NCBI GenBank assembly: GCA_008330645.1
Contig: VLTN01000010.1
Location: 667,616 to 731,615 of the forward strand
Origin: Cafeteria roenbergensis
Lineage: Eukaryota; Sar; Bigyra; Bicosoecida; Cafeteriaceae
Length of the DNA stretch: 64,000 nt
Direction: 5' to 3'
Below the pieces are notes generated by a model. It was not told the DNA's origin and made no database searches. It was given only the letters and a program-made list of their open reading frames with translations. How positions within the stretch are numbered: position 1 is the stretch's first letter; each line of letters starts with the position of its first letter. Shown here piece after piece: positions 1-64,000 of this stretch. The position numbers and the translations under genes are program-made.

Positions 1-3000
1 CAAAGACGCGACAACCAAGGAGGCGTTGGAGGCCCCCGCGACAACATCAACGAGGCTTGGCGTCACGCATGCCGCATGGCCATCGTTGGAAGCCACCACG
101 GGACGCCGTGGAGCTTCAGCCCCGTCGCCAAACACACAGGCCAAGCCGGACGTGTTCAGGTTGCTGCCGAGCAGAGACAGCTTAGTGCCGCCCGAGGCCG
201 AGCCTGCGGTTGGAAAGACGGCGTCGATTTCAGGCTGAGGCAAGAATTGGAACCCGGGCCCGTCAGCGGAGAAATCCACGCCGTTGAATGCCACGGCCAC
301 TTGGACTGGGTCTGCCAAGCTGGAGTCAGTCGGGGACGCTGGTAAGCGACACCGAGCGCGGGAGCGGGACAACACCGTGCCGGTCGTGACGCTCAGCCCG
401 AACCTGCAAAGCGTTGAGCCAGCTGCACGGAACCCGGTCCCCACAACGAGAACAGAGCCCGAAATGCCAACTGGTGCCGAAGTCGGAAACACCTCTGTAA
501 CCGTTGGCGATTCGTAAACGAACAGCCGAGCCGACCCAGCTGCCACGATTCCGCCGGCCATTTCGACAGAGAGAAGCACGGACGTATCCGGACGCAGCGA
601 AGGCGGAACCACGCAGACCAACTGCGTCACAGACTGAACAATGGCTGGCACTGAAGCAGATCCAAAGCGGCAAGAAGTTGATGCCGCGTCGACGAAGCCT
701 GACCCGTGCACCGTCACCAGAGTGCCGCCCCGCGCCGGGGCCGAGGACGGCGTGACGTGGGACACAGACGCCGCCGGCACGTACCGGAACTGCGCCGCGT
801 CCTCCGTAAAGTCCGCGCCATTCGTCGTCACCTCGACGCTCACCGACCCCGCCGTCCCGCGGCCCGGCGACACACACTCCACCTCGCTCGCGCTCACGAA
901 GCGACCCGCCACCAGCGTCGATCCGAAGCGGCATCCCAGCCCCGTGCTGTTCTCGAACGACGCGCCCGCCACCCGGACCACGCTCCCGCCCGCGACGCTA
1001 CCCACGGCCGGAGTCAGACCGGCGACGCGCGCCACGCTCACGAACTCGAACCACGCCGACCCCGGCCCAAAGTCCACCCCGTTGTTGGACACCTGAACCT
1101 CGACGCGGCCTGCCGGAACGTCCGGCGTCTCGCAGCGGACCTCGCCCTCGCTCACCCACACCGCCGCCACCGACGCCAGGCCGAAGCGGCACTGCAGCGC
1201 GCCCCCGAACGCGAAGCCAGAGCCGCGCACGCTCACCACCGACCCGCCGCCCGCCGGCCCCCGCGCCGGAACCAGCGACTCCACGCCCTCGTCGGCCGTG
1301 ACCGCGAGCGAGCCAAACGTCGACGACGACTCGGCCCCGCCGTTGCTGCTGATGCGAACCTCCCACGACGCCGGCGTGCCGTCGCTGGCGGGCCCCAGCG
1401 GCCCCACCCATGCCGGAGCCACGCACGACACCCGAGACGCCGACAGCCACACCGCCGGAGCCATCACAGCGGCCGAGCCAGCCGGCGACGAGGCCGCGCG
1501 GAACTCGCAGCCGAGCCCCACGACGTCCGACACCCCCGACCCGTGCACCGTCACCAGAGTGCCGCCCCGCGCCGGGGCCGAGGACGGCGTGACGTGGGAC
1601 ACAGACGCCGCCGGCACGTACCGGAACTGCGCCGCGTCCTCCGTAAAGTCCGCGCCATTCGTCGTCACCTCGACGCTCACCGACCCCGCCGTCCCGCGGC
1701 CCGGCGACACACACTCCACCTCGCTCGCGCTCACGAAGCGACCCGCCACCAGCGTCGATCCGAAGCGGCATCCCAGCCCCGTGCTGTTCTCGAACGACGC
1801 GCCCGCCACCCGGACCACGCTCCCGCCCGCGACGCTACCCACGGCCGGAGTCAGACCGGCGACGCGCGCCACGCTCACGAACTCGAACCACGCCGACCCC
1901 GGCCCAAAGTCCACCCCGTTGTTGGACACCTGAACCTCGACGCGGCCTGCCGGAACGTCCGGCGTCTCGCAGCGAACCTCGCCCTCGCTCACCCACACCG
2001 CCGCCACCGACGCCAGGCCGAAGCGGCACTGCAGCGCGCCCCCGAACGCGAAGCCAGAGCCGCGCACGCTCACCACCGACCCGCCGCCCGCCGGCCCCCG
2101 CGCCGGAACCAGCGACTCCACGCCCTCGTCGGCCGTGACCGCGAGCGAGCCAAACGTCGACGACGACTCGGCCCCGCCGTTGCTGCTGATGCGAACCTCC
2201 CACGACGCCGGCGTGTCGTCGCTGGCGGGCCCCAGCGGCCCCACCCACGCCGGAGCCACGCACGACACCCGAGACGCCGACAGCCACACCGCCGGAGCCA
2301 TCACAGCGGCCGAGCCAGCCGGCGACGAGGCCGCGCGGAACTCGCAGCCGAGCCCCACGACGTCCGACACCCCCGACCCGTGCACCGTCACCAGAGTGCC
2401 GCCCCGCGCCGGGGCCGAGGACGGCGTGACGTGGGACACAGACGCCGCCGGCACGTACCGGAACTGCGCCGCGTCCTCCGTAAAGTCCGCGCCATTCGTC
2501 GTCACCTCGACGCTCACCGACCCCGCCGTCCCGCGGCCCGGCGACACACACTCCACCTCGCTCGCGCTCACGAAGCGACCCGCCACCAGCGTCGATCCGA
2601 AGCGGCATCCCAGCCCCGTGCTGTTCTCGAACGACGCGCCCGCCACCCGGACCACGCTCCCGCCCGCGACGCTACCCACGGCCGGAGTCAGACCGGCGAC
2701 GCGCGCCACGCTCACGAACTCGAACCACGCCGACCCCGGCCCAAAGTCCACCCCGTTGTTGGACACCTGAACCTCGACGCGGCCTGCCGGAACGTCCGGC
2801 GTCTCGCAGCGAACCTCGCCCTCGCTCACCCACACCGCCGCCACCGACGCCAGGCCGAAGCGGCACTGCAGCGCGCCCCCGAACGCGAAGCCAGAGCCGC
2901 GCACGCTCACCACCGACCCGCCGCCCGCCGGCCCCCGCGCCGGAACCAGCGACTCCACGCCCTCGTCGGCCGTGACCGCGAGCGAGCCAAACGTCGACGA

Positions 3001-6000
3001 CGACTCGGCCCCGCCGTTGCTGCTGATGCGAACCTCCCACGACGCCGGCGTGCCGTCGCTGGCGGGCCCCAGCGGCCCCACCCATGCCGGAGCCACGCAC
3101 GACACCCGAGACGCCGACAGCCACACCGCCGGAGCCATCACAGCGGCCGAGCCAGCCGGCGACGAGGCCGCGCGGAACTCGCAGCCGAGCCCCACGACGT
3201 CCGACACCCCCGACCCGTGCACCGTCACCAGAGTGCCGCCCCGCGCCGGGGCCGAGGACGGCGTGACGTGGGACACAGACGCCGCCGGCACGTACCGGAA
3301 CTGCGCCGCGTCCTCCGTAAAGTCCGCGCCATTCGTCGTCACCTCGACGCTCACCGACCCCGCCGTCCCGCGGCCCGGCGACACACACTCCACCTCGCTC
3401 GCGCTCACGAAGCGACCCGCCACCAGCGTCGATCCGAAGCGGCATCCCAGCCCCGTGCTGTTCTCGAACGACGCGCCCGCCACCCGGACCACGCTCCCGC
3501 CCGCGACGCTACCCACGGCCGGAGTCAGACCGGCGACGCGCGCCACGCTCACGAACTCGAACCACGCCGACCCCGGCCCAAAGTCCACCCCGTTGTTGGA
3601 CACCTGAACCTCGACGCGGCCTGCCGGAACGTCCGGCGTCTCGCAGCGAACCTCGCCCTCGCTCACCCACACCGCCGCCACCGCCGCCAGGCCGAAGCGG
3701 CACTGCAGCGCGCCCCCGAACGCGAAGCCAGAGCCGCGCACGCTCACCACCGACCCGCCGCCCGCCGGCCCCCGCGCCGGAACCAGCGACTCCACGCCCT
3801 CGTCGGCCGTGACCGCGAGCGAGCCAAACGTCGACGACGACTCGGCCCCGCCGTTGCTGCTGATGCGAACCTCCCACGACGCCGGCGTGCCGTCGCTGGC
3901 GGGCCCCAGCGGCCCCACCCATGCCGGAGCCACGCACGACACCCGAGACGCCGACAGCCACACCGCCGGAGCCATCACAGCGGCCGAGCCAGCCGGCGAC
4001 GAGGCCGCGCGGAACTCGCAGCCGAGCCCCACGACGTCCGACACCCCCGACCCGTGCACCGTCACCAGAGTGCCGCCCCGCGCCGGGGCCGAGGACGGCG
4101 TGACGTGGGACACAGACGCCGCCGGCACGTACCGGAACTGCGCCGCGTCCTCCGTAAAGTCCGCGCCATTCGTCGTCACCTCGACGCTCACCGACCCCGC
4201 CGTCCCGCGGCCCGGCGACACACACTCCACCTCGCTCGCGCTCACGAAGCGACCCGCCACCAGCGTCGATCCGAAGCGGCATCCCAGCCCCGTGCTGTTC
4301 TCGAACGACGCGCCCGCCACCCGGACCACGCTCCCGCCCGCGACGCTACCCACGGCCGGAGTCAGACCGGCGACGCGCGCCCACGCTCACGAACTCGAAC
4401 CACGCCGACCCCGGCCCAAAGTCCACCCCGTTGTTGGACACCTGAACCTCGACGCGGCCTGCCGGAACGTCCGGCGTCTCGCAGCGAACCTCGCCCTCGC
4501 TCACCCACACCGCCGCCACCGCCGCCAGGCCGAAGCGGCACTGCAGCGCGCCCCCGAACGCGAAGCCAGAGCCGCGCACGCTCACCACCGACCCGCCGCC
4601 CGCCGGCCCCCGCGCCGGAACCAGCGACTCCACGCCCTCGTCGGCCGTGACCGCGAGCGAGCCAAACGTCGACGACGACTCGGCCCCGCCGTTGCTGCTG
4701 ATGCGAACCTCCCACGACGCCGGCGTGCCGTCGCTGGCGGGCCCCAGCGGCCCCACCCACGCCGGAGCCACGCACGACACCCGAGACGCCGACAGCCACA
4801 CCGCCGGAGCCATCACAGCGGCCGAGCCAGCCGGCGACGAGGCCGCGCGGAACTCGCAGTCGAGCCCCACGACGTCCGACACCCCCGACCCGTGCACCGT
4901 CACCAGAGTGCCGCCCCGCGCCGGGGCCGAGGACGGCGTGACGTGGGACACGGACGCCGCCGGCACGTACCGGAACTGGGCCGCCTGCTCTGCAGCGACA
5001 CTGGCGGGCGCTCCGCCAGCAACGGGTGGCGTCCATTCGTCTCCAGGCGACGTGCTCAAGTTGCGAGCTGGTTGTTCCCTGACTGCGAGCTCCACTGGTT
5101 CTTCGCTCCGCAAGAGCCGGTCGCCCTTGGCGCTTCCTCCCGTGTCGGAAGGCAGCTCCTCCACCGCCTCCACTTCAAACTCGAACCACGCCGACCCCGG
5201 CCCAAAGTCCACCCCGTTGTTGGACACCTGAACCTCGACGCGGCCTGCCGGAACGTCCGGCGTCTCGCAGCGGACCTCGCCCTCGCTCACCCACACCGCC
5301 GCCACCGACGCCAGGCCGAAGCGGCACTGCAGCGCGCCCCCGAACGCGAAGCCAGAGCCGCGCACGCTCACCACCGACCCGCCGCCCGCCGGCCCCCGCG
5401 CCGGAACCAGCGACTCCACGCGCTCGTCGGCCGTGACCGTCAGCGCTCCGACTGCCGGCGTGGTGTCCGAGCCATTGGCCAGAGCAAGGTGGAGCCGAAC
5501 AGCCCCAACCGGCAGCCCTGCAACGACCTGGCAAGCAAGGTGCTCTGGGGACCTCCAGTGAGCCGGTGCAGTGCCCAGAACCGATCCGTTTGCGGAGTGA
5601 AACAGCACGGACCAGCGCTCGTCCATGGTCAGCCCTTGGCCATGCAGCACCAGGTGGGAGCCCCCGCGCATCGGAACCATCGTTGGAGAGAACGAACCCA
5701 CACGGGGGGGCTCGGCCAGCCGGAGCACGGGGCCGTCCTGGCTGAAAGGAAGAACTGGCGGGTAGTCCCCAGCCGGACGAGCGTGGACCGAGTAGCGCCC
5801 AGGCCGCATCGCCTCACGCGGCCTGTCGCAAAACGCGCCTCCACTGCCGGCCATCTGGCCCTCAGAGGTCAGCAATCGACCGCCGGGCGACCCAAGCTCC
5901 TGGAACCGGCACTCCAGCGGATGGCCTGCTGCCCCCGGAAACCCGACAAGCCCGCTGAGGGCCAGGGGTGGCGCAACTTCAGCGCGGGTGAGGATGGTCT

Positions 6001-9000
6001 CGGGGCTCACAGTGGCGATGCTGAGCGCCTGCACGACATTCAGGCTCGCCGTCCCTGGCCTGGTCTCAACGGCAGAGAGCGCTGCGCCGAACACCAGCTG
6101 GACGGGATGCGTGCCAACACCGAGGCTCGAGGGAGCACGGCAGCGAGCACAAGTCTCGTTCATGATGCTGGCTTCCGACAGGTGCGAACCGAACTTGCAT
6201 CCGACTTCGGTGGCCCTGCTGGGCAGCCTTGGCGCAGCGCAAACAACGATCGCCGGACGTTCGCCTGCCACGACGGCTGACGGCCGGACAGCGCCTACCT
6301 CGGGCATTGCCACCATCAGCGCTGCAGGAGGGGCTGCGGAGTGTTCCAGCCAGTCTGCGCCCCCGTTGAGCGACACCTGCAGCCCAAGGGACAGACTTGC
6401 GCCAGCCACCAGCCGGTCAGCCATCGAAGGAGCGTCACAGCTAACGAGATACGCAGTGCCGGGCGGCACGTTTGTCCATGCTTGCGGGACTCGGTAGATG
6501 GTGCCATGCACCGTGAGCATGTCCATGCCCCCGCCTCTGACGGCGCGCTGAGCGGAGACAGGGTCGGGGATGATCTTGCAGACCACGTTCTCGCGCAGCA
6601 GCTGGTTCGACTTTCCCTGAATGGAAGCCACCAAGGAGCCTCCCAGGTGTGCGGCAAGCAACGACGTCCCTTGCACCAGCGGCCCCAGCGTGGGGCTGGC
6701 CTCGGCGGTGAGCAGCACGGACCGGGTGGAGTATGTCCCGTTGAAAACGTGGACCGCCCACTGTCCGCGCGATAGCTCGGCTGGCCGCTGGCACTCCACC
6801 AGCACTGTGGCGCTGGCCACTGCCGGAAACTTCTCAGGCAAGCTCCCTGCCTCGCCGGCGAACAACAGCGTCGCATTCGAGGACTCCCCGTTGCTGAACA
6901 CGCACTGCAAGGTTGCGCTCGGGCCGGGGCTCGAGCTCTCGAGCGCCTCTAGATGCGAGCCAAAGAGCCACAGCTTGCCGGCGCTCCCAGACGGAATGAC
7001 GGACGGGAACACAGACTGGAGCGACGGTCGCACGGCGCCCGGAGTCGTATCCAGAACCACCTCCACGAAGAGCGTCTGGGCCGCAGCACTGCTGTTGGGT
7101 GCGGAAGCCGAAGCTGTGATTGCGACGGTGTCAAAGCCGTCGAACATGGCCGTGCGAGTGTAGGTCAGACGGGAGAGTGCGCGGCTAACGTCCTCCGCGC
7201 TGCCCGCAAGCTGCAGCACTGCCCCAGGCGCGGCCGGGCCTGATGCCGAGAGGAGGCGAGCTTGCCCCGTGCCGGCCTCTGGCGATGCGGCTTCGAGCGT
7301 GGATGTGGCATGCGCAAGTTGCAGAGTCACCAACAGCTGGTCGGTCGGGCTCCCAGACGAAAGCTGGCTCGCTGAAACCCCAGCGATGAGCAGGCTGGGG
7401 CTACTGTTGCCGAACGCGAGGCGAGGAGGGTCGTTCACGGGCTCGACATCGATAACTACGATCCCGGATGCCGAGAGCGGCGGCCCCGGGTCGGCTGGGG
7501 TGACCGCCTCTGGCTGCAGGGTTGCGTCGCCAGTGGCCAGGCCGCGGTCCGCAACGACGGCTGTGAGCAGCTCGCGCACTCGCAGCCGATTGGAGTCTGG
7601 GTCGGACAGGTAGACCAGCGCTTCCAGGAGCTCGTTCAAAGCGGCCACGCTGCCCGATGCCTGCAGGGTGCGGCCTTGCGCGGCGACGGCGGCCGCCGCA
7701 CCTGGCTGCGGCGGCAGAGCCTGAAGCGCGCCATCGAATGCCGCCTCGGTGCCCGAGAAGGAGCCACCGCTTGCGGAAAGGCTCGTCAGCCCCACAGGGG
7801 GCTGCGACCGCCGAAAGAAGAGGACGCCAGCGCCGACGGAGAGGCGCAGGTCAAGGAGCTCAGAAGCGTTGCTCGGGCCCGCCCTGTCGTCTGCATCTGC
7901 AACGGAGATGCCGGGCACGGCAGAGGGCACGTCCTCGCGCGCGCTGACCGCCTGGCTTGGCAAGGACAGCACAGGAGCGTCGTTCACAGCAGCGACCTCG
8001 AGCCGCACGGACTTGGAAGCCGCGAGGGCGCTGCCGGCACCCACGTTTCCAAGATCGTCCACCTCCACGGTGAGCGTCACAGGACCGTACTCGTTGGCAA
8101 CTGGGAAGAACCGCAGTTTCGACAGGGCCTCGCTGACCTGGGAGATCGGCCCGAGCAGTCGGAGTTGGCTGCCGGTCGCATCTGCTCCGGTCGTGTTTGC
8201 GGAGCCCTCGGCCTCGAGCCCGAGCGAGACCAGGGCGCCGACTCGGGCATCGGCCCCCGGCTGGACGCTGCCAGGGTCGAAGGCGTCGACCGGCCCTGCC
8301 CCAAGCCAAAGGGTTCCGCTCGACACGCTGGCAGCCACCTGAACGAACATGCCGGGGACGATAGAGGAATCGGGGTCGGTGACCCTGAGCCCGAGCACTG
8401 CGAGTGGCACGTCCTCCAGGGCAGGCAAGGGGCCTGGCGGAACGGGCCCTCGCACCACGGGAGCGCTGTTTGCCGTTGAGGCCATGGCCATTAGCACCGT
8501 CCCGCCCGCGTACCCGTCAAACAGGCCCTTGAGGCCCTCCCAGTCCAGCGGCGACTCGCCGGCTTGCTTCCACTCCAAGGTGGCCACGTGGTCCCCAGCG
8601 GGAAGCTGGAGGACAGCGTCGCCCGACACGGTCTCTCCGGATACGACGCTGCCCTCGAGGACGACGGAGGCGTCGCGGATGGGAGCGCCGTCCACAGCAA
8701 GGCGCAGAGCGACCGTGCCCCACCGCTGCCACGTTGTGGCGTCGAAGGTGGGCGTTCCGCGCCTCGTCAGGCTCATTGAAAAGGACAGGCGCACGGCGCC
8801 TGTGCGGTGGAGCGAAAAGTGAGTGATTCCGCCGTCGACCACGCGCCACGCCGCCGGGCTGGACGCGTTGCCGGCAGGGGGGTTGGACACTGCGTAGGAC
8901 CTTGCCACCGGCCTCACGTCCCCCAGCACCACGAGCGACCTGGGAGACACGAAGCCGTCGAGAAAGTCGGGCCTGGACCACCACGCCCCCACCCCAGTGC

Positions 9001-10229
9001 CGGTCCTTCGCCACTGCGCCCGCAGCGAATGGTTTCCTGCCGGCAGCGCCAGCTGCAGGGAACCCACCAGGCTCCCCGAGGAGAACGCGCGGGTCACGGT
9101 GAAGAATTGGGACCCAGACTCCACCATGGGCGCGCCGTCCACGACGAGGCGGACCGCCAGCGTGTCGCGCGTCACGAGAGGGTTGGCGCTCGGAGGCGCG
9201 TCTGGCCTGACGTGCACCAGGTACAGGAACGTGGACCGGATGGCCTTGCCTGCATCGCCTCCGGTGGGCGCGATGGACACCGTTGACGCCATCCCGGGGA
9301 TGTCGGTCCACTGCCCAACAGTGACCAGCCGCGCGGGGCCCATCGGGGCCTCCGCCTCGGCAGACTTGAGCCCCGAGACGACGGACAACGAGCGCGCAGA
9401 TTCGAAGCCGTCCCCGAGGTCCGGGCGAGAGTGCCAGGCCCTCACGAAGGTGCCCCACTTGCGCCACTGCACCTCCACTGTGTGGTTCCCCTCCGGGAGC
9501 TGCACCACAAGGTACCCCCGGAGCTGCCTGGCGCTGGCCTCCATGGCCCCGAGCGGGCTCACGTGCGAGCCGGACGACCGGAACGGCACCCCGTTCACCC
9601 GCACGCGGCCGCCCAGAAAGTCGCCACCACCGGGCTTCGCCGCCCCGGACAAGAAGTTTCCGCCAGGCACGAAGGGCTGGTCGGCGAGCACGGACGCCGA
9701 GTACGAAACCAGCAGCGTCTGCGGCGACTCAAGCGTGAGCGCAAGGCTGAGCCCGGGGATGGTGCTCCAAGGGCCGACGGCCGCCAGAGATGCCGAGGTT
9801 GTGGGCACTGCTGACCACATCAGCTCTGCGGGTGTGGCTCGGGGCGGGGCGGAGGCAGCATTCCAGGCGGGTGGCGGTTGAGCGGGCGCGGCCATCGCCA
9901 GCTGGCCCGCTGGCCACCTTGCACGGGCACCGCGCCGGCAGCAGCAAGTGCGGGAACGACAGAGGGCGCGGTGCCGGTCGGTGGAACCTGCGCAAGCGCC
10001 TGGCGGGCCAGCAGTGTGCGAGAGAGGCCCTGCCCGCAACAGCCGGCCGCTGCTCACCCTGCTGAGCCTCCGCAGTAGCTGCCGTGTCCAGGCCCACGAG
10101 GTCGCGACCTCGTCGTAGGAGCATGCCCGAGCCCGCCGTCGCCAAGTCTGACGCTGGGGATGCCCCGGCATGCCCCGCGGTGCCCAAGACAGCAAGCGCA
10201 GCGACAAGGGCAAGCGCTCGGCTGGCCAT
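1..10229 (-). CDS. Secreted multi-IPT/TIG repeat surface protein, 3' truncated by window edge, one frameshift
   Basis: Reads right to left and runs off the left edge with no stop. The chosen start is the ATG at 10229, which opens a typical signal peptide (MASRALALVAALAVLGTAG). A predicted intron (9910-10057) joins this to a long frame ending at 4346. One extra C at 4380-4382 causes that stop; in the corrected frame the translation stays open to position 1. Order of domains: signal peptide, three sandwich modules ending in SRPD..DGF motifs, cadherin-like segments with NDAPV-type signatures, then about 24 IPT/TIG domains. IPT/TIG folds are extracellular Ig-like domains of receptors and adhesins, so a cell-surface or matrix adhesive role is inferred. 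The tail, and any membrane anchor, lies outside the window. PKHD1/fibrocystin-like proteins share the TIG-rich style, but no specific orthology is claimed. Confidence 0.85.
701..4978 (-). repeat. Tandem array of 837-bp coding units (five full copies plus a partial)
   Basis: Unit starts, measured at the same GACCCGTGCACCG word on the plus strand, are 701, 1538, 2375, 3212, 4049 and 4887. Spacing is exactly 837 bp except 838 between the last two, where one C is inserted. Each unit is 279 codons and encodes three IPT/TIG domains of 93 residues. Copies differ by only a few substitutions, such as CCCATGCC/CCCACGCC, GTGCCGTCG/GTGTCGTCG near 2215 and ACCGACGCC/ACCGCCGCC. Similarity ends near 4978. 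The multiple-of-three unit keeps the frame, so copy number can vary without destroying the protein. Confidence 0.97.
4380..4382 (-). other. 1-bp insertion (frameshift) in the fifth repeat unit
   Basis: Here the plus strand reads GCGCGCGCCCACG, whereas every other unit reads GCGCGCGCCACG. The extra C moves the protein from VSVARVAGLTP to a short out-of-frame tail and a TAG at 4346-4348. After the insertion the original frame remains open for the remaining 4.3 kb, so the break is either a sequencing or assembly error in a repeat or a recent mutation. Confidence 0.95.
5178..5439 (-). repeat. Detached single-domain copy of the 837-bp repeat
   Basis: This 262-bp stretch is almost identical to the IPT domain beginning VESLVPARG in each 837-bp unit. 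It is separated from the array by about 200 bp (4979-5177) of unrelated coding sequence, a hydrophilic acidic linker (for example VEAVEELPSDTGGSAKGD). It looks like the founder domain, or a gene-conversion partner, of the array. Confidence 0.9.
7040..8480 (-). other. Cadherin-like repeats of the IPT/TIG protein
   Basis: The segment contains spaced signatures typical of bacterial and eukaryotic cadherin-like/VCBS-type repeats: LEDVPLAVLGLRVTDPD, an EVDDLGN strand, AAVNDAPVLSLPSQAVSARED and a later EPVNDPPRL. These domains usually bind Ca2+ and mediate extracellular adhesion. About three repeats are recognisable, the last followed by a transition into IPT domains. Confidence 0.6.
8500..9860 (-). 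other. Three repeated sandwich modules in the IPT/TIG protein
   Basis: Three successive segments share a pattern: a W..IPG-type opening, a hydrophobic strand, an RLxVDG(A/V)P segment, an LPAGNH/LPEGNH turn followed by an alternating (V)E(V/A)QWRK strand, and (in the first two) a W.SRPD..DGF.S.RSL ending. The GNH-V-x-V-Q-W core resembles beta-sandwich ligand-binding modules. I cannot assign a named family. Internal duplication is visible directly. Confidence 0.6.
9910..10057 (-). other. Predicted intron 1 (148 nt) of the IPT/TIG gene
   Basis: On the minus strand the donor is CAGG|GTGAGC at 10057 and the proposed acceptor is GTGGCCAG at 9910. The phase-1 exon end joins to CG to give an Ala codon and enters the long IPT frame. 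Other nearby AG dinucleotides do not restore that frame. The acceptor lacks a clear pyrimidine tract, so the exact 3' site is inferred. Confidence 0.5.
10058..10229 (-). other. Exon 1 of the IPT/TIG gene: signal peptide
   Basis: 172 nt from the ATG at 10229 to a GTGAGC donor. It encodes 57 residues plus one base (phase 1). Residues 1 to about 22 form a hydrophobic signal sequence with a plausible cleavage after a small-residue A-x-A-type site (GHAGA|SP). The same frame downstream of the donor soon loses similarity to any domain, while the adjacent frame picks up the domain-bearing protein. This supports splicing rather than a separate small gene. Confidence 0.65.
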
Positions 10230-10790
10230 GCCCGGCCGTCTCGGAGGACCGGACGCGCGAGCAACCGATGCGCCCGCGCGTTGTGATGGCGGGCGCGTTC
10301 CACCAAGCCCAGACAAGCCGGGACTTGAGTCCCGCATGTTGCGGCCCGCGCAGGGGAGGCGAGGCGGGTTCATTTTCGCCGCCTGCCAAGGCTCGGCGGG
10401 AACGGCGCGCTCAACCCAGCCGCGGCGCGAGAACGCCGCGTTGCAGACTTTCCAGGCGCCGACGGCACGAGCCTCCCTGTCGCGGCGGGAGGGCACTGCG
10501 TGCGCTATCAAGCCGCGTCGGGGGCAGGCGACGGGGTCGCTGCCGGCAAGACCTGCGTGCTCTGCCCTCGGGTGGTCGCTCCTGGCAACGCTGCGCTTGC
10601 TCTGCCGCCGCCAGACGCACGCGGCCACCGCCGCGCTCCCGCGAGGGCCGCAAGCTCTCCAGGCAGGCCTTCGCCTCGCGTCAGGCGCAGGTTCTCTGGG
10701 CCGCTCGCGGAGGCCCGCGTGCTGGCCTGGTCCGGACGCAGTCAGGGCCCGTCGCTAGCGGTGCTCGGCCCTTGGGCGCGCTGGCAAGCA
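10230..10790. promoter_or_regulatory. Divergent intergenic region between the IPT/TIG gene and the acidic-protein gene
   Basis: 561 bp lie between two ATGs pointing away from each other, so both 5' ends and promoters must sit here. The sequence is GC-rich with no clear TATA box. In-frame codons continue upstream of both ATGs, but there is no earlier ATG in frame with the plus-strand gene back to 10500. I see no RNA gene or repeat. Confidence 0.5.
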
Positions 10791-11795
10791 ATGGCGGATG
10801 GCGCAGAGGGAGCAACGAGCTCCGCGCACGCCGTCGCAAGCCCCGTGCACGCTGCCGGGTCTGGTCCTGAGCCTCCTCCGGCCGCGGGCGCAGGCGGAGC
10901 GGCGGCAGCTGCTGCGGCCCGGAGCGGTGAGGCGCAGGCAGCGGAACACGCCGACGGCGACGACGCCTTTGGGGAGTTTGAGGGGGGGGGCAGCTGGTCA
11001 GACGAAGAAAGCGCGCGTGGATGCGGTCTCGACGGCGATGGCGAGGACGAAGCGGCGGGGTACGCAATGCTCGCCGATGACGGCGAGTCGGAGGATGGCG
11101 AGCCGCCTGCGGACGGACATGAGAGTGAAGCAGCGCGGGAGAGCGGCAGGGACTCGGACGCGGAGGAGCCGGCCATGGACGCGGCAAGCGTACGCGCTGT
11201 CATTGCTGTGACTCGCGCCGCGCAGCAAGCAGCCGCGCTGGATGCAGACTATGAAGAGACGGTCAGAAGCGCAGCCGCCGCAGCAGCAGCAGCCGCGCCG
11301 GCTGGCGGAGGCAAGCCTGCGCTGCCCAGCTCTTCCACGCTTGGAGCCACGGCCGCGGCAGGGGCATGTTCGTCCTCCGCGGCCGCGGCTCCCAGCGACG
11401 CTGCGTGCGCTTCATCTCCTCCGCCGTCCTCCACTGCAGACTTCGACCCGTTTGGCACGGAGCGGCGCTTGGCCGCTCGAAAGGAGGCGATTCGCAGGCG
11501 GCGCGTCATGAACAACTACACCTCGGCGGCAGCCCATGCGGCTATGCCTGCGAGAGTTGCCAAGGCTGCAGCTCTGCCGCCCCAGGCGGGCCTGGCGGAT
11601 CAGCGAATCGGACGGTTCAGTGCCTCCCAGCGCAGCAAGATCCAGGAGTCCATGAAGAAGCTGGCGCTGTCGCCCCCTGGGGTATTTGCGGAAGGCGCAA
11701 CCAACGCAGCGCTGGACCGCATTGTCGCTGCCGCCATTGCAAAGGGCCGGAAGATGCTCGACGTTGAGGCAGCGATGCTGCCACCTGAAGCGTGA
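10791..11795 (+). CDS. Acidic low-complexity protein of unknown function (334 aa)
   Basis: Begins at the first in-frame ATG (MADGAEG) and ends at a TGA at 11793-11795. Residues 1-50 are Ala/Gly-rich. Residues 51-130 are strongly acidic and contain DDAFGEFEGG and several Ser-Asp/Glu clusters that look like casein kinase 2 sites. A poly-Ala run is at 161-169. Residue 217 onward has DFDPFG, then a basic helix (RLAARKEAIRRRR, 226-238), and the last 70 residues look helical and ordered. FGxF in an acidic context and DPF are known short motifs that bind clathrin-adaptor ear domains. This hints at membrane traffic, but such motifs are short and the assignment is speculative. No family is recognised. 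Frame bias and the ordered basic C-terminus argue for a real gene. Confidence 0.6.
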   Translation: MADGAEGATSSAHAVASPVHAAGSGPEPPPAAGAGGAAAAAAARSGEAQAAEHADGDDAFGEFEGGGSWSDEESARGCGLDGDGEDEAAGYAMLADDGESEDGEPPADGHESEAARESGRDSDAEEPAMDAASVRAVIAVTRAAQQAAALDADYEETVRSAAAAAAAAAPAGGGKPALPSSSTLGATAAAGACSSSAAAAPSDAACASSPPPSSTADFDPFGTERRLAARKEAIRRRRVMNNYTSAAAHAAMPARVAKAAALPPQAGLADQRIGRFSASQRSKIQESMKKLALSPPGVFAEGATNAALDRIVAAAIAKGRKMLDVEAAMLPPEA

Positions 11796-12907
11796 AGCGT
11801 GAGAAACTTCGCGCCGCAGCTCCCGCAGTCGAAGCAAGGCTCAGCTCTGCGCTGCGCTTGCTTCCTGCCCATGTCACACGCAAGCTCCGAAGACTGGGGC
11901 GACTGGGCTCAGGGTGCGCATGCCTTAGTCCCCTTGGGGGCCGGGACGCATTCGTCGCGAGCGTTGCCTGCTGCTCGCTCGGCTGCTGTTGAAGCGGAAT
12001 AGCACTGCTGCAGCCGTGGCATCCGGTGAAGCCACCGAGCAAAGGCAGTGCCACCGGGGCAAGTCGCCAGCACGTTGCAAGGTCTCTCTGTGGGTGTGCA
12101 CAGAGCGAAATTCGAATCAATCTGGTTTTGGGTGACGCAATTTTGGTGATGCTGATTGACCCCGTCGAGATTAGCAGCCGTGTCTTTGACTTTAAAAATT
12201 GAACAGTGTCCATCACAGACTCTGGCTGTGGGAGCAATGCTGGTCGTTTTGCCAGCGGAGAACTCAACGCGAAGTTTCGACTTCTGCTCCAAACACTCCC
12301 AATTTTGTGTCTTGTCCAAAGAACCATGAGAACGAAAGTGTGTTGCCGAAACCCGTGGAGCCATCGACTCGAGCACCACATGAACATGGTTGCTGTTCAG
12401 CGCCTTTCTCATTCGCCACAAAGGGGGGGGGGGGGGGCGCGGCCAACTCTCAGCGCGCTGCCCCAGACTGCAAGAATGGGACTCGGCCGCGGCCGCCGGA
12501 ACCGCCTGCGGAACGCGGCGGAGAAGAAATCGCGACTCGGCAAGCGCAGCTTGGAGCGAATCCGGGCCTGCACGGGCTTGAAATCGGGGAGCGTCATCGG
12601 AATGCGGGAGAACCACTCAGCGAGCGGGCGAGGAGCCAATCGCGACGGCCCGCCCATGTTCAAGCGCTGCATGCCCCCGCAGCCAGTTGAAACAAGGGCT
12701 GATGCGCAACGCGGCTCGTCAATCCGTCATCGTTCCGCCAGCCTCCGGTGTCAGTGCTCCTCCGTCTCCCCACGCACACATCAGATCGTGGGAAGTAGGC
12801 GCGGGCGCACCCCAACAGCCAGTTGCCGAGCTTCGCAAACGCGCTGCGGCCGTCTGTGCCGGATGGCAGGCAGCATGTGGAGCAGATGATGCTCTGGCTC
12901 CGTCTCG
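11796..12907. other. Intergenic region with an AT-richer pocket
   Basis: 1.1 kb without a supportable gene. From about 12060 to 12420 the base composition is visibly less GC-rich than the rest of the window, with words such as TTTGACTTTAAAAATTGAAC and CAATTTTGTG. A 15-base G run follows. I compared it by eye with spliceosomal snRNA and tRNA hallmarks and found none. It may hold the 3' end of the upstream gene and the promoter of the acetyltransferase. Confidence 0.5.
12423..12437. repeat. G15 homopolymer
   Basis: Fifteen consecutive G residues on the plus strand at the edge of the AT-richer pocket. The true length is uncertain in most sequencing technologies, and the run could form G-quadruplex structures. 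Confidence 0.9.
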
Positions 12908-13591
12908 ATGGCGCAGCTCCGGCGCACCCGCCACCCGCAAGACCTCTTCGAAGGGCTTGCCGCCTTCCCGATGCCATCCCAAGCAAGGGTTTCCGCGAGC
13001 ACTGCCCGTGCGGGTGTACGAATCGAGGCCATGACCGAGGCGCGCTTCGCCGGCGCGGCAAATGTGCAGAACGAGTTCCTGGGCGCGCGCAAGGCTCTTT
13101 GCGGCGTCTTCTCGTACCGCTGCTGCCCTTCGAGTGCAGCCGAGTTTGGAGAGCGGTACAGGACCTGCCCCGACAAGCTGGCGACAAGCGCTGTGGCGGT
13201 GCGGGAGGAGGACGACCGAGTGGTGGGCTTTGCGATCATGACATTGCACGGAATGCCGCAGACTTGGGACGAGAGGCAGCTGCACACCCTCCGCTCGGGC
13301 GAATGTTACTTGGACATGCTCTCGGTGGCCGCCGATGCACGGGGCCTTGGCATCGGCTCCAAGCTGCTGCACTGGTGCGAGGAAACTGCGATTGCAAGCC
13401 ACGCCGAGTTCCTTTCGCTGGGCGTGGTGGCCGGAAACCCCGCGCAGCGCTTGTACGAGCGAAGAGGGTTCGAGGTGATGCACAAAACGGGCTGCTGCGC
13501 CAGCGTGTGGTTGTGCTGCTTCCTCGGGCTGCCGCACTTGCAATGCGGTGGGTTCCACATGGAGAAGCCGCTGCCCACTGCCGGCCGCTAA
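12908..13591 (+). CDS. GNAT-family N-acetyltransferase (227 aa)
   Basis: Starts at the ATG at 12908; an internal ATG at residue 42 (MTEARFAGA) is an alternative start, since the GNAT fold begins near there. The acetyl-CoA binding motif A is clear: the beta-4 strand YLDMLSVAADAR (134-145) runs into the pyrophosphate loop RGLGIG (145-150) and helix SKLLHWCEE. Motif B is also present: GNPAQRLYERRGFE (176-189), with the Tyr and Gly-Phe typical of the family. An earlier strand VVGFAIMTLHG (105-115) fits beta 2/3. The substrate cannot be told from sequence; a small molecule, a peptide N-terminus or a lysine are all possible. The cysteine-rich hydrophobic tail (GCCASVWLCCFLG, 195-207) is unusual. 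No targeting signal is evident. It converges on the giant gene 3' end about 0.8 kb away. Confidence 0.88.
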   Translation: MAQLRRTRHPQDLFEGLAAFPMPSQARVSASTARAGVRIEAMTEARFAGAANVQNEFLGARKALCGVFSYRCCPSSAAEFGERYRTCPDKLATSAVAVREEDDRVVGFAIMTLHGMPQTWDERQLHTLRSGECYLDMLSVAADARGLGIGSKLLHWCEETAIASHAEFLSLGVVAGNPAQRLYERRGFEVMHKTGCCASVWLCCFLGLPHLQCGGFHMEKPLPTAGR

Positions 13592-14400
13592 TGCAAAGCA
13601 GCGGCTCCACAGGCCGTCGCTTGCTCAAGGAGATGCCGTTCCGGCCCCCGACGGAGGCTTCGGGGATTGTGTGCAATGCTTGCACGTACATTGAGAGGCG
13701 AGAGAGAGCCCAGCAGACAGCATTCGAGGGCGCGAGTCGGAAGCCAGCAAACTTTTTGAGCACTCAGCGGCATTGCAGTCGTTGCCCAGTCAATAGCGCG
13801 TGCGTCGCGGCGAGTCAAACATGCAGTGAGGCGGAAGTCAGAGAGACGAAAAGCCTAGGCGAGCCGTGCCCATTCGCCAAGGTGGCAGGCGGAATGGAGC
13901 CCGAGGCAGGGGGTGCCGTGCCCAGCACTCCCTCGCGGGCTCTCCACCCAGCCCCCAGAAGCGCCAGCCACTGGGAGCTAGGTGGAGACGGCCTGGTTGT
14001 CGGGAGCGTGGCCTGCCAAGGACCAGTTCCGCGCGTGAACGTGGGAGACACGTTTCCGCGGACGCCAAGTTCACTTGCAGGCAAGCTAGTGGCAGTTGAA
14101 GCCAGGAGACGAAGACACGGAGAAAGGGAGAGTGAGAGAGGGAGAGTGAGAGAGGGAGAAAAGCGACAGAGAGAGAGGGAGAGAGGAAGGGGAGCGGGGA
14201 GGCGATGGGTCTCTCTGCCTTGCACAGAGCAGGCCGTGAGCTCGCGCACCGCTGGTCGGGGGCGAGGTGGAGACGGAGACCCGAGTGGAGGAAGGCGGAA
14301 TGCCCGATAGCCAAGGCTCGCAACAGCTGCCTTGGCCAACGTTTCAGGCGAGAGGGGTCCCCCCTGCCTTCCCCAAGCGATGTGAGGGACGCCGAGGCGC
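13592..14400. other. Convergent intergenic region
   Basis: 809 bp between two converging stop codons, so it holds both 3' ends. Apart from the GA-rich tract I see no gene, RNA or mobile element. Confidence 0.5.
14119..14200. repeat. GA-rich simple-sequence tract
   Basis: Imperfect GAGAGAGGGAGAGT-type repeats on the plus strand, read as a polypyrimidine CT tract in the 3' flank of the minus-strand giant gene. Slippage or triplex formation is possible. No coding role is seen. Confidence 0.85.
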
Positions 14401-17400
14401 CTACATCTTGGCCGCCGACCTGCGAGGGCGGAGCATCGGGTTGTCCGTTGGCTTGACGCGCTTCCGGCCAGCCCTGCCAGCAGCGTCGGCGGCTCCCTTG
14501 GTCAGAAGCGCCTCCGGCCCCTGCCCGCCAGAGAGGTGGTCAGGCCCGTCGCGCGGCCCCAGCAGGCCTGCAGAGGACCCTGGCCGCTTCGGCGCGCCGC
14601 GAGCGACGCTCATGCGCTGTCTGGCCGCCTCAGTCGGTCCAAACGTGCTGCGCTGCGCCGAGTGTGACGCCTTGAGCGCTTCGGCACCGCGGGCTCCCAG
14701 GGCACCGGCTGCCGCCTCGGGCTTGCGGGCCGGCGGGAGCGCGCCAGCCGCCAGCATCGGGTTGCCCGTCGAGGCCACGCTGTGCGCAGGGGCGCCCAGC
14801 TCGTGGGAGTCAGCGCTGCCGAGCTGGGGCGGGCTGGCGGGCGCCGGGGTCGCGAGGGAAGCGGTCGCGTCCAGATCGGCGCCCGTTGCCGAGGCCGACG
14901 CCAGGCTGGCCCCGGCCCCCGCCCCCGTGGCCCTGGACTTGGCGCCCCCGATGGACTTTCGGGCCCGGTGGCTGCTCGCGGAGCTTCCGGCGCCGCAGCA
15001 GGCGAGCTTGGCCGGGCCGCCCTTCTCGGGGGCCCTGGCGCACCCGCACCTGACGGCGGACGACGCGCAGCAGGCCACCACAGGGCCGAAACGCAGGCAC
15101 GACATGCACACCAGGACCAGCGCCAAGAGGATTTCGAGCCCGATGACCAGCGTTCCCACGGAGCGCAGCGCCGAGGCGTCCATAGCGCTGTGGGGGGGCA
15201 CGAAGGCCAGCATGAGGGCCAGCACGACAGCGCGCACTGCGGCCACCAGCGTCATCACAACGGTCGGCACCCCGGCCGCCGCCGGGCGGCACGAGAGCAG
15301 GAGCGCCAGGAGAAGGACCTGCTTCCCGAGCAGAACGCCCGCCTGCGCGCCCGGACGGTCCGAGAGGCCAACCAGCACGCCTGCGGTCGCCAGCTGGTCG
15401 AGCAGCAGCAGGGGCTGCCACGCGCGGCCGGCGAGCGACGGCTGGTTGAGTCGGCCCGTGGCGTCCACCGCGCGGACTCCGCTGCCCTGGTACGCGAACG
15501 CGCCGCGCGAGCGGTCCGCGCGTGCGGCGGGGCCAACGCCGCAGCAGCCGCGGCAGCGATGGAACGGCCGGTCGGAGCACGCCGTGTAGGTCACGAGGCC
15601 GAGGAGGCCTGCGACGAACAGGCCGAGAACCAGCCACCCGGCAGCGGTCGGGCCGGCCCGGCCGACGCACTCCTCGCGAGTGACGTCGTACAGGGCGAGG
15701 AGGGAGAGCGAGGCGAAGAAGAGCATCGCAACGACCAGCATTGCGCGGCCCATGGCGTCGGCGATGGCTGCCACGGGGTCCACAGCGGGGACCGTGGGCG
15801 TGGCGCGCGGGCGCGACGCGCGGGTGCCAGCGCCGCCGGAGGAAGAAGCAGCCGCGGCCTTGGCCACGCGCCGCGGCGCCACGGGGTTGGCCTGGTCGGG
15901 CGTGAGCTTGGCCGAGTCGGAGCTGTCGCCCGCGGCCGGCTTGCCGCGGGAGATGGGGTTGAGCGCAGCCTTGTCCGAGCCGGAGGAGGGAGACGAGGAG
16001 GCCGACGAGGCGGGAGCGCCCTTGGCGGCAGCGCCGCCCTGGAGGGGCTCGGGCTGGGCCTTGCCGCGACGGCAGCAGGCCGCGAGGAGGAGCACGCCGT
16101 AGACGAGCGCGACGACAGCCTCGACCAGGACGAAGAGCGCGAGAGCCAGGCCGAGCAGCGCCTCGGGGTGGACGGACAGCGTCGCGGCGATGGTTTGCAC
16201 CGAGGTGGGCGCGGGGCCACACCCGGCCGGCAAGGCCGACGAGGGCGGGTCCTGCGGGAACGCCAGCCAGTCCGCGGCCTCCGTCTGCGCTTCGGAGAGC
16301 ATGCGCGCAGCCGCCGCGGTGCTGTTCGTGGCGCCAAGAAGCGGCGCGCTGCTCGCAGGGGGCGGGAGCATGGGGCCCAGCATCGGAGCGAGGGCGTCCC
16401 AAGCGCCCGGCACGAGGCCGGTGGCAGGGAGGAGGAGGCTTCCGCTGCGGCGGAGGACGGGCGGCAGGGCCACGTGCATCTGGGAGAGCACCACGGAGAA
16501 CAGGCCGTGGCTGGCGGCGTCGAGGAAGCCGACGCCCAGCGCAGCAACGCCCGGCGCAAGCAGCGCGACCTTGGAGGCCGGCCCTGAATGGGATGGCGCA
16601 GTGCCGAAGAGGGCGCGAACCGCATCGCCTCCTGCCTGGCACAGGGCCATGACGCCCACCAGGGCGAGAAGCGCAGCGTGGATGAGCGCGAGCCAGTCTT
16701 CAGAGGGCGAGAGCGGCCCGTAGGTGGCCATGGGCACGAACGCGTCGCCTCCGCCGACCTGCGGGTCGACAGTGGCCGTGCCGTTGGGCTGGGGCGACGG
16801 CGAGGCCTGCGGCGTCGGCTGGGGCGACGGCGACAGCACGATCTCGCAGGAGGCCTCGGCCTCGGTGAGGTTGGACGAGAGGCCTGCCGGGTCTGGCGCG
16901 CAGCCGGGGCACCCAGCCTCGACGTCGACCGGGGAGCAGCCCGACGAGCAGACCACGCCGCCCTCGATCACAGGCGAGACGGCCGACGAGTCGATGGTGA
17001 CGACGACGCCCCGGGACCCGGCGCTCGCGTCGCCGGTGCCGACGGACGTGTCGAACAGCGACGAGGCCGGGTCCGTCGTTGCGGCGCGAAGCCTCGCCTC
17101 AACCGCGGCGCGGGTGGTGGCACCCGACGCGCTCCAGCCCGCGGCGGGGGGCGGCACCAGCACGGACACAACGGCCTTGGAGCCCGCGGCATATGACTGC
17201 GCAGGGCCGGGCGCGCTCCCCGACGACGGCGCCGTCAGGGACTGCAGGGGAGCTCCGCCGCTCGTGCCGACGGGGAAGACCTGCGCCTGCGGGGCACCGG
17301 GAGCGTACGTCTCCGAGATGCCCGCTGCCATGCCAACCGCGACCTGCATTCGCCGGGCGAGCTCGGACGGCGAGAGCGCGGCTCCGCTCACGGCGCCGGA

Positions 17401-20400
17401 GGCGGGCGCCTTGATCGCCACCGGCACGTCGATGCGGATCCCGCAGGCGGCGGCGCTCACCGCAGGCGCGGTGGAGCAGATGCCGCACGCGTCCAGCGAC
17501 GCGGGAGCCTCGCAGCACCTGCCGCCCACGTCCACGACGGAGCAGAAGGCCACGTTGGGCTCCCCGGGCTCGGTGGCGACCCGGACGAACGCCCGGACCG
17601 GCGACGAGGCTGCGCCGATGACGCCCGAGCCGTCGCAGGGCTGCGCCGTGAACACGAACTGGAAGCCGGAGCCGATGAGGTCGCTGCGCTCGGCCACGTT
17701 GACACCCGGGAACTCGGCCACGCCGCTCCGGACGGCGACGGACGTGACGACGCCCGAGGACCCCGAGCTGGACGCTGTGGCGGCGGCGCGAAGGCCGGAA
17801 ACCTCGCCGAGCCGGTCTGCCGAGTACACTGCCAGGTGCACGACCGTGCTGGTGTCGGACGCCACCGGAGTGCCGAAGTCGTCCACCAGCATCACGCGAG
17901 GCAGCGGCGCGAGGGAGGCGCCCTGGATCAGCACTGGCGGCACGCGGTCGATGCGCATGCCGGTCACGGCGCCGGCGCGGCCCGTGATGTGGTACTGGCC
18001 CGTCGTCAAGTAGAAGGCCTGCGCCTGCGACCACGGCCCGGCGCTGAAGCCCGACGCGGAGTACTCCAGTGCGACGACGAAGGTCCCGCGCGGGTGCGAC
18101 GGCACCGTGCAGATCACAAAGGCGTCCATCGGCGGCTGGCAAGATCCAGTCGCCGAGCCCGTGATGCGCTGACGGGTGTCCTTTGAGGCAATCACGCTGC
18201 GGTACACCACCGTTGCCGAGACGTCAAAGTCCCCGCCGAAGAATTTGATGGATGACCCGGGGCCGGACGCGCCGGACGACGGCTGGGCGCTGCTCACGTA
18301 CGGCGTCCCAGCCTCCACGACGGTGCTGCCGCCGTCGGTGAGGAAGCCCGGCGGCGTCACGTCGGTCCCGGAGCCAGAGCCCGAGCCAGAGCCCGAGCCA
18401 GAGCCCGAGCCAGAACTGCCAGATCCGGATCCGGTTTCAGTGCCGGAGCCTCCGTCAGAGCCGGAGCTCGAGCCGGAGCCGGAGCCGGAGCCGCCAGGCG
18501 CCACCACCGCGAGCGCGCACTTGCCGAAGGCGCAGTAGCCGCTGAGGCAGTCGGAGGCCTGGGTGCACGGCATCTGCAGCGGGCAGGGCGCGCAGGCGCC
18601 TCCGCACTGGCCGGGCTGGCAGGTTGCCGCCGGCTGGCACACGCCGCCGAGGCACGTGCGGGACACGCAGTCGCTTCCGGAGCCGCAGCGCGAGAAGACG
18701 GAGCAAAGCCTGCTGGAGCCACAGATGGCACCGCAGTCCCGGTCCGCCTCGCGCGAGGGCTGCCAGATTCCGTCGAAGCAGGTTCCCGTGCCGCAGGTGC
18801 CGAGCCTGGCACCGACGAAGGCGAACTGGCACTGGCCGGACGCGCACTGCGCGGAGCTGGCGCACGCCTGGCCAACCTGGGCAGGGCCGCAAGCCGGGCC
18901 CACGTCCACCGCCACCTCGCCCGGGTCAAGCCTGCCGTTTGAGCAGTTGGAGGGCTTGGAGCAGATGCTGTTTTCGCAGCGCGAGCCAGCGACGCAGTCC
19001 CCGTCCACGACGCAGTGGGACGTCGGAGGGCAGCCCTTGGGGCAAGACCCGCCGCCGTCCACGCACATCTCGTCGCCGGAGAGCGTGGCGTCCGCGCAGT
19101 GCTGCTTCGAGCAAACGGCCTGGCTAGGGTGGCAGAAGCCCGAGAGGCACTGCGCGCCGACGCGGCAGGCCTGGCCGGAGGCCTTGAGGTCGCCGCAGCG
19201 CCCGCCCAGGTCCACCTCGGTCTCGCCAAGGTCTTCATCCCAGATGCCGTTGGTGCAGTGGTCAGGGGGCTGGTCGCAAAGCAGCGTGAACGGGTCGCGG
19301 GAGCCGGTGACGCACGCGGCATCCGACGGCGCGAGCTCCCCGGCCTGGCAGAGCGGGCACCCCTCCGCGCCGCACCTGTTGTCGCATGTCGCGACGCAGG
19401 TGCGAGACACGCAGCGGAGCCCGGAGGCGCAGTCCTGCGTCGCGCCGCACTCGCCCCCTTCCGGGCAGGGCCCGCACAGGCCGCCGCAGGTGCCGTTGAA
19501 GAGCGGGCAGGTGAGGCCCGAGCCAGAGGAGCCGCCGCCGGTGGAGCCGCCGCCGGTGGAGCCGCCGCCCGTGATGTTGCGGATGGCGTCCTCCGTGAGG
19601 GGGGCGCACTTGCCTGCGACGCAGGAGCCACCCAGGCAGCCCGCGTTGGACGTGCAACTCGCTCCCGGAAGGCAGAGCGGGCAGCCGGTGGTGGTGGTCC
19701 CGCAGTCGATGTCCTGCTCGAGCCCGTCCTTGACGCCGTTTGTGCAGCTCGGGGCCTTGCAGACGCCGGCAACGCAGCGCCCAGTGCACTGCGAGGACGC
19801 AGAGCAGGAGACGCCCGGCTGGCAGAGCGCGCAGCGGGGTCCGCCGCAGTCGCCGCCCGGAGCCTCGTCCGACTGGGCGATGCCGTCGGTGCACGACGGC
19901 GCGGCGCAGAAGCCCGCCACGCACGAGCGCGACGAGCAGTCCACGCCGGCAGTGCAGCGCTTGCCCGTGGCGCAGCGCTTGCAGCCCGTGGTGCCGCCGC
20001 AGTCCGTGTCCGCTTCGCCGCCGTTCTGGCGGCCGTCCTGGCACGTGGACGGCTCGCACTTGAGGGTGAGCGGGTTGCAGTTCTTGGAGGAGCAGTCGCG
20101 GTCCAGCTTGCACGTGTCGAAGGCGGCGCACGGCGCGCAGGTGGGGCCGCCGCCGTCGACGCAAGTCTCGGCGCCGCCCATGAACCCGTCAGTGCAGGTC
20201 GGCGGGGGCACGCACTTGTCGTTCACGCAGTTGTTGCTGGCGCAGTCGTCGCCCGAGACGCAGCGCTGGCCGACGAGGCAGGTCTGGCAGGCGGCAGGGT
20301 CAGAGGGCAGCATCGTGCCCACCGTGCCGCAGTCGACGTCCGACTCGGTCACCGGGTCGCGCACGCCGTCGGAGCAGGTCGGGGCGCGGCAAGTCTTGTT

Positions 20401-23400
20401 GGCGCAGGCTCCGCCGGTCGAGCAGTCCGCGGCGACCACGCAGGAGGCGCCGAGGCCGCACAGGCCCTTGCCGGCCGGCTTGTCAACGCAGGGCTCCTCG
20501 CCGTTGCGCACGCCGTCCGTCAGGGTCGGCGGCGCGCACACGCCGGGGTTGACGCTGGACAGCGCGCCGCTTCCGGCGTTGACCGGGCTGCACACCTTGG
20601 AGCGGCACTGCTCGGAGAAGACGCACGGCTCAAAGTCAGGCAGGTTCCTGGTCGTGTTGTCCACGCGAGGGGGCCCACCGCCGTTCCCGCCGCTGGCGTC
20701 GCCGGGGTCGATGGTGCTGATCTGGCAGTGGCCAAGGAAGCACATGAGGCCGGCGGCGCAGTCCGCACCCGACACGCAGGTCCGGCCCTCGTGGCAGCCG
20801 ACGCACGAGCCACCGCAGTCGATGTCCGACTCGAAGTGGGCGTCGCCAAGGCTGCCCTGCTTCACGCCGTCCGTGCAGCTGGGCGCCTTGCACTTGCCGC
20901 CGCTGCAGACGCCGCTGACGCAGTCGCCGGCTGAAGCGCAGCCGGCATCGTCCGCGCACCGCGCGGCGCACGTGGGACCGCCGGCATCCACGCACGTCTC
21001 GTCCCCGTTGGCCTGGCCGTCGGTGCACGAGGGCTGCTCGCAGAGGCCGGTCTGGGCGGAGCAGAACAGCCCGGCGGCGCAGGCCGAGTCGTCGCCGCCG
21101 CAAGGCGTCTTGATCGGGCAGGGCCTGCCGGGGCAGGGGCCGTTGTCGCCGGAGCAGTCGATGCCCAGCTCGGCCAGGCCAAAGGGCGCGTTGCGCACCC
21201 CGTCCACGCACGAAGGCTCGAGGCAGACGCCAAAGGCCTGCACGCTGGACTTGCAGTTGGCAGCGACGCCTCCCGACGGTTGGCCACCGGGGCAGAGGCC
21301 GCACGGGCCGGTGGCGCCGCTGCAGTCGATGCCGAGCTCGGAGTCCGCCTTGACCCCGTCGGTGCACGAGGCGGCGGCGCAGGTGCCGTTGGAGGCGCAG
21401 ACGCCCGAGGAGCACACGCTGGCACCGCTGCTTTCCGTGCACGCCGTGCCGGTGGAGCAGCGGCGCCCGCAGGCGGCCTCGCCGCAGTCCGGGCCCAGCT
21501 CGAACCCGTTCATCACGCCGTCCGAGCACGTCGCAGCGACGCACAGGCCCGAGGCGGCGTCGCACGACCCGGCGCACTCCGAGTGCGCCGAGCAAGTGGC
21601 GCCGACCGCGCAGGGCGAGCAGGCGGACGTCCCCGCGTCGCACGGCCGGCTGCCAGTGGGGCAGCCGACGCCGTTGTCCGGAGGCGAGGTCGTGTTGGTC
21701 ACCTGCTCGGGCAAGCAGACGCCGGCGAAGCACTTGCCGCTGGCGCAGTCGGTGGCCTTGCTGCACGCGCTGAGGTCAGGGCACGCCGCCGAGCAGACGC
21801 CGCCGCAGTCCACCGCGGCCTCGTCGACCGCCTTCTTCCCGTCGCTGCAGGACTGCGCGAGGCAAGCGCCGCTGGTGGCGTTGCACGAGCCGCTGAGGCA
21901 GTCTTCGTCCACCGCGCACTCGCTCCCCGCGGGGCAGAGCGCCGGGCACGGCCCGCCGCAGTCGACGCCCGCCTCCCGCACGGGCCCGTGCCAGTTGCGA
22001 ACGCCGTCGAAGCACGTGGCCACCGCGCACGTCGAGGTCGCGGCGTCGCACACCCCGCTGCCGGGAGTGCAGTTGGCCGCCGCGGAGCACGACTTGGCCG
22101 ACGTGGGGAAGGCGACGAGCAGGGGCGGGGCGAGGTTGCCCGCCGCGTCGCGCACGGCGCCAGCAGCCACCAGCACGGCGTAGGCCGCGCTCGCGTGGCG
22201 CGGGACCCCGGGAACAGACACGTCAATCGTGACGTCGCGTCCGACAGCCAGGCCGGGCAGCGACTGGTTGGCAGGCGTGGAGTACTCGACCACGGGCTGC
22301 AGCAGCGGGTCGAGGCCGCGGAACTCCTGGGGCACCGTCACGCCGCTGGGCGAGGACGAGTCGGTTCCGTTCGTGGCGGCGAGGGCGCGGCGCCGGGAGG
22401 CGGCCCCCTGCCCTGCCTCGAGCGCCAGGCGCACGGCGGCGGCGCCTTCCGCCCCGGTCTCGTTCAGCCACGCGCGGAAGCGCTCGGCGCGAGAGAGCTG
22501 CGCCAGCGCAGTGACGGCCGCAGACGGGATGGCGTCCATGCTGGGCCACCACGCCAGGACCAGCGCGCCGTAGCCCTCCACGGCGGGAGGCGGGGACGGG
22601 TTCCGCTCGACCGACTCCGAGAAGCGCATGGACACCTGACGGAGCGCTCCGGCGCCGAACTGCGCGCCAGCCGCGGGAGATGAGGACACCAGAACCGGGC
22701 TGGTGGTGTCCAGCGACGTGCGCACGCGCCACGAGCCCGGGCCGCTCGCGGGGACGGCTGCACCGGGCGCGAGCACGTTGCCCGCCAAGTCCTTCACGAA
22801 TCCGTCGCCCGCGCCGCCGGAGGAATCGAGAACCACAGCGTACCACCTGCGGGACTGAGAAAAGGCAGCGTCGCTCAAAGCGAGGGTCAGGCGAGTGGTG
22901 CCTTCGCCGTCCACGCGAGCCGGGGTGAAGGCGAAGTTGAGCGTGTCCACCACGATGGACCCGCTGGAGGACGCGGTGGGGTCGACGGCCTGGGCCTCGG
23001 CCTCTGTGGCAACGGAAGTGGGGAGCGCAAAGACGCGCATGGTCGCGCCAGGGGCCATGAAGACCGGCTCGTCGAACGTCAGCGACAGCGACGCGCTGCC
23101 GAGCGCAACGCTGTCAAAGCCGGAGGCGGGCGACCTCTGCAGCACGGCCGGGGCCGTGAGGTCCTCAACGCGGAAGCGGAGCTCGCGCTGCGCACCCGCG
23201 CGCGAGGCAGCGGCGTCGGAGGCGAAGCGCGGGTCGGGCAGGCCCGGGAAGGAGTTGCCCGACTTGTCCGTCACCAGCCCCCCCTGCACCGTCAGGGTGT
23301 ACTCGGCCTTTTGCACAAGCGGGAGCAGACTGGACGCCAGCCACACATGCAGGCTGTCGTCCTCGACGGACACCAGCTGGCCTGCCTCGGCGGCCGTCAG

Positions 23401-26400
23401 GTTGGCCAGCTCGATGTCGAGCAGGGCCACGGCAGCGCCCGTCTGCCCAAGGGTGATGCGGCCGGACGAGGCCAGGGAGACCTCCTCGTTGAAGGACACG
23501 GTGACGCGCGGCAGGTTCACCGCCGCGGTCGTGGTCCCCAGGGTCGGCGCGGTGGCGACCGCCAGCGGGGGCACGCGGTCGGGAACGGTGACGAAGGACC
23601 ACACGGCGTCGCCGCTTGCGGCAGGCGAGCCGTCCTCCGCAGGGGCGACAAAGGCGGGCGCCGGGTTCCCGGCGCCGTCAACGAAGGCGCCGGCAGGCAT
23701 CGTGACGAAGAAGCGGGTGAAGGCCTGAGAGATGGCCCCAGCCGGAAGCGCCACAGTCGCGAAGCGGCCCGAGACCCCGACCTCGGAAGCCACTCGCACG
23801 CGGGCCGTCGCAACTTCGGTGTCCTCCGATCCCTGGGACCAGACGGAAACCGCGGGGCCGCTGCTGCCGGACGCCTCGGTGACGGGTCCGCGGTACACGG
23901 ACTCGCTGAACTCCAGGCGGAGCTGCCGGAGCCCCACGTCGGTGTCGTTGGTGCCCGGGGCTGGGGACACGGACAGCACCTCGGGCGCGATCCAGTCCGC
24001 GGTGCGGACAGTGTGGCCGCCGGATGCCAGCACTGCCATGTTGGCATTGCCGGCGCGGTCGCTGACAGCGCCGGCCGCAAGAACCACGTTGTACGTCGTG
24101 TCGGACGCTGCCCAGCTACCGCGGGCGGGGCCAGCTGGCAGGGCCACGCGGACGAAGCGGGAGAAGCCGTCCTGGGGCGCGCTTGTGGCATCGGCCGAGG
24201 CGGAGGACCGGACGGCAAGCGAGGCCGCGGTCACGGACACCACCGTCGAGCCGTTGGTCGCGTGGACGAGCGACAACACCACTCCCTGCGTCGACGAGTT
24301 CACGTGAACGTCTTCGGAGAAGGTCCACATCAAGGCCGGGGCGGGCAGGGCCGCGCGAGGGTCCACGCGCCCGTTCACGCCGCCGATCACGGACATTGCG
24401 GACGCGACGGGCTTGTAGGTATCCGGCTCAAGCTTCCAGCACACCGTGGCGGCGCGGAACGCGTTGCCCGAGCCGTCGAGCACCAGGCCGGCGGGCAGGC
24501 TGGCGCAGAAGCCTCGGCCGTACTGCTCCAGCGTGCCCGACGGCAGCCGAAGCCGCATCGCGTTTCCGGACACGGTGGCGGCGGAGCTCGAGGCGTCCAC
24601 CACCGCAAGGGCAAGGCCGGACACCGCGTCCCTGATCTGCACTGCGCCCTCTCCGCGGCGCACCGGCTCGTCGAAGCGCAGAACGATGTCCCGGGTCCCC
24701 AGAGGCACCGCCTCCGACCCGACTGCCGGGTCCGCGGACGCAATGGTCGGGGGCAGCGTGTCGACGCGAGAGAAGGCCCAAGACACCTCGACGGCAGGGT
24801 TGCCGGCCGCGTCTGCGAGGCAGCCCGCCGGAATGGTGGCCGAGACGCGGGCTGCGCTGACCGCCATCCGCGAGGCGTTGGCCGGCGTTGCGGCAGTCGT
24901 GTTCTCCACTGCCGACAGCAGCGCGAGCCGCGAGCCGGCGGTCCACTCGAGGCCCGAGGGGTTGCTCGAGGCGAACGCCGCGGCTGCAGCAGCGTCTGAG
25001 AACGGCTGCGCGGACCCCGCCGACGGGAGCAGGAGGGGCTCGTGCGAGATGGCGACCTGCTGGGCGTCGCCCAGGCGGGCCTTGACCGTGTAAGGCATTG
25101 CGCCGGCCGGGGCGGCGGGGTCGGACACCTGGATCCACAGGAAGCAGTCAGAGCCAGAAGCGGGCGTGACGGGCTCGGAGAAGAGCGCCTCCAGAGCCGG
25201 GAGCTGCGCCGCAGGCCACGTGGCCGCAGTCACTCCCGGGGCGGGCACCGAGGAGACCACCGAGGGAGGCTGCGTGTCGGCGGCCGTTGTGAAGCGCCAG
25301 TCGAGGGCGGCCTGCTCCGCCCACGGGAGGCCAGCCACGTCGGCGACTGCAGTGCCCGAGATGTTCACCAGGTACTCGGTGCCATGGGCCCGGACTGCGC
25401 CAGGGAGGAGGCTGACAGCGAGAGTGGCGCCGGAAGCGACAACCGCGGCGCGGTCAAACAGGTCAACACGCTGGCGCAAGGTCCACGTTGAGAGGCCGGC
25501 GTTGCGCTCCAGAACGTCCAGGGTGCCGCCGGCGGGGACCACGTCCTCTGAGAAGCGGATGGTCACGCGAGGCAGGGCCAGGGCGGAGGCCGCGCCGGTC
25601 GAGAGGCGCGCAGGGGCCAGCGCCTCGGCCACCGGCGGGTTGACGTCCGTGGTCCGGAAGGGCCAGGTCGCGGCGCTGAGCTGCGCACGGTTGGCGTTGC
25701 CTGCAGCGTCCACGACGAACCCTGCCCCAAGCTTGACGTTGTACGCGGTCCGGTCCTCGCGGGTCGCGGTGCGGGGAAGCGAGATGTTCACCCAGGTCAG
25801 GCGCGACGGGTCGTCCTCGTCGGCGCCGGGGGCTGCCGGCATCACGGTCACGTTGATCGCGGCGGCCGCCGCAGAGAAGGTGTCCTCCCCGCGCACGGTG
25901 TTCACCACGCGAACACGGCCCCAAGAGGCGGCGCCGAGCTCCGCGCCGTCTGCCAGGCGCACCGGCTCCGACCACAGCATCGCGAGCCACGGCTGACCAG
26001 CTGGAACGGACTCGCTGCCGGGCTCGGGGTAGCGCGCAAGGATGCGCGGCGGAACGAGGTCGGCTGCCGAGGTGAAACGCAGCACAAAGGCCGGCGTCAC
26101 ATGCTCGCTGTCGGCGCCAGGCGCCAGGATGCCCGCAGGAACGCGAACCTGGTAGGCGGTCTGGGCGCGGCCGATGGCGTGCTCGGGCAGCGCGATCTGG
26201 GCCTTGCCGCAGGACGTGGAGAGGGCGCTCGCCAGCGGCACGGAAGCCACCGACCGCCACTCTTCGCCCACGCGGCGAAGCACCTCCGCCGACTCCGTGC
26301 TGGCAGCCGCAGTCGCCACCGGGCGAGCGGAGCCCTCGAAGAAGATGGACACCAGCGGCAGCCCAAGCTGAACCGACGTCGCGCCCGTCGCTGGCTCGAA

Positions 26401-29400
26401 GCCTGAGGGCACGAGAGGAACGTTGGCCACCGCCTCGGTGGCCACGCGCCAGGCCTGGTGCGCAGCCGGCAGGCTTGCGGCCGCGAAGTTGCCGTGCGTG
26501 GGGCCCGCGCCGGGCCTGAGCGGGGCGTCGGCGCGGCGCGGGGGAGACGGCATCCTGCCGGTGAGCATGGAGAAGTTGCTGGTGAACCGCGGAATGCCCG
26601 ACCACAGGCCCCTGGGCGACACGCCGGCGCCCGCCCCGCCTCCCCAGAGCCCGATGGTGGAGTTGTCGATCGCGAGGCTGACGCCGCTGGATCCCAGCGA
26701 AAAGACCTCCGCGGCAGCCGTTCCCTCCGCAAACGTGATGGCAACGACGGTGGCGGGAGTGGTAGCCGCCGACTTGGTGGCATTGGGCACCGAGGCAGCT
26801 TCCGCGGAGAGCTCTCCCCACCAGGCCGACGGCAGAACGCCGCCAGGGGACCCGGCGGACGAGTTCTGAGACCAGGCGCTGGCCAGTTCGGCCTGAGCCG
26901 CGAGCAGCTGCGACGCGGGCATGTCCTGTGCAGCCCCGATGAGCGCCCCTGACAGGGCCCTCGCGCTCCGCCGTTGCGAGAACTCGGCAGAGGAGTCGCC
27001 AAACGGCACCAGCCCGTGCATTGCCGAGTCCGTGGCGCCGGTGCTGCGGCCGATGTGCAGCCAGTGCAGCATCGCGAACGCGGAGTACGAGCTGTGGGCC
27101 TTGCTGCTCAGGGCAGCCCGGAAGGGCCCCAGCCGCCGTGAGGCGCCGGGCAGCAGCTCGCGGCACCGGAGCTCGCCCGCGGTGGTGTCCCACACCTCAA
27201 TGACCACGTTCCCGGCAGCGGTGGCATCGGCCGTGTCGACCCACTTCGGGGCCGTGCCGGTTTGCGGGCCTGCCACGATGGACAGGTCGTACGTGTGGTC
27301 CATCGAGATGCCGTTGGAGCAGCCGGAGCGCCCCTCCTCCGTGGACACGTAGACGTTGCCCGAGGTGGAGGTGCCGAAATCGAACTCCACCGTGACGAAG
27401 CTTGTGTCTCGGGCGGTGTACGACTTGGAGTAGTCGGGCGATCCGCCGGCGTACAGGTCCGGGCTGTCAGCCGACCACAGGTCGGGGCGGTCGTCCGCCT
27501 TGCCCGAGCCGGTGAGGGGCAGGCCTCGCGCGGAGCCCAGGGTCAGCGAGAAGAGAATGCCGCGGTTCGCAGAGCTCCCAGTCACAAAGGGCAGGTCCCC
27601 CAGGTCTGTGGGCAGCGTCAAGCGCGCCGAGACGGCAAAGTCGCCCGCAGGGCCGGGCGTGAAGGTGCGCCGCGTCACGGACGCGACGGTGCCCCTGCCT
27701 GTTGCCGAGCCCACGGCGAGCGCAGTGCCCAGCCTTGCGTCGGGCCGGGCATGCGGCGCGGCGTCCAGCATCGGCCCGGGGCCAACAGCCGGCGAGCCGT
27801 CGTCGGCAACACCCCAACCCTCCGACGCGGTGGCCATCCAAAGGTTTGGCTTGAAAATCTGGTCGGCGCCGTACGCGCCAGCGACTCCAGTCGCCTGCTC
27901 TGCCCCCTCCCACGAGATGGAGCGCTGGTCGACTGCCACCGGCATGGCCTGCATCGGCGTGCTGGTAAGGGCCGCGTCGCCCTGCCGCTCGGGGTAGGAG
28001 TTGGCGAGCCAGTCGACCGGCATTGGCTCGAAGCCCGACGCAAGGTCGGTCTGGACGGAGCCGTTGTACGAGAGCGGCACTTCCAGGCCGAAGGGAACGT
28101 CGCGGACGTCGTTTCCTGCGATGCCGCCGATGGCCATCCACACGTCCGTCATGCGGGGAAGGAACGGCGCCGTGACGGCAGCAGCGCCCTCCTCGAGCGG
28201 CGTGCCCGCGGCGTCGGACGATCCCGGCTGGGCGCCGCGGAACAGGCCGACAGAGGGCCAGCGAGGGCGCCCCAGCCCCGTGGGCGCGCCGACGGCAACG
28301 GGGGTGTCGAACTCCAGCCACGCCATGTTGCCCCCGGACACGTTGAACGGCCGGGACACGGCCACCGGTGGCAGCTCCGCCGCCGCGTCGGCGGCGATGG
28401 GCTGGGGTGCGCGCCCTGTTCCGTACCGGATTGCGCGAGGCGCCGCGGTCAGCGGCGCCAGCGCCAGGCGCAGCGAAGCAGGCGCGGACTCCAAACCGCT
28501 GATGTCTCGAAGGGTGCCATTGGGGAGGCGCAGCTCGCACTCGCAGGCAGCCGGAGCCGCGCCCGCGTGCGACCCGGCCAGCACGGCCTCGAAGCACGCC
28601 TGGGCCGCGGCAACCAGGCCTTGCTCGCCACCTCCCACGCGGAGAGCCAGCGCCATTCCGAACTCTGGCACGTACGAGCTCAGCGACGTCTGCGCGAACG
28701 CTCTGTACCCGGACGCCGTGGAGGGCTGGATCGCGGCGGACACCGGGCCGCGCAGCTCCCGTCCGGCGCGGTTCGAGCCCTCCGTCAGGGAGCTCGAGAG
28801 CACGGGGACGGAGCTGTGGCCGCACGCCAGCGTCAGGGCGCTCGAGGGAGCCAGCTCGGTCGTGCGGGCGAGGCGCATGGGCCGCGCCAGGTCCAGCGAG
28901 AGCTCGAGCCCGCGCACCGCATCGATGCTGGAAGCCGACGGCTGGAACGCCGCGCCCGGCGCGAGGGCGGGGCCGGCGCATGCAACGAGGCAAACGCTGC
29001 CCGAGGCACCCGCCTCGGCCACGGACGCCGGCGCTTCCGAGGGCCCCCGCTGCGAGGGCCAGGCGTCGAAGGTCACGGGGAGGCTGGACGCACGGCCGAG
29101 CACTCCGCCGCTGGCTGCGCGGGCGACTGTGTCGTTGGTGTTTTCGGCGGACGAGCCAAGAACAGGGGCTGCGGAGTCCACCACAACCGCCTGAGCGGCG
29201 TCACCCGGGTAGGAGAGCTCGCGCGCGGCCGGCCAGTCGGCAGCCGGCGCAACGGCGCCCACGGTGGCAGCCACGGAGCCCTGGGGGAATCGCAGGTTGG
29301 AATCGATGGTGCTGCTTCCCGTGGAGAGGACAGCCGAAGCCTGGAAAAGGCCGCCGGACGGGGCGGTCACGTTGAGAATCGCGGCGCACGGGAGCTGGCC

Positions 29401-32400
29401 CGGCAGCGGGCCGGCGCACCCGCCGGTCCAGGAGAGCCTGATCTGCCTGCTCGCGCCCGACCCTGCCAGAGAAGCAGCTACGCTTGCGGGCGAATCCGCC
29501 ATTGCGGCCTGCACAGCGGCCAGGGACAGGTCCGAGTCCTTGGTGAGGACGCCGTCTGATCCCGCCTGCGCCTGGCCGTCGACGGACATGGAGACGCGGC
29601 TGTCGATTGCTGCTGACAGCACGACTGCAAAGCCACCCCCGCCGCCGCCCGAGGGGTACGAGGTCGAGGCCCTGCCGGAGCCGCCGGCCGCTGACACGGT
29701 TGCGGTGCCAGAGATGGACTCGGCCGCGATGAGCGTGACCGAGCCGCCCGCGCCGCCGCCTCCCGAGGCCAGGGCGTTGTAAACCCCGGGCGCGCCGTTG
29801 GCGAGGACCTGCGCCGCGAAGTCAAACTGCATCCGCTTGGCCAGCAGCAGCACGGTGCCGCCGCCGGCTCCGCCAGGAACGGGCATGCCATTGACGCCCC
29901 AGCCGGCGCCTCCTCCCGAGCCCATGGTCCGGGGCAGGACGCCGCTTGCCACCGTCGAGCCGTAGACGGACGTCTCATCCATCTCCGGGAACTCGCGGCA
30001 GGTTGCGTCGCCGTTGTACATTCCCGTCCCGGTGCCGCCGCCTCCGCGGCCGCCGTGGGACGCACCTGCGCCGCTTCCGCTGATGCCCGGGCAGTCGGCC
30101 GGACCCTTGTCGCGCGCGTAGCCAGCAGCCTCAAAGCTCTCGCCCGCGCCGTGGCCCTCGCCTGCAGCAAAGCCACGGCCAGTCGCGTCGAACGAGGGGG
30201 CGTAGCTGGAGTGGTCGTTCACGGTGACGATGGACTCGACGGCAACCACGATGTCCGACCCCGTCACCTCGGCCTCGGTAACGAGCGTTCCCCCCGGAGC
30301 GAGGACGCGAACGGCGCAGCCGGGCGACGTGCACCGCAGCCTGGACGCGGCGCGAAGCCTGATCTCAACCGAGGCGGGAGGCAGCAGCGCCGCGGCCGCG
30401 CCGGAGCTACCCGCAGCGCACTTCGTGCTCGCCTCCCCGAGGGCGCCGCGCGAGGCGAGGAGCGAAGAGCCTGCCGCCTCGTCCGCCGTCCCGACAACCC
30501 CCTGCGGCACGATGGCCACGCCGTCGCGGCCCTCCACAATGCAAGAGGTGGACAGGCCTGTGGCGAACGACGCCGCCGAAACGACGAGCGTGTCGTTCAC
30601 AGCAGCGAGCTCGCGCTCGACGCTGGCCACGTTGCCCACCACTGCGGCCTCGGCCAGCAGCGCGGTGCCTGCGGACTCGAGGGTGCCCGCGGCCACAACG
30701 CGCGTGGCCGCGACGACGGACCCGTGCAGCAGGGGTGCCGCGCGGGCGTTGCTGTGGAGCTCGAGGCGAGTCAGGCCCGCGCAGGGCAGGCCGGGCGGGA
30801 GCCGCGAGCGGAACAGCGAGTAGGTCGACGACGACATGCCGATTTCGAGCGTCCGAATCCCGAGTGCGGCCACCTCGCGGATGGTGGAGCCGTGAGACCC
30901 AAGCACCTGCCAGGTGTAGCCGGTGCCATACGCCTGGCCCGAGAGGTCGTCGGAAAGCTCCGAGTCCGCAAGGAGCGCCACGCGGCCTCCGCCTCCTCCG
31001 CCGCCGTTGTAGTAAGTTCCTGCCCCTGCCGTGCCGCCGATTGCGCGCATCACGCCCCTTCCCGACAAGCGAGGCGCCGCCACGACGATGGAGCCTCCGC
31101 CGCCTCCGCCGCCAAAGGTGGCGACGCCAGCGATGCTAGCGGAGCCAGACGCAGCGCCCGCGGCCGAAACGCACGCCGTGGAGGCACTGCCGCACTCGAA
31201 GTAGATGGCTCGCGCAGCCGAGACGCGGACGGTGCCGCCTCCTGCCCCGGGGACGATTGCATCCAGCTCCGAAGCCGTCACGACGTCGGAAAAGGGCATG
31301 CCTCCGGGCGCGCCAAAGCCGACGAGCGGCGTGCGCATGCCTGCAAAGCTCGAGGACTCGGAGGCAGCAGACTGCCACGGCGCCGAGCCCTGGGGCATGC
31401 GCACGCTCCCCGGGAAGGCGCAGCCGTCGCCCTCCACCAGCGCCGACCGGGTCGGCAAGCCGCCGTGGGCGAGGCCGAACCCGCCGGCCCCGGCGACCGT
31501 GCCGGTGCAGCCGTCCGCGAGGGTGGGAGCCTGCGGCGGCTGCGGCGCCAGTGCCTGCAGCGTTTCGGCAGCTCGGTCCGCGCCCGCGCTGCCGTGACCA
31601 AGGCGGGCCGTTTCGAGGTCCAGGCCGGCGCAAGCGGCTGAGACGGCAGGCGAGCCGGTGGCGTTGGCGCGCCAGTCGCAGCCAGCCACGACGCTGGCGA
31701 AAAAGTGGCGCGCGTCGGCAGAGGTTGCCCGGGAGTGCGACATTCCGCGGCCGTCGGCGTTGATCGCGCCGCTAGACGACGAGCCTCCGAGCCAGAGGGT
31801 GCCTGCCGAGACTTCCACAGTGGACGCCGAGAGCGCCGCGCGCTGCCACACCAGGTCGGAGGCCTCATCGGCAAGGGCCACCTTTCCGAGGCACATCTCG
31901 CCGGCGCAGGAGAGCGCGGCCGAGGACCCCAGCGACCAGACCGGCTGCCCGCACCCAAAGCGCAGCTCACCGATGGTGGACGCGGTGGTGTAGCTCTGGA
32001 GCAGGAGCACTCTGGCCCAGACGACGCCGCCGTCCTGCTCCGCGAGGTTGAAGGACCGCATCTCGTGGACAGAGTCGGAATAGCCGCTGAGCTCCGCCAC
32101 GCGGCGGAGCGACGGCATCGACGCAGTCGTGGGGAAGGAGTCGGGGTTCCCGGTCGGAGCCGACTCGTTCGCGGCGTGGACGTACCTGATGTTGTACCGG
32201 GAGATGAGCAAGTGCGAGATCGGCACGACGGCGCCAAAGTCGACCTCCACCCAGTCAGCACGGGTGCTGGCGTACGAGTTGAGCTTGCCGTCCCACAGGG
32301 CAACGTGCGGGTCTTGCACCCGCTCTCCGCTGTCGCTGTACCATGCGGACGTCGCCTCGGTGAACCCGCCGGCCCTCACCGTCGGGTGAGCCAGGCGACG

Positions 32401-35400
32401 GGCAGCGTCCGCCGGGACTCCCTCCGCGCCGAGGGGGCAGAACCGGGTCCCGCCAGCCGCCGAGTCGGCCTCGGATGCGGCGTCTGCGAACGCACGCTTG
32501 ATGCCTGCCGAGCGCCAGCCAGAGCGCGACGCCGCCGCCACGGCGTCGCCCCAGGCGCTGGACGCACTCGCCGGCGCGGCTCGGGGTGGCAGGGCGGTCT
32601 CCAGGGCGCCCCAGTCGCCGGCGCGCACGGCCCATTCTCCGTAGATCTTGCCGTCGATCTGCGCGTCCCGGGCCACGAGCACTGGCGACAGGCCGGTGAT
32701 GGACGAGCCCGAGGAAACCAGCAGGAAGGCAGCCCCGGCCGGCTTTGACGCGGCGCCGAGGGCAGCAAAGCCGCCGGACGCAGACGAGCCGAGCGCCGGG
32801 AGCAGCTCGTCGCGCGCAAGCTTGGCCATGGCCGCCGCGCCCGGCAGGAGACCGCGGAGTGACGAGGCCGGGTGCATGCCCCCGAACAGCACCGTGGCCT
32901 GTGGCGGGGCAGCCACGAGCGCCTTGTGCAGGTTGGCAATGTTGCTGGACCAGCTGCCCACCCACCCGGCGAGCAGGTACCACGCCTCGGGACGGGCGGT
33001 CAGGGCCCACGGGAGCGTGGAGAGGCGGGCAGCGCCGACCAGGTTGAGGCTCGCCAGGCGCTCGACGGGCAGCTCGTCCTGGTCGAACATGGTGCCCAGC
33101 GCGAGGACGTCGTTGAACCCGTAGTTGTGCGCGGCTGGGGCACCGGTCGGGTTGGAGATGTGAAGGTGAGACACTCCGGCGATGTTCCAGAAGATGGTGC
33201 CGGCGTCCGCCACGAAGGTGTACGACGTGCCGGACCCGTAAGCCTGGACCTTGCCTGAGAAGCGGTCCATCCAGCGGCTCGAGTACACGGCAATGCGGCC
33301 ACCAGACCCACTTGCCCGGTATGAGGCCACGCCACCGTTGGCGCTCACTGCGCCGGTGATGCGCACCGTCCGGCCGTGCAGGCTGATGCTGCCGCCGGCT
33401 CCCGACCCGCCGAACACGGAGCTGCTGCTCGGGCTGACGTCGCCGTACCAGCCGGACGCCTCGACGGCCGCCCCGGCGCCCACGTGCAGGCTGTCAAGCG
33501 CCACCAGTCTGACGCGTCCGCCACCAGGCCCGCCGGTGCCCGACCACGCAAGCCCAAGCGCCGAGCTGAGCCTGCCGCGCCCGCCGGCACCGCCGGGCAG
33601 CCACGGGTCGGTCACCGAGCCGTAGGGAGCCGCGCGCGGGATGGTGCCGCACTCTGACGCGTCCGAACGGTAGTACGTGCTCCCGCCGGTCCCGCCGTGC
33701 GACCCGCCGGCCCCCGACACGGCGCACGCCACCGGAAGCTCCATCCCGAGGGGCGCAGCGCGCCTTGGCGTGCCCAGGACGGGCCCGGAGGCCCGAACGC
33801 CCGAGAACGGCCCGGACTCCCACGCGTATCCCATCCCCGTGGTGGACACCTTGGAGTTGTCTCCCAGGTACAGCGACCTCGCCTTGATGTCAATGGTGCT
33901 GCCGGACACCAGCGCGCCCGTCGAAGACGTGCTCTGCACAGAGACGTCGGTGTTGGGAAGGAAGGCGAGCACGTCGCAGCCGCGCAGGTGGCACCGCAGG
34001 GTGCTCGTGTCGCCGAACCTGGCGCGCCTCCATGGCATGGCGGCGTCGCAGCCGCTGCCGCCAGCCTCGGAGAGCGCAACGCCCGTCTGGTCAAAGCCCG
34101 TGGCCAGGCGCGAAGGGCGCTCCAGAAGCCGCACTCCCCACGGCGCCTCCAGCCGGCCCTCCACCTGGAGCGTCGCGGCCTCGATCTCAAGAATGCTCGC
34201 GGGGCCTGGCGCGGTGGCTTCCGTCGCGTCCATGTCAGAGCTGACAATCTCCGCGCCCGACTGAACGATGACAACGTCGGCCGAGAGCGCGGCCGGGCGG
34301 ACGCGGCGGGCGCCCTCTGGCGCGAGCGGCGAAGGGCCGTCCAGGCCGGCGCGCGCCGTCCAGGCCGCCGCGGGCGGCGCGGCAAGCCTGGCCCGCCTGA
34401 TCACGCGAAGGACGTGCAGCCGAGAGCCCACCTCCGAGACGGGGAAGACTGTCGTTGCGTTGCTGTTGGAAGCCGCGCGCGAGTTGGCGTCCACGACGAG
34501 CGAAGGACGGCCGGCCTCCTCCAGGTACACGGTGCCCGGAGCCGAGGCTGAGCAGCGGTAATTTCCGCCCCAGGCTCGCGCCTCGACGGCGTCGGAAAGG
34601 CCTCCCCGCCTCCTGGCGCGGATCGCGACGCGCCCGCCGGCGCCGCAGCCACCCGTCGCAGAGGTCGAGAAGCCTGACGCTCCCACGGCCGAGAACATGG
34701 AGCGGCCGCCAATCACGTCGGCCTCCACATCGATGGACCCGCCTGCGCCGCCGCCCGACATGCTCGAGCCCGACTGCGTGCCGGCTCCGCCATTGGCCAC
34801 GAGCTGCTCAGCTTCCCGGCCAAAGGTTGCCGTGCCCTTGACCCGGACGCGGATTCGGCCTCCGCCCCTGCCTCCGAGCTCGGCCGCCACGCCCTGCCGA
34901 ACGGACGGGAAGCCGGAGCCTCCGAAGGAGAAGGGCCGAAGCGCCGAGCCGTGCTCCGAGAGCGGGCGGGAGGGGTTGGCGCACGTGTACGCGGGCGTAT
35001 AGCTCTGCCCCCCCAGGCCGCCGTGGCTGCCGCCAGGCCCGTTGATGGTGAGCGCGTCGACCGTGGTGCAGCTGTGCGAAATGGTTGCAATGTCCGCCCG
35101 GGGTTCCGCGGCCTCGGAGGCGCGAACGTAGCCGGTTTGCAAGAGCTCCGGGGCATCGATGAGCGACGTCGGCGCGTTGACTTCCCCGCCCAGGACCAGG
35201 CGGGAGTGCTCGCCGCGCAGGTCGACGTGCGCAACGCAGTCCTGCGACGCAGGGCCCGAGCCCCGGTCCTCGGGGATGCAGCGGATGGAGCCAGTGGGCC
35301 TGAGGTCGTGCCCCGGCGCGCCGCACCCGAAGCTCAGCCTTGAGAGCTGGAGCACGCCCGAGGTGCTCCGGACCTGCCAGAACCTGCCCACAAGCGGGGT

Positions 35401-38400
35401 GTCGAAGCGGTAGATGAAGGCGTTCCCGGACGAGGTGTCGATGTCCGCCAGCTGCGACGAGGAGGTGGCGAAGAAGGGCCCGCTCACCGGGTCCGTCGCC
35501 GGGAACGAGGTGCCGGAAGAAGAGTTGGTGGACACGTTTGACGCCGACACCCGCAGGTAGACCCCGGCGCTGCCGATCTGCGCCTGCATGTACGTGAAGG
35601 GCACGGGCTTGCCAAAGTCGAACTCAAACCAATAGCTGGTGCTGAAGCTGATGTACGTTGACGGGTCGGTGTCCAGCAGGGCAGCCGGGCTCATGCGGCG
35701 CAGCCCGCTGCCGGCGTAGACGAAGGAGCCGTGAGCGCTGACGATGGGGGGCCGGAAGACCGCGCCGTGCTCTCCGCAGAACGCGGCGTTGTCCGAGCCC
35801 GTTGCAGCCACCGTCAGATCCTGCAGCGACTCGAAGCCGTTGTCGCTCAACTTGACGCTCTCGGTGGCGTCCAGCGTCCCCCGGATGCTCGCCGACGCCA
35901 CGGCCAGCTCGAACGTCGAGCCTTCAATGCCAGACAACGGCTCCACCTCGACGCGCCGGGCTCGCAGCACCGAATCGCGGGGTGCGCGCACAACGGCCTT
36001 GTCACGGACCGCGACCAGGTCCACAGTTTCCGGAACATCCGCCGGCCACGTCGTGCGGGGCACCGGGGAGTACCCACTGTCGGCCGGAGCCCTGCCATTG
36101 GCGTCGACAACGAGCTGCGAGCGGCCTGCAACGTCGGTGTACAGCGTTCCGGCCGCTCCGTGGCGGCTGCCGCTGTAGGAGAGGCCTCCCTGGACGCTGA
36201 AGGCGACGCTTGGCGAGAGCTGCTTTGTCACGTGCACCGCGATGCGACCCCCGCCACCGGCGCCGCCTGCGTAGCCGGAGTACCCAGTGGCGCCCTCCGC
36301 CCGCAGGGTGGCGACTCCCTGCACCTCGCCCGCGCGAAGCTGGATCGATCCGCCAGCGCCTCCTCCGGCGGTCACCTTTCGGCCCGACAAGGATGTGAAG
36401 TACTGGGGCTGCTCGCCGCTGGCGTCCACGATCGGGTCGTCGACCATGTCCACCCACCCTGCTCCCTGGAGGCGCACGCGCCCGCCGCCTCTGGCGCCCG
36501 CGGCAGCCACCTGGCCGTCCTCCAGCGCGTCCGCGCCCGCGCCGCCGAACGACCACGGAAGCGTCGCCGACCCGTGCGATAGACCGGGCATCGAGTTGCT
36601 CCCGCATGTGGCCGACGCGCCGACCCCAAGCTCGTTGTTCGTGCCGCCGTCGCCGCCGTGCCCGCCGCCTGATCCGCCTGTGAGCACGCCCCAACCGCAG
36701 TCGGCGGGAGCACGGCCTTGACCGGCGCTGGCAAAGCCGAGCGCGCGGCTGCTGTTCCGGGCGCTCGGCCCGGCTGCTGCTGCGTACAGGCCGGAGCGAG
36801 GGTTGGCACCGCTGACGTACTGGGCCTGCACGTGCTGGTCTGCCACGACCACCGAGGAGCCGCGAACCGCGCCGCGAACCACGGTGGCGTGGAAGCCGCT
36901 CTCGCCCCGGACCTCCGTGTCGCAGAGCTCGCCGGTGCACTCGACCAGCCCGTGGAGGAAGTAGTGGGCGCCCTCGCAGCCCCACTCCAGCTCCCCTGCG
37001 TACAGCGCGCGGCTGCTGCGCCCCACCACCCGCCAGCGCTTGGACTCCGCGAGCGGCCACATCCACCGGCGCCACTCGTTGACGTACGCCGAAGGCGGCT
37101 CCGGTGTGGTCGTCTGCATCGCCATCGCCCAGTCCGCGGACTGCGAGGCGTCGCCGCCCTCGCGAAGGTAGTGCACCTCCACACCGTAGAAGGCCGACCC
37201 CGACGACGTCATGACCATGCGCAGCGACGAGAGCGCCACGGACGTCGGGAACGCGAACTCGAGGAAGTTGTCGTTCAGCCTGGTCGAGGGGTCGCCGTCT
37301 TGCAGCGTCGCGCGCGAGCGAGGGTCCCCGCTTTCGTCCGTGAGGTCGTACGAGCCCCGGACGCCGCCTGCCAGGCACCGTCCTGCCAGCGAGAGGCGCG
37401 ACGCGTCCGCGGAGAAGCTGCTGTCCCTGATGCGAGTGCTGCTGTTTCCGCGCACGATCGCGGCGGTGTCTACGGACACCGAGAGCGCCCGCACGTCCAG
37501 GGAGTGCGCGAAGAGCCAGGCGTCCTTCTCGAGCACAACGTCTTGGGCCTGGATGTACGCCGCGACAACGGCGGGCGACGCCTCGTCGAGAGACGCTGCG
37601 TCGCCCACGCGAAGCGGGTGGGCGGGGTTGAGGCCAACGCGGACGGTGGCGCGGGCAATGCGAGCGAGCGCCAGCGGGCGGCGCAGCGCCAGGGGCCAGG
37701 GAGTCTCCACCTCCTCGGGCCAGGAGATGCGGGCGTTGTTGACCACGTGGAGCTCCTGGCCGGACGCGTTGGCCCGCAGCACAGTGCCCGGAGCTGCCCC
37801 GTTGGCGGACCAGTAGTAACGCCCGTGGGCGCTCACCGACTCAATGTCGGCAATCTTCGAAACGCCGCGAGTCGACAGCAAGGCGATGCGGCCACCGGCG
37901 CCGCTGCCGGAGCCGAAGTTCCCGTTCCGCGAGTAGCCTCCTCGCGCGCGAACGGTCCCCTCCGACTCCACGCCCTCCACTCCCAGGATGACGATGGAGC
38001 CTCCCGACCCTGCGCCGCCCATCGCGGCCGGTTCGGCAGACACCTCCCCGGCGGCAGCTCCGTCAGCGGACACGACGCCGTCGACGAGGGCCACCTCCGT
38101 GGCGTTAAGCAGCACCCTTCCGCCTCCCGCGCCTCCGACCCCGCCCAGTGTGTCGGGGAGACTCCAAGCGAAGCCGTTTGCCCCGCCGGACCCAAAGTCG
38201 CGAGGGAACTCGGCGTCGCCGTAGGCCAGGCCTCCGTGCGAGCGCGGGTGGCTGTCAAAGGTGATGGAGGTCCCGCAGCTGCTCGCGAGCGAATATGCAC
38301 GGCCGCCGCGGCCACCGTAGCCCGCCCCTGCGCCCGATGCCGACGCCCCGCACACGTCGCGCGCCAGCTGCGACGCGAGCTGCGCCGGCGTGCCCGGCCC

Positions 38401-41400
38401 CTGCGCTGCGGGAAAACCGAGCCCGGTTGCGTCCAGCAAGCCTCCGTTGCCAACCAGGGCGGTCTTGCCGTGCACAGACACGTCGCCACCGCGAACCCGC
38501 CCGTGCAGTGCGAGCGCAGCGGAAGTCGCGTTCACGGAGACGGGGCACCGGCTGGCCTCGCAGTCGATGCTGGCCGAGGGGAGCATGCTCACGAAGCGCG
38601 CGTCGCACCCGAACGAGAGCTCGTAGAGCCGCGGGTACCGCAGGTCCGACTTCCAGTACTCGAAGCGGAGTCCTGTGACGTTCACCATCGGGTTCTCAAA
38701 GTGCACACGGAAGCGCCCGCTTCCGCCCAGGTACTTGGTGCCAGCGTCCTCCCCTGTCCTGGAGAAGGTGCCGTCGCGGGACCCGAGCTCGGTCTCAACG
38801 TCGCCCTCGAAGTTCACAAACGTCGCCGAGGTGTCCACTTCCCTGGACGAGCCCTCCCCGTGGCCGCGCAGCGCGTAGACGCGCCAGCCGAACAGGCCTT
38901 GCGTTCTGGTCCCGGTGCGACCCTGGAGCATGTTCACGTTGGTGGCGGTCCGGTTGCCCTGCTCGTCGACAAAGTACAGGTCGAAGCTCTGGTCGAACGA
39001 CACGAAGGTGGACGCGTCGCCGTCTCGCGCTTCCGCCATGGCCTCGAGGTCGAACTCGAGGGACTGGTAGTCTTGGAACGCGCGCAGCAGCGAGACGGGC
39101 CGGGCCTCCGGCTGGGAGCACGCTTGCTCGTGCACCCACGGGGAGCCGCCCTTGGCCTCGGCCGCAGCGCGAACGGACATGAGGGAGTCCCCGCGGGCAG
39201 CCATCTCCTCGCGGCCCAGCACCTCGACTTGGCCGCCGGAGAGCAGCTGGCCCACGCGCTTCATGTTCACAACGTCTGCACCGATCGACACGGTGGAGTT
39301 CGGCCCTGGCGCAACGACCTTGCCGTACAGGTCGATCTGGCGGGCGCGGATGCGCACCAGCCTCGCCTCGCTCTCCGGCAAGGTCCCGTTGAAGGCGCGC
39401 AGCGGGGAAAGCTCTGCCGTCTCGTGGATCCTCACCCGTGCGCCCATGAGCACGGCAGTGTCGTTGATCGCCACGCGCGCGTGCGTCCCGATGACAGCGA
39501 GCGCGAGCGTCGACGGTGCGTCCGCCGGCCAAGGCGTGACCGAAGACGTCGCTCCGGCGTTCCGGACCTCGATGCGCTCGCCAGTCGCGTCGGTTGACGT
39601 GAACACGGTGCCCGAGGACCCGGCGCAAGCCGTCGAGGCGGTGCCCCCCTGGACCTGCAGGTCGACTTCTGCCGAGATGCCCGCGGGAGCGCGAACGGCC
39701 ATGCGGCCGCCGCCGCCAGAGCCAGACTTGTACCCACCGCTGTTGAAGCCGTTTCCGCCGCGCGCGGCAACCAGGCCAGCGCCCCTCAGCGATGCTGCCT
39801 GCACGTCAATGCTTCCTCCCGAGCCGCCTCCGCCGGCCTTGGCATCCACAGACCACCACCGGCCTGTCTCGCCGTCCGCGCTCACGCGCGGGAGCGTCGA
39901 GCTCCACGTCTGGTCGAAGCGGACGGGGCCGGAGGACGCCTCCACACGAATGCGGCCTCCGCCAGCGCCGCCGAACGGCAGCTCTTCGCCGTTGACGAGG
40001 ACGCCCTGGCCAGCAGACCCATAGTCCCAGGGCGCCGTCGCAAGGCCGTGCGCGTCCCCGATGACCGAGCCGGGCGCGCAGGAACCCGACGCGACGCAGA
40101 AGTCGCCGCCCTGCCCGCCGTGGGAGCCTCCCGCGCCCGACACCTGCGACGTGTTGGGGCACGCGCGGCCGTCAAACGTCGAGGAGCTCGGAGTCCAGTA
40201 GTTGCGCACCGCCGTGCCCTGGCCGAAGCTGCTGAGCTCGCCCGCAAAGTCCGCGTTGACGTCGCTGCCGATGCGAACCTCGGGCGCAGAGAGGGACACG
40301 GTGGAGCCGTTGATGCTGCCGAACGACTGCAACAGCGCCCCAGGCCGGGTGAGGGACACGGACACCGAGCAGCCGCGCTCGCCGCAGAAGACTCGCGGCA
40401 GGCTCGTTGCCTCCGTGGTCGCAGCCTCGTTGGTGCCGAGGAACAGGCCGGTGGCCGAGCATTCCGGGAACACGCCGCTGGCGTAAAATTGCGACGTGGT
40501 CGAGTGCTGGACGAGGAGCTGCGTAGCGGTCACGGGGTGGGTCAGCGTGAAGTAAATGGACCCGGTCGACGACGCCAGGGCCTCGGAGTTGCCGGAGCTC
40601 TCTTCGATCTGGGCTCCGGGCACCCGCTGCCAGTTGGGCGACGCCGTGTCCGAGCCGTCGGTCGTGTAGGACAGGACCAGCGACTGCGACGCGCGGTTCG
40701 TGTTCGCAAGGTACTTGAGAAGCCGGACGCGGACCCGCGACACGGTCACAGTGCGGTTGTAGTCGAACACGACGCCGCAGCTTGTGGACCCCGAACGCGA
40801 CACGCACACGCCAGTCTCGTCGTCTTCGTCAAGCAAAGACGCCTTCGCCTGCTCGTCGCTCGAGGCGCACTCGAGGCTGGAGGACGACATGTACGAGCCG
40901 AACGCCGGCCGAACGGACTTGGGCTTGAGGAGGTCAGAGCTGGACGTGCACTTGGGCGGCTGGCCCTCCAGCAGGCCGGAGCCACGGGAGCTGACAGCCC
41001 AGCCCGGGTTGGCGAGCGACATGCCCGGGCCGCGTCGCCAGAGCAGCTCGTCGGGGTCGGAAACGTCGTTGAAGGACGCGTCCGTGATGACGAGGGACTT
41101 GGTCGCTGAGATGCGAGAGCCGGCGTGGTTGGCCGTCTTTTCCAGGAACGTCTGGAGCGCGTCGACGGTGTACTCGGAGCCCTCGACGTGCGCCGTGGAG
41201 CCCACGCGCAGCTGAGCGGCCTTGAGGACGCCCGAGAAGGGCACCTCCAGCCTCGTGCCCAGGTCAACCTGGACCAGCGTGAGCGTGTCCGGGAGACCGG
41301 CGGGGAGCGGCGTGCGCGCCCAGCCCGCGTACCCCCCCCTGTTGGTCACGTAGAGGCCCGAGAAGCCCGGGGTGGTGACGAACACGGTACCGGCGGCGCC

Positions 41401-44400
41401 AATGCCGTCCGTCGTGACCCACGAGCTGTGGCCTCGCGCGAATACGTTAATTCTGGGGTCGAAGTCCCCAGTGAGCCGCAGCGCGATGCGGCCGCCGGAC
41501 CCGGCGCCCCCGCGGTACGAGTTGGATGCCCCCGTGCCGCCGTCGGCAACGAGCTCGCCAGTCCCAGCCACGCTCGTGGCCGTGATGAGCACGGCGCCGC
41601 CCGAGCCGCCGCCTCCCGAGGTGCTGGTGGAAGCGCCGTTCTCGCCGTTGGCGCCGCTCGCCCACAGATGGGACGAGGCCATCCACAGCCTGTTGGTGGC
41701 GATGCGAATGGCGCCCCCGCCCGCGCCGCCCCTGCCGCACCACCTGCTCGGGCGGGAGCCGCTCTCAGAAGAGGCGAGCACCGGCGCGGAGCAGTCAAAC
41801 TCCCAGCCGAGGCCGCCCCCAGATCCAACGTGGGTGGGCGTGGTCACGGAGCCGTAGGTCTCGCCGCTCTCGAACCTCGCAGCCAAGGACGGGTCGTCCG
41901 AGGCGCACGACGAGACCGAGGTGAGAGTCGGGGAGAGCCCGCCCATGCCGCCGTACGCGGCGCCGGCGCCGGAGATGCGCTCCCGGCACGCGCCCAGGGG
42001 CTCCTGCTCGTGCGACGGCGCGCCGGGGCCAGACGCGCTGGCGAAGCCGCGTCCGTTGGTGTCGATCTCCATGTCGCCGAGGTACACCCGGTCCGAGACT
42101 TCAAGCGCCACCACGCTGCCCTTGATGTCGCTGTCGATGAACGCCCTCGCTCCGGGACTGCGAGCGCGCAGCGTGACGCCGCAGAGGTAGCCCGTGCACC
42201 CCACGCTGCTGGTGGGCGAGAGCACCCAGTTCGGCGCGCCGCCACAGCCCCACTCCGCCTCGGAAACGCCAAAGCTCCAGCCACTGAGCGCGTCCGGCCG
42301 GTAGATGCGCCAGTACCGCGCGGTCCGGGCAGGCCACCGCATGAACGTGCGCGACTCGGCCAGCGTGGTCGTCGAGGAGCTCACAGTGCCCTGGTCCCAC
42401 GCGCTGACAAAGTTGGTGTCGTCGTCGGAAAGCTCGACCCGGAGGACGCCGACGTCGTTGTTGCCACTGACGTCGGACGACATGGCCATGACCTCGACGT
42501 GGTCCAGCGTCACCGCCTCTCCAAAGTCAAAGCGGAGCCACGAATTGCGGGACGCAAACGTCCGGATGCCCGTCGAGGGGTCCTCGTCCGTCAGCAGCGC
42601 TCGCGCCCCATCCACGACCACGGTGGAGCTTGAAATGGGGCTCAGGCTCTCCGCCTGGACACTGTAGGACTCGAGAAGGCTGGCCTGGGAAGCGTCGCAC
42701 AGCGGGTGCGTGCGCTTGAGCTCGTCGTCCGCGGCCGAGCGCCACGCGTCGTCGTCGACCAGCGTCTCGTTCACGGCCTCCACGGTCCCAAGCACTTCCA
42801 CCTCGAGCGCCGACACGTGGAGCCGCTCGCCGCCCTGCACGCGCGCCGCGGAGCCAACGTGAACGTGACGCCCCTCAAGGGCGGTGCCCGACAGCACGTC
42901 CACAACGGCCGAGTCCACAAGGACAAAGTCAAAGAACTTGTGGCGAACCGGCTCCAGGAGGGACACGTCGCGGCTGGGCTGCCACAGGCCAGGCTTGGAG
43001 CTCAGCGCCACGGACGGGAGGCCAGACTCGGCAGCAGCAGCCTGCTCGGGCGTCCACGGCCACGGGGTGACGGACTGCACCTGGAAGTTGCTGGAGACCC
43101 CGCGGAGACGCAGCGTCCGGTTGAACTCCCCTGCCTGCGACGCAGTCTCCGCCGCGAAGGGCTCCGAGAAGTTCAGGCCGGCCGGCGACAGCGCCACTTC
43201 CACGGTGATCACGCCGGCGCCACCGAAGCAGTACACGTACGAGCTGCTGGAAAGCGTTGCGTAGATGCGGTCCACCAGCTCGGGCGCGGGGAGGTTGCCC
43301 GAGCGCACCAGCACGCGCCCGCCGGCGCCGCTCGACCCCCTGTTTCCACTGGCGCCATACGAACCGCCGCTCGTGTCAATGCCACCGGCCAGGTCCACCA
43401 GGACCTTGGCGCGGAGCGCGATCGAGCCGCCGCTGCCTCCTCCGCCAGTGGTCGCTCCCAGCGAGTCGGAGGACCCGGCCGCGCCCTTGGCCTCCAGGCA
43501 GCGGGGGCTGTGGGAAGAGGTTCCCAGCGCGGCCAGCTGGCTCGCGTCCACAGTGATGACGCCACCGCCCGAGCCCCCGAGGCCCTGGATGCGCGACGGG
43601 TCGCCGACTGCCTCGTAGTTGAAGGAGTCGCCGCCGCCGCTGCCCCAGGTCGACGGGAAGGAGGTCGAGCCGTACGCGCGGCCACCCTGAAGGAAGTTGG
43701 TCCACTCCGAGGCAGAGGGCGACCCGCACTCGCCGCTGTGCAGCTGGCACGAGCGCCCGCCCACGCCGCCGTGACCGGCCGACGCGCCCGAGCGCTTGAC
43801 CGAGCACACGGAGGTGTCGACGGCAGGGGGTGCGCCGGGCCCCGCGTTGCGCGGGTGGCCGAGGCCGGATGCGGACACCTGGCCGGCGATGTACAAGAAG
43901 GGAGCCGCGAGGCTGATGTTGCTGGCCACCGTCTGGCCCTCGAGCACCACGTGCGCAGAGCTGCGGCTGAGGTTCAGGGCCAGCCGGCAGCCTCCCGTTG
44001 CCGCGCGGCGGCTGTCCCCGAAGCCGCCGCCGTGCTCGTTGGTGGACAGCTCCACGCCGCAGGTCACGACCGAGGTCGACCCAAACACGGAGAGGTCCGC
44101 GCCGCACACGGGCTGGGCCTCGGCGATGGCCCCCATGCGCACCGAAGTGGATGCCTTGCGAGACAGGCGGACGGCGGTGGTGCGCACCGGCTCCTTGGGC
44201 TCGAAGCGCACGAGGGTGTCCTGGCTGCGGATGACGTAGTAGGAGTCTGTCCAGTCCGTCCAGTTGGCCGCGTCGGCCGAGGCCGAGTACCAGGCGCGGC
44301 GGGACGAGTCGGTGCGCTCGTTGTAGGCGTCTTGCGGGTCCAGGGGCCCCATCGGGTTCTTCTGGGCGAGGAGATTGATGTCAGTGAAGTCGCTCTCCCT

Positions 44401-47400
44401 TCCCGGGTGGGCGAGGATGAAGACGTCCTGCACCGGCACCTTGCGGGACGGGTGAAGCTGGAAGTGGGCGAAGCCGTAGGACGTGGCCGATGTGTCGAGC
44501 TGCGGGCTGCGGGAGTCTCCGTCGGTGAACTCGCCTCCGTCGAAGATTTGCACGCGCTCGTCCGGCGAGCGCACGGCGGACCACTGGCGGAGGTGGCCGT
44601 GGGAGTCCGTCAGGGCAGGGTCGCACTGCATGGTGCGTGCCGCTGCGCCCAGCGCCTCCTCGTCCTCGCGGTACCAGACGGCCTTGCTGCCGGGCTGCCC
44701 TGCAGCGCCGTGGCCGCCGGTGAAGGACTCGTCCGTCCAGGCCAGCCCGTCGGTTGCGGACACTCGCCCGTTCACGGTCGCCTGACGCACGTCGATGGTG
44801 AAGGTGGAGCCGTTGATGCGGCTGTTGGCGTCGAGCCTGAGCGTCTCGGCGCGCAGCGTGGCGCCGTGCGGAATCTCCAGCAGCGCCAGCCGCGTCACCA
44901 CCACGCGGTGGAGCTTCGCGGGAGAGTCGTCAAACTCGAGGCCGTCGTCCAGCAGGTCGGCGGGCATCGGGGTGGTGACGTTGGGGACGGAGCTGCCCAG
45001 GCCGTTCGCCCGAGACACGCCGTTGCGGTCCGCCACAACGAGCGTCCGGCTCGCGTTGGCCTCGACGACGACGGTTCCCGCTGCTCCCTGCGACAGGCGG
45101 CTGTCGACCCCGGAGTAGCCGTATCCACGCCCGGGGTACGCCTGAAGCTGCACGTCCGGCGAAAGTTGCGCGCTGCGGGCACGGAGGAGCAGGCGGCCGC
45201 CGCCGCCAGCCCCGCTGGGGGACGTGGAGGAGGCACTTGAGCCGCCGTTCACAGACACGTAGCCTTTGCCGACCACCTGCAGCGCGTCCACGAGGATGCC
45301 GCCTCCGGAGCCGGCGCCGCCGCGGAGCGAGGTGCCGGAAATGCTCGTCGAGTCGCTGCCGTCGGCGCGAATGGCAGCCTCTGATGAGCCCATCGCGAGC
45401 GTCGCGGGCGACGTGACCGTGACAATGCCACCGCCGCTGCCGCCCGTGCCCGTCCATGCCCGCTGGGTGTCCTCCGACACGTGCGCGGGGTCGGCGCCAC
45501 CGCTTCCGAAGTCGGCCGTCGGGCTCAGGCCGCCGCCGTACGGGGAGCCGCCCGCGGTGATGGGCGGGGACGAGGGCAAGGACGCGCCCAGGCCTTCCAT
45601 GAACCGGTTGGGACCTCCCGCCCCGCCGTACGCGCCGCCAGCGCCGCTGGCCGACCGCAGCTCGTCGCCGAGCCGGGAGGCCGCAGGGGAGCCCTTTCCG
45701 CTCCCCGGCCCGTGCCCGAGCCCTGACGCGCCCAGAATGCCGTAGAGCTCGACGTCGCCGGCCGCAGACACCGTTAGGTTTCCGCCGGACACGGACGCTT
45801 CGAGCACCATGTGCGGCTCGGGGAAGGCCTCCCCGCGCTCGAACCGGCCCGAGCCGAGAACCACCGGGCAGCGGTTGCGCGTGCACCTCACGGCGACGGT
45901 GGCCTCCGTGTTGTCGCTCAGGACCGCGAGCCCGCCCGGGACGCAGAAGGGCCGGAACTCTGAGAGCGAAATGTACCTCCCGGAGGCGCTGTTCGTCGAG
46001 TGCACCAGCATGAGTTCCTTTGCCAGGACTGGCTCGACGAAGCGCACGTCCCTGACAAAGCCCGCGCTCATGCGATCGCCGTGCCCGCTGCTGACGTACG
46101 GCACGTCTGTCCACGAGTCAGAGGCAGACTTGCGCCACCGAACGCGCAGGTCCTGCCACTCGGACTCCCTGTTGGACGCGAGGAAGCCCGAGCCCGCCGC
46201 GCGGAAGCCGCTCACCCAGCGGGGCGCGCCGAAGGACATCTGGGGCCAGTTTTGGTACATGCGGAAGCCCGTCTGGTTATCGCCGTCCCACAGCGACGCG
46301 GGGTCCAGCCACGCCCCCGTGTTGTAGCCGCCCGAGGAGGCAAAGTTGCTGGAGGGGTTCTCCCAGGCCCACGTCAGGTTGAGCTCCGCCGCGGTGTCGG
46401 CGTGCGAGTCAGCCGAGGCGCCACAGCGGTGCACCGAGCGGGAGCCGACGGCCAGCGCGGTGCTGGATCCGTCGGCCACCAGCCTCACGCCGTCCGTCGC
46501 GGACACCTGGCCGTTGGGCGCGACGACGACCTCAAACGCATGCACGTCCACGGCCTGCCCGACCAGCCGCCCGGCGCTGAGCACGCGCACCGCGCCGGCG
46601 CGGAACCGGGTCGTCGCCTCGAGTCCGACGCTGGCGTCGCCGGCCGCGGAGTAGGAGTCAGCGAGGCGCGAGGACGAGGCGTCGGCCGAGCGCGGCGCGG
46701 CCGCCGCTCCCTGAACGATGTCCAGCTGGCCCAGCCCGGTGATGGCGTTGAGGGCCGTCGCGTGCAGGGGCGTCACGGCCTGCAGCGAGGACTGCTGCGA
46801 CGAGCCGGCCTCGATTCGCACGGTTGTGCGGCCGTTCTCGCTGGTGTACACGGTGCCTGCGCCGCCGTAGCAGCTTCCCACAGTGCTCGTGCGGGCGGAG
46901 ATGGAGGGCACGCCCCCGTCTGCCGGCTCCGGGCTGAGGTCGTCCTCCACGGTCACGGACACGCGGCCACCTCCGCCGCTGCCGCTGTACGCTTTGGACG
47001 AGCTGGGGTTGCCCCCGCCGTCGGCCGCGATGGTGGCACCCCCGCCCAGGAGGCGGGACCCGGTGACAACCACCGACCCTCCGGCTCCTCCGCCGCCTCG
47101 CCTGTGGTAGGTCGAGGACGCGCCGAACTCGCCAAACGTCCCGGACGCGGTGAGCGACGCGCCAGAGTTCATGGCGATCAGGCCAGCGAGCGCGGCCGAG
47201 GAGGAGCCTGCGCCGGCGCGAGACGCCAGCGACGGGCCGAGCTCGCCCCAGTCGGCCGAGACCCTGACAACGCCGCCGCCGCGCCCGCCGCGGCCCCGCG
47301 GAACGCCGCCGTCGACGCCGGCACCGCCTCCGCTTCCAAGAGTGGCCGGCGCCACGATGTCTCCGTACGTGACGTTGAAGGCGCCCTCGTACGTCTCCGC

Positions 47401-50097
47401 GGCGTCGTCCTGGCCCGTCGGTCCGCGCAGGTTGCGCCACGACGTCACGAAGGGCAGGCAGGTCGACGACCGGTAGCAGGAACTTCCGCCGGTGCCGCCG
47501 TGAGACGCGCCCGTCCCCGCGGCCGAGGGTGCCGGGCAGTCGCCCGAGCGCGGCGCCGCCGAACGGCCGGCGCCCGGGCCGGACGAGGAACGGTGCCCGA
47601 GGCCGTCGGCCGACAGCATTCCGCCGACGCTGGACTCGACGGCCTGCAGCACCACGGCGGAGGCGCGCACGTGCACGCGAGGCGCCACGATGCCGCCGCC
47701 CGCGTCCGCCACGAAGGGCAGTCCCGTGCCCGTCTGGTCCACGTCCACGGTGCAGTCGTCAGCAAGGCAGGTCAGCCGCGCCGCGGAGCCGTGGAGGTTG
47801 ACGCCGCGAGCTGCGTCGCAGATGGGACGGAGGAAGCCCATGCCCAGCCGCCGCGTGGAGGGGAGCTGGAAGCGCAGCGCGGTGGTGTTGAGCGGCCGGG
47901 AGAAGTGGACGATGGCCGGGCCGGTCACGGCGGCGATGGAGGCGGCCAGGGGCGCGCTCTCCCACGTGGCCCCGCCGTCGCCGCTCGTCTCGACCCGCAG
48001 CTGGTGGAGGTCCCCGTTGCTCGTGAGAGCGCCGGACTCCAGCGCGGCCACGGCGATGCCGGTGAGCGTCGCTGGAGCGTCGAAGGCGACGGCAAGCGAC
48101 GGAGAGCCCTGCCTGGTGGTCACCAGGCCGCGGGCGAGGTCGAGGGAGCGCAGGTCGGAGGCGTTGTTGCCTCGAACGCTGTCCAGCGCGGGGTCGGCGT
48201 GAGATGCCGCCGCCAGCACCCGGAAGGAAGCTAGCAAATCGGAGTTCCCCTGCGCCTCGCAGCGGGCGGCGCCCTCGGCCCACTCCTCGGGGAGCGACGC
48301 GCGGGCCTGCGCCGCGGTGCGCTGCGCGTCGCTGAGGCGCAGGAACGTGCCCGCCACCACCTGGCCCGCGACGTCAGCGTCGACGGTTACCAGGTCCAGC
48401 CTGGCGGGCCCGAGGAGGCTGGACCCCGATGCCACCACGAGGCGGCCCGTGACGATGGCAGCAGACGCGTGAGGAACGCCGAGCCCGGGCACGCCCGAGG
48501 CGGGCACGCCTGCGCCGCTGGCTGCGGCGGCGGCACCGGCCGCGGCCCAGCCCGCGCCAGCGCCTGCGATGGCGACCACGTCCGACCAGTCGCCGGAGAC
48601 GAAGGAGCGGCTCAGCACCGGCGGGTCGAGCTGGAAGAGGCGCTCCGCGGCTAGGGCGGCGTCCCTGGCGCTCACGGAGCCATCCAGAGCAAGGAACGGG
48701 TGCTTCGCCGTCCCGGGAACGGGCAGCGCCAGCGGGTCCGTTGCGCGCTCCGCGTCGGGGACGACCAGCCCGGCGGCCAGCGCGGCGCTTGGCGAGGCCG
48801 CCGCGCTCCCCTCGGCCGCGACGAGCGTGCGCACCCGCGCCGAGCCGCTGATGCGGATGCTGCCCCACTTGCGGGCGCTCGCGCGCGCGGCGGCCTCCTG
48901 CTGCTGCGTGGCGAACCCGGCGGGCGCCGACCCGTCGCTGCTGGTTGTGGCCGGGAGCACGACGGGCGCGTCGAGCACCGAGAGCACGGTGGCAAAGTCG
49001 GTTGCCCTGTTGTTGTTGTCGACGACGAGGGAGACGGCCCGGTCGCCGTCTGCAGCGACGTGCGCGATGGTGCCGGCAGCGCCAAAGTAGTAGACTGAGG
49101 CTGTGCCGCCATAGGCCTGCAGCGTCAGCGAGGAGTCCAGCGACCCGTCGGCAGCTGCGCCGGCGGACACGTGGGCGGACTTTGTGCGAACGATGATGCG
49201 GCCGCCGCCGCCGGCACCGCCGCGCGCCCCAGACGTCGTGGAGATGCCGCCGCCGGAGGCAGAGACAGTCGCACCGCCGCTGACGGAGCCAGCCGCAGCG
49301 TCGAGCAGCACGGAGCCGCCGGAGCCGCCGCCGGACGACGCCTGCGAGCCGGAGTGGTACACGCCGTTGGCGCCGTCCGCCTTGACGACGCCGCCCGAGG
49401 CCAGGGCGATGGACCCCGACCTGGCTACGACGCGGACGACGCCGCCAGCGGCGCCACCGGGCTGGACGTCCAGGCGCTGGACGCTGGTCTGCCCCGGGTT
49501 GCGGAACAAGACCGACGCCGGCCCTCCTGGGGCGCCAGGCAGGGCCTCCAGCGAGTCCCCGAAGCCCCGGCCGGCCTCGCCGGCGAAGAGCTCGGCGGCC
49601 ACGCAGCCCTGCGCCGGCACGGAGCTCCAGCCCGAGGAACCGGACCCGCCGAAGCCTCCGCCGCCGCCAGGGACGCTTCCCACGCAAGTCCCCCGCCCGT
49701 GCCCGCCGGCACCGGTGGCGGTGGTGTTGGCGGGCGCGGGGGCGGCGAGGGCGGACGCATCGAGCACGCCCGTCGCCGAAAGCGAGACGGCCGAGCCGTT
49801 CACCGTCAAGTCGCCGGCGCGAACGGTGCCAGCGACGGCAATCTCGCCGCCGAACCGAAGCGAAAGGCGGCAGCCTGCCGATGCGCAGGTCAGAGAGCCC
49901 GTGCTGGTGATCTGCAGGCTGCCCGAGCCGGTGAGCTCCGAGTCGCCGCTCAGGGCTTGGGCAGTCGAGACAACGCAACTTCCGTCCACGTCCCCGCTGT
50001 CGCAGGCGATGGCGGCCAGCGCGGGCGACGCTGCGACGAAGAGCAGCGCAATTGCGGCCGGAAGGGCCGCGCGGAGAGCCCCGGTCGAGGCTCGCAT
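14401..50097 (-). CDS. Giant modular cell-surface protein, 11,898 residues, single uninterrupted frame
   Basis: Starts at the ATG at 50097 with a clear signal peptide ([20 protein letters not shown], cleavage near ALA-AIAC, residue 28-29) and ends at a stop at 14401. Domains in order: twelve glycine-rich/discoidin-like modules (about 30-6850); unassigned beta-rich sequence; LamG-like domain (about 7450-7690); about ten SbsA/Big_5 Ig-like domains (about 7890-9335); about 18 Cys-rich repeats (about 9336-10525); Gly/Ser hinge; IPT-like domain; eight or nine membrane helices (about 11130-11670); cytoplasmic tail of about 227 residues. Discoidin, LamG and Ig-like modules normally bind glycans or proteins outside the cell, so a surface adhesin or receptor anchored by a polytopic domain is inferred. 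The 35.7-kb frame has no stop, which is strong evidence of selection. No named orthologue is recognised. Confidence 0.92.
14404..15085 (-). other. Cytoplasmic tail with repeated NPML motif
   Basis: About 227 Ala/Ser/Arg-rich residues after the last helix. The motif N-P-M-L occurs twice (TGNPMLAAG and [10 protein letters not shown], the latter at the extreme C-terminus), and a related LNPIS lies in the large loop between membrane helices. Its function is unknown; it could be a sorting or interaction motif. Confidence 0.6.
15085..16710 (-). other. Polytopic membrane region of the giant protein (8-9 helices)
   Basis: Hydrophobic segments include [131 protein letters not shown] and [18 protein letters not shown]. 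Cys pairs flank several segments ([14 protein letters not shown]). No known channel or receptor signature is seen. A polytopic anchor is unusual for an adhesin, which normally has one helix. Confidence 0.8.
18020..18330 (-). other. Membrane-proximal IPT/TIG-like domain of the giant protein
   Basis: [27 protein letters not shown], two cysteines ([13 protein letters not shown]) and a closing [11 protein letters not shown] strand match the IPT pattern. It is followed (17590-17990) by a strand-rich Ig-like segment ([27 protein letters not shown]). This links the giant protein to the IPT/TIG protein at the left of the window by domain type only. Confidence 0.55.
18353..18512 (-). repeat. Gly/Ser hinge with imperfect 12-bp repeats
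   Basis: The protein reads as runs of GSGSGSGS. The DNA shows imperfect copies of a GAGCCAGAGCCC word (about 18361-18415). It probably acts as a flexible spacer between the Cys-rich stalk and the membrane-proximal domains. The unit is a multiple of three, so length changes keep the frame. Confidence 0.9.
18515..22095 (-). other. About 18 cysteine-rich repeats of the C-x-D-G-x-x-N-G type
   Basis: The repeating consensus is C-x-D/N-G-x-x-x-G-x-E-x-x-x-D-C-G-G-x-C-x-x-C-x-x-G-x-x-C followed by D-C-x-S-x-x-C-x-x-G-x-C (for example CTDGVKQG and [16 protein letters not shown]). About ten or more cysteines per unit imply a disulphide-rich extracellular stalk. Similar repeats occur in large surface proteins of protists and some myxobacteria. 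Individual repeats are well diverged. Confidence 0.85.
22090..26430 (-). other. About ten SbsA/Big_5-type Ig-like domains
   Basis: Recurring D-x-x-P-P openings followed by a hydrophobic strand, P-A-x-G-x-x-x-V/A, then L/V-x-F-S/D-E-P/D-V mark each domain (for example [20 protein letters not shown] then [30 protein letters not shown] then [12 protein letters not shown]). A V/A-D-x-A-G-N turn ends most units (DAAGN, DGSGN, DRAGN). This is the bacterial Ig-like domain 5 pattern found in S-layer and adhesin proteins, here in a eukaryotic gene. Confidence 0.8.
27040..27740 (-). other. LamG / concanavalin-like domain of the giant protein
   Basis: The segment has an [14 protein letters not shown] strand, [28 protein letters not shown] followed by a bound-ligand style [14 protein letters not shown], and a terminal strand ending [10 protein letters not shown]. 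This is the strand order expected of a jelly-roll lectin-like domain. Sugar or protein binding outside the cell is the usual role. Confidence 0.55.
29540..50010 (-). other. Twelve repeated glycine-rich / discoidin-like modules of about 570 aa
   Basis: Each module ends with a SATD-type strand followed by a F5/8C-like stretch (for example [57 protein letters not shown]), then a Cys-containing strand, then the signature G-A-G-x-S/Y-H/Y-G-G-x-G-G, then Gly-rich strands of the type [12 protein letters not shown].....A.GG, then G-A-A-G-T-V-Y and L-V-V-D-x-N. The signature lies near plus-strand 49700, 47500, 45640, 43770, 41950, 40125, 38320, 36670, 35020, 33700, 31470 and 30055. The Gly-rich part looks like a parallel beta-helix or solenoid. 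The discoidin assignment is by pattern only. Modules are diverged, unlike the IPT array. Confidence 0.75.
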
Positions 50098-51641
50098 GGG
50101 CCGAGGGGCTGCGGCCAGCGCGAGGTCGTCCGAGGCGCGCGCCGAGAGTAGATTCTTTGTTCGGGCCTCTGCGGGTCACTGGGAAGCAGCGGCAGCGAGC
50201 CGGCGCCCGGTCGGTCGGCGCGCGCGCCGCACCGGCCGCCAGCGAGCAGCGCCCCACGGAGGAGGCGCTCGAAAAGGGCGCGCGCCGCGCGGCGGCAGGC
50301 TCGGGGCAAGGGCGGGAAGGGCAGGACGATGTCAGTGACGGCAGCGCGAACGCGCGCCTGTTTTGGCTCGGAACTGCCACTTGCCTCGCGGCGAGCCTGC
50401 TGCCGCCGCTGCGAGCCGGCCTCACGAGCTTCACGGGGCGAAGAGCAGGCAGATCGAGCGGAACTGTCGCGGCCGGGCAGCCCTGCGTGCGGGGGCTGCG
50501 GGCGGCGCGGAGTACCACGTGAGTGGCCAATGCGGGGAGTCCCGAGCCGTGTTTTGCCGAGCCGACCGGCTGCAACGAGCGACGCGCCCGATGTTTCGGC
50601 AGCGGGAAAGCAAGCGGCGCTGCCGCCAGAAGCGGCCCAGCCGGCAGGCCGACGACCGGCCGGGTTCCGGGGCGGCGGCGCCAAGGACCGGCCCTGCGCG
50701 GCCTGGCCTGGCGCGGGAGGCGCGGGGGGCGCCGATGCCTCGCTGCGAGGCCAGCGCAGGCGATGCGGAGCTTGGAACGTTCGAGACGCATCCTTGTGAT
50801 AGGCAAACATCGCGTGTGCTCTGCCCGGTGGACGCCGAACGGCGCACCGCCTTGACTGCGCGCAGCGCTGCGGCACCGCGCGTGGCTGCCGCGGGGCCCC
50901 TGCGGCCAGCGCGCCCGTCGCCAGGCGCCGCGGCCAAGCGCTTCCGCACGCGGGGCGGGCGCAGCAGCCCTGCGCGAGGTCAGCGAGCCAAGTCGCGGTC
51001 GCGTCGCCTGGTTGCCGCAACTCGTCTGCGCGAGATGCCGCGCCGACTGCGGCCCTGGCCCTGGCCGCGCACCAGACGCGTCGCGCGGCGGCAAAACAGC
51101 GCCCGGGGCCGGGCTCTCCCGGGTTTTCGTTGGCTGCGACTGGCCAACAGGGCGGCCTTGCCCGCGCCGTCGTCGCCTCCGCAGCCGCTGCGAGGCGGTG
51201 GACGGGCACTCAGGGCAGCCCGCCCCGCCGCCTCGTGTGCGGAAGACGGCACCACGAACCAGAGCGGGACAGGGACGCAGCTGAACGCGTTGTAGTGGGC
51301 CGCTTTGCGGTGCGGCCGCTGCCAGGCACAACGCTGCACGCGCTGCGGCGCCTCCGGGGGCGTGTGACCTGGCGAGTTCGGAAAGGGTCAAAACGATGCC
51401 GCTTGCACTCAGGCATGGTTGCAAAACAAAGAAACCGAGTCGGAACGGGCGAGGGGAGGGGGAAAATGGAATCTCTCGGATGCGCACGAGGGGAGAAGCG
51501 GGAAAACTTGTTGTTGCATTTCCAGAAGCAATTGCCAAGGGCCAACCGACCACGCAAAGGGCAGCCTCGCCCGTGCCCGCCCACGAGCCGGCGAAGCGAG
51601 AGCTCGGATGGCCGCTGGGCCGGCGCGCTGTCATGCAATTG
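50098..51641. other. Intergenic region upstream of the giant gene
   Basis: 1.5 kb between the ATG of the giant gene and the stop of the kinesin gene, both on the minus strand. It should contain the kinesin 3' UTR (right part, less GC-rich near 51380-51560) and the giant gene promoter (left part). Open frames here show no recognisable domain or codon-structured protein. No tRNA, snRNA or mobile element was seen. Confidence 0.5.
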
Positions 51642-54600
51642 TCATCCGCGGCGGCGCGGCGCGGACGCAAGGGATGCGGCGTCGTCGAGTGCGTCGTGCC
51701 AGGAGGGGGGCTGGCTGCGCCTCGCGCCGTCGGGCTCGTGACCTGCTCGAGCACTGGCGCTGCGCTCGAGACGCTCGAGGACGGAGGCTTCCGACGAGGG
51801 GCTTGCGCCGCTAGGCTCCAGGGGCGGCGCTGCGCCCGGTGGCTGGCTGTTGGCCGCCGGCCAGGCGCGAGCAGCAACGGCGTCGGGCGCCAGCACCCAC
51901 GACGGGCTCCGTCGCTCTTCGCCTGCTCGCCCGTCGTCGCTCTCGCGAGCAGGCCCAGACCCGGCCGGCCTTGCAGAGAACCGCCCCCTCGATGCCACGG
52001 AAGCAGCGGCCACGGAAGCGGAGGAGGAGGAGGACGGCTGCAGCCTGTGGCCCCAGGCGCCCGGCTCGGCGCTCGAGCCCTCGGGGTGGCGCGCGCCCTT
52101 GGAAAATGCGGAGCCGATGCGCCCGGCAGACGAAGAGGCGGCCGCGTCGTCCCGCGCCTCGGCCAGCAGCCGGCGGGCGTGGCCGTCCGACGCCTCGGCG
52201 GCCTCGCGCCGCGTGCGCTCCTCCCTGGCCTCCCGCTCGGCAACCAGGGAGCGTCGCTCCAGGTCGTCGCGCTCGCGCGCCAGAACGCGCGCCTCCGCCT
52301 CGGCCCGCTCTGCCCTTGCCGCGGCCGCGTCCGCGCGCGCCGCTTCGCCCTGGGCCAAGGCGGCCTGGTGGCGGGCTGCCGCCCTGGCCTCGTCCGCCTC
52401 GAGGCGCAGCACGGCGGCCTCCGCCTCCAGGTCGCGCGCGGCCTGGCCCGACGCCGACGCCGCCCCCGCCTCCTCGGACGCGCGGCAGTGGGCGTCGCTG
52501 GCCCGCTGCTCTGCCGCCTCCACGCGAGCGAGCGCCTCTGCAAGGCGGCGCTCCAGCGCCGCAGCGCGCCTTGAGGACTCGTCCGCCAGCCGGGTCCTCG
52601 CCGCCGACTCCTTGGAGGCGGCCTCTCGCGCCTCCCGCGCGTCGCGCTCAGACGCCGCCGCGGCCTCCTGCGCCTCCGACAGCGCGCGCTGCATTCGCGC
52701 CAGGCGGGACTCCAGGCCCGCCGCCCGGTCCCCGGCCGCGCCGGCCTGCGCCGCGGCGCCGGACGCCGCCTGCTCCTGGGCGCGGGCCTCCTCCAGCGCC
52801 GCCGCGGCTTCCGCCTGCGCCTCCTCGGCTGCCCGCAGGGCGTGCTGGAGCTGCTCGCCCAGCGCCGCCGCCTCGTCCTCCGCACGAGCGCGCGCCGCCC
52901 GCGCCCCATCGAGCGACTCCCTGGCGGCGCGAGCAGCGCGCTCTGCCGCGTCCACCCGGTCCGCAAGCCCGGCGGCCGCCCTCTCCGCCTCCCGCGCCTG
53001 CGACCGCGCCCGCTCCGCCTCCGCGCGCAGCGACCGGATTCGCTCCTGGGCCTCCTGCGCGGAGCGGCCCGCCTCGGCCGCGCGCTCGGTCGCCGCTCGC
53101 GCGTCGGCCTCCAGCGCGGCGGCCCGTGCCTCGGCGGCAGCGGCGCGCCCCCTGGCCCGCTCGACGGTGTCGCCCACCTCGTCGGCGTCGGCCTCTGCGC
53201 GAAGCTGCAGCGCCTCGAGCGCCTCGTTGGCCGCCGCCGCCTGGCGCGAGGCCTCCTCGGCAGTCGCGCGGTGCGACCTGGCCGCCGCCTCGGCGCGGTC
53301 GGCCCGCGAACGCTGGGCGGCCGCCTCGCGCCGGGCCGCCTCGGTGGCCGCGCGGGCCTCCTGCGCCTCGGCCACGGCGGCCGCCTGCGCGCGCTTTGCC
53401 TCGGCCTCCACCTGCGCCGCCGCCAGCGCCCTGCCCTGCGCCTCCTCCCTGGAGGCCTCCGCCTCCCGCCGCAGCCGCACGCACTCGGCGCGGGAGGCCT
53501 GCGCCTCGGCGGCGGCCCGCTCGGCGAGCGACTCCGCCTCTCCCCGCTCGTGGTCGGCCGCGTCCCGCAGCGCGGCCACGGAGCGGGCCGCCTCCGCCTC
53601 CGCCTCCTCCGCCCGCCGGGCCTGCGCGCGCGCGTCGTCCGCCGCAACGGCCGCGAGCCGCTCCGCCTCCTTGCGGCAGCGCGCCGCCTCTGCCGCGGCC
53701 GCGCGAAGCGTCTGTGCTTCCTGCCGCAGCCCGGCCTCGCGCTCCGCCGCCCGCTGCGCCGCCGCCTCGGACGCCTTGGAGGCTCCCTCCAGCGCGGCCT
53801 TCCAGCGCCGCTCCATGTCGGCCTCGGCGGCGCGGCGGGCAGCCTCCTGCTGCTCCAGCAGCGCGCTCCAACGCTCCTCCGCCTGGCCCACGGCGGCCGA
53901 CCGCTCCTCCGCCGCGCGCTCCACGGCCGCGCGTCGCTCTTCGGCCGCGGCCGCCAGCGCAAGGGCGTGCTCCTGCCGCAGTCTCGCCACCTCGCTCTCC
54001 CAGCGAGACCGCAGCGCCGCCTCCGCCTCCGCTCGCTCCACGCGAACCCGCTCGGCCAGTTCGCGGGCGTCGCGGGCCGCGGACCCCGCCGCCTCCTCCC
54101 GCGCGGCCGCCGCTGCCTCGGCCGCGCGCTGGTCTGCCGACCGCGCCGCCTCCTCCTCCGCCTCGGCCGCGCGCTGCGCCCTCTCCGCCTCCGCCTCGGT
54201 GGCGCTCTGCCTCGCAGCCTCCGCCTCCTCGGCAAGCGCGTCGCGCTCCTGGCGCGCCTCCGCCAGCTTTCGGGAAAGCGACTCGCAGCGCAGCCGCAGC
54301 TGGTGCGCCTCCTCGCCGCTGGCAGCCCCGCCCGCCCGCGCCTCCTCCAGCTCGCGGCGGGCCTGCGCGCCGGCCTCGCACGCGGCTGCGGCCTCGGACG
54401 CCGCCTCCGCGGCCCGCGACTCGGCGTCCGCCAGCGCGGACCGCAGGCCCGCCGCCTCCCTCGCGAGCGCGCCCTCGCGCTCCTGCGCTGTGGCGGCCGC
54501 CGAGGCCGCCTGCGCCGCCGCAGCTTCCGCCGTTTCGCGGGCGGCCTCGGCGGCCTCGAGAGCCTGGCGCGCCGACTCCTCCGCCGCGGCGGCCGCGCTG

Positions 54601-57600
54601 GCGGCCCGCTCTCTTTCCGAGGCCAGGGCCTCGGCCTCCTCCGCCCGCTCCGTCGCCGACGCGCGCTCGCGCTCCGCCACGTCCGCCTGGGCCTTGGCCG
54701 ACTGGACCGCCTCCTCAAGGGCCGTCGCGCGCTCGTGCTCGGCATCGCGCTCTCGCTCGGCCGTGGCAAGCGCCGCCGTGGCCGAGCGGTCGCTGGAGGA
54801 AGCGGCCGCGGCCTCCGCACGGGCCGCGTCGGCCGCCTCGGAGCCTGCCCGCGCCGCCTCCTCCGCGAGCTGGGCACGGCTCCGCTCTCGCTCCAGCTGC
54901 CGGCGAAGCGACTCCACCTCCCGGGCGGCCGCCCCGCGAGCGGTTTCGGCCTCCTCGGCGCGGGCAAGCAGCGCGTCTGCACGAGCCGCCTCGGCGCCCC
55001 TGGCAGCCTCCGCCCGCTGCGTGGCCGCGTTGGCCGACAGCAGCTCCCCCTCGAGCTCCGAGACCGCCACTCCGTCCTCCCGCGCCGCCTCCATGTCCGC
55101 GCGCAGCCGCCGGCCCTCGGACTCGAGCTCGCGCGCGCGCCCCGCCAGCGACGCTGCGCGGCCCTCCGCCTCCGCCGCCCTCGCCGCGTCCGCCTCCCGG
55201 GCAGCTCGGGCCGCGGCCAGCGCCTCTGCGGCGTCCTCCAGCCCCGCCTCGGCAACGCGCCTGCCCTCGGCAGCGTCCTCAAGCGCCTGGCGCATCTCCT
55301 CGCGCTCCGCCGCCCAGACCTCCGCCGCCCTGTCCTGCTCCTCCACGCGATCCAGCAGCGCCCGGATGCGCCTGCCAAACGCGGCCGGGGAGTAAAAGTC
55401 GCCGCCAACGCGCCCGTCGTCGCGGATTCCGGGGGTCGCGGCGGCGGCCACCGACGACGCAGTGCGAGGCCGCCTGGCCGCCGCCGGGGGCGTCGACTCC
55501 GCCAGCCGACTCGAGCGATCGGGCGTCGCCCCCGCAGCCAGCAGCTCGAGCTGGTGCCGAGCCGACGCCGAAGACGGCCACTTCGCTGTCCCGGCTGCCG
55601 TCTCCGACGCCGCCGAGCCGGCCTCGTCGTCGGACGAGCTGGCATTGGCGCCGTCAAGGCTCCCGCCGCCGCCGCCGCCGCCGCCTTGACCAGCCGCCGT
55701 GCCGGCGGGGTCGCTCCTGCGGCCGCCAAGCAGGCCCGTCACGCCGTTGCCGCCCCCTCCCGCCCATCCCCCGGGGCGCATCGGCGTGAGCTGCGGGTTG
55801 GGTCCCGCGCCGTCGACAGCTCCTGCTCGCGCCTTGGAGTGGCGGAGGGGCGAATCGACGTCCCGCAGTTCAGTCGCGCCGCCTGCGGAAGCGGCGGCGG
55901 AAGCGTCGGCGGCGCCGCCGGGGGCCAGGCGCATGCGTGACCAGCGCGGCTGGAAGCCGGGGACAGCCCGCAGCACCGCCGCCAGCGCCTCTGCCGGGGA
56001 GGCCCGGCCCTCGGTCGCGTCGGCGAGAAGCTGCATCACCGTGGGCGCGGCCTCCAGCTTGGCCACCGCGTGCGCCGCTGCAAAGGCCAGGTGCGCCAGC
56101 TCCGACGCAGTCCTCGCGCCGGCGTCGGCTCGCGCTGCTTCCGCTTGGCCCTCCTCCTCGATGCGCGCCCTCTCCTGCTCGTGGTACTCGTGCATGCGGC
56201 GGAGCATCTCCTCTGCGCTCACCATCTCGCCCTGCTTCGTCACCACCATGCCGCCGCCGCCCTCCACAAGCGCGGCTCTGAGCTCGGCAATCTCCCGACG
56301 CAGCTGCTCCACCAGCGCCGCCCTGTCTGCAACTTCGTTCACGCGCGCCTTGTTCACCACGCGCATCGCCCGAAGCGCAAACTGAAGGCTTCGGCGGGTC
56401 TCAGGCACGCACCGCCCCGACGGCGACATGGTCACCACCACGGCAGTGCGCGCATTGCCCCCGAGGCTGCTGCTCAGGAGGCGCGTGAGCTTGGAGTCGC
56501 GGTAGGGAACATGCTCCGCGCCCTCCACCAGCTTGCTGATCACGGTCCCAAGCGTCACGAGGCTGGTGTTGATGTGGCCGGCCTCCTTCACCTGCTGCCC
56601 CGACGCGCCAGACCGCTTCACGTTCTCGGACCCGGCCAGGTCGACCATGTTCAGGCAGCTCACGCGCACCGAGCGCCCGGCACCCCACGGGCCTTGAAGG
56701 ACCCCTCCCCCGCCCCCGCCCGCACCACAGCCGCCGCCGCCGCCACCGCCACCGCAAGCAGAGCCGTGGGCAGTGCTGCTCCCGCTCGGGGAGCTGGCCC
56801 TGCCCGTTCCCCCAACCTGCCCGGCACTGCCTTGCCCGGGAAGCGGACTGGGAGCCCCACGAACCCGCCCACCCTCCCAGCTGGAATCGCCCAACGCGTG
56901 CGCTTGCGCCATCTCCGTCTGCGAAAGCAGTCCCGAGCTCTCTCTTTGCGACCGCGCCGGGAGCTGCGCTGTCCAGAGTCCTGCCGCCCCATCAAGACGG
57001 CGCGCCGGGCCAAGGCGGTCGCCTTGCGGAGGAGCCTCCGACCCGCCGGCGCCTGCCGCCGAGCGGTCCCCCCGTCGCATCACGTGGTCCAGCATGCCTC
57101 CTCGGCGGCGGGCGCCCTCCGCCCCAGAGATCCCTAGGGGGCCAGTCGCCGGACTGGCGCCCCGCAGCGACGCTCGCCCGCCGCACGGGGCCTGGGCTGG
57201 CGGCGACCCTGGCCCTCCTTGCGCCCAGCCCGCGCCCGAGCCCGCCCTCGAGCCTGCCCCCGCCCCCGCGCCCGCGCCCGCGGCGCAAGCGGGGCCGTGG
57301 CCGCCGGCGTCGGTGAGGCCTGCGCCAGCGGGAGACGGATGGGGGGCACCGTGCGCGAAAGCATCGCCGTGCGGGAAGGCCGCCTCGATGACCATTCTGA
57401 AGAGCGTGTGGCTGCGGGAGGAGGCCATGTTCAGGCGCGTGGACGTCACGTGTCGGTTCCGCTCGCCGACCCGCAAAATCTCGATGACGCGGTCGTACGA
57501 CAGCACCACCTCTTCAGTGAGCCCCTTGACGTGCGGCCCAGACACGGGGTCGTGGCCGATGGTGAGCCGCGCGCCCCCCGACGGATTGAGCAGGTCCAGG

Positions 57601-58481
57601 ATGTTTTCGTTGTAAATCTCCAGGTACGAGACGCGCACGTGAAACTCAGCTCCCTGCTCCTCAATGGCGCGCTCGATGCGCTGGAAACAGTCGTGGATCG
57701 CCAGCACCGTCATTCCCGGCTGTTCCTCCGCCCCCATGAGCGTGAAAGTCTTGCCCGAGCCAGTTTGCCCGTAAGCGAACACTGTGCCGTGGTAGCCCTC
57801 CATCACGGCCTCCACGATGGGCACGCCTAGAGACGCGTACACCTGGGACGTGCCCGTGGGGGGCTCAAACGCGTAGTCGAAAGCGTACCGGCGCAGCTTC
57901 TCCCCGTCCACTGTGGTTTCCCACAGCGCATCGCCTCCCTCGTAGATCCACGCGTCCTCGTCGTCAGCAGCGCGCTCCACCTCGCTAAGCGGCCGAGCTC
58001 GAACGCCCACGAGGATGTTTGTCGGACGCACAACCTGCTGTCGCCGCAGCGTGGCCACTTTCCCGCGCTCGCCCGCCACTGCGACTGAGTCCATCACGGA
58101 TGCGGCGGTTCGGGGAGCCCCAGCGCGCCGCCGCGCCTCCCCGGACGACGAAGAGCCCCCGCGACGGGAGCGCGCGCCGAGACGAGAGGCACCCGGCGCC
58201 TCTCCTCGCGAGGAGGAGGAGCGCGAGCGCCTGGCCTGAGCCCGTGCGGCCGTTGCTTGGCCTCCGGCTTCGGCTGCGTTGGCCCCTTTTGCCGGTCCCC
58301 GCGGGGCCGCCTCCGGAGCGCCTCGCTCTCCAAAGCCGTTCCGGCCCCGTGGCCCGTCGCGCGAGCCCGCGGCATCCCACGGGCGCGCGAGCCGCTCGTC
58401 GCTGTCCCGTTGCCGACCTGCTCGGTCGGCCCCAATGCCGGCGCCGCGTGCGCTGCCACGCACGGAAGCAGCCCCCGACAT
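51642..58481 (-). CDS. Kinesin-7 (CENP-E-like) motor protein, about 2,279 aa
   Basis: A plus-end microtubule motor by family. The start is taken as the ATG at 58481 (MSGAASVRG); a second ATG at 58094 (MDSVAVAG), just before the motor, is possible. Layout: basic disordered N-terminus (about 1-155); motor domain from NILVGVRARPL to VNKARVNEV, with P-loop GQTGSGKT at 238-245, switch I NMASSRSH at 351-358 and switch II DLAGSE at 614-619; a neck helix (LVEQLRREIAELRAAL); a Gly/Ser-rich linker; then a coiled coil of about 1,100 residues; and a basic tail ending SLASAPRRRG. GERNRHVTSTRLNMASSRSH, the FRMVIE strand, EAGHINTSLVTLG and SLQFALRAMRVVNKA fit the kinesin-7 subfamily, whose members act in chromosome alignment or cytoskeletal transport. 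The subfamily call is by motif memory; the kinesin call is certain. Confidence 0.93.
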   Translation of the reverse strand: MSGAASVRGSARGAGIGADRAGRQRDSDERLARPWDAAGSRDGPRGRNGFGERGAPEAAPRGPAKGANAAEAGGQATAARAQARRSRSSSSRGEAPGASRLGARSRRGGSSSSGEARRRAGAPRTAASVMDSVAVAGERGKVATLRRQQVVRPTNILVGVRARPLSEVERAADDEDAWIYEGGDALWETTVDGEKLRRYAFDYAFEPPTGTSQVYASLGVPIVEAVMEGYHGTVFAYGQTGSGKTFTLMGAEEQPGMTVLAIHDCFQRIERAIEEQGAEFHVRVSYLEIYNENILDLLNPSGGARLTIGHDPVSGPHVKGLTEEVVLSYDRVIEILRVGERNRHVTSTRLNMASSRSHTLFRMVIEAAFPHGDAFAHGAPHPSPAGAGLTDAGGHGPACAAGAGAGAGAGSRAGSGAGWAQGGPGSPPAQAPCGGRASLRGASPATGPLGISGAEGARRRGGMLDHVMRRGDRSAAGAGGSEAPPQGDRLGPARRLDGAAGLWTAQLPARSQRESSGLLSQTEMAQAHALGDSSWEGGRVRGAPSPLPGQGSAGQVGGTGRASSPSGSSTAHGSACGGGGGGGGCGAGGGGGGVLQGPWGAGRSVRVSCLNMVDLAGSENVKRSGASGQQVKEAGHINTSLVTLGTVISKLVEGAEHVPYRDSKLTRLLSSSLGGNARTAVVVTMSPSGRCVPETRRSLQFALRAMRVVNKARVNEVADRAALVEQLRREIAELRAALVEGGGGMVVTKQGEMVSAEEMLRRMHEYHEQERARIEEEGQAEAARADAGARTASELAHLAFAAAHAVAKLEAAPTVMQLLADATEGRASPAEALAAVLRAVPGFQPRWSRMRLAPGGAADASAAASAGGATELRDVDSPLRHSKARAGAVDGAGPNPQLTPMRPGGWAGGGGNGVTGLLGGRRSDPAGTAAGQGGGGGGGGSLDGANASSSDDEAGSAASETAAGTAKWPSSASARHQLELLAAGATPDRSSRLAESTPPAAARRPRTASSVAAAATPGIRDDGRVGGDFYSPAAFGRRIRALLDRVEEQDRAAEVWAAEREEMRQALEDAAEGRRVAEAGLEDAAEALAAARAAREADAARAAEAEGRAASLAGRARELESEGRRLRADMEAAREDGVAVSELEGELLSANAATQRAEAARGAEAARADALLARAEEAETARGAAAREVESLRRQLERERSRAQLAEEAARAGSEAADAARAEAAAASSSDRSATAALATAERERDAEHERATALEEAVQSAKAQADVAERERASATERAEEAEALASERERAASAAAAAEESARQALEAAEAARETAEAAAAQAASAAATAQEREGALAREAAGLRSALADAESRAAEAASEAAAACEAGAQARRELEEARAGGAASGEEAHQLRLRCESLSRKLAEARQERDALAEEAEAARQSATEAEAERAQRAAEAEEEAARSADQRAAEAAAAAREEAAGSAARDARELAERVRVERAEAEAALRSRWESEVARLRQEHALALAAAAEERRAAVERAAEERSAAVGQAEERWSALLEQQEAARRAAEADMERRWKAALEGASKASEAAAQRAAEREAGLRQEAQTLRAAAAEAARCRKEAERLAAVAADDARAQARRAEEAEAEAARSVAALRDAADHERGEAESLAERAAAEAQASRAECVRLRREAEASREEAQGRALAAAQVEAEAKRAQAAAVAEAQEARAATEAARREAAAQRSRADRAEAAARSHRATAEEASRQAAAANEALEALQLRAEADADEVGDTVERARGRAAAAEARAAALEADARAATERAAEAGRSAQEAQERIRSLRAEAERARSQAREAERAAAGLADRVDAAERAARAARESLDGARAARARAEDEAAALGEQLQHALRAAEEAQAEAAAALEEARAQEQAASGAAAQAGAAGDRAAGLESRLARMQRALSEAQEAAAASERDAREAREAASKESAARTRLADESSRRAAALERRLAEALARVEAAEQRASDAHCRASEEAGAASASGQAARDLEAEAAVLRLEADEARAAARHQAALAQGEAARADAAAARAERAEAEARVLARERDDLERRSLVAEREAREERTRREAAEASDGHARRLLAEARDDAAASSSAGRIGSAFSKGARHPEGSSAEPGAWGHRLQPSSSSSASVAAASVASRGRFSARPAGSGPARESDDGRAGEERRSPSWVLAPDAVAARAWPAANSQPPGAAPPLEPSGASPSSEASVLERLERSASARAGHEPDGARRSQPPSWHDALDDAASLASAPRRRG
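51960..55400 (-). other. Long Ala/Glu/Arg-rich coiled coil of the kinesin
   Basis: About 1,100 residues with heptad-like spacing of Ala and Leu and constant Glu/Arg/Lys charge (for example RRIRALLDRVEEQDRAAEV, EEARAQEQAAS). Proline is nearly absent. It should dimerise the motor and act as a long stalk. The strong alanine bias follows from GC-rich codons. Confidence 0.9.
56340..58025 (-). other. Kinesin motor domain
   Basis: All nucleotide-contact elements are intact: N-1 P-loop GQTGSGKT (57747-57770), switch I N-x-x-SSRSH (57408-57431) and switch II DLAGSE (56625-56642). The microtubule-binding region VPYRDSKLTRLLSSSLGGNA is conserved. With about 220 extra residues between the switches, this motor is much longer than the usual 340. 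Confidence 0.95.
56680..57385 (-). other. Large insert between switch I and switch II of the motor (loop 10 position)
   Basis: The beta strand FRMVIEA is followed by about 220 residues of Gly/Ala/Ser/Pro-rich sequence with polyglycine runs before VSCLNMVDLAG resumes the fold. This is the hairpin between strands 6 and 7, a surface position that tolerates insertions. An unspliced in-frame intron cannot be excluded, although I find no convincing acceptor next to the resumed strand. Confidence 0.8.
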
Positions 58482-58848
58482 GCAAACGACCGATATCCTT
58501 TCGCGAGCAGCGCCACGGAAGCCCCGTCGAGCGCTGTGGCCCTTGCAGGCACCCCCGGTTGCCACTGGCGCGCAAGGCGGCAGAGCCGGGTTGCAGGACA
58601 GCGGCCAACCAGAAGGAGTTGACTGGAGAGGCCTGGGTGCGGCACAATGGCATCGCTCGTCGTGGCATCACCACGGCATCCCGCTTGCCGGTCCGCGCCG
58701 CGCCGGCATGCGGACGCTGCGCCTCTTTGAATTCTTGCCGCTGAGTCGACCGAACATTGTGCGGCCCTCTGGGGCTCTGCACCGGTGCCTGGCCGGCCGT
58801 TGACAGGTCCCAAACGGAGCTCGCCCGCCACTGCGCACTTCGGACGGC
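58482..58848. promoter_or_regulatory. Divergent intergenic region between kinesin and ankyrin genes
   Basis: 367 bp separate the proposed ATGs of two oppositely transcribed genes, so both promoters and 5' leaders must share it. No TATA box or other element is clear. Confidence 0.45.
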
Positions 58849-61800
58849 ATGGCCACAACTGCTGTGGAGGCAAATGCAATGGCAAGCGAGCTCTGGGAGG
58901 CGGCAAAGGCGGGGGACACCGCCGGGGCCAGCAGGCTGCTGGATGCGGGCGCACCGGTGAACTGGAAAAACTCTGCAGCCGTGAGCGCTGGGGCTGTTGG
59001 CATGCTCCCCGCTCGCTGACGAGGGGATGAGGTCCAATACAACCAGCAAGGTGCCTTTGTACCTCCAGTTAGGCTGCTGCACCACGGACCGCGTGGGGAA
59101 GCATGCGGGACAGTCCGGGGCGCGACGGTGATCGGGGCAGCAGCATTGCGACGTGGGTGCCGGTGAGTGGCTATCTGGAGGTGTCGCCGATCGCATGCCG
59201 AGAGGGTTGTGGTTGTGGAGGGCACGTGACCTCGCAGCGTGGTCGGACGGCGCTGATCATGGCGGCATGGTGTGGCCGCAAGGACATGGTGGAGCTGCTG
59301 CTTGACCGGGGCGCCGACATGGAGGCCAAGGACAGGGTGAGTCGGGCAAGGCTGCTATTTTGATGACAGACTGCACGTGGGCGCTATGGGCGGGCCGCGG
59401 ACCGCGTTGGCGATGTGGGGGTGATGTCATGGGGTGCTGGGTGGCGGCGGGTGGATAGGTGCAGGTGGCGTCAGTGGCTTTGTGTAGGAGCTGCGCTTGT
59501 TGACGGCACGTGGCCTCGCAGGATGGCTCGACCGCGCTGATCATGGCGGCTTGGCGTGGCGACAAGGACACAGCGGAGCTGCTGCTTGACCGCGGCGCCG
59601 GCCTGGAGGCCAAGGACAGGGTGAGTCAGCTGAGGTGGCGGTTTTTTGGAGCGGACTTGGCATGGGCGTCACAGGCGGGCCGCGGACCGCGTTGGTGATG
59701 GGGGGCGATGTCATGGGGTGCTGGGTGACGGCGGGTGGAAAGCTGCAGGTGGCGTCAGTGGCTTTGTGTAGGAGCTGTGCTTGTTGACGGCACGTGGCCT
59801 CGCAGGATGGCTCGACGGCGCTCGTCAAGGCCGCATGGAGTGGCGACAAGGACACAGCGGAGCTGTTGCTGGACCGGGGCGCCGACCTGGGGGCCAAGGA
59901 CAGGGTGAGTCAGCTGAGGTGGCGGTTTTTTGGAGCGGACTTGGCATGGGCGTCACAGGCGGGCCGCGGACCGCGTTGGTGATGGGGGGCGATGTCATGG
60001 GGTGCTGGGTGGCGGCGGGTGGAAAGCTGCAGGTGGCGTCAGTGGCTTTGTGTAGGAGCTGTGCTTGTTGACGACACTGGCCTCGCAGGATGGCCGGACG
60101 GCGCTCGTCAAGGCCGCATGGAGTGGCGACAAGGACACAGCGGAGCTGTTGCTGGACCGGGGCGCCGACCTGCATGTCAGGACCTGGGTGAGTCGGGCAA
60201 GGCCGCTGCCTTCGGGGAGGACTGCGTGCGGGCGTCACGGGCGGCCCGCGGACCGTGCTGGCGAGGGCAGCGGTGTGACGGGGTGCTGGGGCGGCTTGTG
60301 GGTGGCAATCGGGAGGTGGCACTGGAAGCGTGCCGTGCGAGGTGTATTCGTTTCGCCCACAAGGCCTTGCAGGATGGCTCGACCGCGCTGATCATTGCGG
60401 CAGAGCGTGGCCACAAGCACACTGTGGAGCTGCTGCTGGACCATGGCGCCGACATGGAGGCCAAGACCAGGGTGAGTCAGATGAGGCATCTGTTTTGAGG
60501 GCGGACCGCGCGCGGGCGTCACGGATGGGCTGCGGACCGCGTTGACGAGGGGACCGGTTTGGGGGGGGTTGCTGGGTGGCAAGTGGGAGGTGGCATTGAT
60601 GGCATGCCGCGTGGGCTGTGGTTGCTGAGGACACGTGGCCTTGCAGGATGGCTCGACGGCGCTCATCATGGCGGCAGAGCGTGGCCACAAGGACGTGCTG
60701 GAGCTGCTGCTGGACCGGGGCGCCGACCTTGGGGCCAAGGCCGGGGTGAGGCAGATGAGAGAGCTGTTTTGATGGTGGGCCGTGTGCAGGCGTCACGGGC
60801 AGACCACTGACCGCGTTGACGATGGGGGCGGTATGATGAGGTGCTGGGTGCTGCTGGCTGTCAAGTTGCAGGTGGCGCTGGTTGCATGCCTTGAGGACCA
60901 TGGTTGTTGAGGGCACGTGGCCTCGCAGGGTGGCCGCATGGCGCTGATCCTGGCGGCTGGCCGTGGCCACAAGGACACGGTGGAGCTGCTGCTGGACCGT
61001 GGAGTTGACCTGGAGACCAAGACCGGGGTGAGTCGGGCCAGGCCGCTGCCTTCGGGCGCGGACTGCACGTGGGTGACACGGGCGGACCGCGGACCGTGTT
61101 GACGATTCATGGGGTGCTGGGTGGCTCGTGGGGGACTAGCTGCTGGTGGCGCTGGTGGCATGCCTTGAGAGCTTAAGTCGGTTTGGACACATGGTCTCGC
61201 AGGATGGTCGCATGGCGCTGATCCTGGCGGCGGAGCGTGGCCAAGAGGACACTGTGGAGCTGCTGCTGGACAGGGGCGCTGGCCTGGAGGCCAAGGGCAG
61301 AGCGAGTCAGGCAAGGCTGCTGTTTTGATGGCGGACTGCGCGTGGGCGCCACGGGCGGGCCGTGGACCGTGCTGACGATTCATGGGGTGCTGGGTGGCTC
61401 GTGGGTGGCAAGTGGGAGGTGGCATTGACGGCATGCCGTGAGACCTGTGGTCGCTGACGACACGTGGGCTCGCAGGATGGCTCGACGGCGCTGGTCCTGG
61501 CGGCATGGAGTGGCCACAAGGACACTGTGGAGCTGCTGCTGGACCGGGGCGCCAACTTGGAGGCCAAGACCGGGGTGAGGCAGGCGAGGCTGCTGCCTTC
61601 GGGCGCGCCCCGCGCGCGGGTGTCACAGGCGGGCCGCGGACCGAGGTGGCCCATGGGGGCGATGTAGTGGTGTGCTGGTTGCCGCTGTGAGTCTAGCCGA
61701 AGGTGGCATCAGCGGCTTTGCGTAGCGCCTGTGGCTGCTGAGGGCACGTGGTGTTGCAGTTTGGCTCGACGGCGCTGATCATGGCGGCTGGCCGTGGCCA

Positions 61801-64000
61801 CATGGACACTGTGGAGCTGCTGGTGGACCGGGGCGCCGACATGGAGGCCAAGACTGGGGTGAGTCGGGCAAGGCTGCTGCCTTGGGGCGCGGACTGCACG
61901 TGGGCGTCACGGGCGGACCGCGGACCGCGTCGGTGATGGGGGCATGCCTTGAGGGCCGTGGTTGCTGGGGGTATGCGGTCTCGCAGGGTGGCCGCACGGC
62001 TCTGATCTGGGCGGCAGAGCGTGGCCACAAGGACACTGTGAAGCTGCTGCTGGACCGGGGCGCCGCCCTGGAGGCCAAGACCGGGGTGAGTCAGGCGAGG
62101 CAGCTGCCTTCGGGCGCGGACCGCGTGCAGGCGTCACGGGCGGACCACGCACCGTGTTGGCGATGGGTGGCGATGCCATGGGGTGTTGGCTGGCTTGAGA
62201 GGGGCAAGCTGCAGGTGGCGATGGTGGCGTGCTTCGAGGGCCGTGGTCGCCGACGACACGTGGCCTCGCAGGGCGGCTCGACGGCGCTGGTCATGGCGTC
62301 ATGGAGTGGTCACAAGGATACGGTGGAGCTGCTGCTGGACCGGGGCGCCGACCTGCGTGTCAGGACCTGGGTGAGTCGGGCAAGGCCGCTTCCTACGGGA
62401 TGGACTGCGCGAGGGCGTCACGGGCGGGAAGAGGACCGTGTTGGCGATGGGGGCGGCTTCATGGAGTGCTGGGGGACTACCAGGTGGCACGCGAGAGGTG
62501 GCGCCGGTGTCATGCCTTGAGGGTTGTGGTCATTGAGGTTTCGCGGCCTCGCAGGATGTCCGCACGGCATTAATCCGGGCGGCTTGGTGTGGCCACAGGA
62601 ACACTGTGGAGCTGCTGCTGGACAGGGGCGCGGACCTGGGCGCCAAGGACAAGGTGTGTCGGGCAAGGCTACTCTCTTGGGGCGGACCGAGTGCGGGCGT
62701 CACGGGCGGGCCATGCACCGTGATGCCGATGGGAATGGTTTATAGGGGGTGCTGGGGCGGCTAGTGAGTGGCAAGCGGAAGGTGGCATCGGCGACGTGCC
62801 GTGAGGGCTGTGGTGACTATGGAATGCGGCCTCGCAGGATGGATCGACGGCGCTGGTCCTGGCGGCGCAAGGCAACCACAAGGACACTGTCGAGCTGCTG
62901 TTGGACCGGGGCGCCAACTTGGAGGCCAAGACCAAGGTGAGACAGGCAAAGGCTGCTGCCTTGGGGCGCGGACTGCGCGCGGGCGTCACGGGCGGGCCGC
63001 GAGCCGCGGTGGCGATGGAGGCGGTGCCATGGGGTGCTGGGCGGCGGTGGATGGCGTTTGGAAGGTGGCATCGGCGACAAGCCGTGAGGGCTGTGGTGAC
63101 TATGGCATGCGGCCTCGCAGGATGGATCGACGGCGCTGGTCCTGGCGGCGCAAGGCAACCACAAGGACACTGTCGAGCTGCTGTTGGACCGGGGCGCCAA
63201 CTTGGAGGCCAAGACCAAGGTGAGACAGGCAAAGGCTGCTGCCTTGGGGCGCGTGCGCGTGACTGCGCGCGGGCGTCACGGGCGGTCCCGCGAGCCGCGG
63301 TGGCGATGGGGCGGCGGTGCCATGGGGTGCTGGGCGGCGGTGGATGTCGTTTGGAAGGTGGCATCGGCGACAAGCCGTGAGGGCTGTGGTGACTATGGCA
63401 TGCGGCCTCGCAGGATGGATCGACGGCGCTGGTCCTGGCGGCGCAAGGCAACCACAAGGACACTGTCGAGCTGCTGTTGGACCGGGGCGCCAACTTGGAG
63501 GCCAAGACCAAGGTGAGACAGGCAAAGGCTGCTGCCTTGGGGCGCGGACTGCGCGCGGGCGTCACGGGCGGGCCGCGAGCCGCGGTGGCGATGGGGGCGG
63601 TGCCATGGGGTGCTGGGCGGCGGTGGATGGCGTTTGGAAGGTGGCATCGGCGACGTGCCGTGAGGGCTGTGGTCGTTGAGAGCACACGGCCTCGCAGGAT
63701 GGCTCGACAGCGCTGACATCAGCCGCAAGGGCAGGCCACAACGACACTGTGGAGCTGCTGTTGGGCCGGGGCGCCGACCAGGACGCCAAGGCCACGGTGA
63801 GTTAGATGAGGCAGCAGTTTCGAGGGCGGACTGCAAGCAGTCGGTTCGGGCCAGCCACAGGCCGCGGACCGCGGTGGCGATGGGGGCGGCGTCATGGGGC
63901 GCTGGGGGGGCGGTGGACGGCTAGCTGCATGTGGAGCTGGTGGCATTCCGTGAGGGCTGTTGGTGTTGACGACACGTGGCCTCGCAGGATGGCCGCACGG
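58849..64000 (+). CDS. Ankyrin-repeat protein, many exons, 3' truncated by window edge
   Basis: Exon 1 (58849-58980) gives MATTAVEANAMASELWEAAK and a first degenerate ankyrin unit. Then come single-repeat exons at 59238-59336, 59522-59620, 59806-59904, 60089-60187, 60373-60471, 60647-60745, 60929-61027, 61203-61301, 61476-61574, 61760-61858, 61987-62085, 62272-62370, 62555-62653, 62838-62936, 63121-63219, 63414-63512, 63698-63796 and 63988 onward (cut). Every complete repeat exon is 99 nt, 33 residues, phase 0 at both ends, with the ankyrin consensus DG-S/R-TAL...AA..GHKDTVELLLDRGAD. The spliced product in the window is 605 residues plus part of another repeat. Ankyrin stacks bind proteins; the partner and any C-terminal effector domain lie outside the window. 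The link from exon 1 to exon 2 is the least certain join. Confidence 0.88.
61302..61303 (+). other. Non-canonical GC splice donor
   Basis: The exon 61203-61301 is followed by GCGAGTCAGG, where all other array introns have GT (mostly GTGAGTC/GTGAGGC). All other array features are conserved, so this is a GC-AG intron or a point-mutated donor. Confidence 0.75.
62778..63675 (+). repeat. Three nearly identical recent exon-intron copies
   Basis: The units around exons at 62838, 63121 and 63414 are almost identical in both exon (DGSTALVLAAQGNHKDTVEL) and intron. A 10-bp length gain with GTGCGCGTGAC-type duplication near 63251 distinguishes the second intron. They are the youngest duplications in the array. 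Confidence 0.93.

Follow-up and report, generated by a model that had tools for sequence, protein, structure and literature searches.

An 11,898-codon gene of Cafeteria roenbergensis for a candidate giant surface protein with a TRP-like membrane domain

Closest Described Systems

The nearest general precedent for a giant ectodomain on a TRP-like membrane domain is polycystin-1 (PKD1), in which a TRP-related polytopic membrane part bears a very large ectodomain that includes Ig-like repeats and a module for sugar binding. In fungi, the Flc/TRP-like proteins and Pkd2 of family PF06011 have nine predicted membrane segments and a small N-terminal domain of the lipid-binding type (excerpts of PMC8618638 and PMC11277609). 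Pkd2, trp1322 and trp663 are the TRP-like channels of fission yeast treated in a PF06011-based study (excerpt of PMC8618638); Pkd2, with its nine-helix membrane domain, is described as passing Ca2+ on membrane stretch (excerpt of PMC11277609), and a fungal TRP-domain protein, Flc1, as a regulator of calcium and also of flavin transport (excerpt of PMC9600462). Discoidin (CBM32) domains bind carbohydrates. Bacterial-type Ig repeats form the reach-giving stalk of SiiE, a very long chain of Salmonella with 53 BIg domains and type 1 secretion (excerpt of PMC5466336). Proteins above 5,000 residues are common, numbering more than 41,000 in UniProtKB, and extracellular or surface proteins are a large group among the huge proteins of bacteria (excerpt of PMC11573180).

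Where, among these systems, does one giant gene of Cafeteria roenbergensis, a marine flagellate that feeds on bacteria, belong? We worked with a single genome (36,303,456 bases, 167 contigs) and with one window, by which we mean the whole 64,000-nucleotide stretch analyzed, with which contig C10 ends (667616-731615 of 731,615). The protein predicted there has nine segments, as the fungal PF06011 proteins do, and some of its paralogues pass the cut-off of that family whereas the window copy falls below it; in place of a small N-terminal domain, it has an ectodomain of about 11,100 residues. Its parts come in a different order from those of polycystin-1, and none of REJ, PKD, GPS/GAIN or PLAT appeared among the Pfam matches at E up to 1 when the whole protein was searched in three overlapping pieces. 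It shares with SiiE the very long chain and the stalk of bacterial-type Ig repeats but has six Big_5 stretches, a putative signal peptide and a membrane-spanning end, and its discoidin domains alternate, within a single chain, with 12 Gly-rich solenoids. A preliminary description of this locus had called the order of parts undescribed, and that seems fair: neither this architecture (module order and combination) nor a set of three co-linear paralogues of 10-12 thousand residues with a shared stalk-membrane core was found in the open-access literature searched. Taken singly, the discoidin, Big_5 and TRP-like domains are of familiar kinds.

One Gene or Several

The gene and its two full-scale relatives (the ATGs of both paralogues were picked by hand) are these:

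14401..50097 (-): whole gene, 11,898 codons from ATG to TAG, about 1,190 kDa, no intron needed
C43:245715-282494 (-): paralogue C43, co-linear with the window protein, 12,162 codons from the aligned ATG
C64:154537-188193 (+): paralogue C64, co-linear, 10,485 clean codons, after which the frame breaks near the contig end

Is a frame of this length really a gene? It could be an artefact (run-together genes, a pseudogene, or a chance open frame), and there is something to be said for that, since GC-rich DNA gives long chance frames, the window having a G+C of 0.63-0.81 in 2-kb steps, and since the frame of the C64 paralogue is itself broken near its contig end. Simulated DNA of the same composition, read in six frames, gave longest stop-free runs that averaged 632 codons and peaked at 1,025 under an order-1 Markov model (n = 40), and that averaged 960 and peaked at 1,379 under an order-2 model (n = 40); for this reason, we do not attribute 11,898 codons to chance. 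The frame contains no internal stop, whereas every one of the remaining five frames over the same interval has between 42 and 235 of them (140, 77, 42, 109 and 235), and third-position GC holds at 0.84-0.92 along the entire length. The paralogues, moreover, are co-linear with the window protein across the module junctions. C43 aligns with it over 11,531 residues at 48.4% identity (37-68% in each of 23 full 500-residue windows) and C64 over 9,591 residues at 45.2%; in the comparison with C43, dN is 0.52 and dS, near saturation, is 1.53, and dN is the lower of the two in all 12 windows. Co-linear paralogues, dN below dS, third-position GC and stops in the other frames led us to reject the artefact as highly improbable. 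On the sequence, 14401..50097 (-) is one gene and not several, because two other loci of the genome encode co-linear paralogues, and the single giant gene that had been proposed from its stop-free frame stands.

That it is intronless, as was also proposed, fits the data. Four inserts of at least 15 residues distinguish the window protein from the C43 paralogue, and a GT[AG]AG[TC] donor was found in none of them. Introns are put at 1.67-1.89 per gene in Cafeteria (excerpt of PMC6972860), and splicing is used in this genome, as can be seen by eye in the adjoining ankyrin-repeat gene with its GTGAG...GCAG introns. Searches for tRNAs and Rfam families gave no match, and terminator signals were of no use. 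The gene would then be a tidy example from nature of a protein of 11,898 residues kept in frame, with no sign of an intron and with two diverged paralogues.

The paralogues deserve some remarks of their own. C43 and C64 have 9,930 aligned bases in common at 97.9% identity with 72 gap positions, a tract that may stem from gene conversion, from a duplication of recent date or from a join made in assembly; outside it, residues 1-8500 of C43 show 34-50% protein identity to C64. Towards its contig end, the C64 translation changes frame repeatedly. Third-position GC differs strongly among the paralogues, at 0.53-0.83 in C43 and 0.61-0.84 in C64 against the values given above for the window gene.

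The Head

The N-terminal head begins with a signal-peptide-like start, after which come 12 Gly-rich solenoids with six or more discoidin domains set between them. Self-BLAST for a module period listed no pair of 150 residues or more, and we therefore used profile HMMs; all solenoid and discoidin limits below come from our own HMMs.

50011..50097 (-): signal-peptide-like start, residues 1-29, with a hydrophobic stretch at 14-32 (by eye and hydropathy)
49063..49908 (-): Gly-rich solenoid module 1, residues 64-345
46837..47790 (-): Gly-rich solenoid module 2, residues 770-1087
45985..46299 (-): discoidin (F5/8 type C), residues 1267-1371
45058..45909 (-): Gly-rich solenoid module 3, residues 1397-1680
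43189..44022 (-): Gly-rich solenoid module 4, residues 2026-2303, within the modelled unit 2012-2612
42238..42606 (-): discoidin (F5/8 type C), residues 2498-2620, with the best Pfam stretch (residues 2491-2602), modelled as a galactose-binding-like jelly roll
41374..42219 (-): Gly-rich solenoid module 5, residues 2627-2908
40453..40848 (-): discoidin, residues 3084-3215
39595..40404 (-): Gly-rich solenoid module 6, residues 3232-3501
37765..38595 (-): Gly-rich solenoid module 7, residues 3835-4111
36970..37317 (-): discoidin, residues 4261-4376
36127..36945 (-): Gly-rich solenoid module 8, residues 4385-4657
35317..35685 (-): discoidin, residues 4805-4927
34513..35247 (-): Gly-rich solenoid module 9, residues 4951-5195
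33178..34017 (-): Gly-rich solenoid module 10, residues 5361-5640
31948..32304 (-): discoidin, residues 5932-6050
30868..31929 (-): Gly-rich solenoid module 11, residues 6057-6410
29557..30363 (-): Gly-rich solenoid module 12, residues 6579-6847

The two paralogues likewise start with a hydrophobic stretch where the alignment would place it (again by eye and hydropathy, and dependent on the hand-picked ATGs). The 11 gaps between solenoids comprise six assigned to discoidin, one more that is probably so, and four without such support. In Pfam, F5_F8_type_C matched residues 1-4000 at 54 bits in three stretches (cut-off 28.2, E 2.4e-14), and its best single stretch in a genome search reached 30.6 bits; the modelled unit 2012-2612 taken alone fell just under the cut-off at 27.0 bits, and 4 of 33 singly scanned modules matched at E up to 0.1. 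The discoidin unit in 2012-2612 has, in its structural model, a jelly-roll fold of the galactose-binding-like kind. When PDB structures were searched with this model, the discoidin part filled the list, so that the fold of the solenoid was barely tested; a viral structure library returned seven matches at E 0.001 or better, some extending past the discoidin part, with low TM-scores.

For one solenoid module, no relatives outside the genome were found in genome_contigs (single protein and A5 alignment), viral_contigs (A5 alignment) or plasmids (single protein), searches whose seed patterns were not the Gly-rich core and which may therefore have missed distant relatives. Within the genome, all 14 matches of a module 4 query fall on C10, C43 and C64.

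The Middle Region and the Stalk

Between head and membrane lie four further regions:

26398..29130 (-): region conserved among paralogues, no recognized domain, residues 6990-7900, where a LamG-like domain would lie
22138..26400 (-): Big_5 bacterial-type Ig stalk, about residues 7900-9320 (limits approximate), six stretches passing singly
18508..22107 (-): Cys-rich repeats, residues 9331-10530, with no Pfam name
16738..18330 (-): juxtamembrane ectodomain, residues 10590-11120, a weak alpha/beta prediction of low confidence

The module order read earlier from the letters alone is supported for its discoidin, Gly-rich solenoid, Big_5, Cys-rich and polytopic parts and not for its LamG-like domain. 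Pfam, which had been suggested as a check, places both F5_F8_type_C (above) and Big_5 (143.4 bits against a cut-off of 23.6, E 4.9e-42) over their thresholds. A profile search of the window segment and of two paralogue segments, with E allowed up to 10, listed neither LamG nor any other lectin, HMMER filters discarding most matches above about 0.1; at this profile level, we have dropped LamG as without support. TIG, which seems present to the eye near residue 10600, was not listed by Pfam for the juxtamembrane part. Residues 9331-10560 contain 166 Cys, and a regular expression for CxDG...DCGG-type repeats matches 15 times in the Cys-rich part. The weak Pfam labels LPD7, CD24, BACON_2, Fn3_PTPRU and BAHCC1-like Tudor were discarded, and NCBIfam gave just weak, implausible matches on five segments.

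The Membrane Domain, the Tail and Their Family

The C-terminal end of the protein divides as follows:

15046..16704 (-): membrane domain, nine hydrophobic segments, residues 11132-11684, related to PF06011 through paralogues
14404..15045 (-): tail after the last membrane segment, residues 11685-11898, putatively cytosolic
14422..14508 (-): conserved C-terminal motif, residues 11864-11892, ending DNPMLRPRR (tail alignment)

Hydropathy of seven family members gave 11 peak lines, three of which overlap in one segment, leaving nine regions, and 9 of the 10 helices of at least 20 residues in a low-confidence model coincide with them. For the C-terminal part, the predicted structure is of poor quality (pLDDT 47.2); its comparison with PDB structures gave no relative at E 0.001 or better and, for so low-confidence a fold, no usable match, and an A3 profile found none among PDB sequences at E up to 1.

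Is this, then, a TRP domain? The curated cut-off for PF06011 is 28.5 bits; the window copy scored 9.2 and was not listed in two further scans (family table and single-member scan). Its relatives do better. Among the 12 aligned members, 11 match PF06011 at E up to 1, and of seven scanned singly, L037 (30.0 bits) and L039 (31.0 bits) pass, four lie at 16.7-21.8, and the window gives no match. Searched across the genome, PF06011 gave 16 matches, nine above the cut-off alone and two more when taken with same-frame neighbours, the window and C43 being absent from the 16. The paralogues match mostly at profile positions 288-402 of 426, two starting earlier, and in seven members, with E allowed up to 10, Pfam listed no lipid-binding domain of the ML/TRP_N type ahead of the membrane segments. 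We regard the membrane domain of the window protein as probably TRP-like by descent through its paralogues, and we have not filed it as a PF06011 member because its own score is sub-threshold and ML/TRP_N was not found.

With a 261-residue query from the membrane domain, we found 14 loci in the genome, the window included, the others at 35-42% identity. Seven of the 16 PF06011 matches lie at loci that this query missed, which brings the union to at least 21; locus counts from such genome searches are lower bounds, and 21 is a number of loci and not of genes because near-identical loci (e.g. C16, C89, C109 and C116) may be alleles or duplicate contigs. A 220-residue query from the Cys-rich stalk gave 79 matches; at 13 of the 14 loci (all but C49), they precede the membrane domain and share its strand. 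At 10 loci (C10, C43, C132, C61, C8, C125, C26, C16, C89 and C93), one or more of the stalk matches have the open-frame length of the membrane domain; at C80, C109 and C116, the lengths differ, and an intron or frame break must therefore lie in between. The locus at C49 (L044, C49:95156-95899 region) looks like a shorter relative, its membrane domain being preceded by just a short stretch that may contain a separate start, and no Cys-rich stalk match was listed nearby.

Stalk matches at 13 of 14 loci and module 4 at C10, C43 and C64 alone make the stalk and membrane domain the common core. The 12-solenoid head was observed at three loci, and a putative family of receptors with different heads fits this pattern. 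The tails are conserved too: DNP(M/L)LxPRR, or something close to it, ends 8 of the 12 aligned tails, L037, L038 and L041 retain the preceding LLA(K/R)G..DA.RRA without it, and L036 appears to leave frame. Such a motif suggests an intracellular partner.

Might the nine segments nevertheless just anchor a passive giant adhesin or surface coat, or be an Flc-like transporter, with no signalling at all? The weak PF06011 homology of the window copy would suit this, as would the part of Flc1 in flavin transport (excerpt of PMC9600462) and the large share of surface and extracellular proteins among bacterial huge proteins (excerpt of PMC11573180). We nonetheless find it unlikely, if worth serious thought, since a membrane domain and a motif kept among paralogues of varied size go beyond what a passive anchor needs. 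The polytopic anchor first described has nine hydrophobic segments, and as a domain common to 14 loci and related to PF06011 through its paralogues, it may be more than an anchor.

A Possible Function

The reading that we prefer, and hold only tentatively, is of a giant multivalent lectin-like surface receptor-adhesin that senses contact or captures prey and whose membrane domain is TRP-like. We call it lectin-like because the discoidin units have a galactose-binding-like fold, and we suggest signalling because the TRP similarity, though weak, is family-wide; that the protein lies at the surface, binds glycans, transfers load and signals by Ca2+ or an adaptor is what we infer. The signal peptide would route the protein to the cell surface, where, of an ectodomain of roughly 11,100 residues, the first 6,850 or so would form beta-solenoid rods bearing discoidin (CBM32-fold) domains. 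This head could act as a long multivalent tether that grips glycans, plausibly on bacterial prey or on surfaces, and the Big_5 and Cys-rich stalk could transmit the load to the nine-segment, TRP/Pkd2-like membrane domain. Binding or pull might then open a path for Ca2+, or recruit cytosolic partners through the C-terminal motif, and either signal might trigger ingestion or attachment.

The ligands in a bacterivore are likely to be bacterial or surface glycans, self or substrate adhesion being equally compatible with the anatomy. Prey capture, adhesion or a coat, the roles first put forward for the protein, are all compatible with what the sequence predicts of it. One could accordingly imagine attachment, mating or the organization of the flagellar surface in place of prey capture: discoidin and Ig stalk domains suit any adhesion, and adhesion-type genes of C. 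burkhardae are up in stationary phase, not in exponential feeding growth (excerpt of PMC7852580). Nothing specific speaks against such a use, which the sequence fits as well as the other; we rate it improbable.

A larger idea, decidedly speculative and in our judgement doubtful, is that bacterivorous protists have a class of mechano-lectin receptors, with a multivalent solenoid-discoidin ectodomain of ~11,000 residues in one chain with a TRP/Pkd2-like force-gated Ca2+ channel, heads that differ among members, and a common stalk, channel and cytosolic docking motif. If true, such receptors could be the molecules by which a free-living flagellate senses bacterial prey and chooses among it. To our knowledge, the prey-recognition receptors of free-living heterotrophic flagellates are largely unidentified, and a gene family of a bacterivore in culture, its lectin-like heads joined to a TRP-like membrane domain, would offer concrete, testable genes for that recognition.

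Other Giant Frames

The surroundings of the gene hold some large frames of their own. Downstream, a gene at window 1-10369 (-) that continues to C10:647618 (L023, L024) also looks giant. It shows one frame of 2,007 codons and another of 8,128 codons that has not closed close to where the DNA examined ends, and it matches IPT/TIG repeats many times and Ephrin_rec_like as well. On the upstream side, the long frame at window 51645-58667 (-), which shares the strand of the giant gene, contains a kinesin motor domain (3.3e-95). Beyond it, the ankyrin-repeat-like gene (by eye) at window 59208-63801 (+) is cut by the contig end and is made of tandem units of about 284 bp, each an exon plus a GTGAG...GCAG intron. 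Elsewhere in the genome, C80:96395-113920 (L017, L018) holds a different giant frame of 5,842 codons, which to the eye is cadherin-like and then TIG-like.
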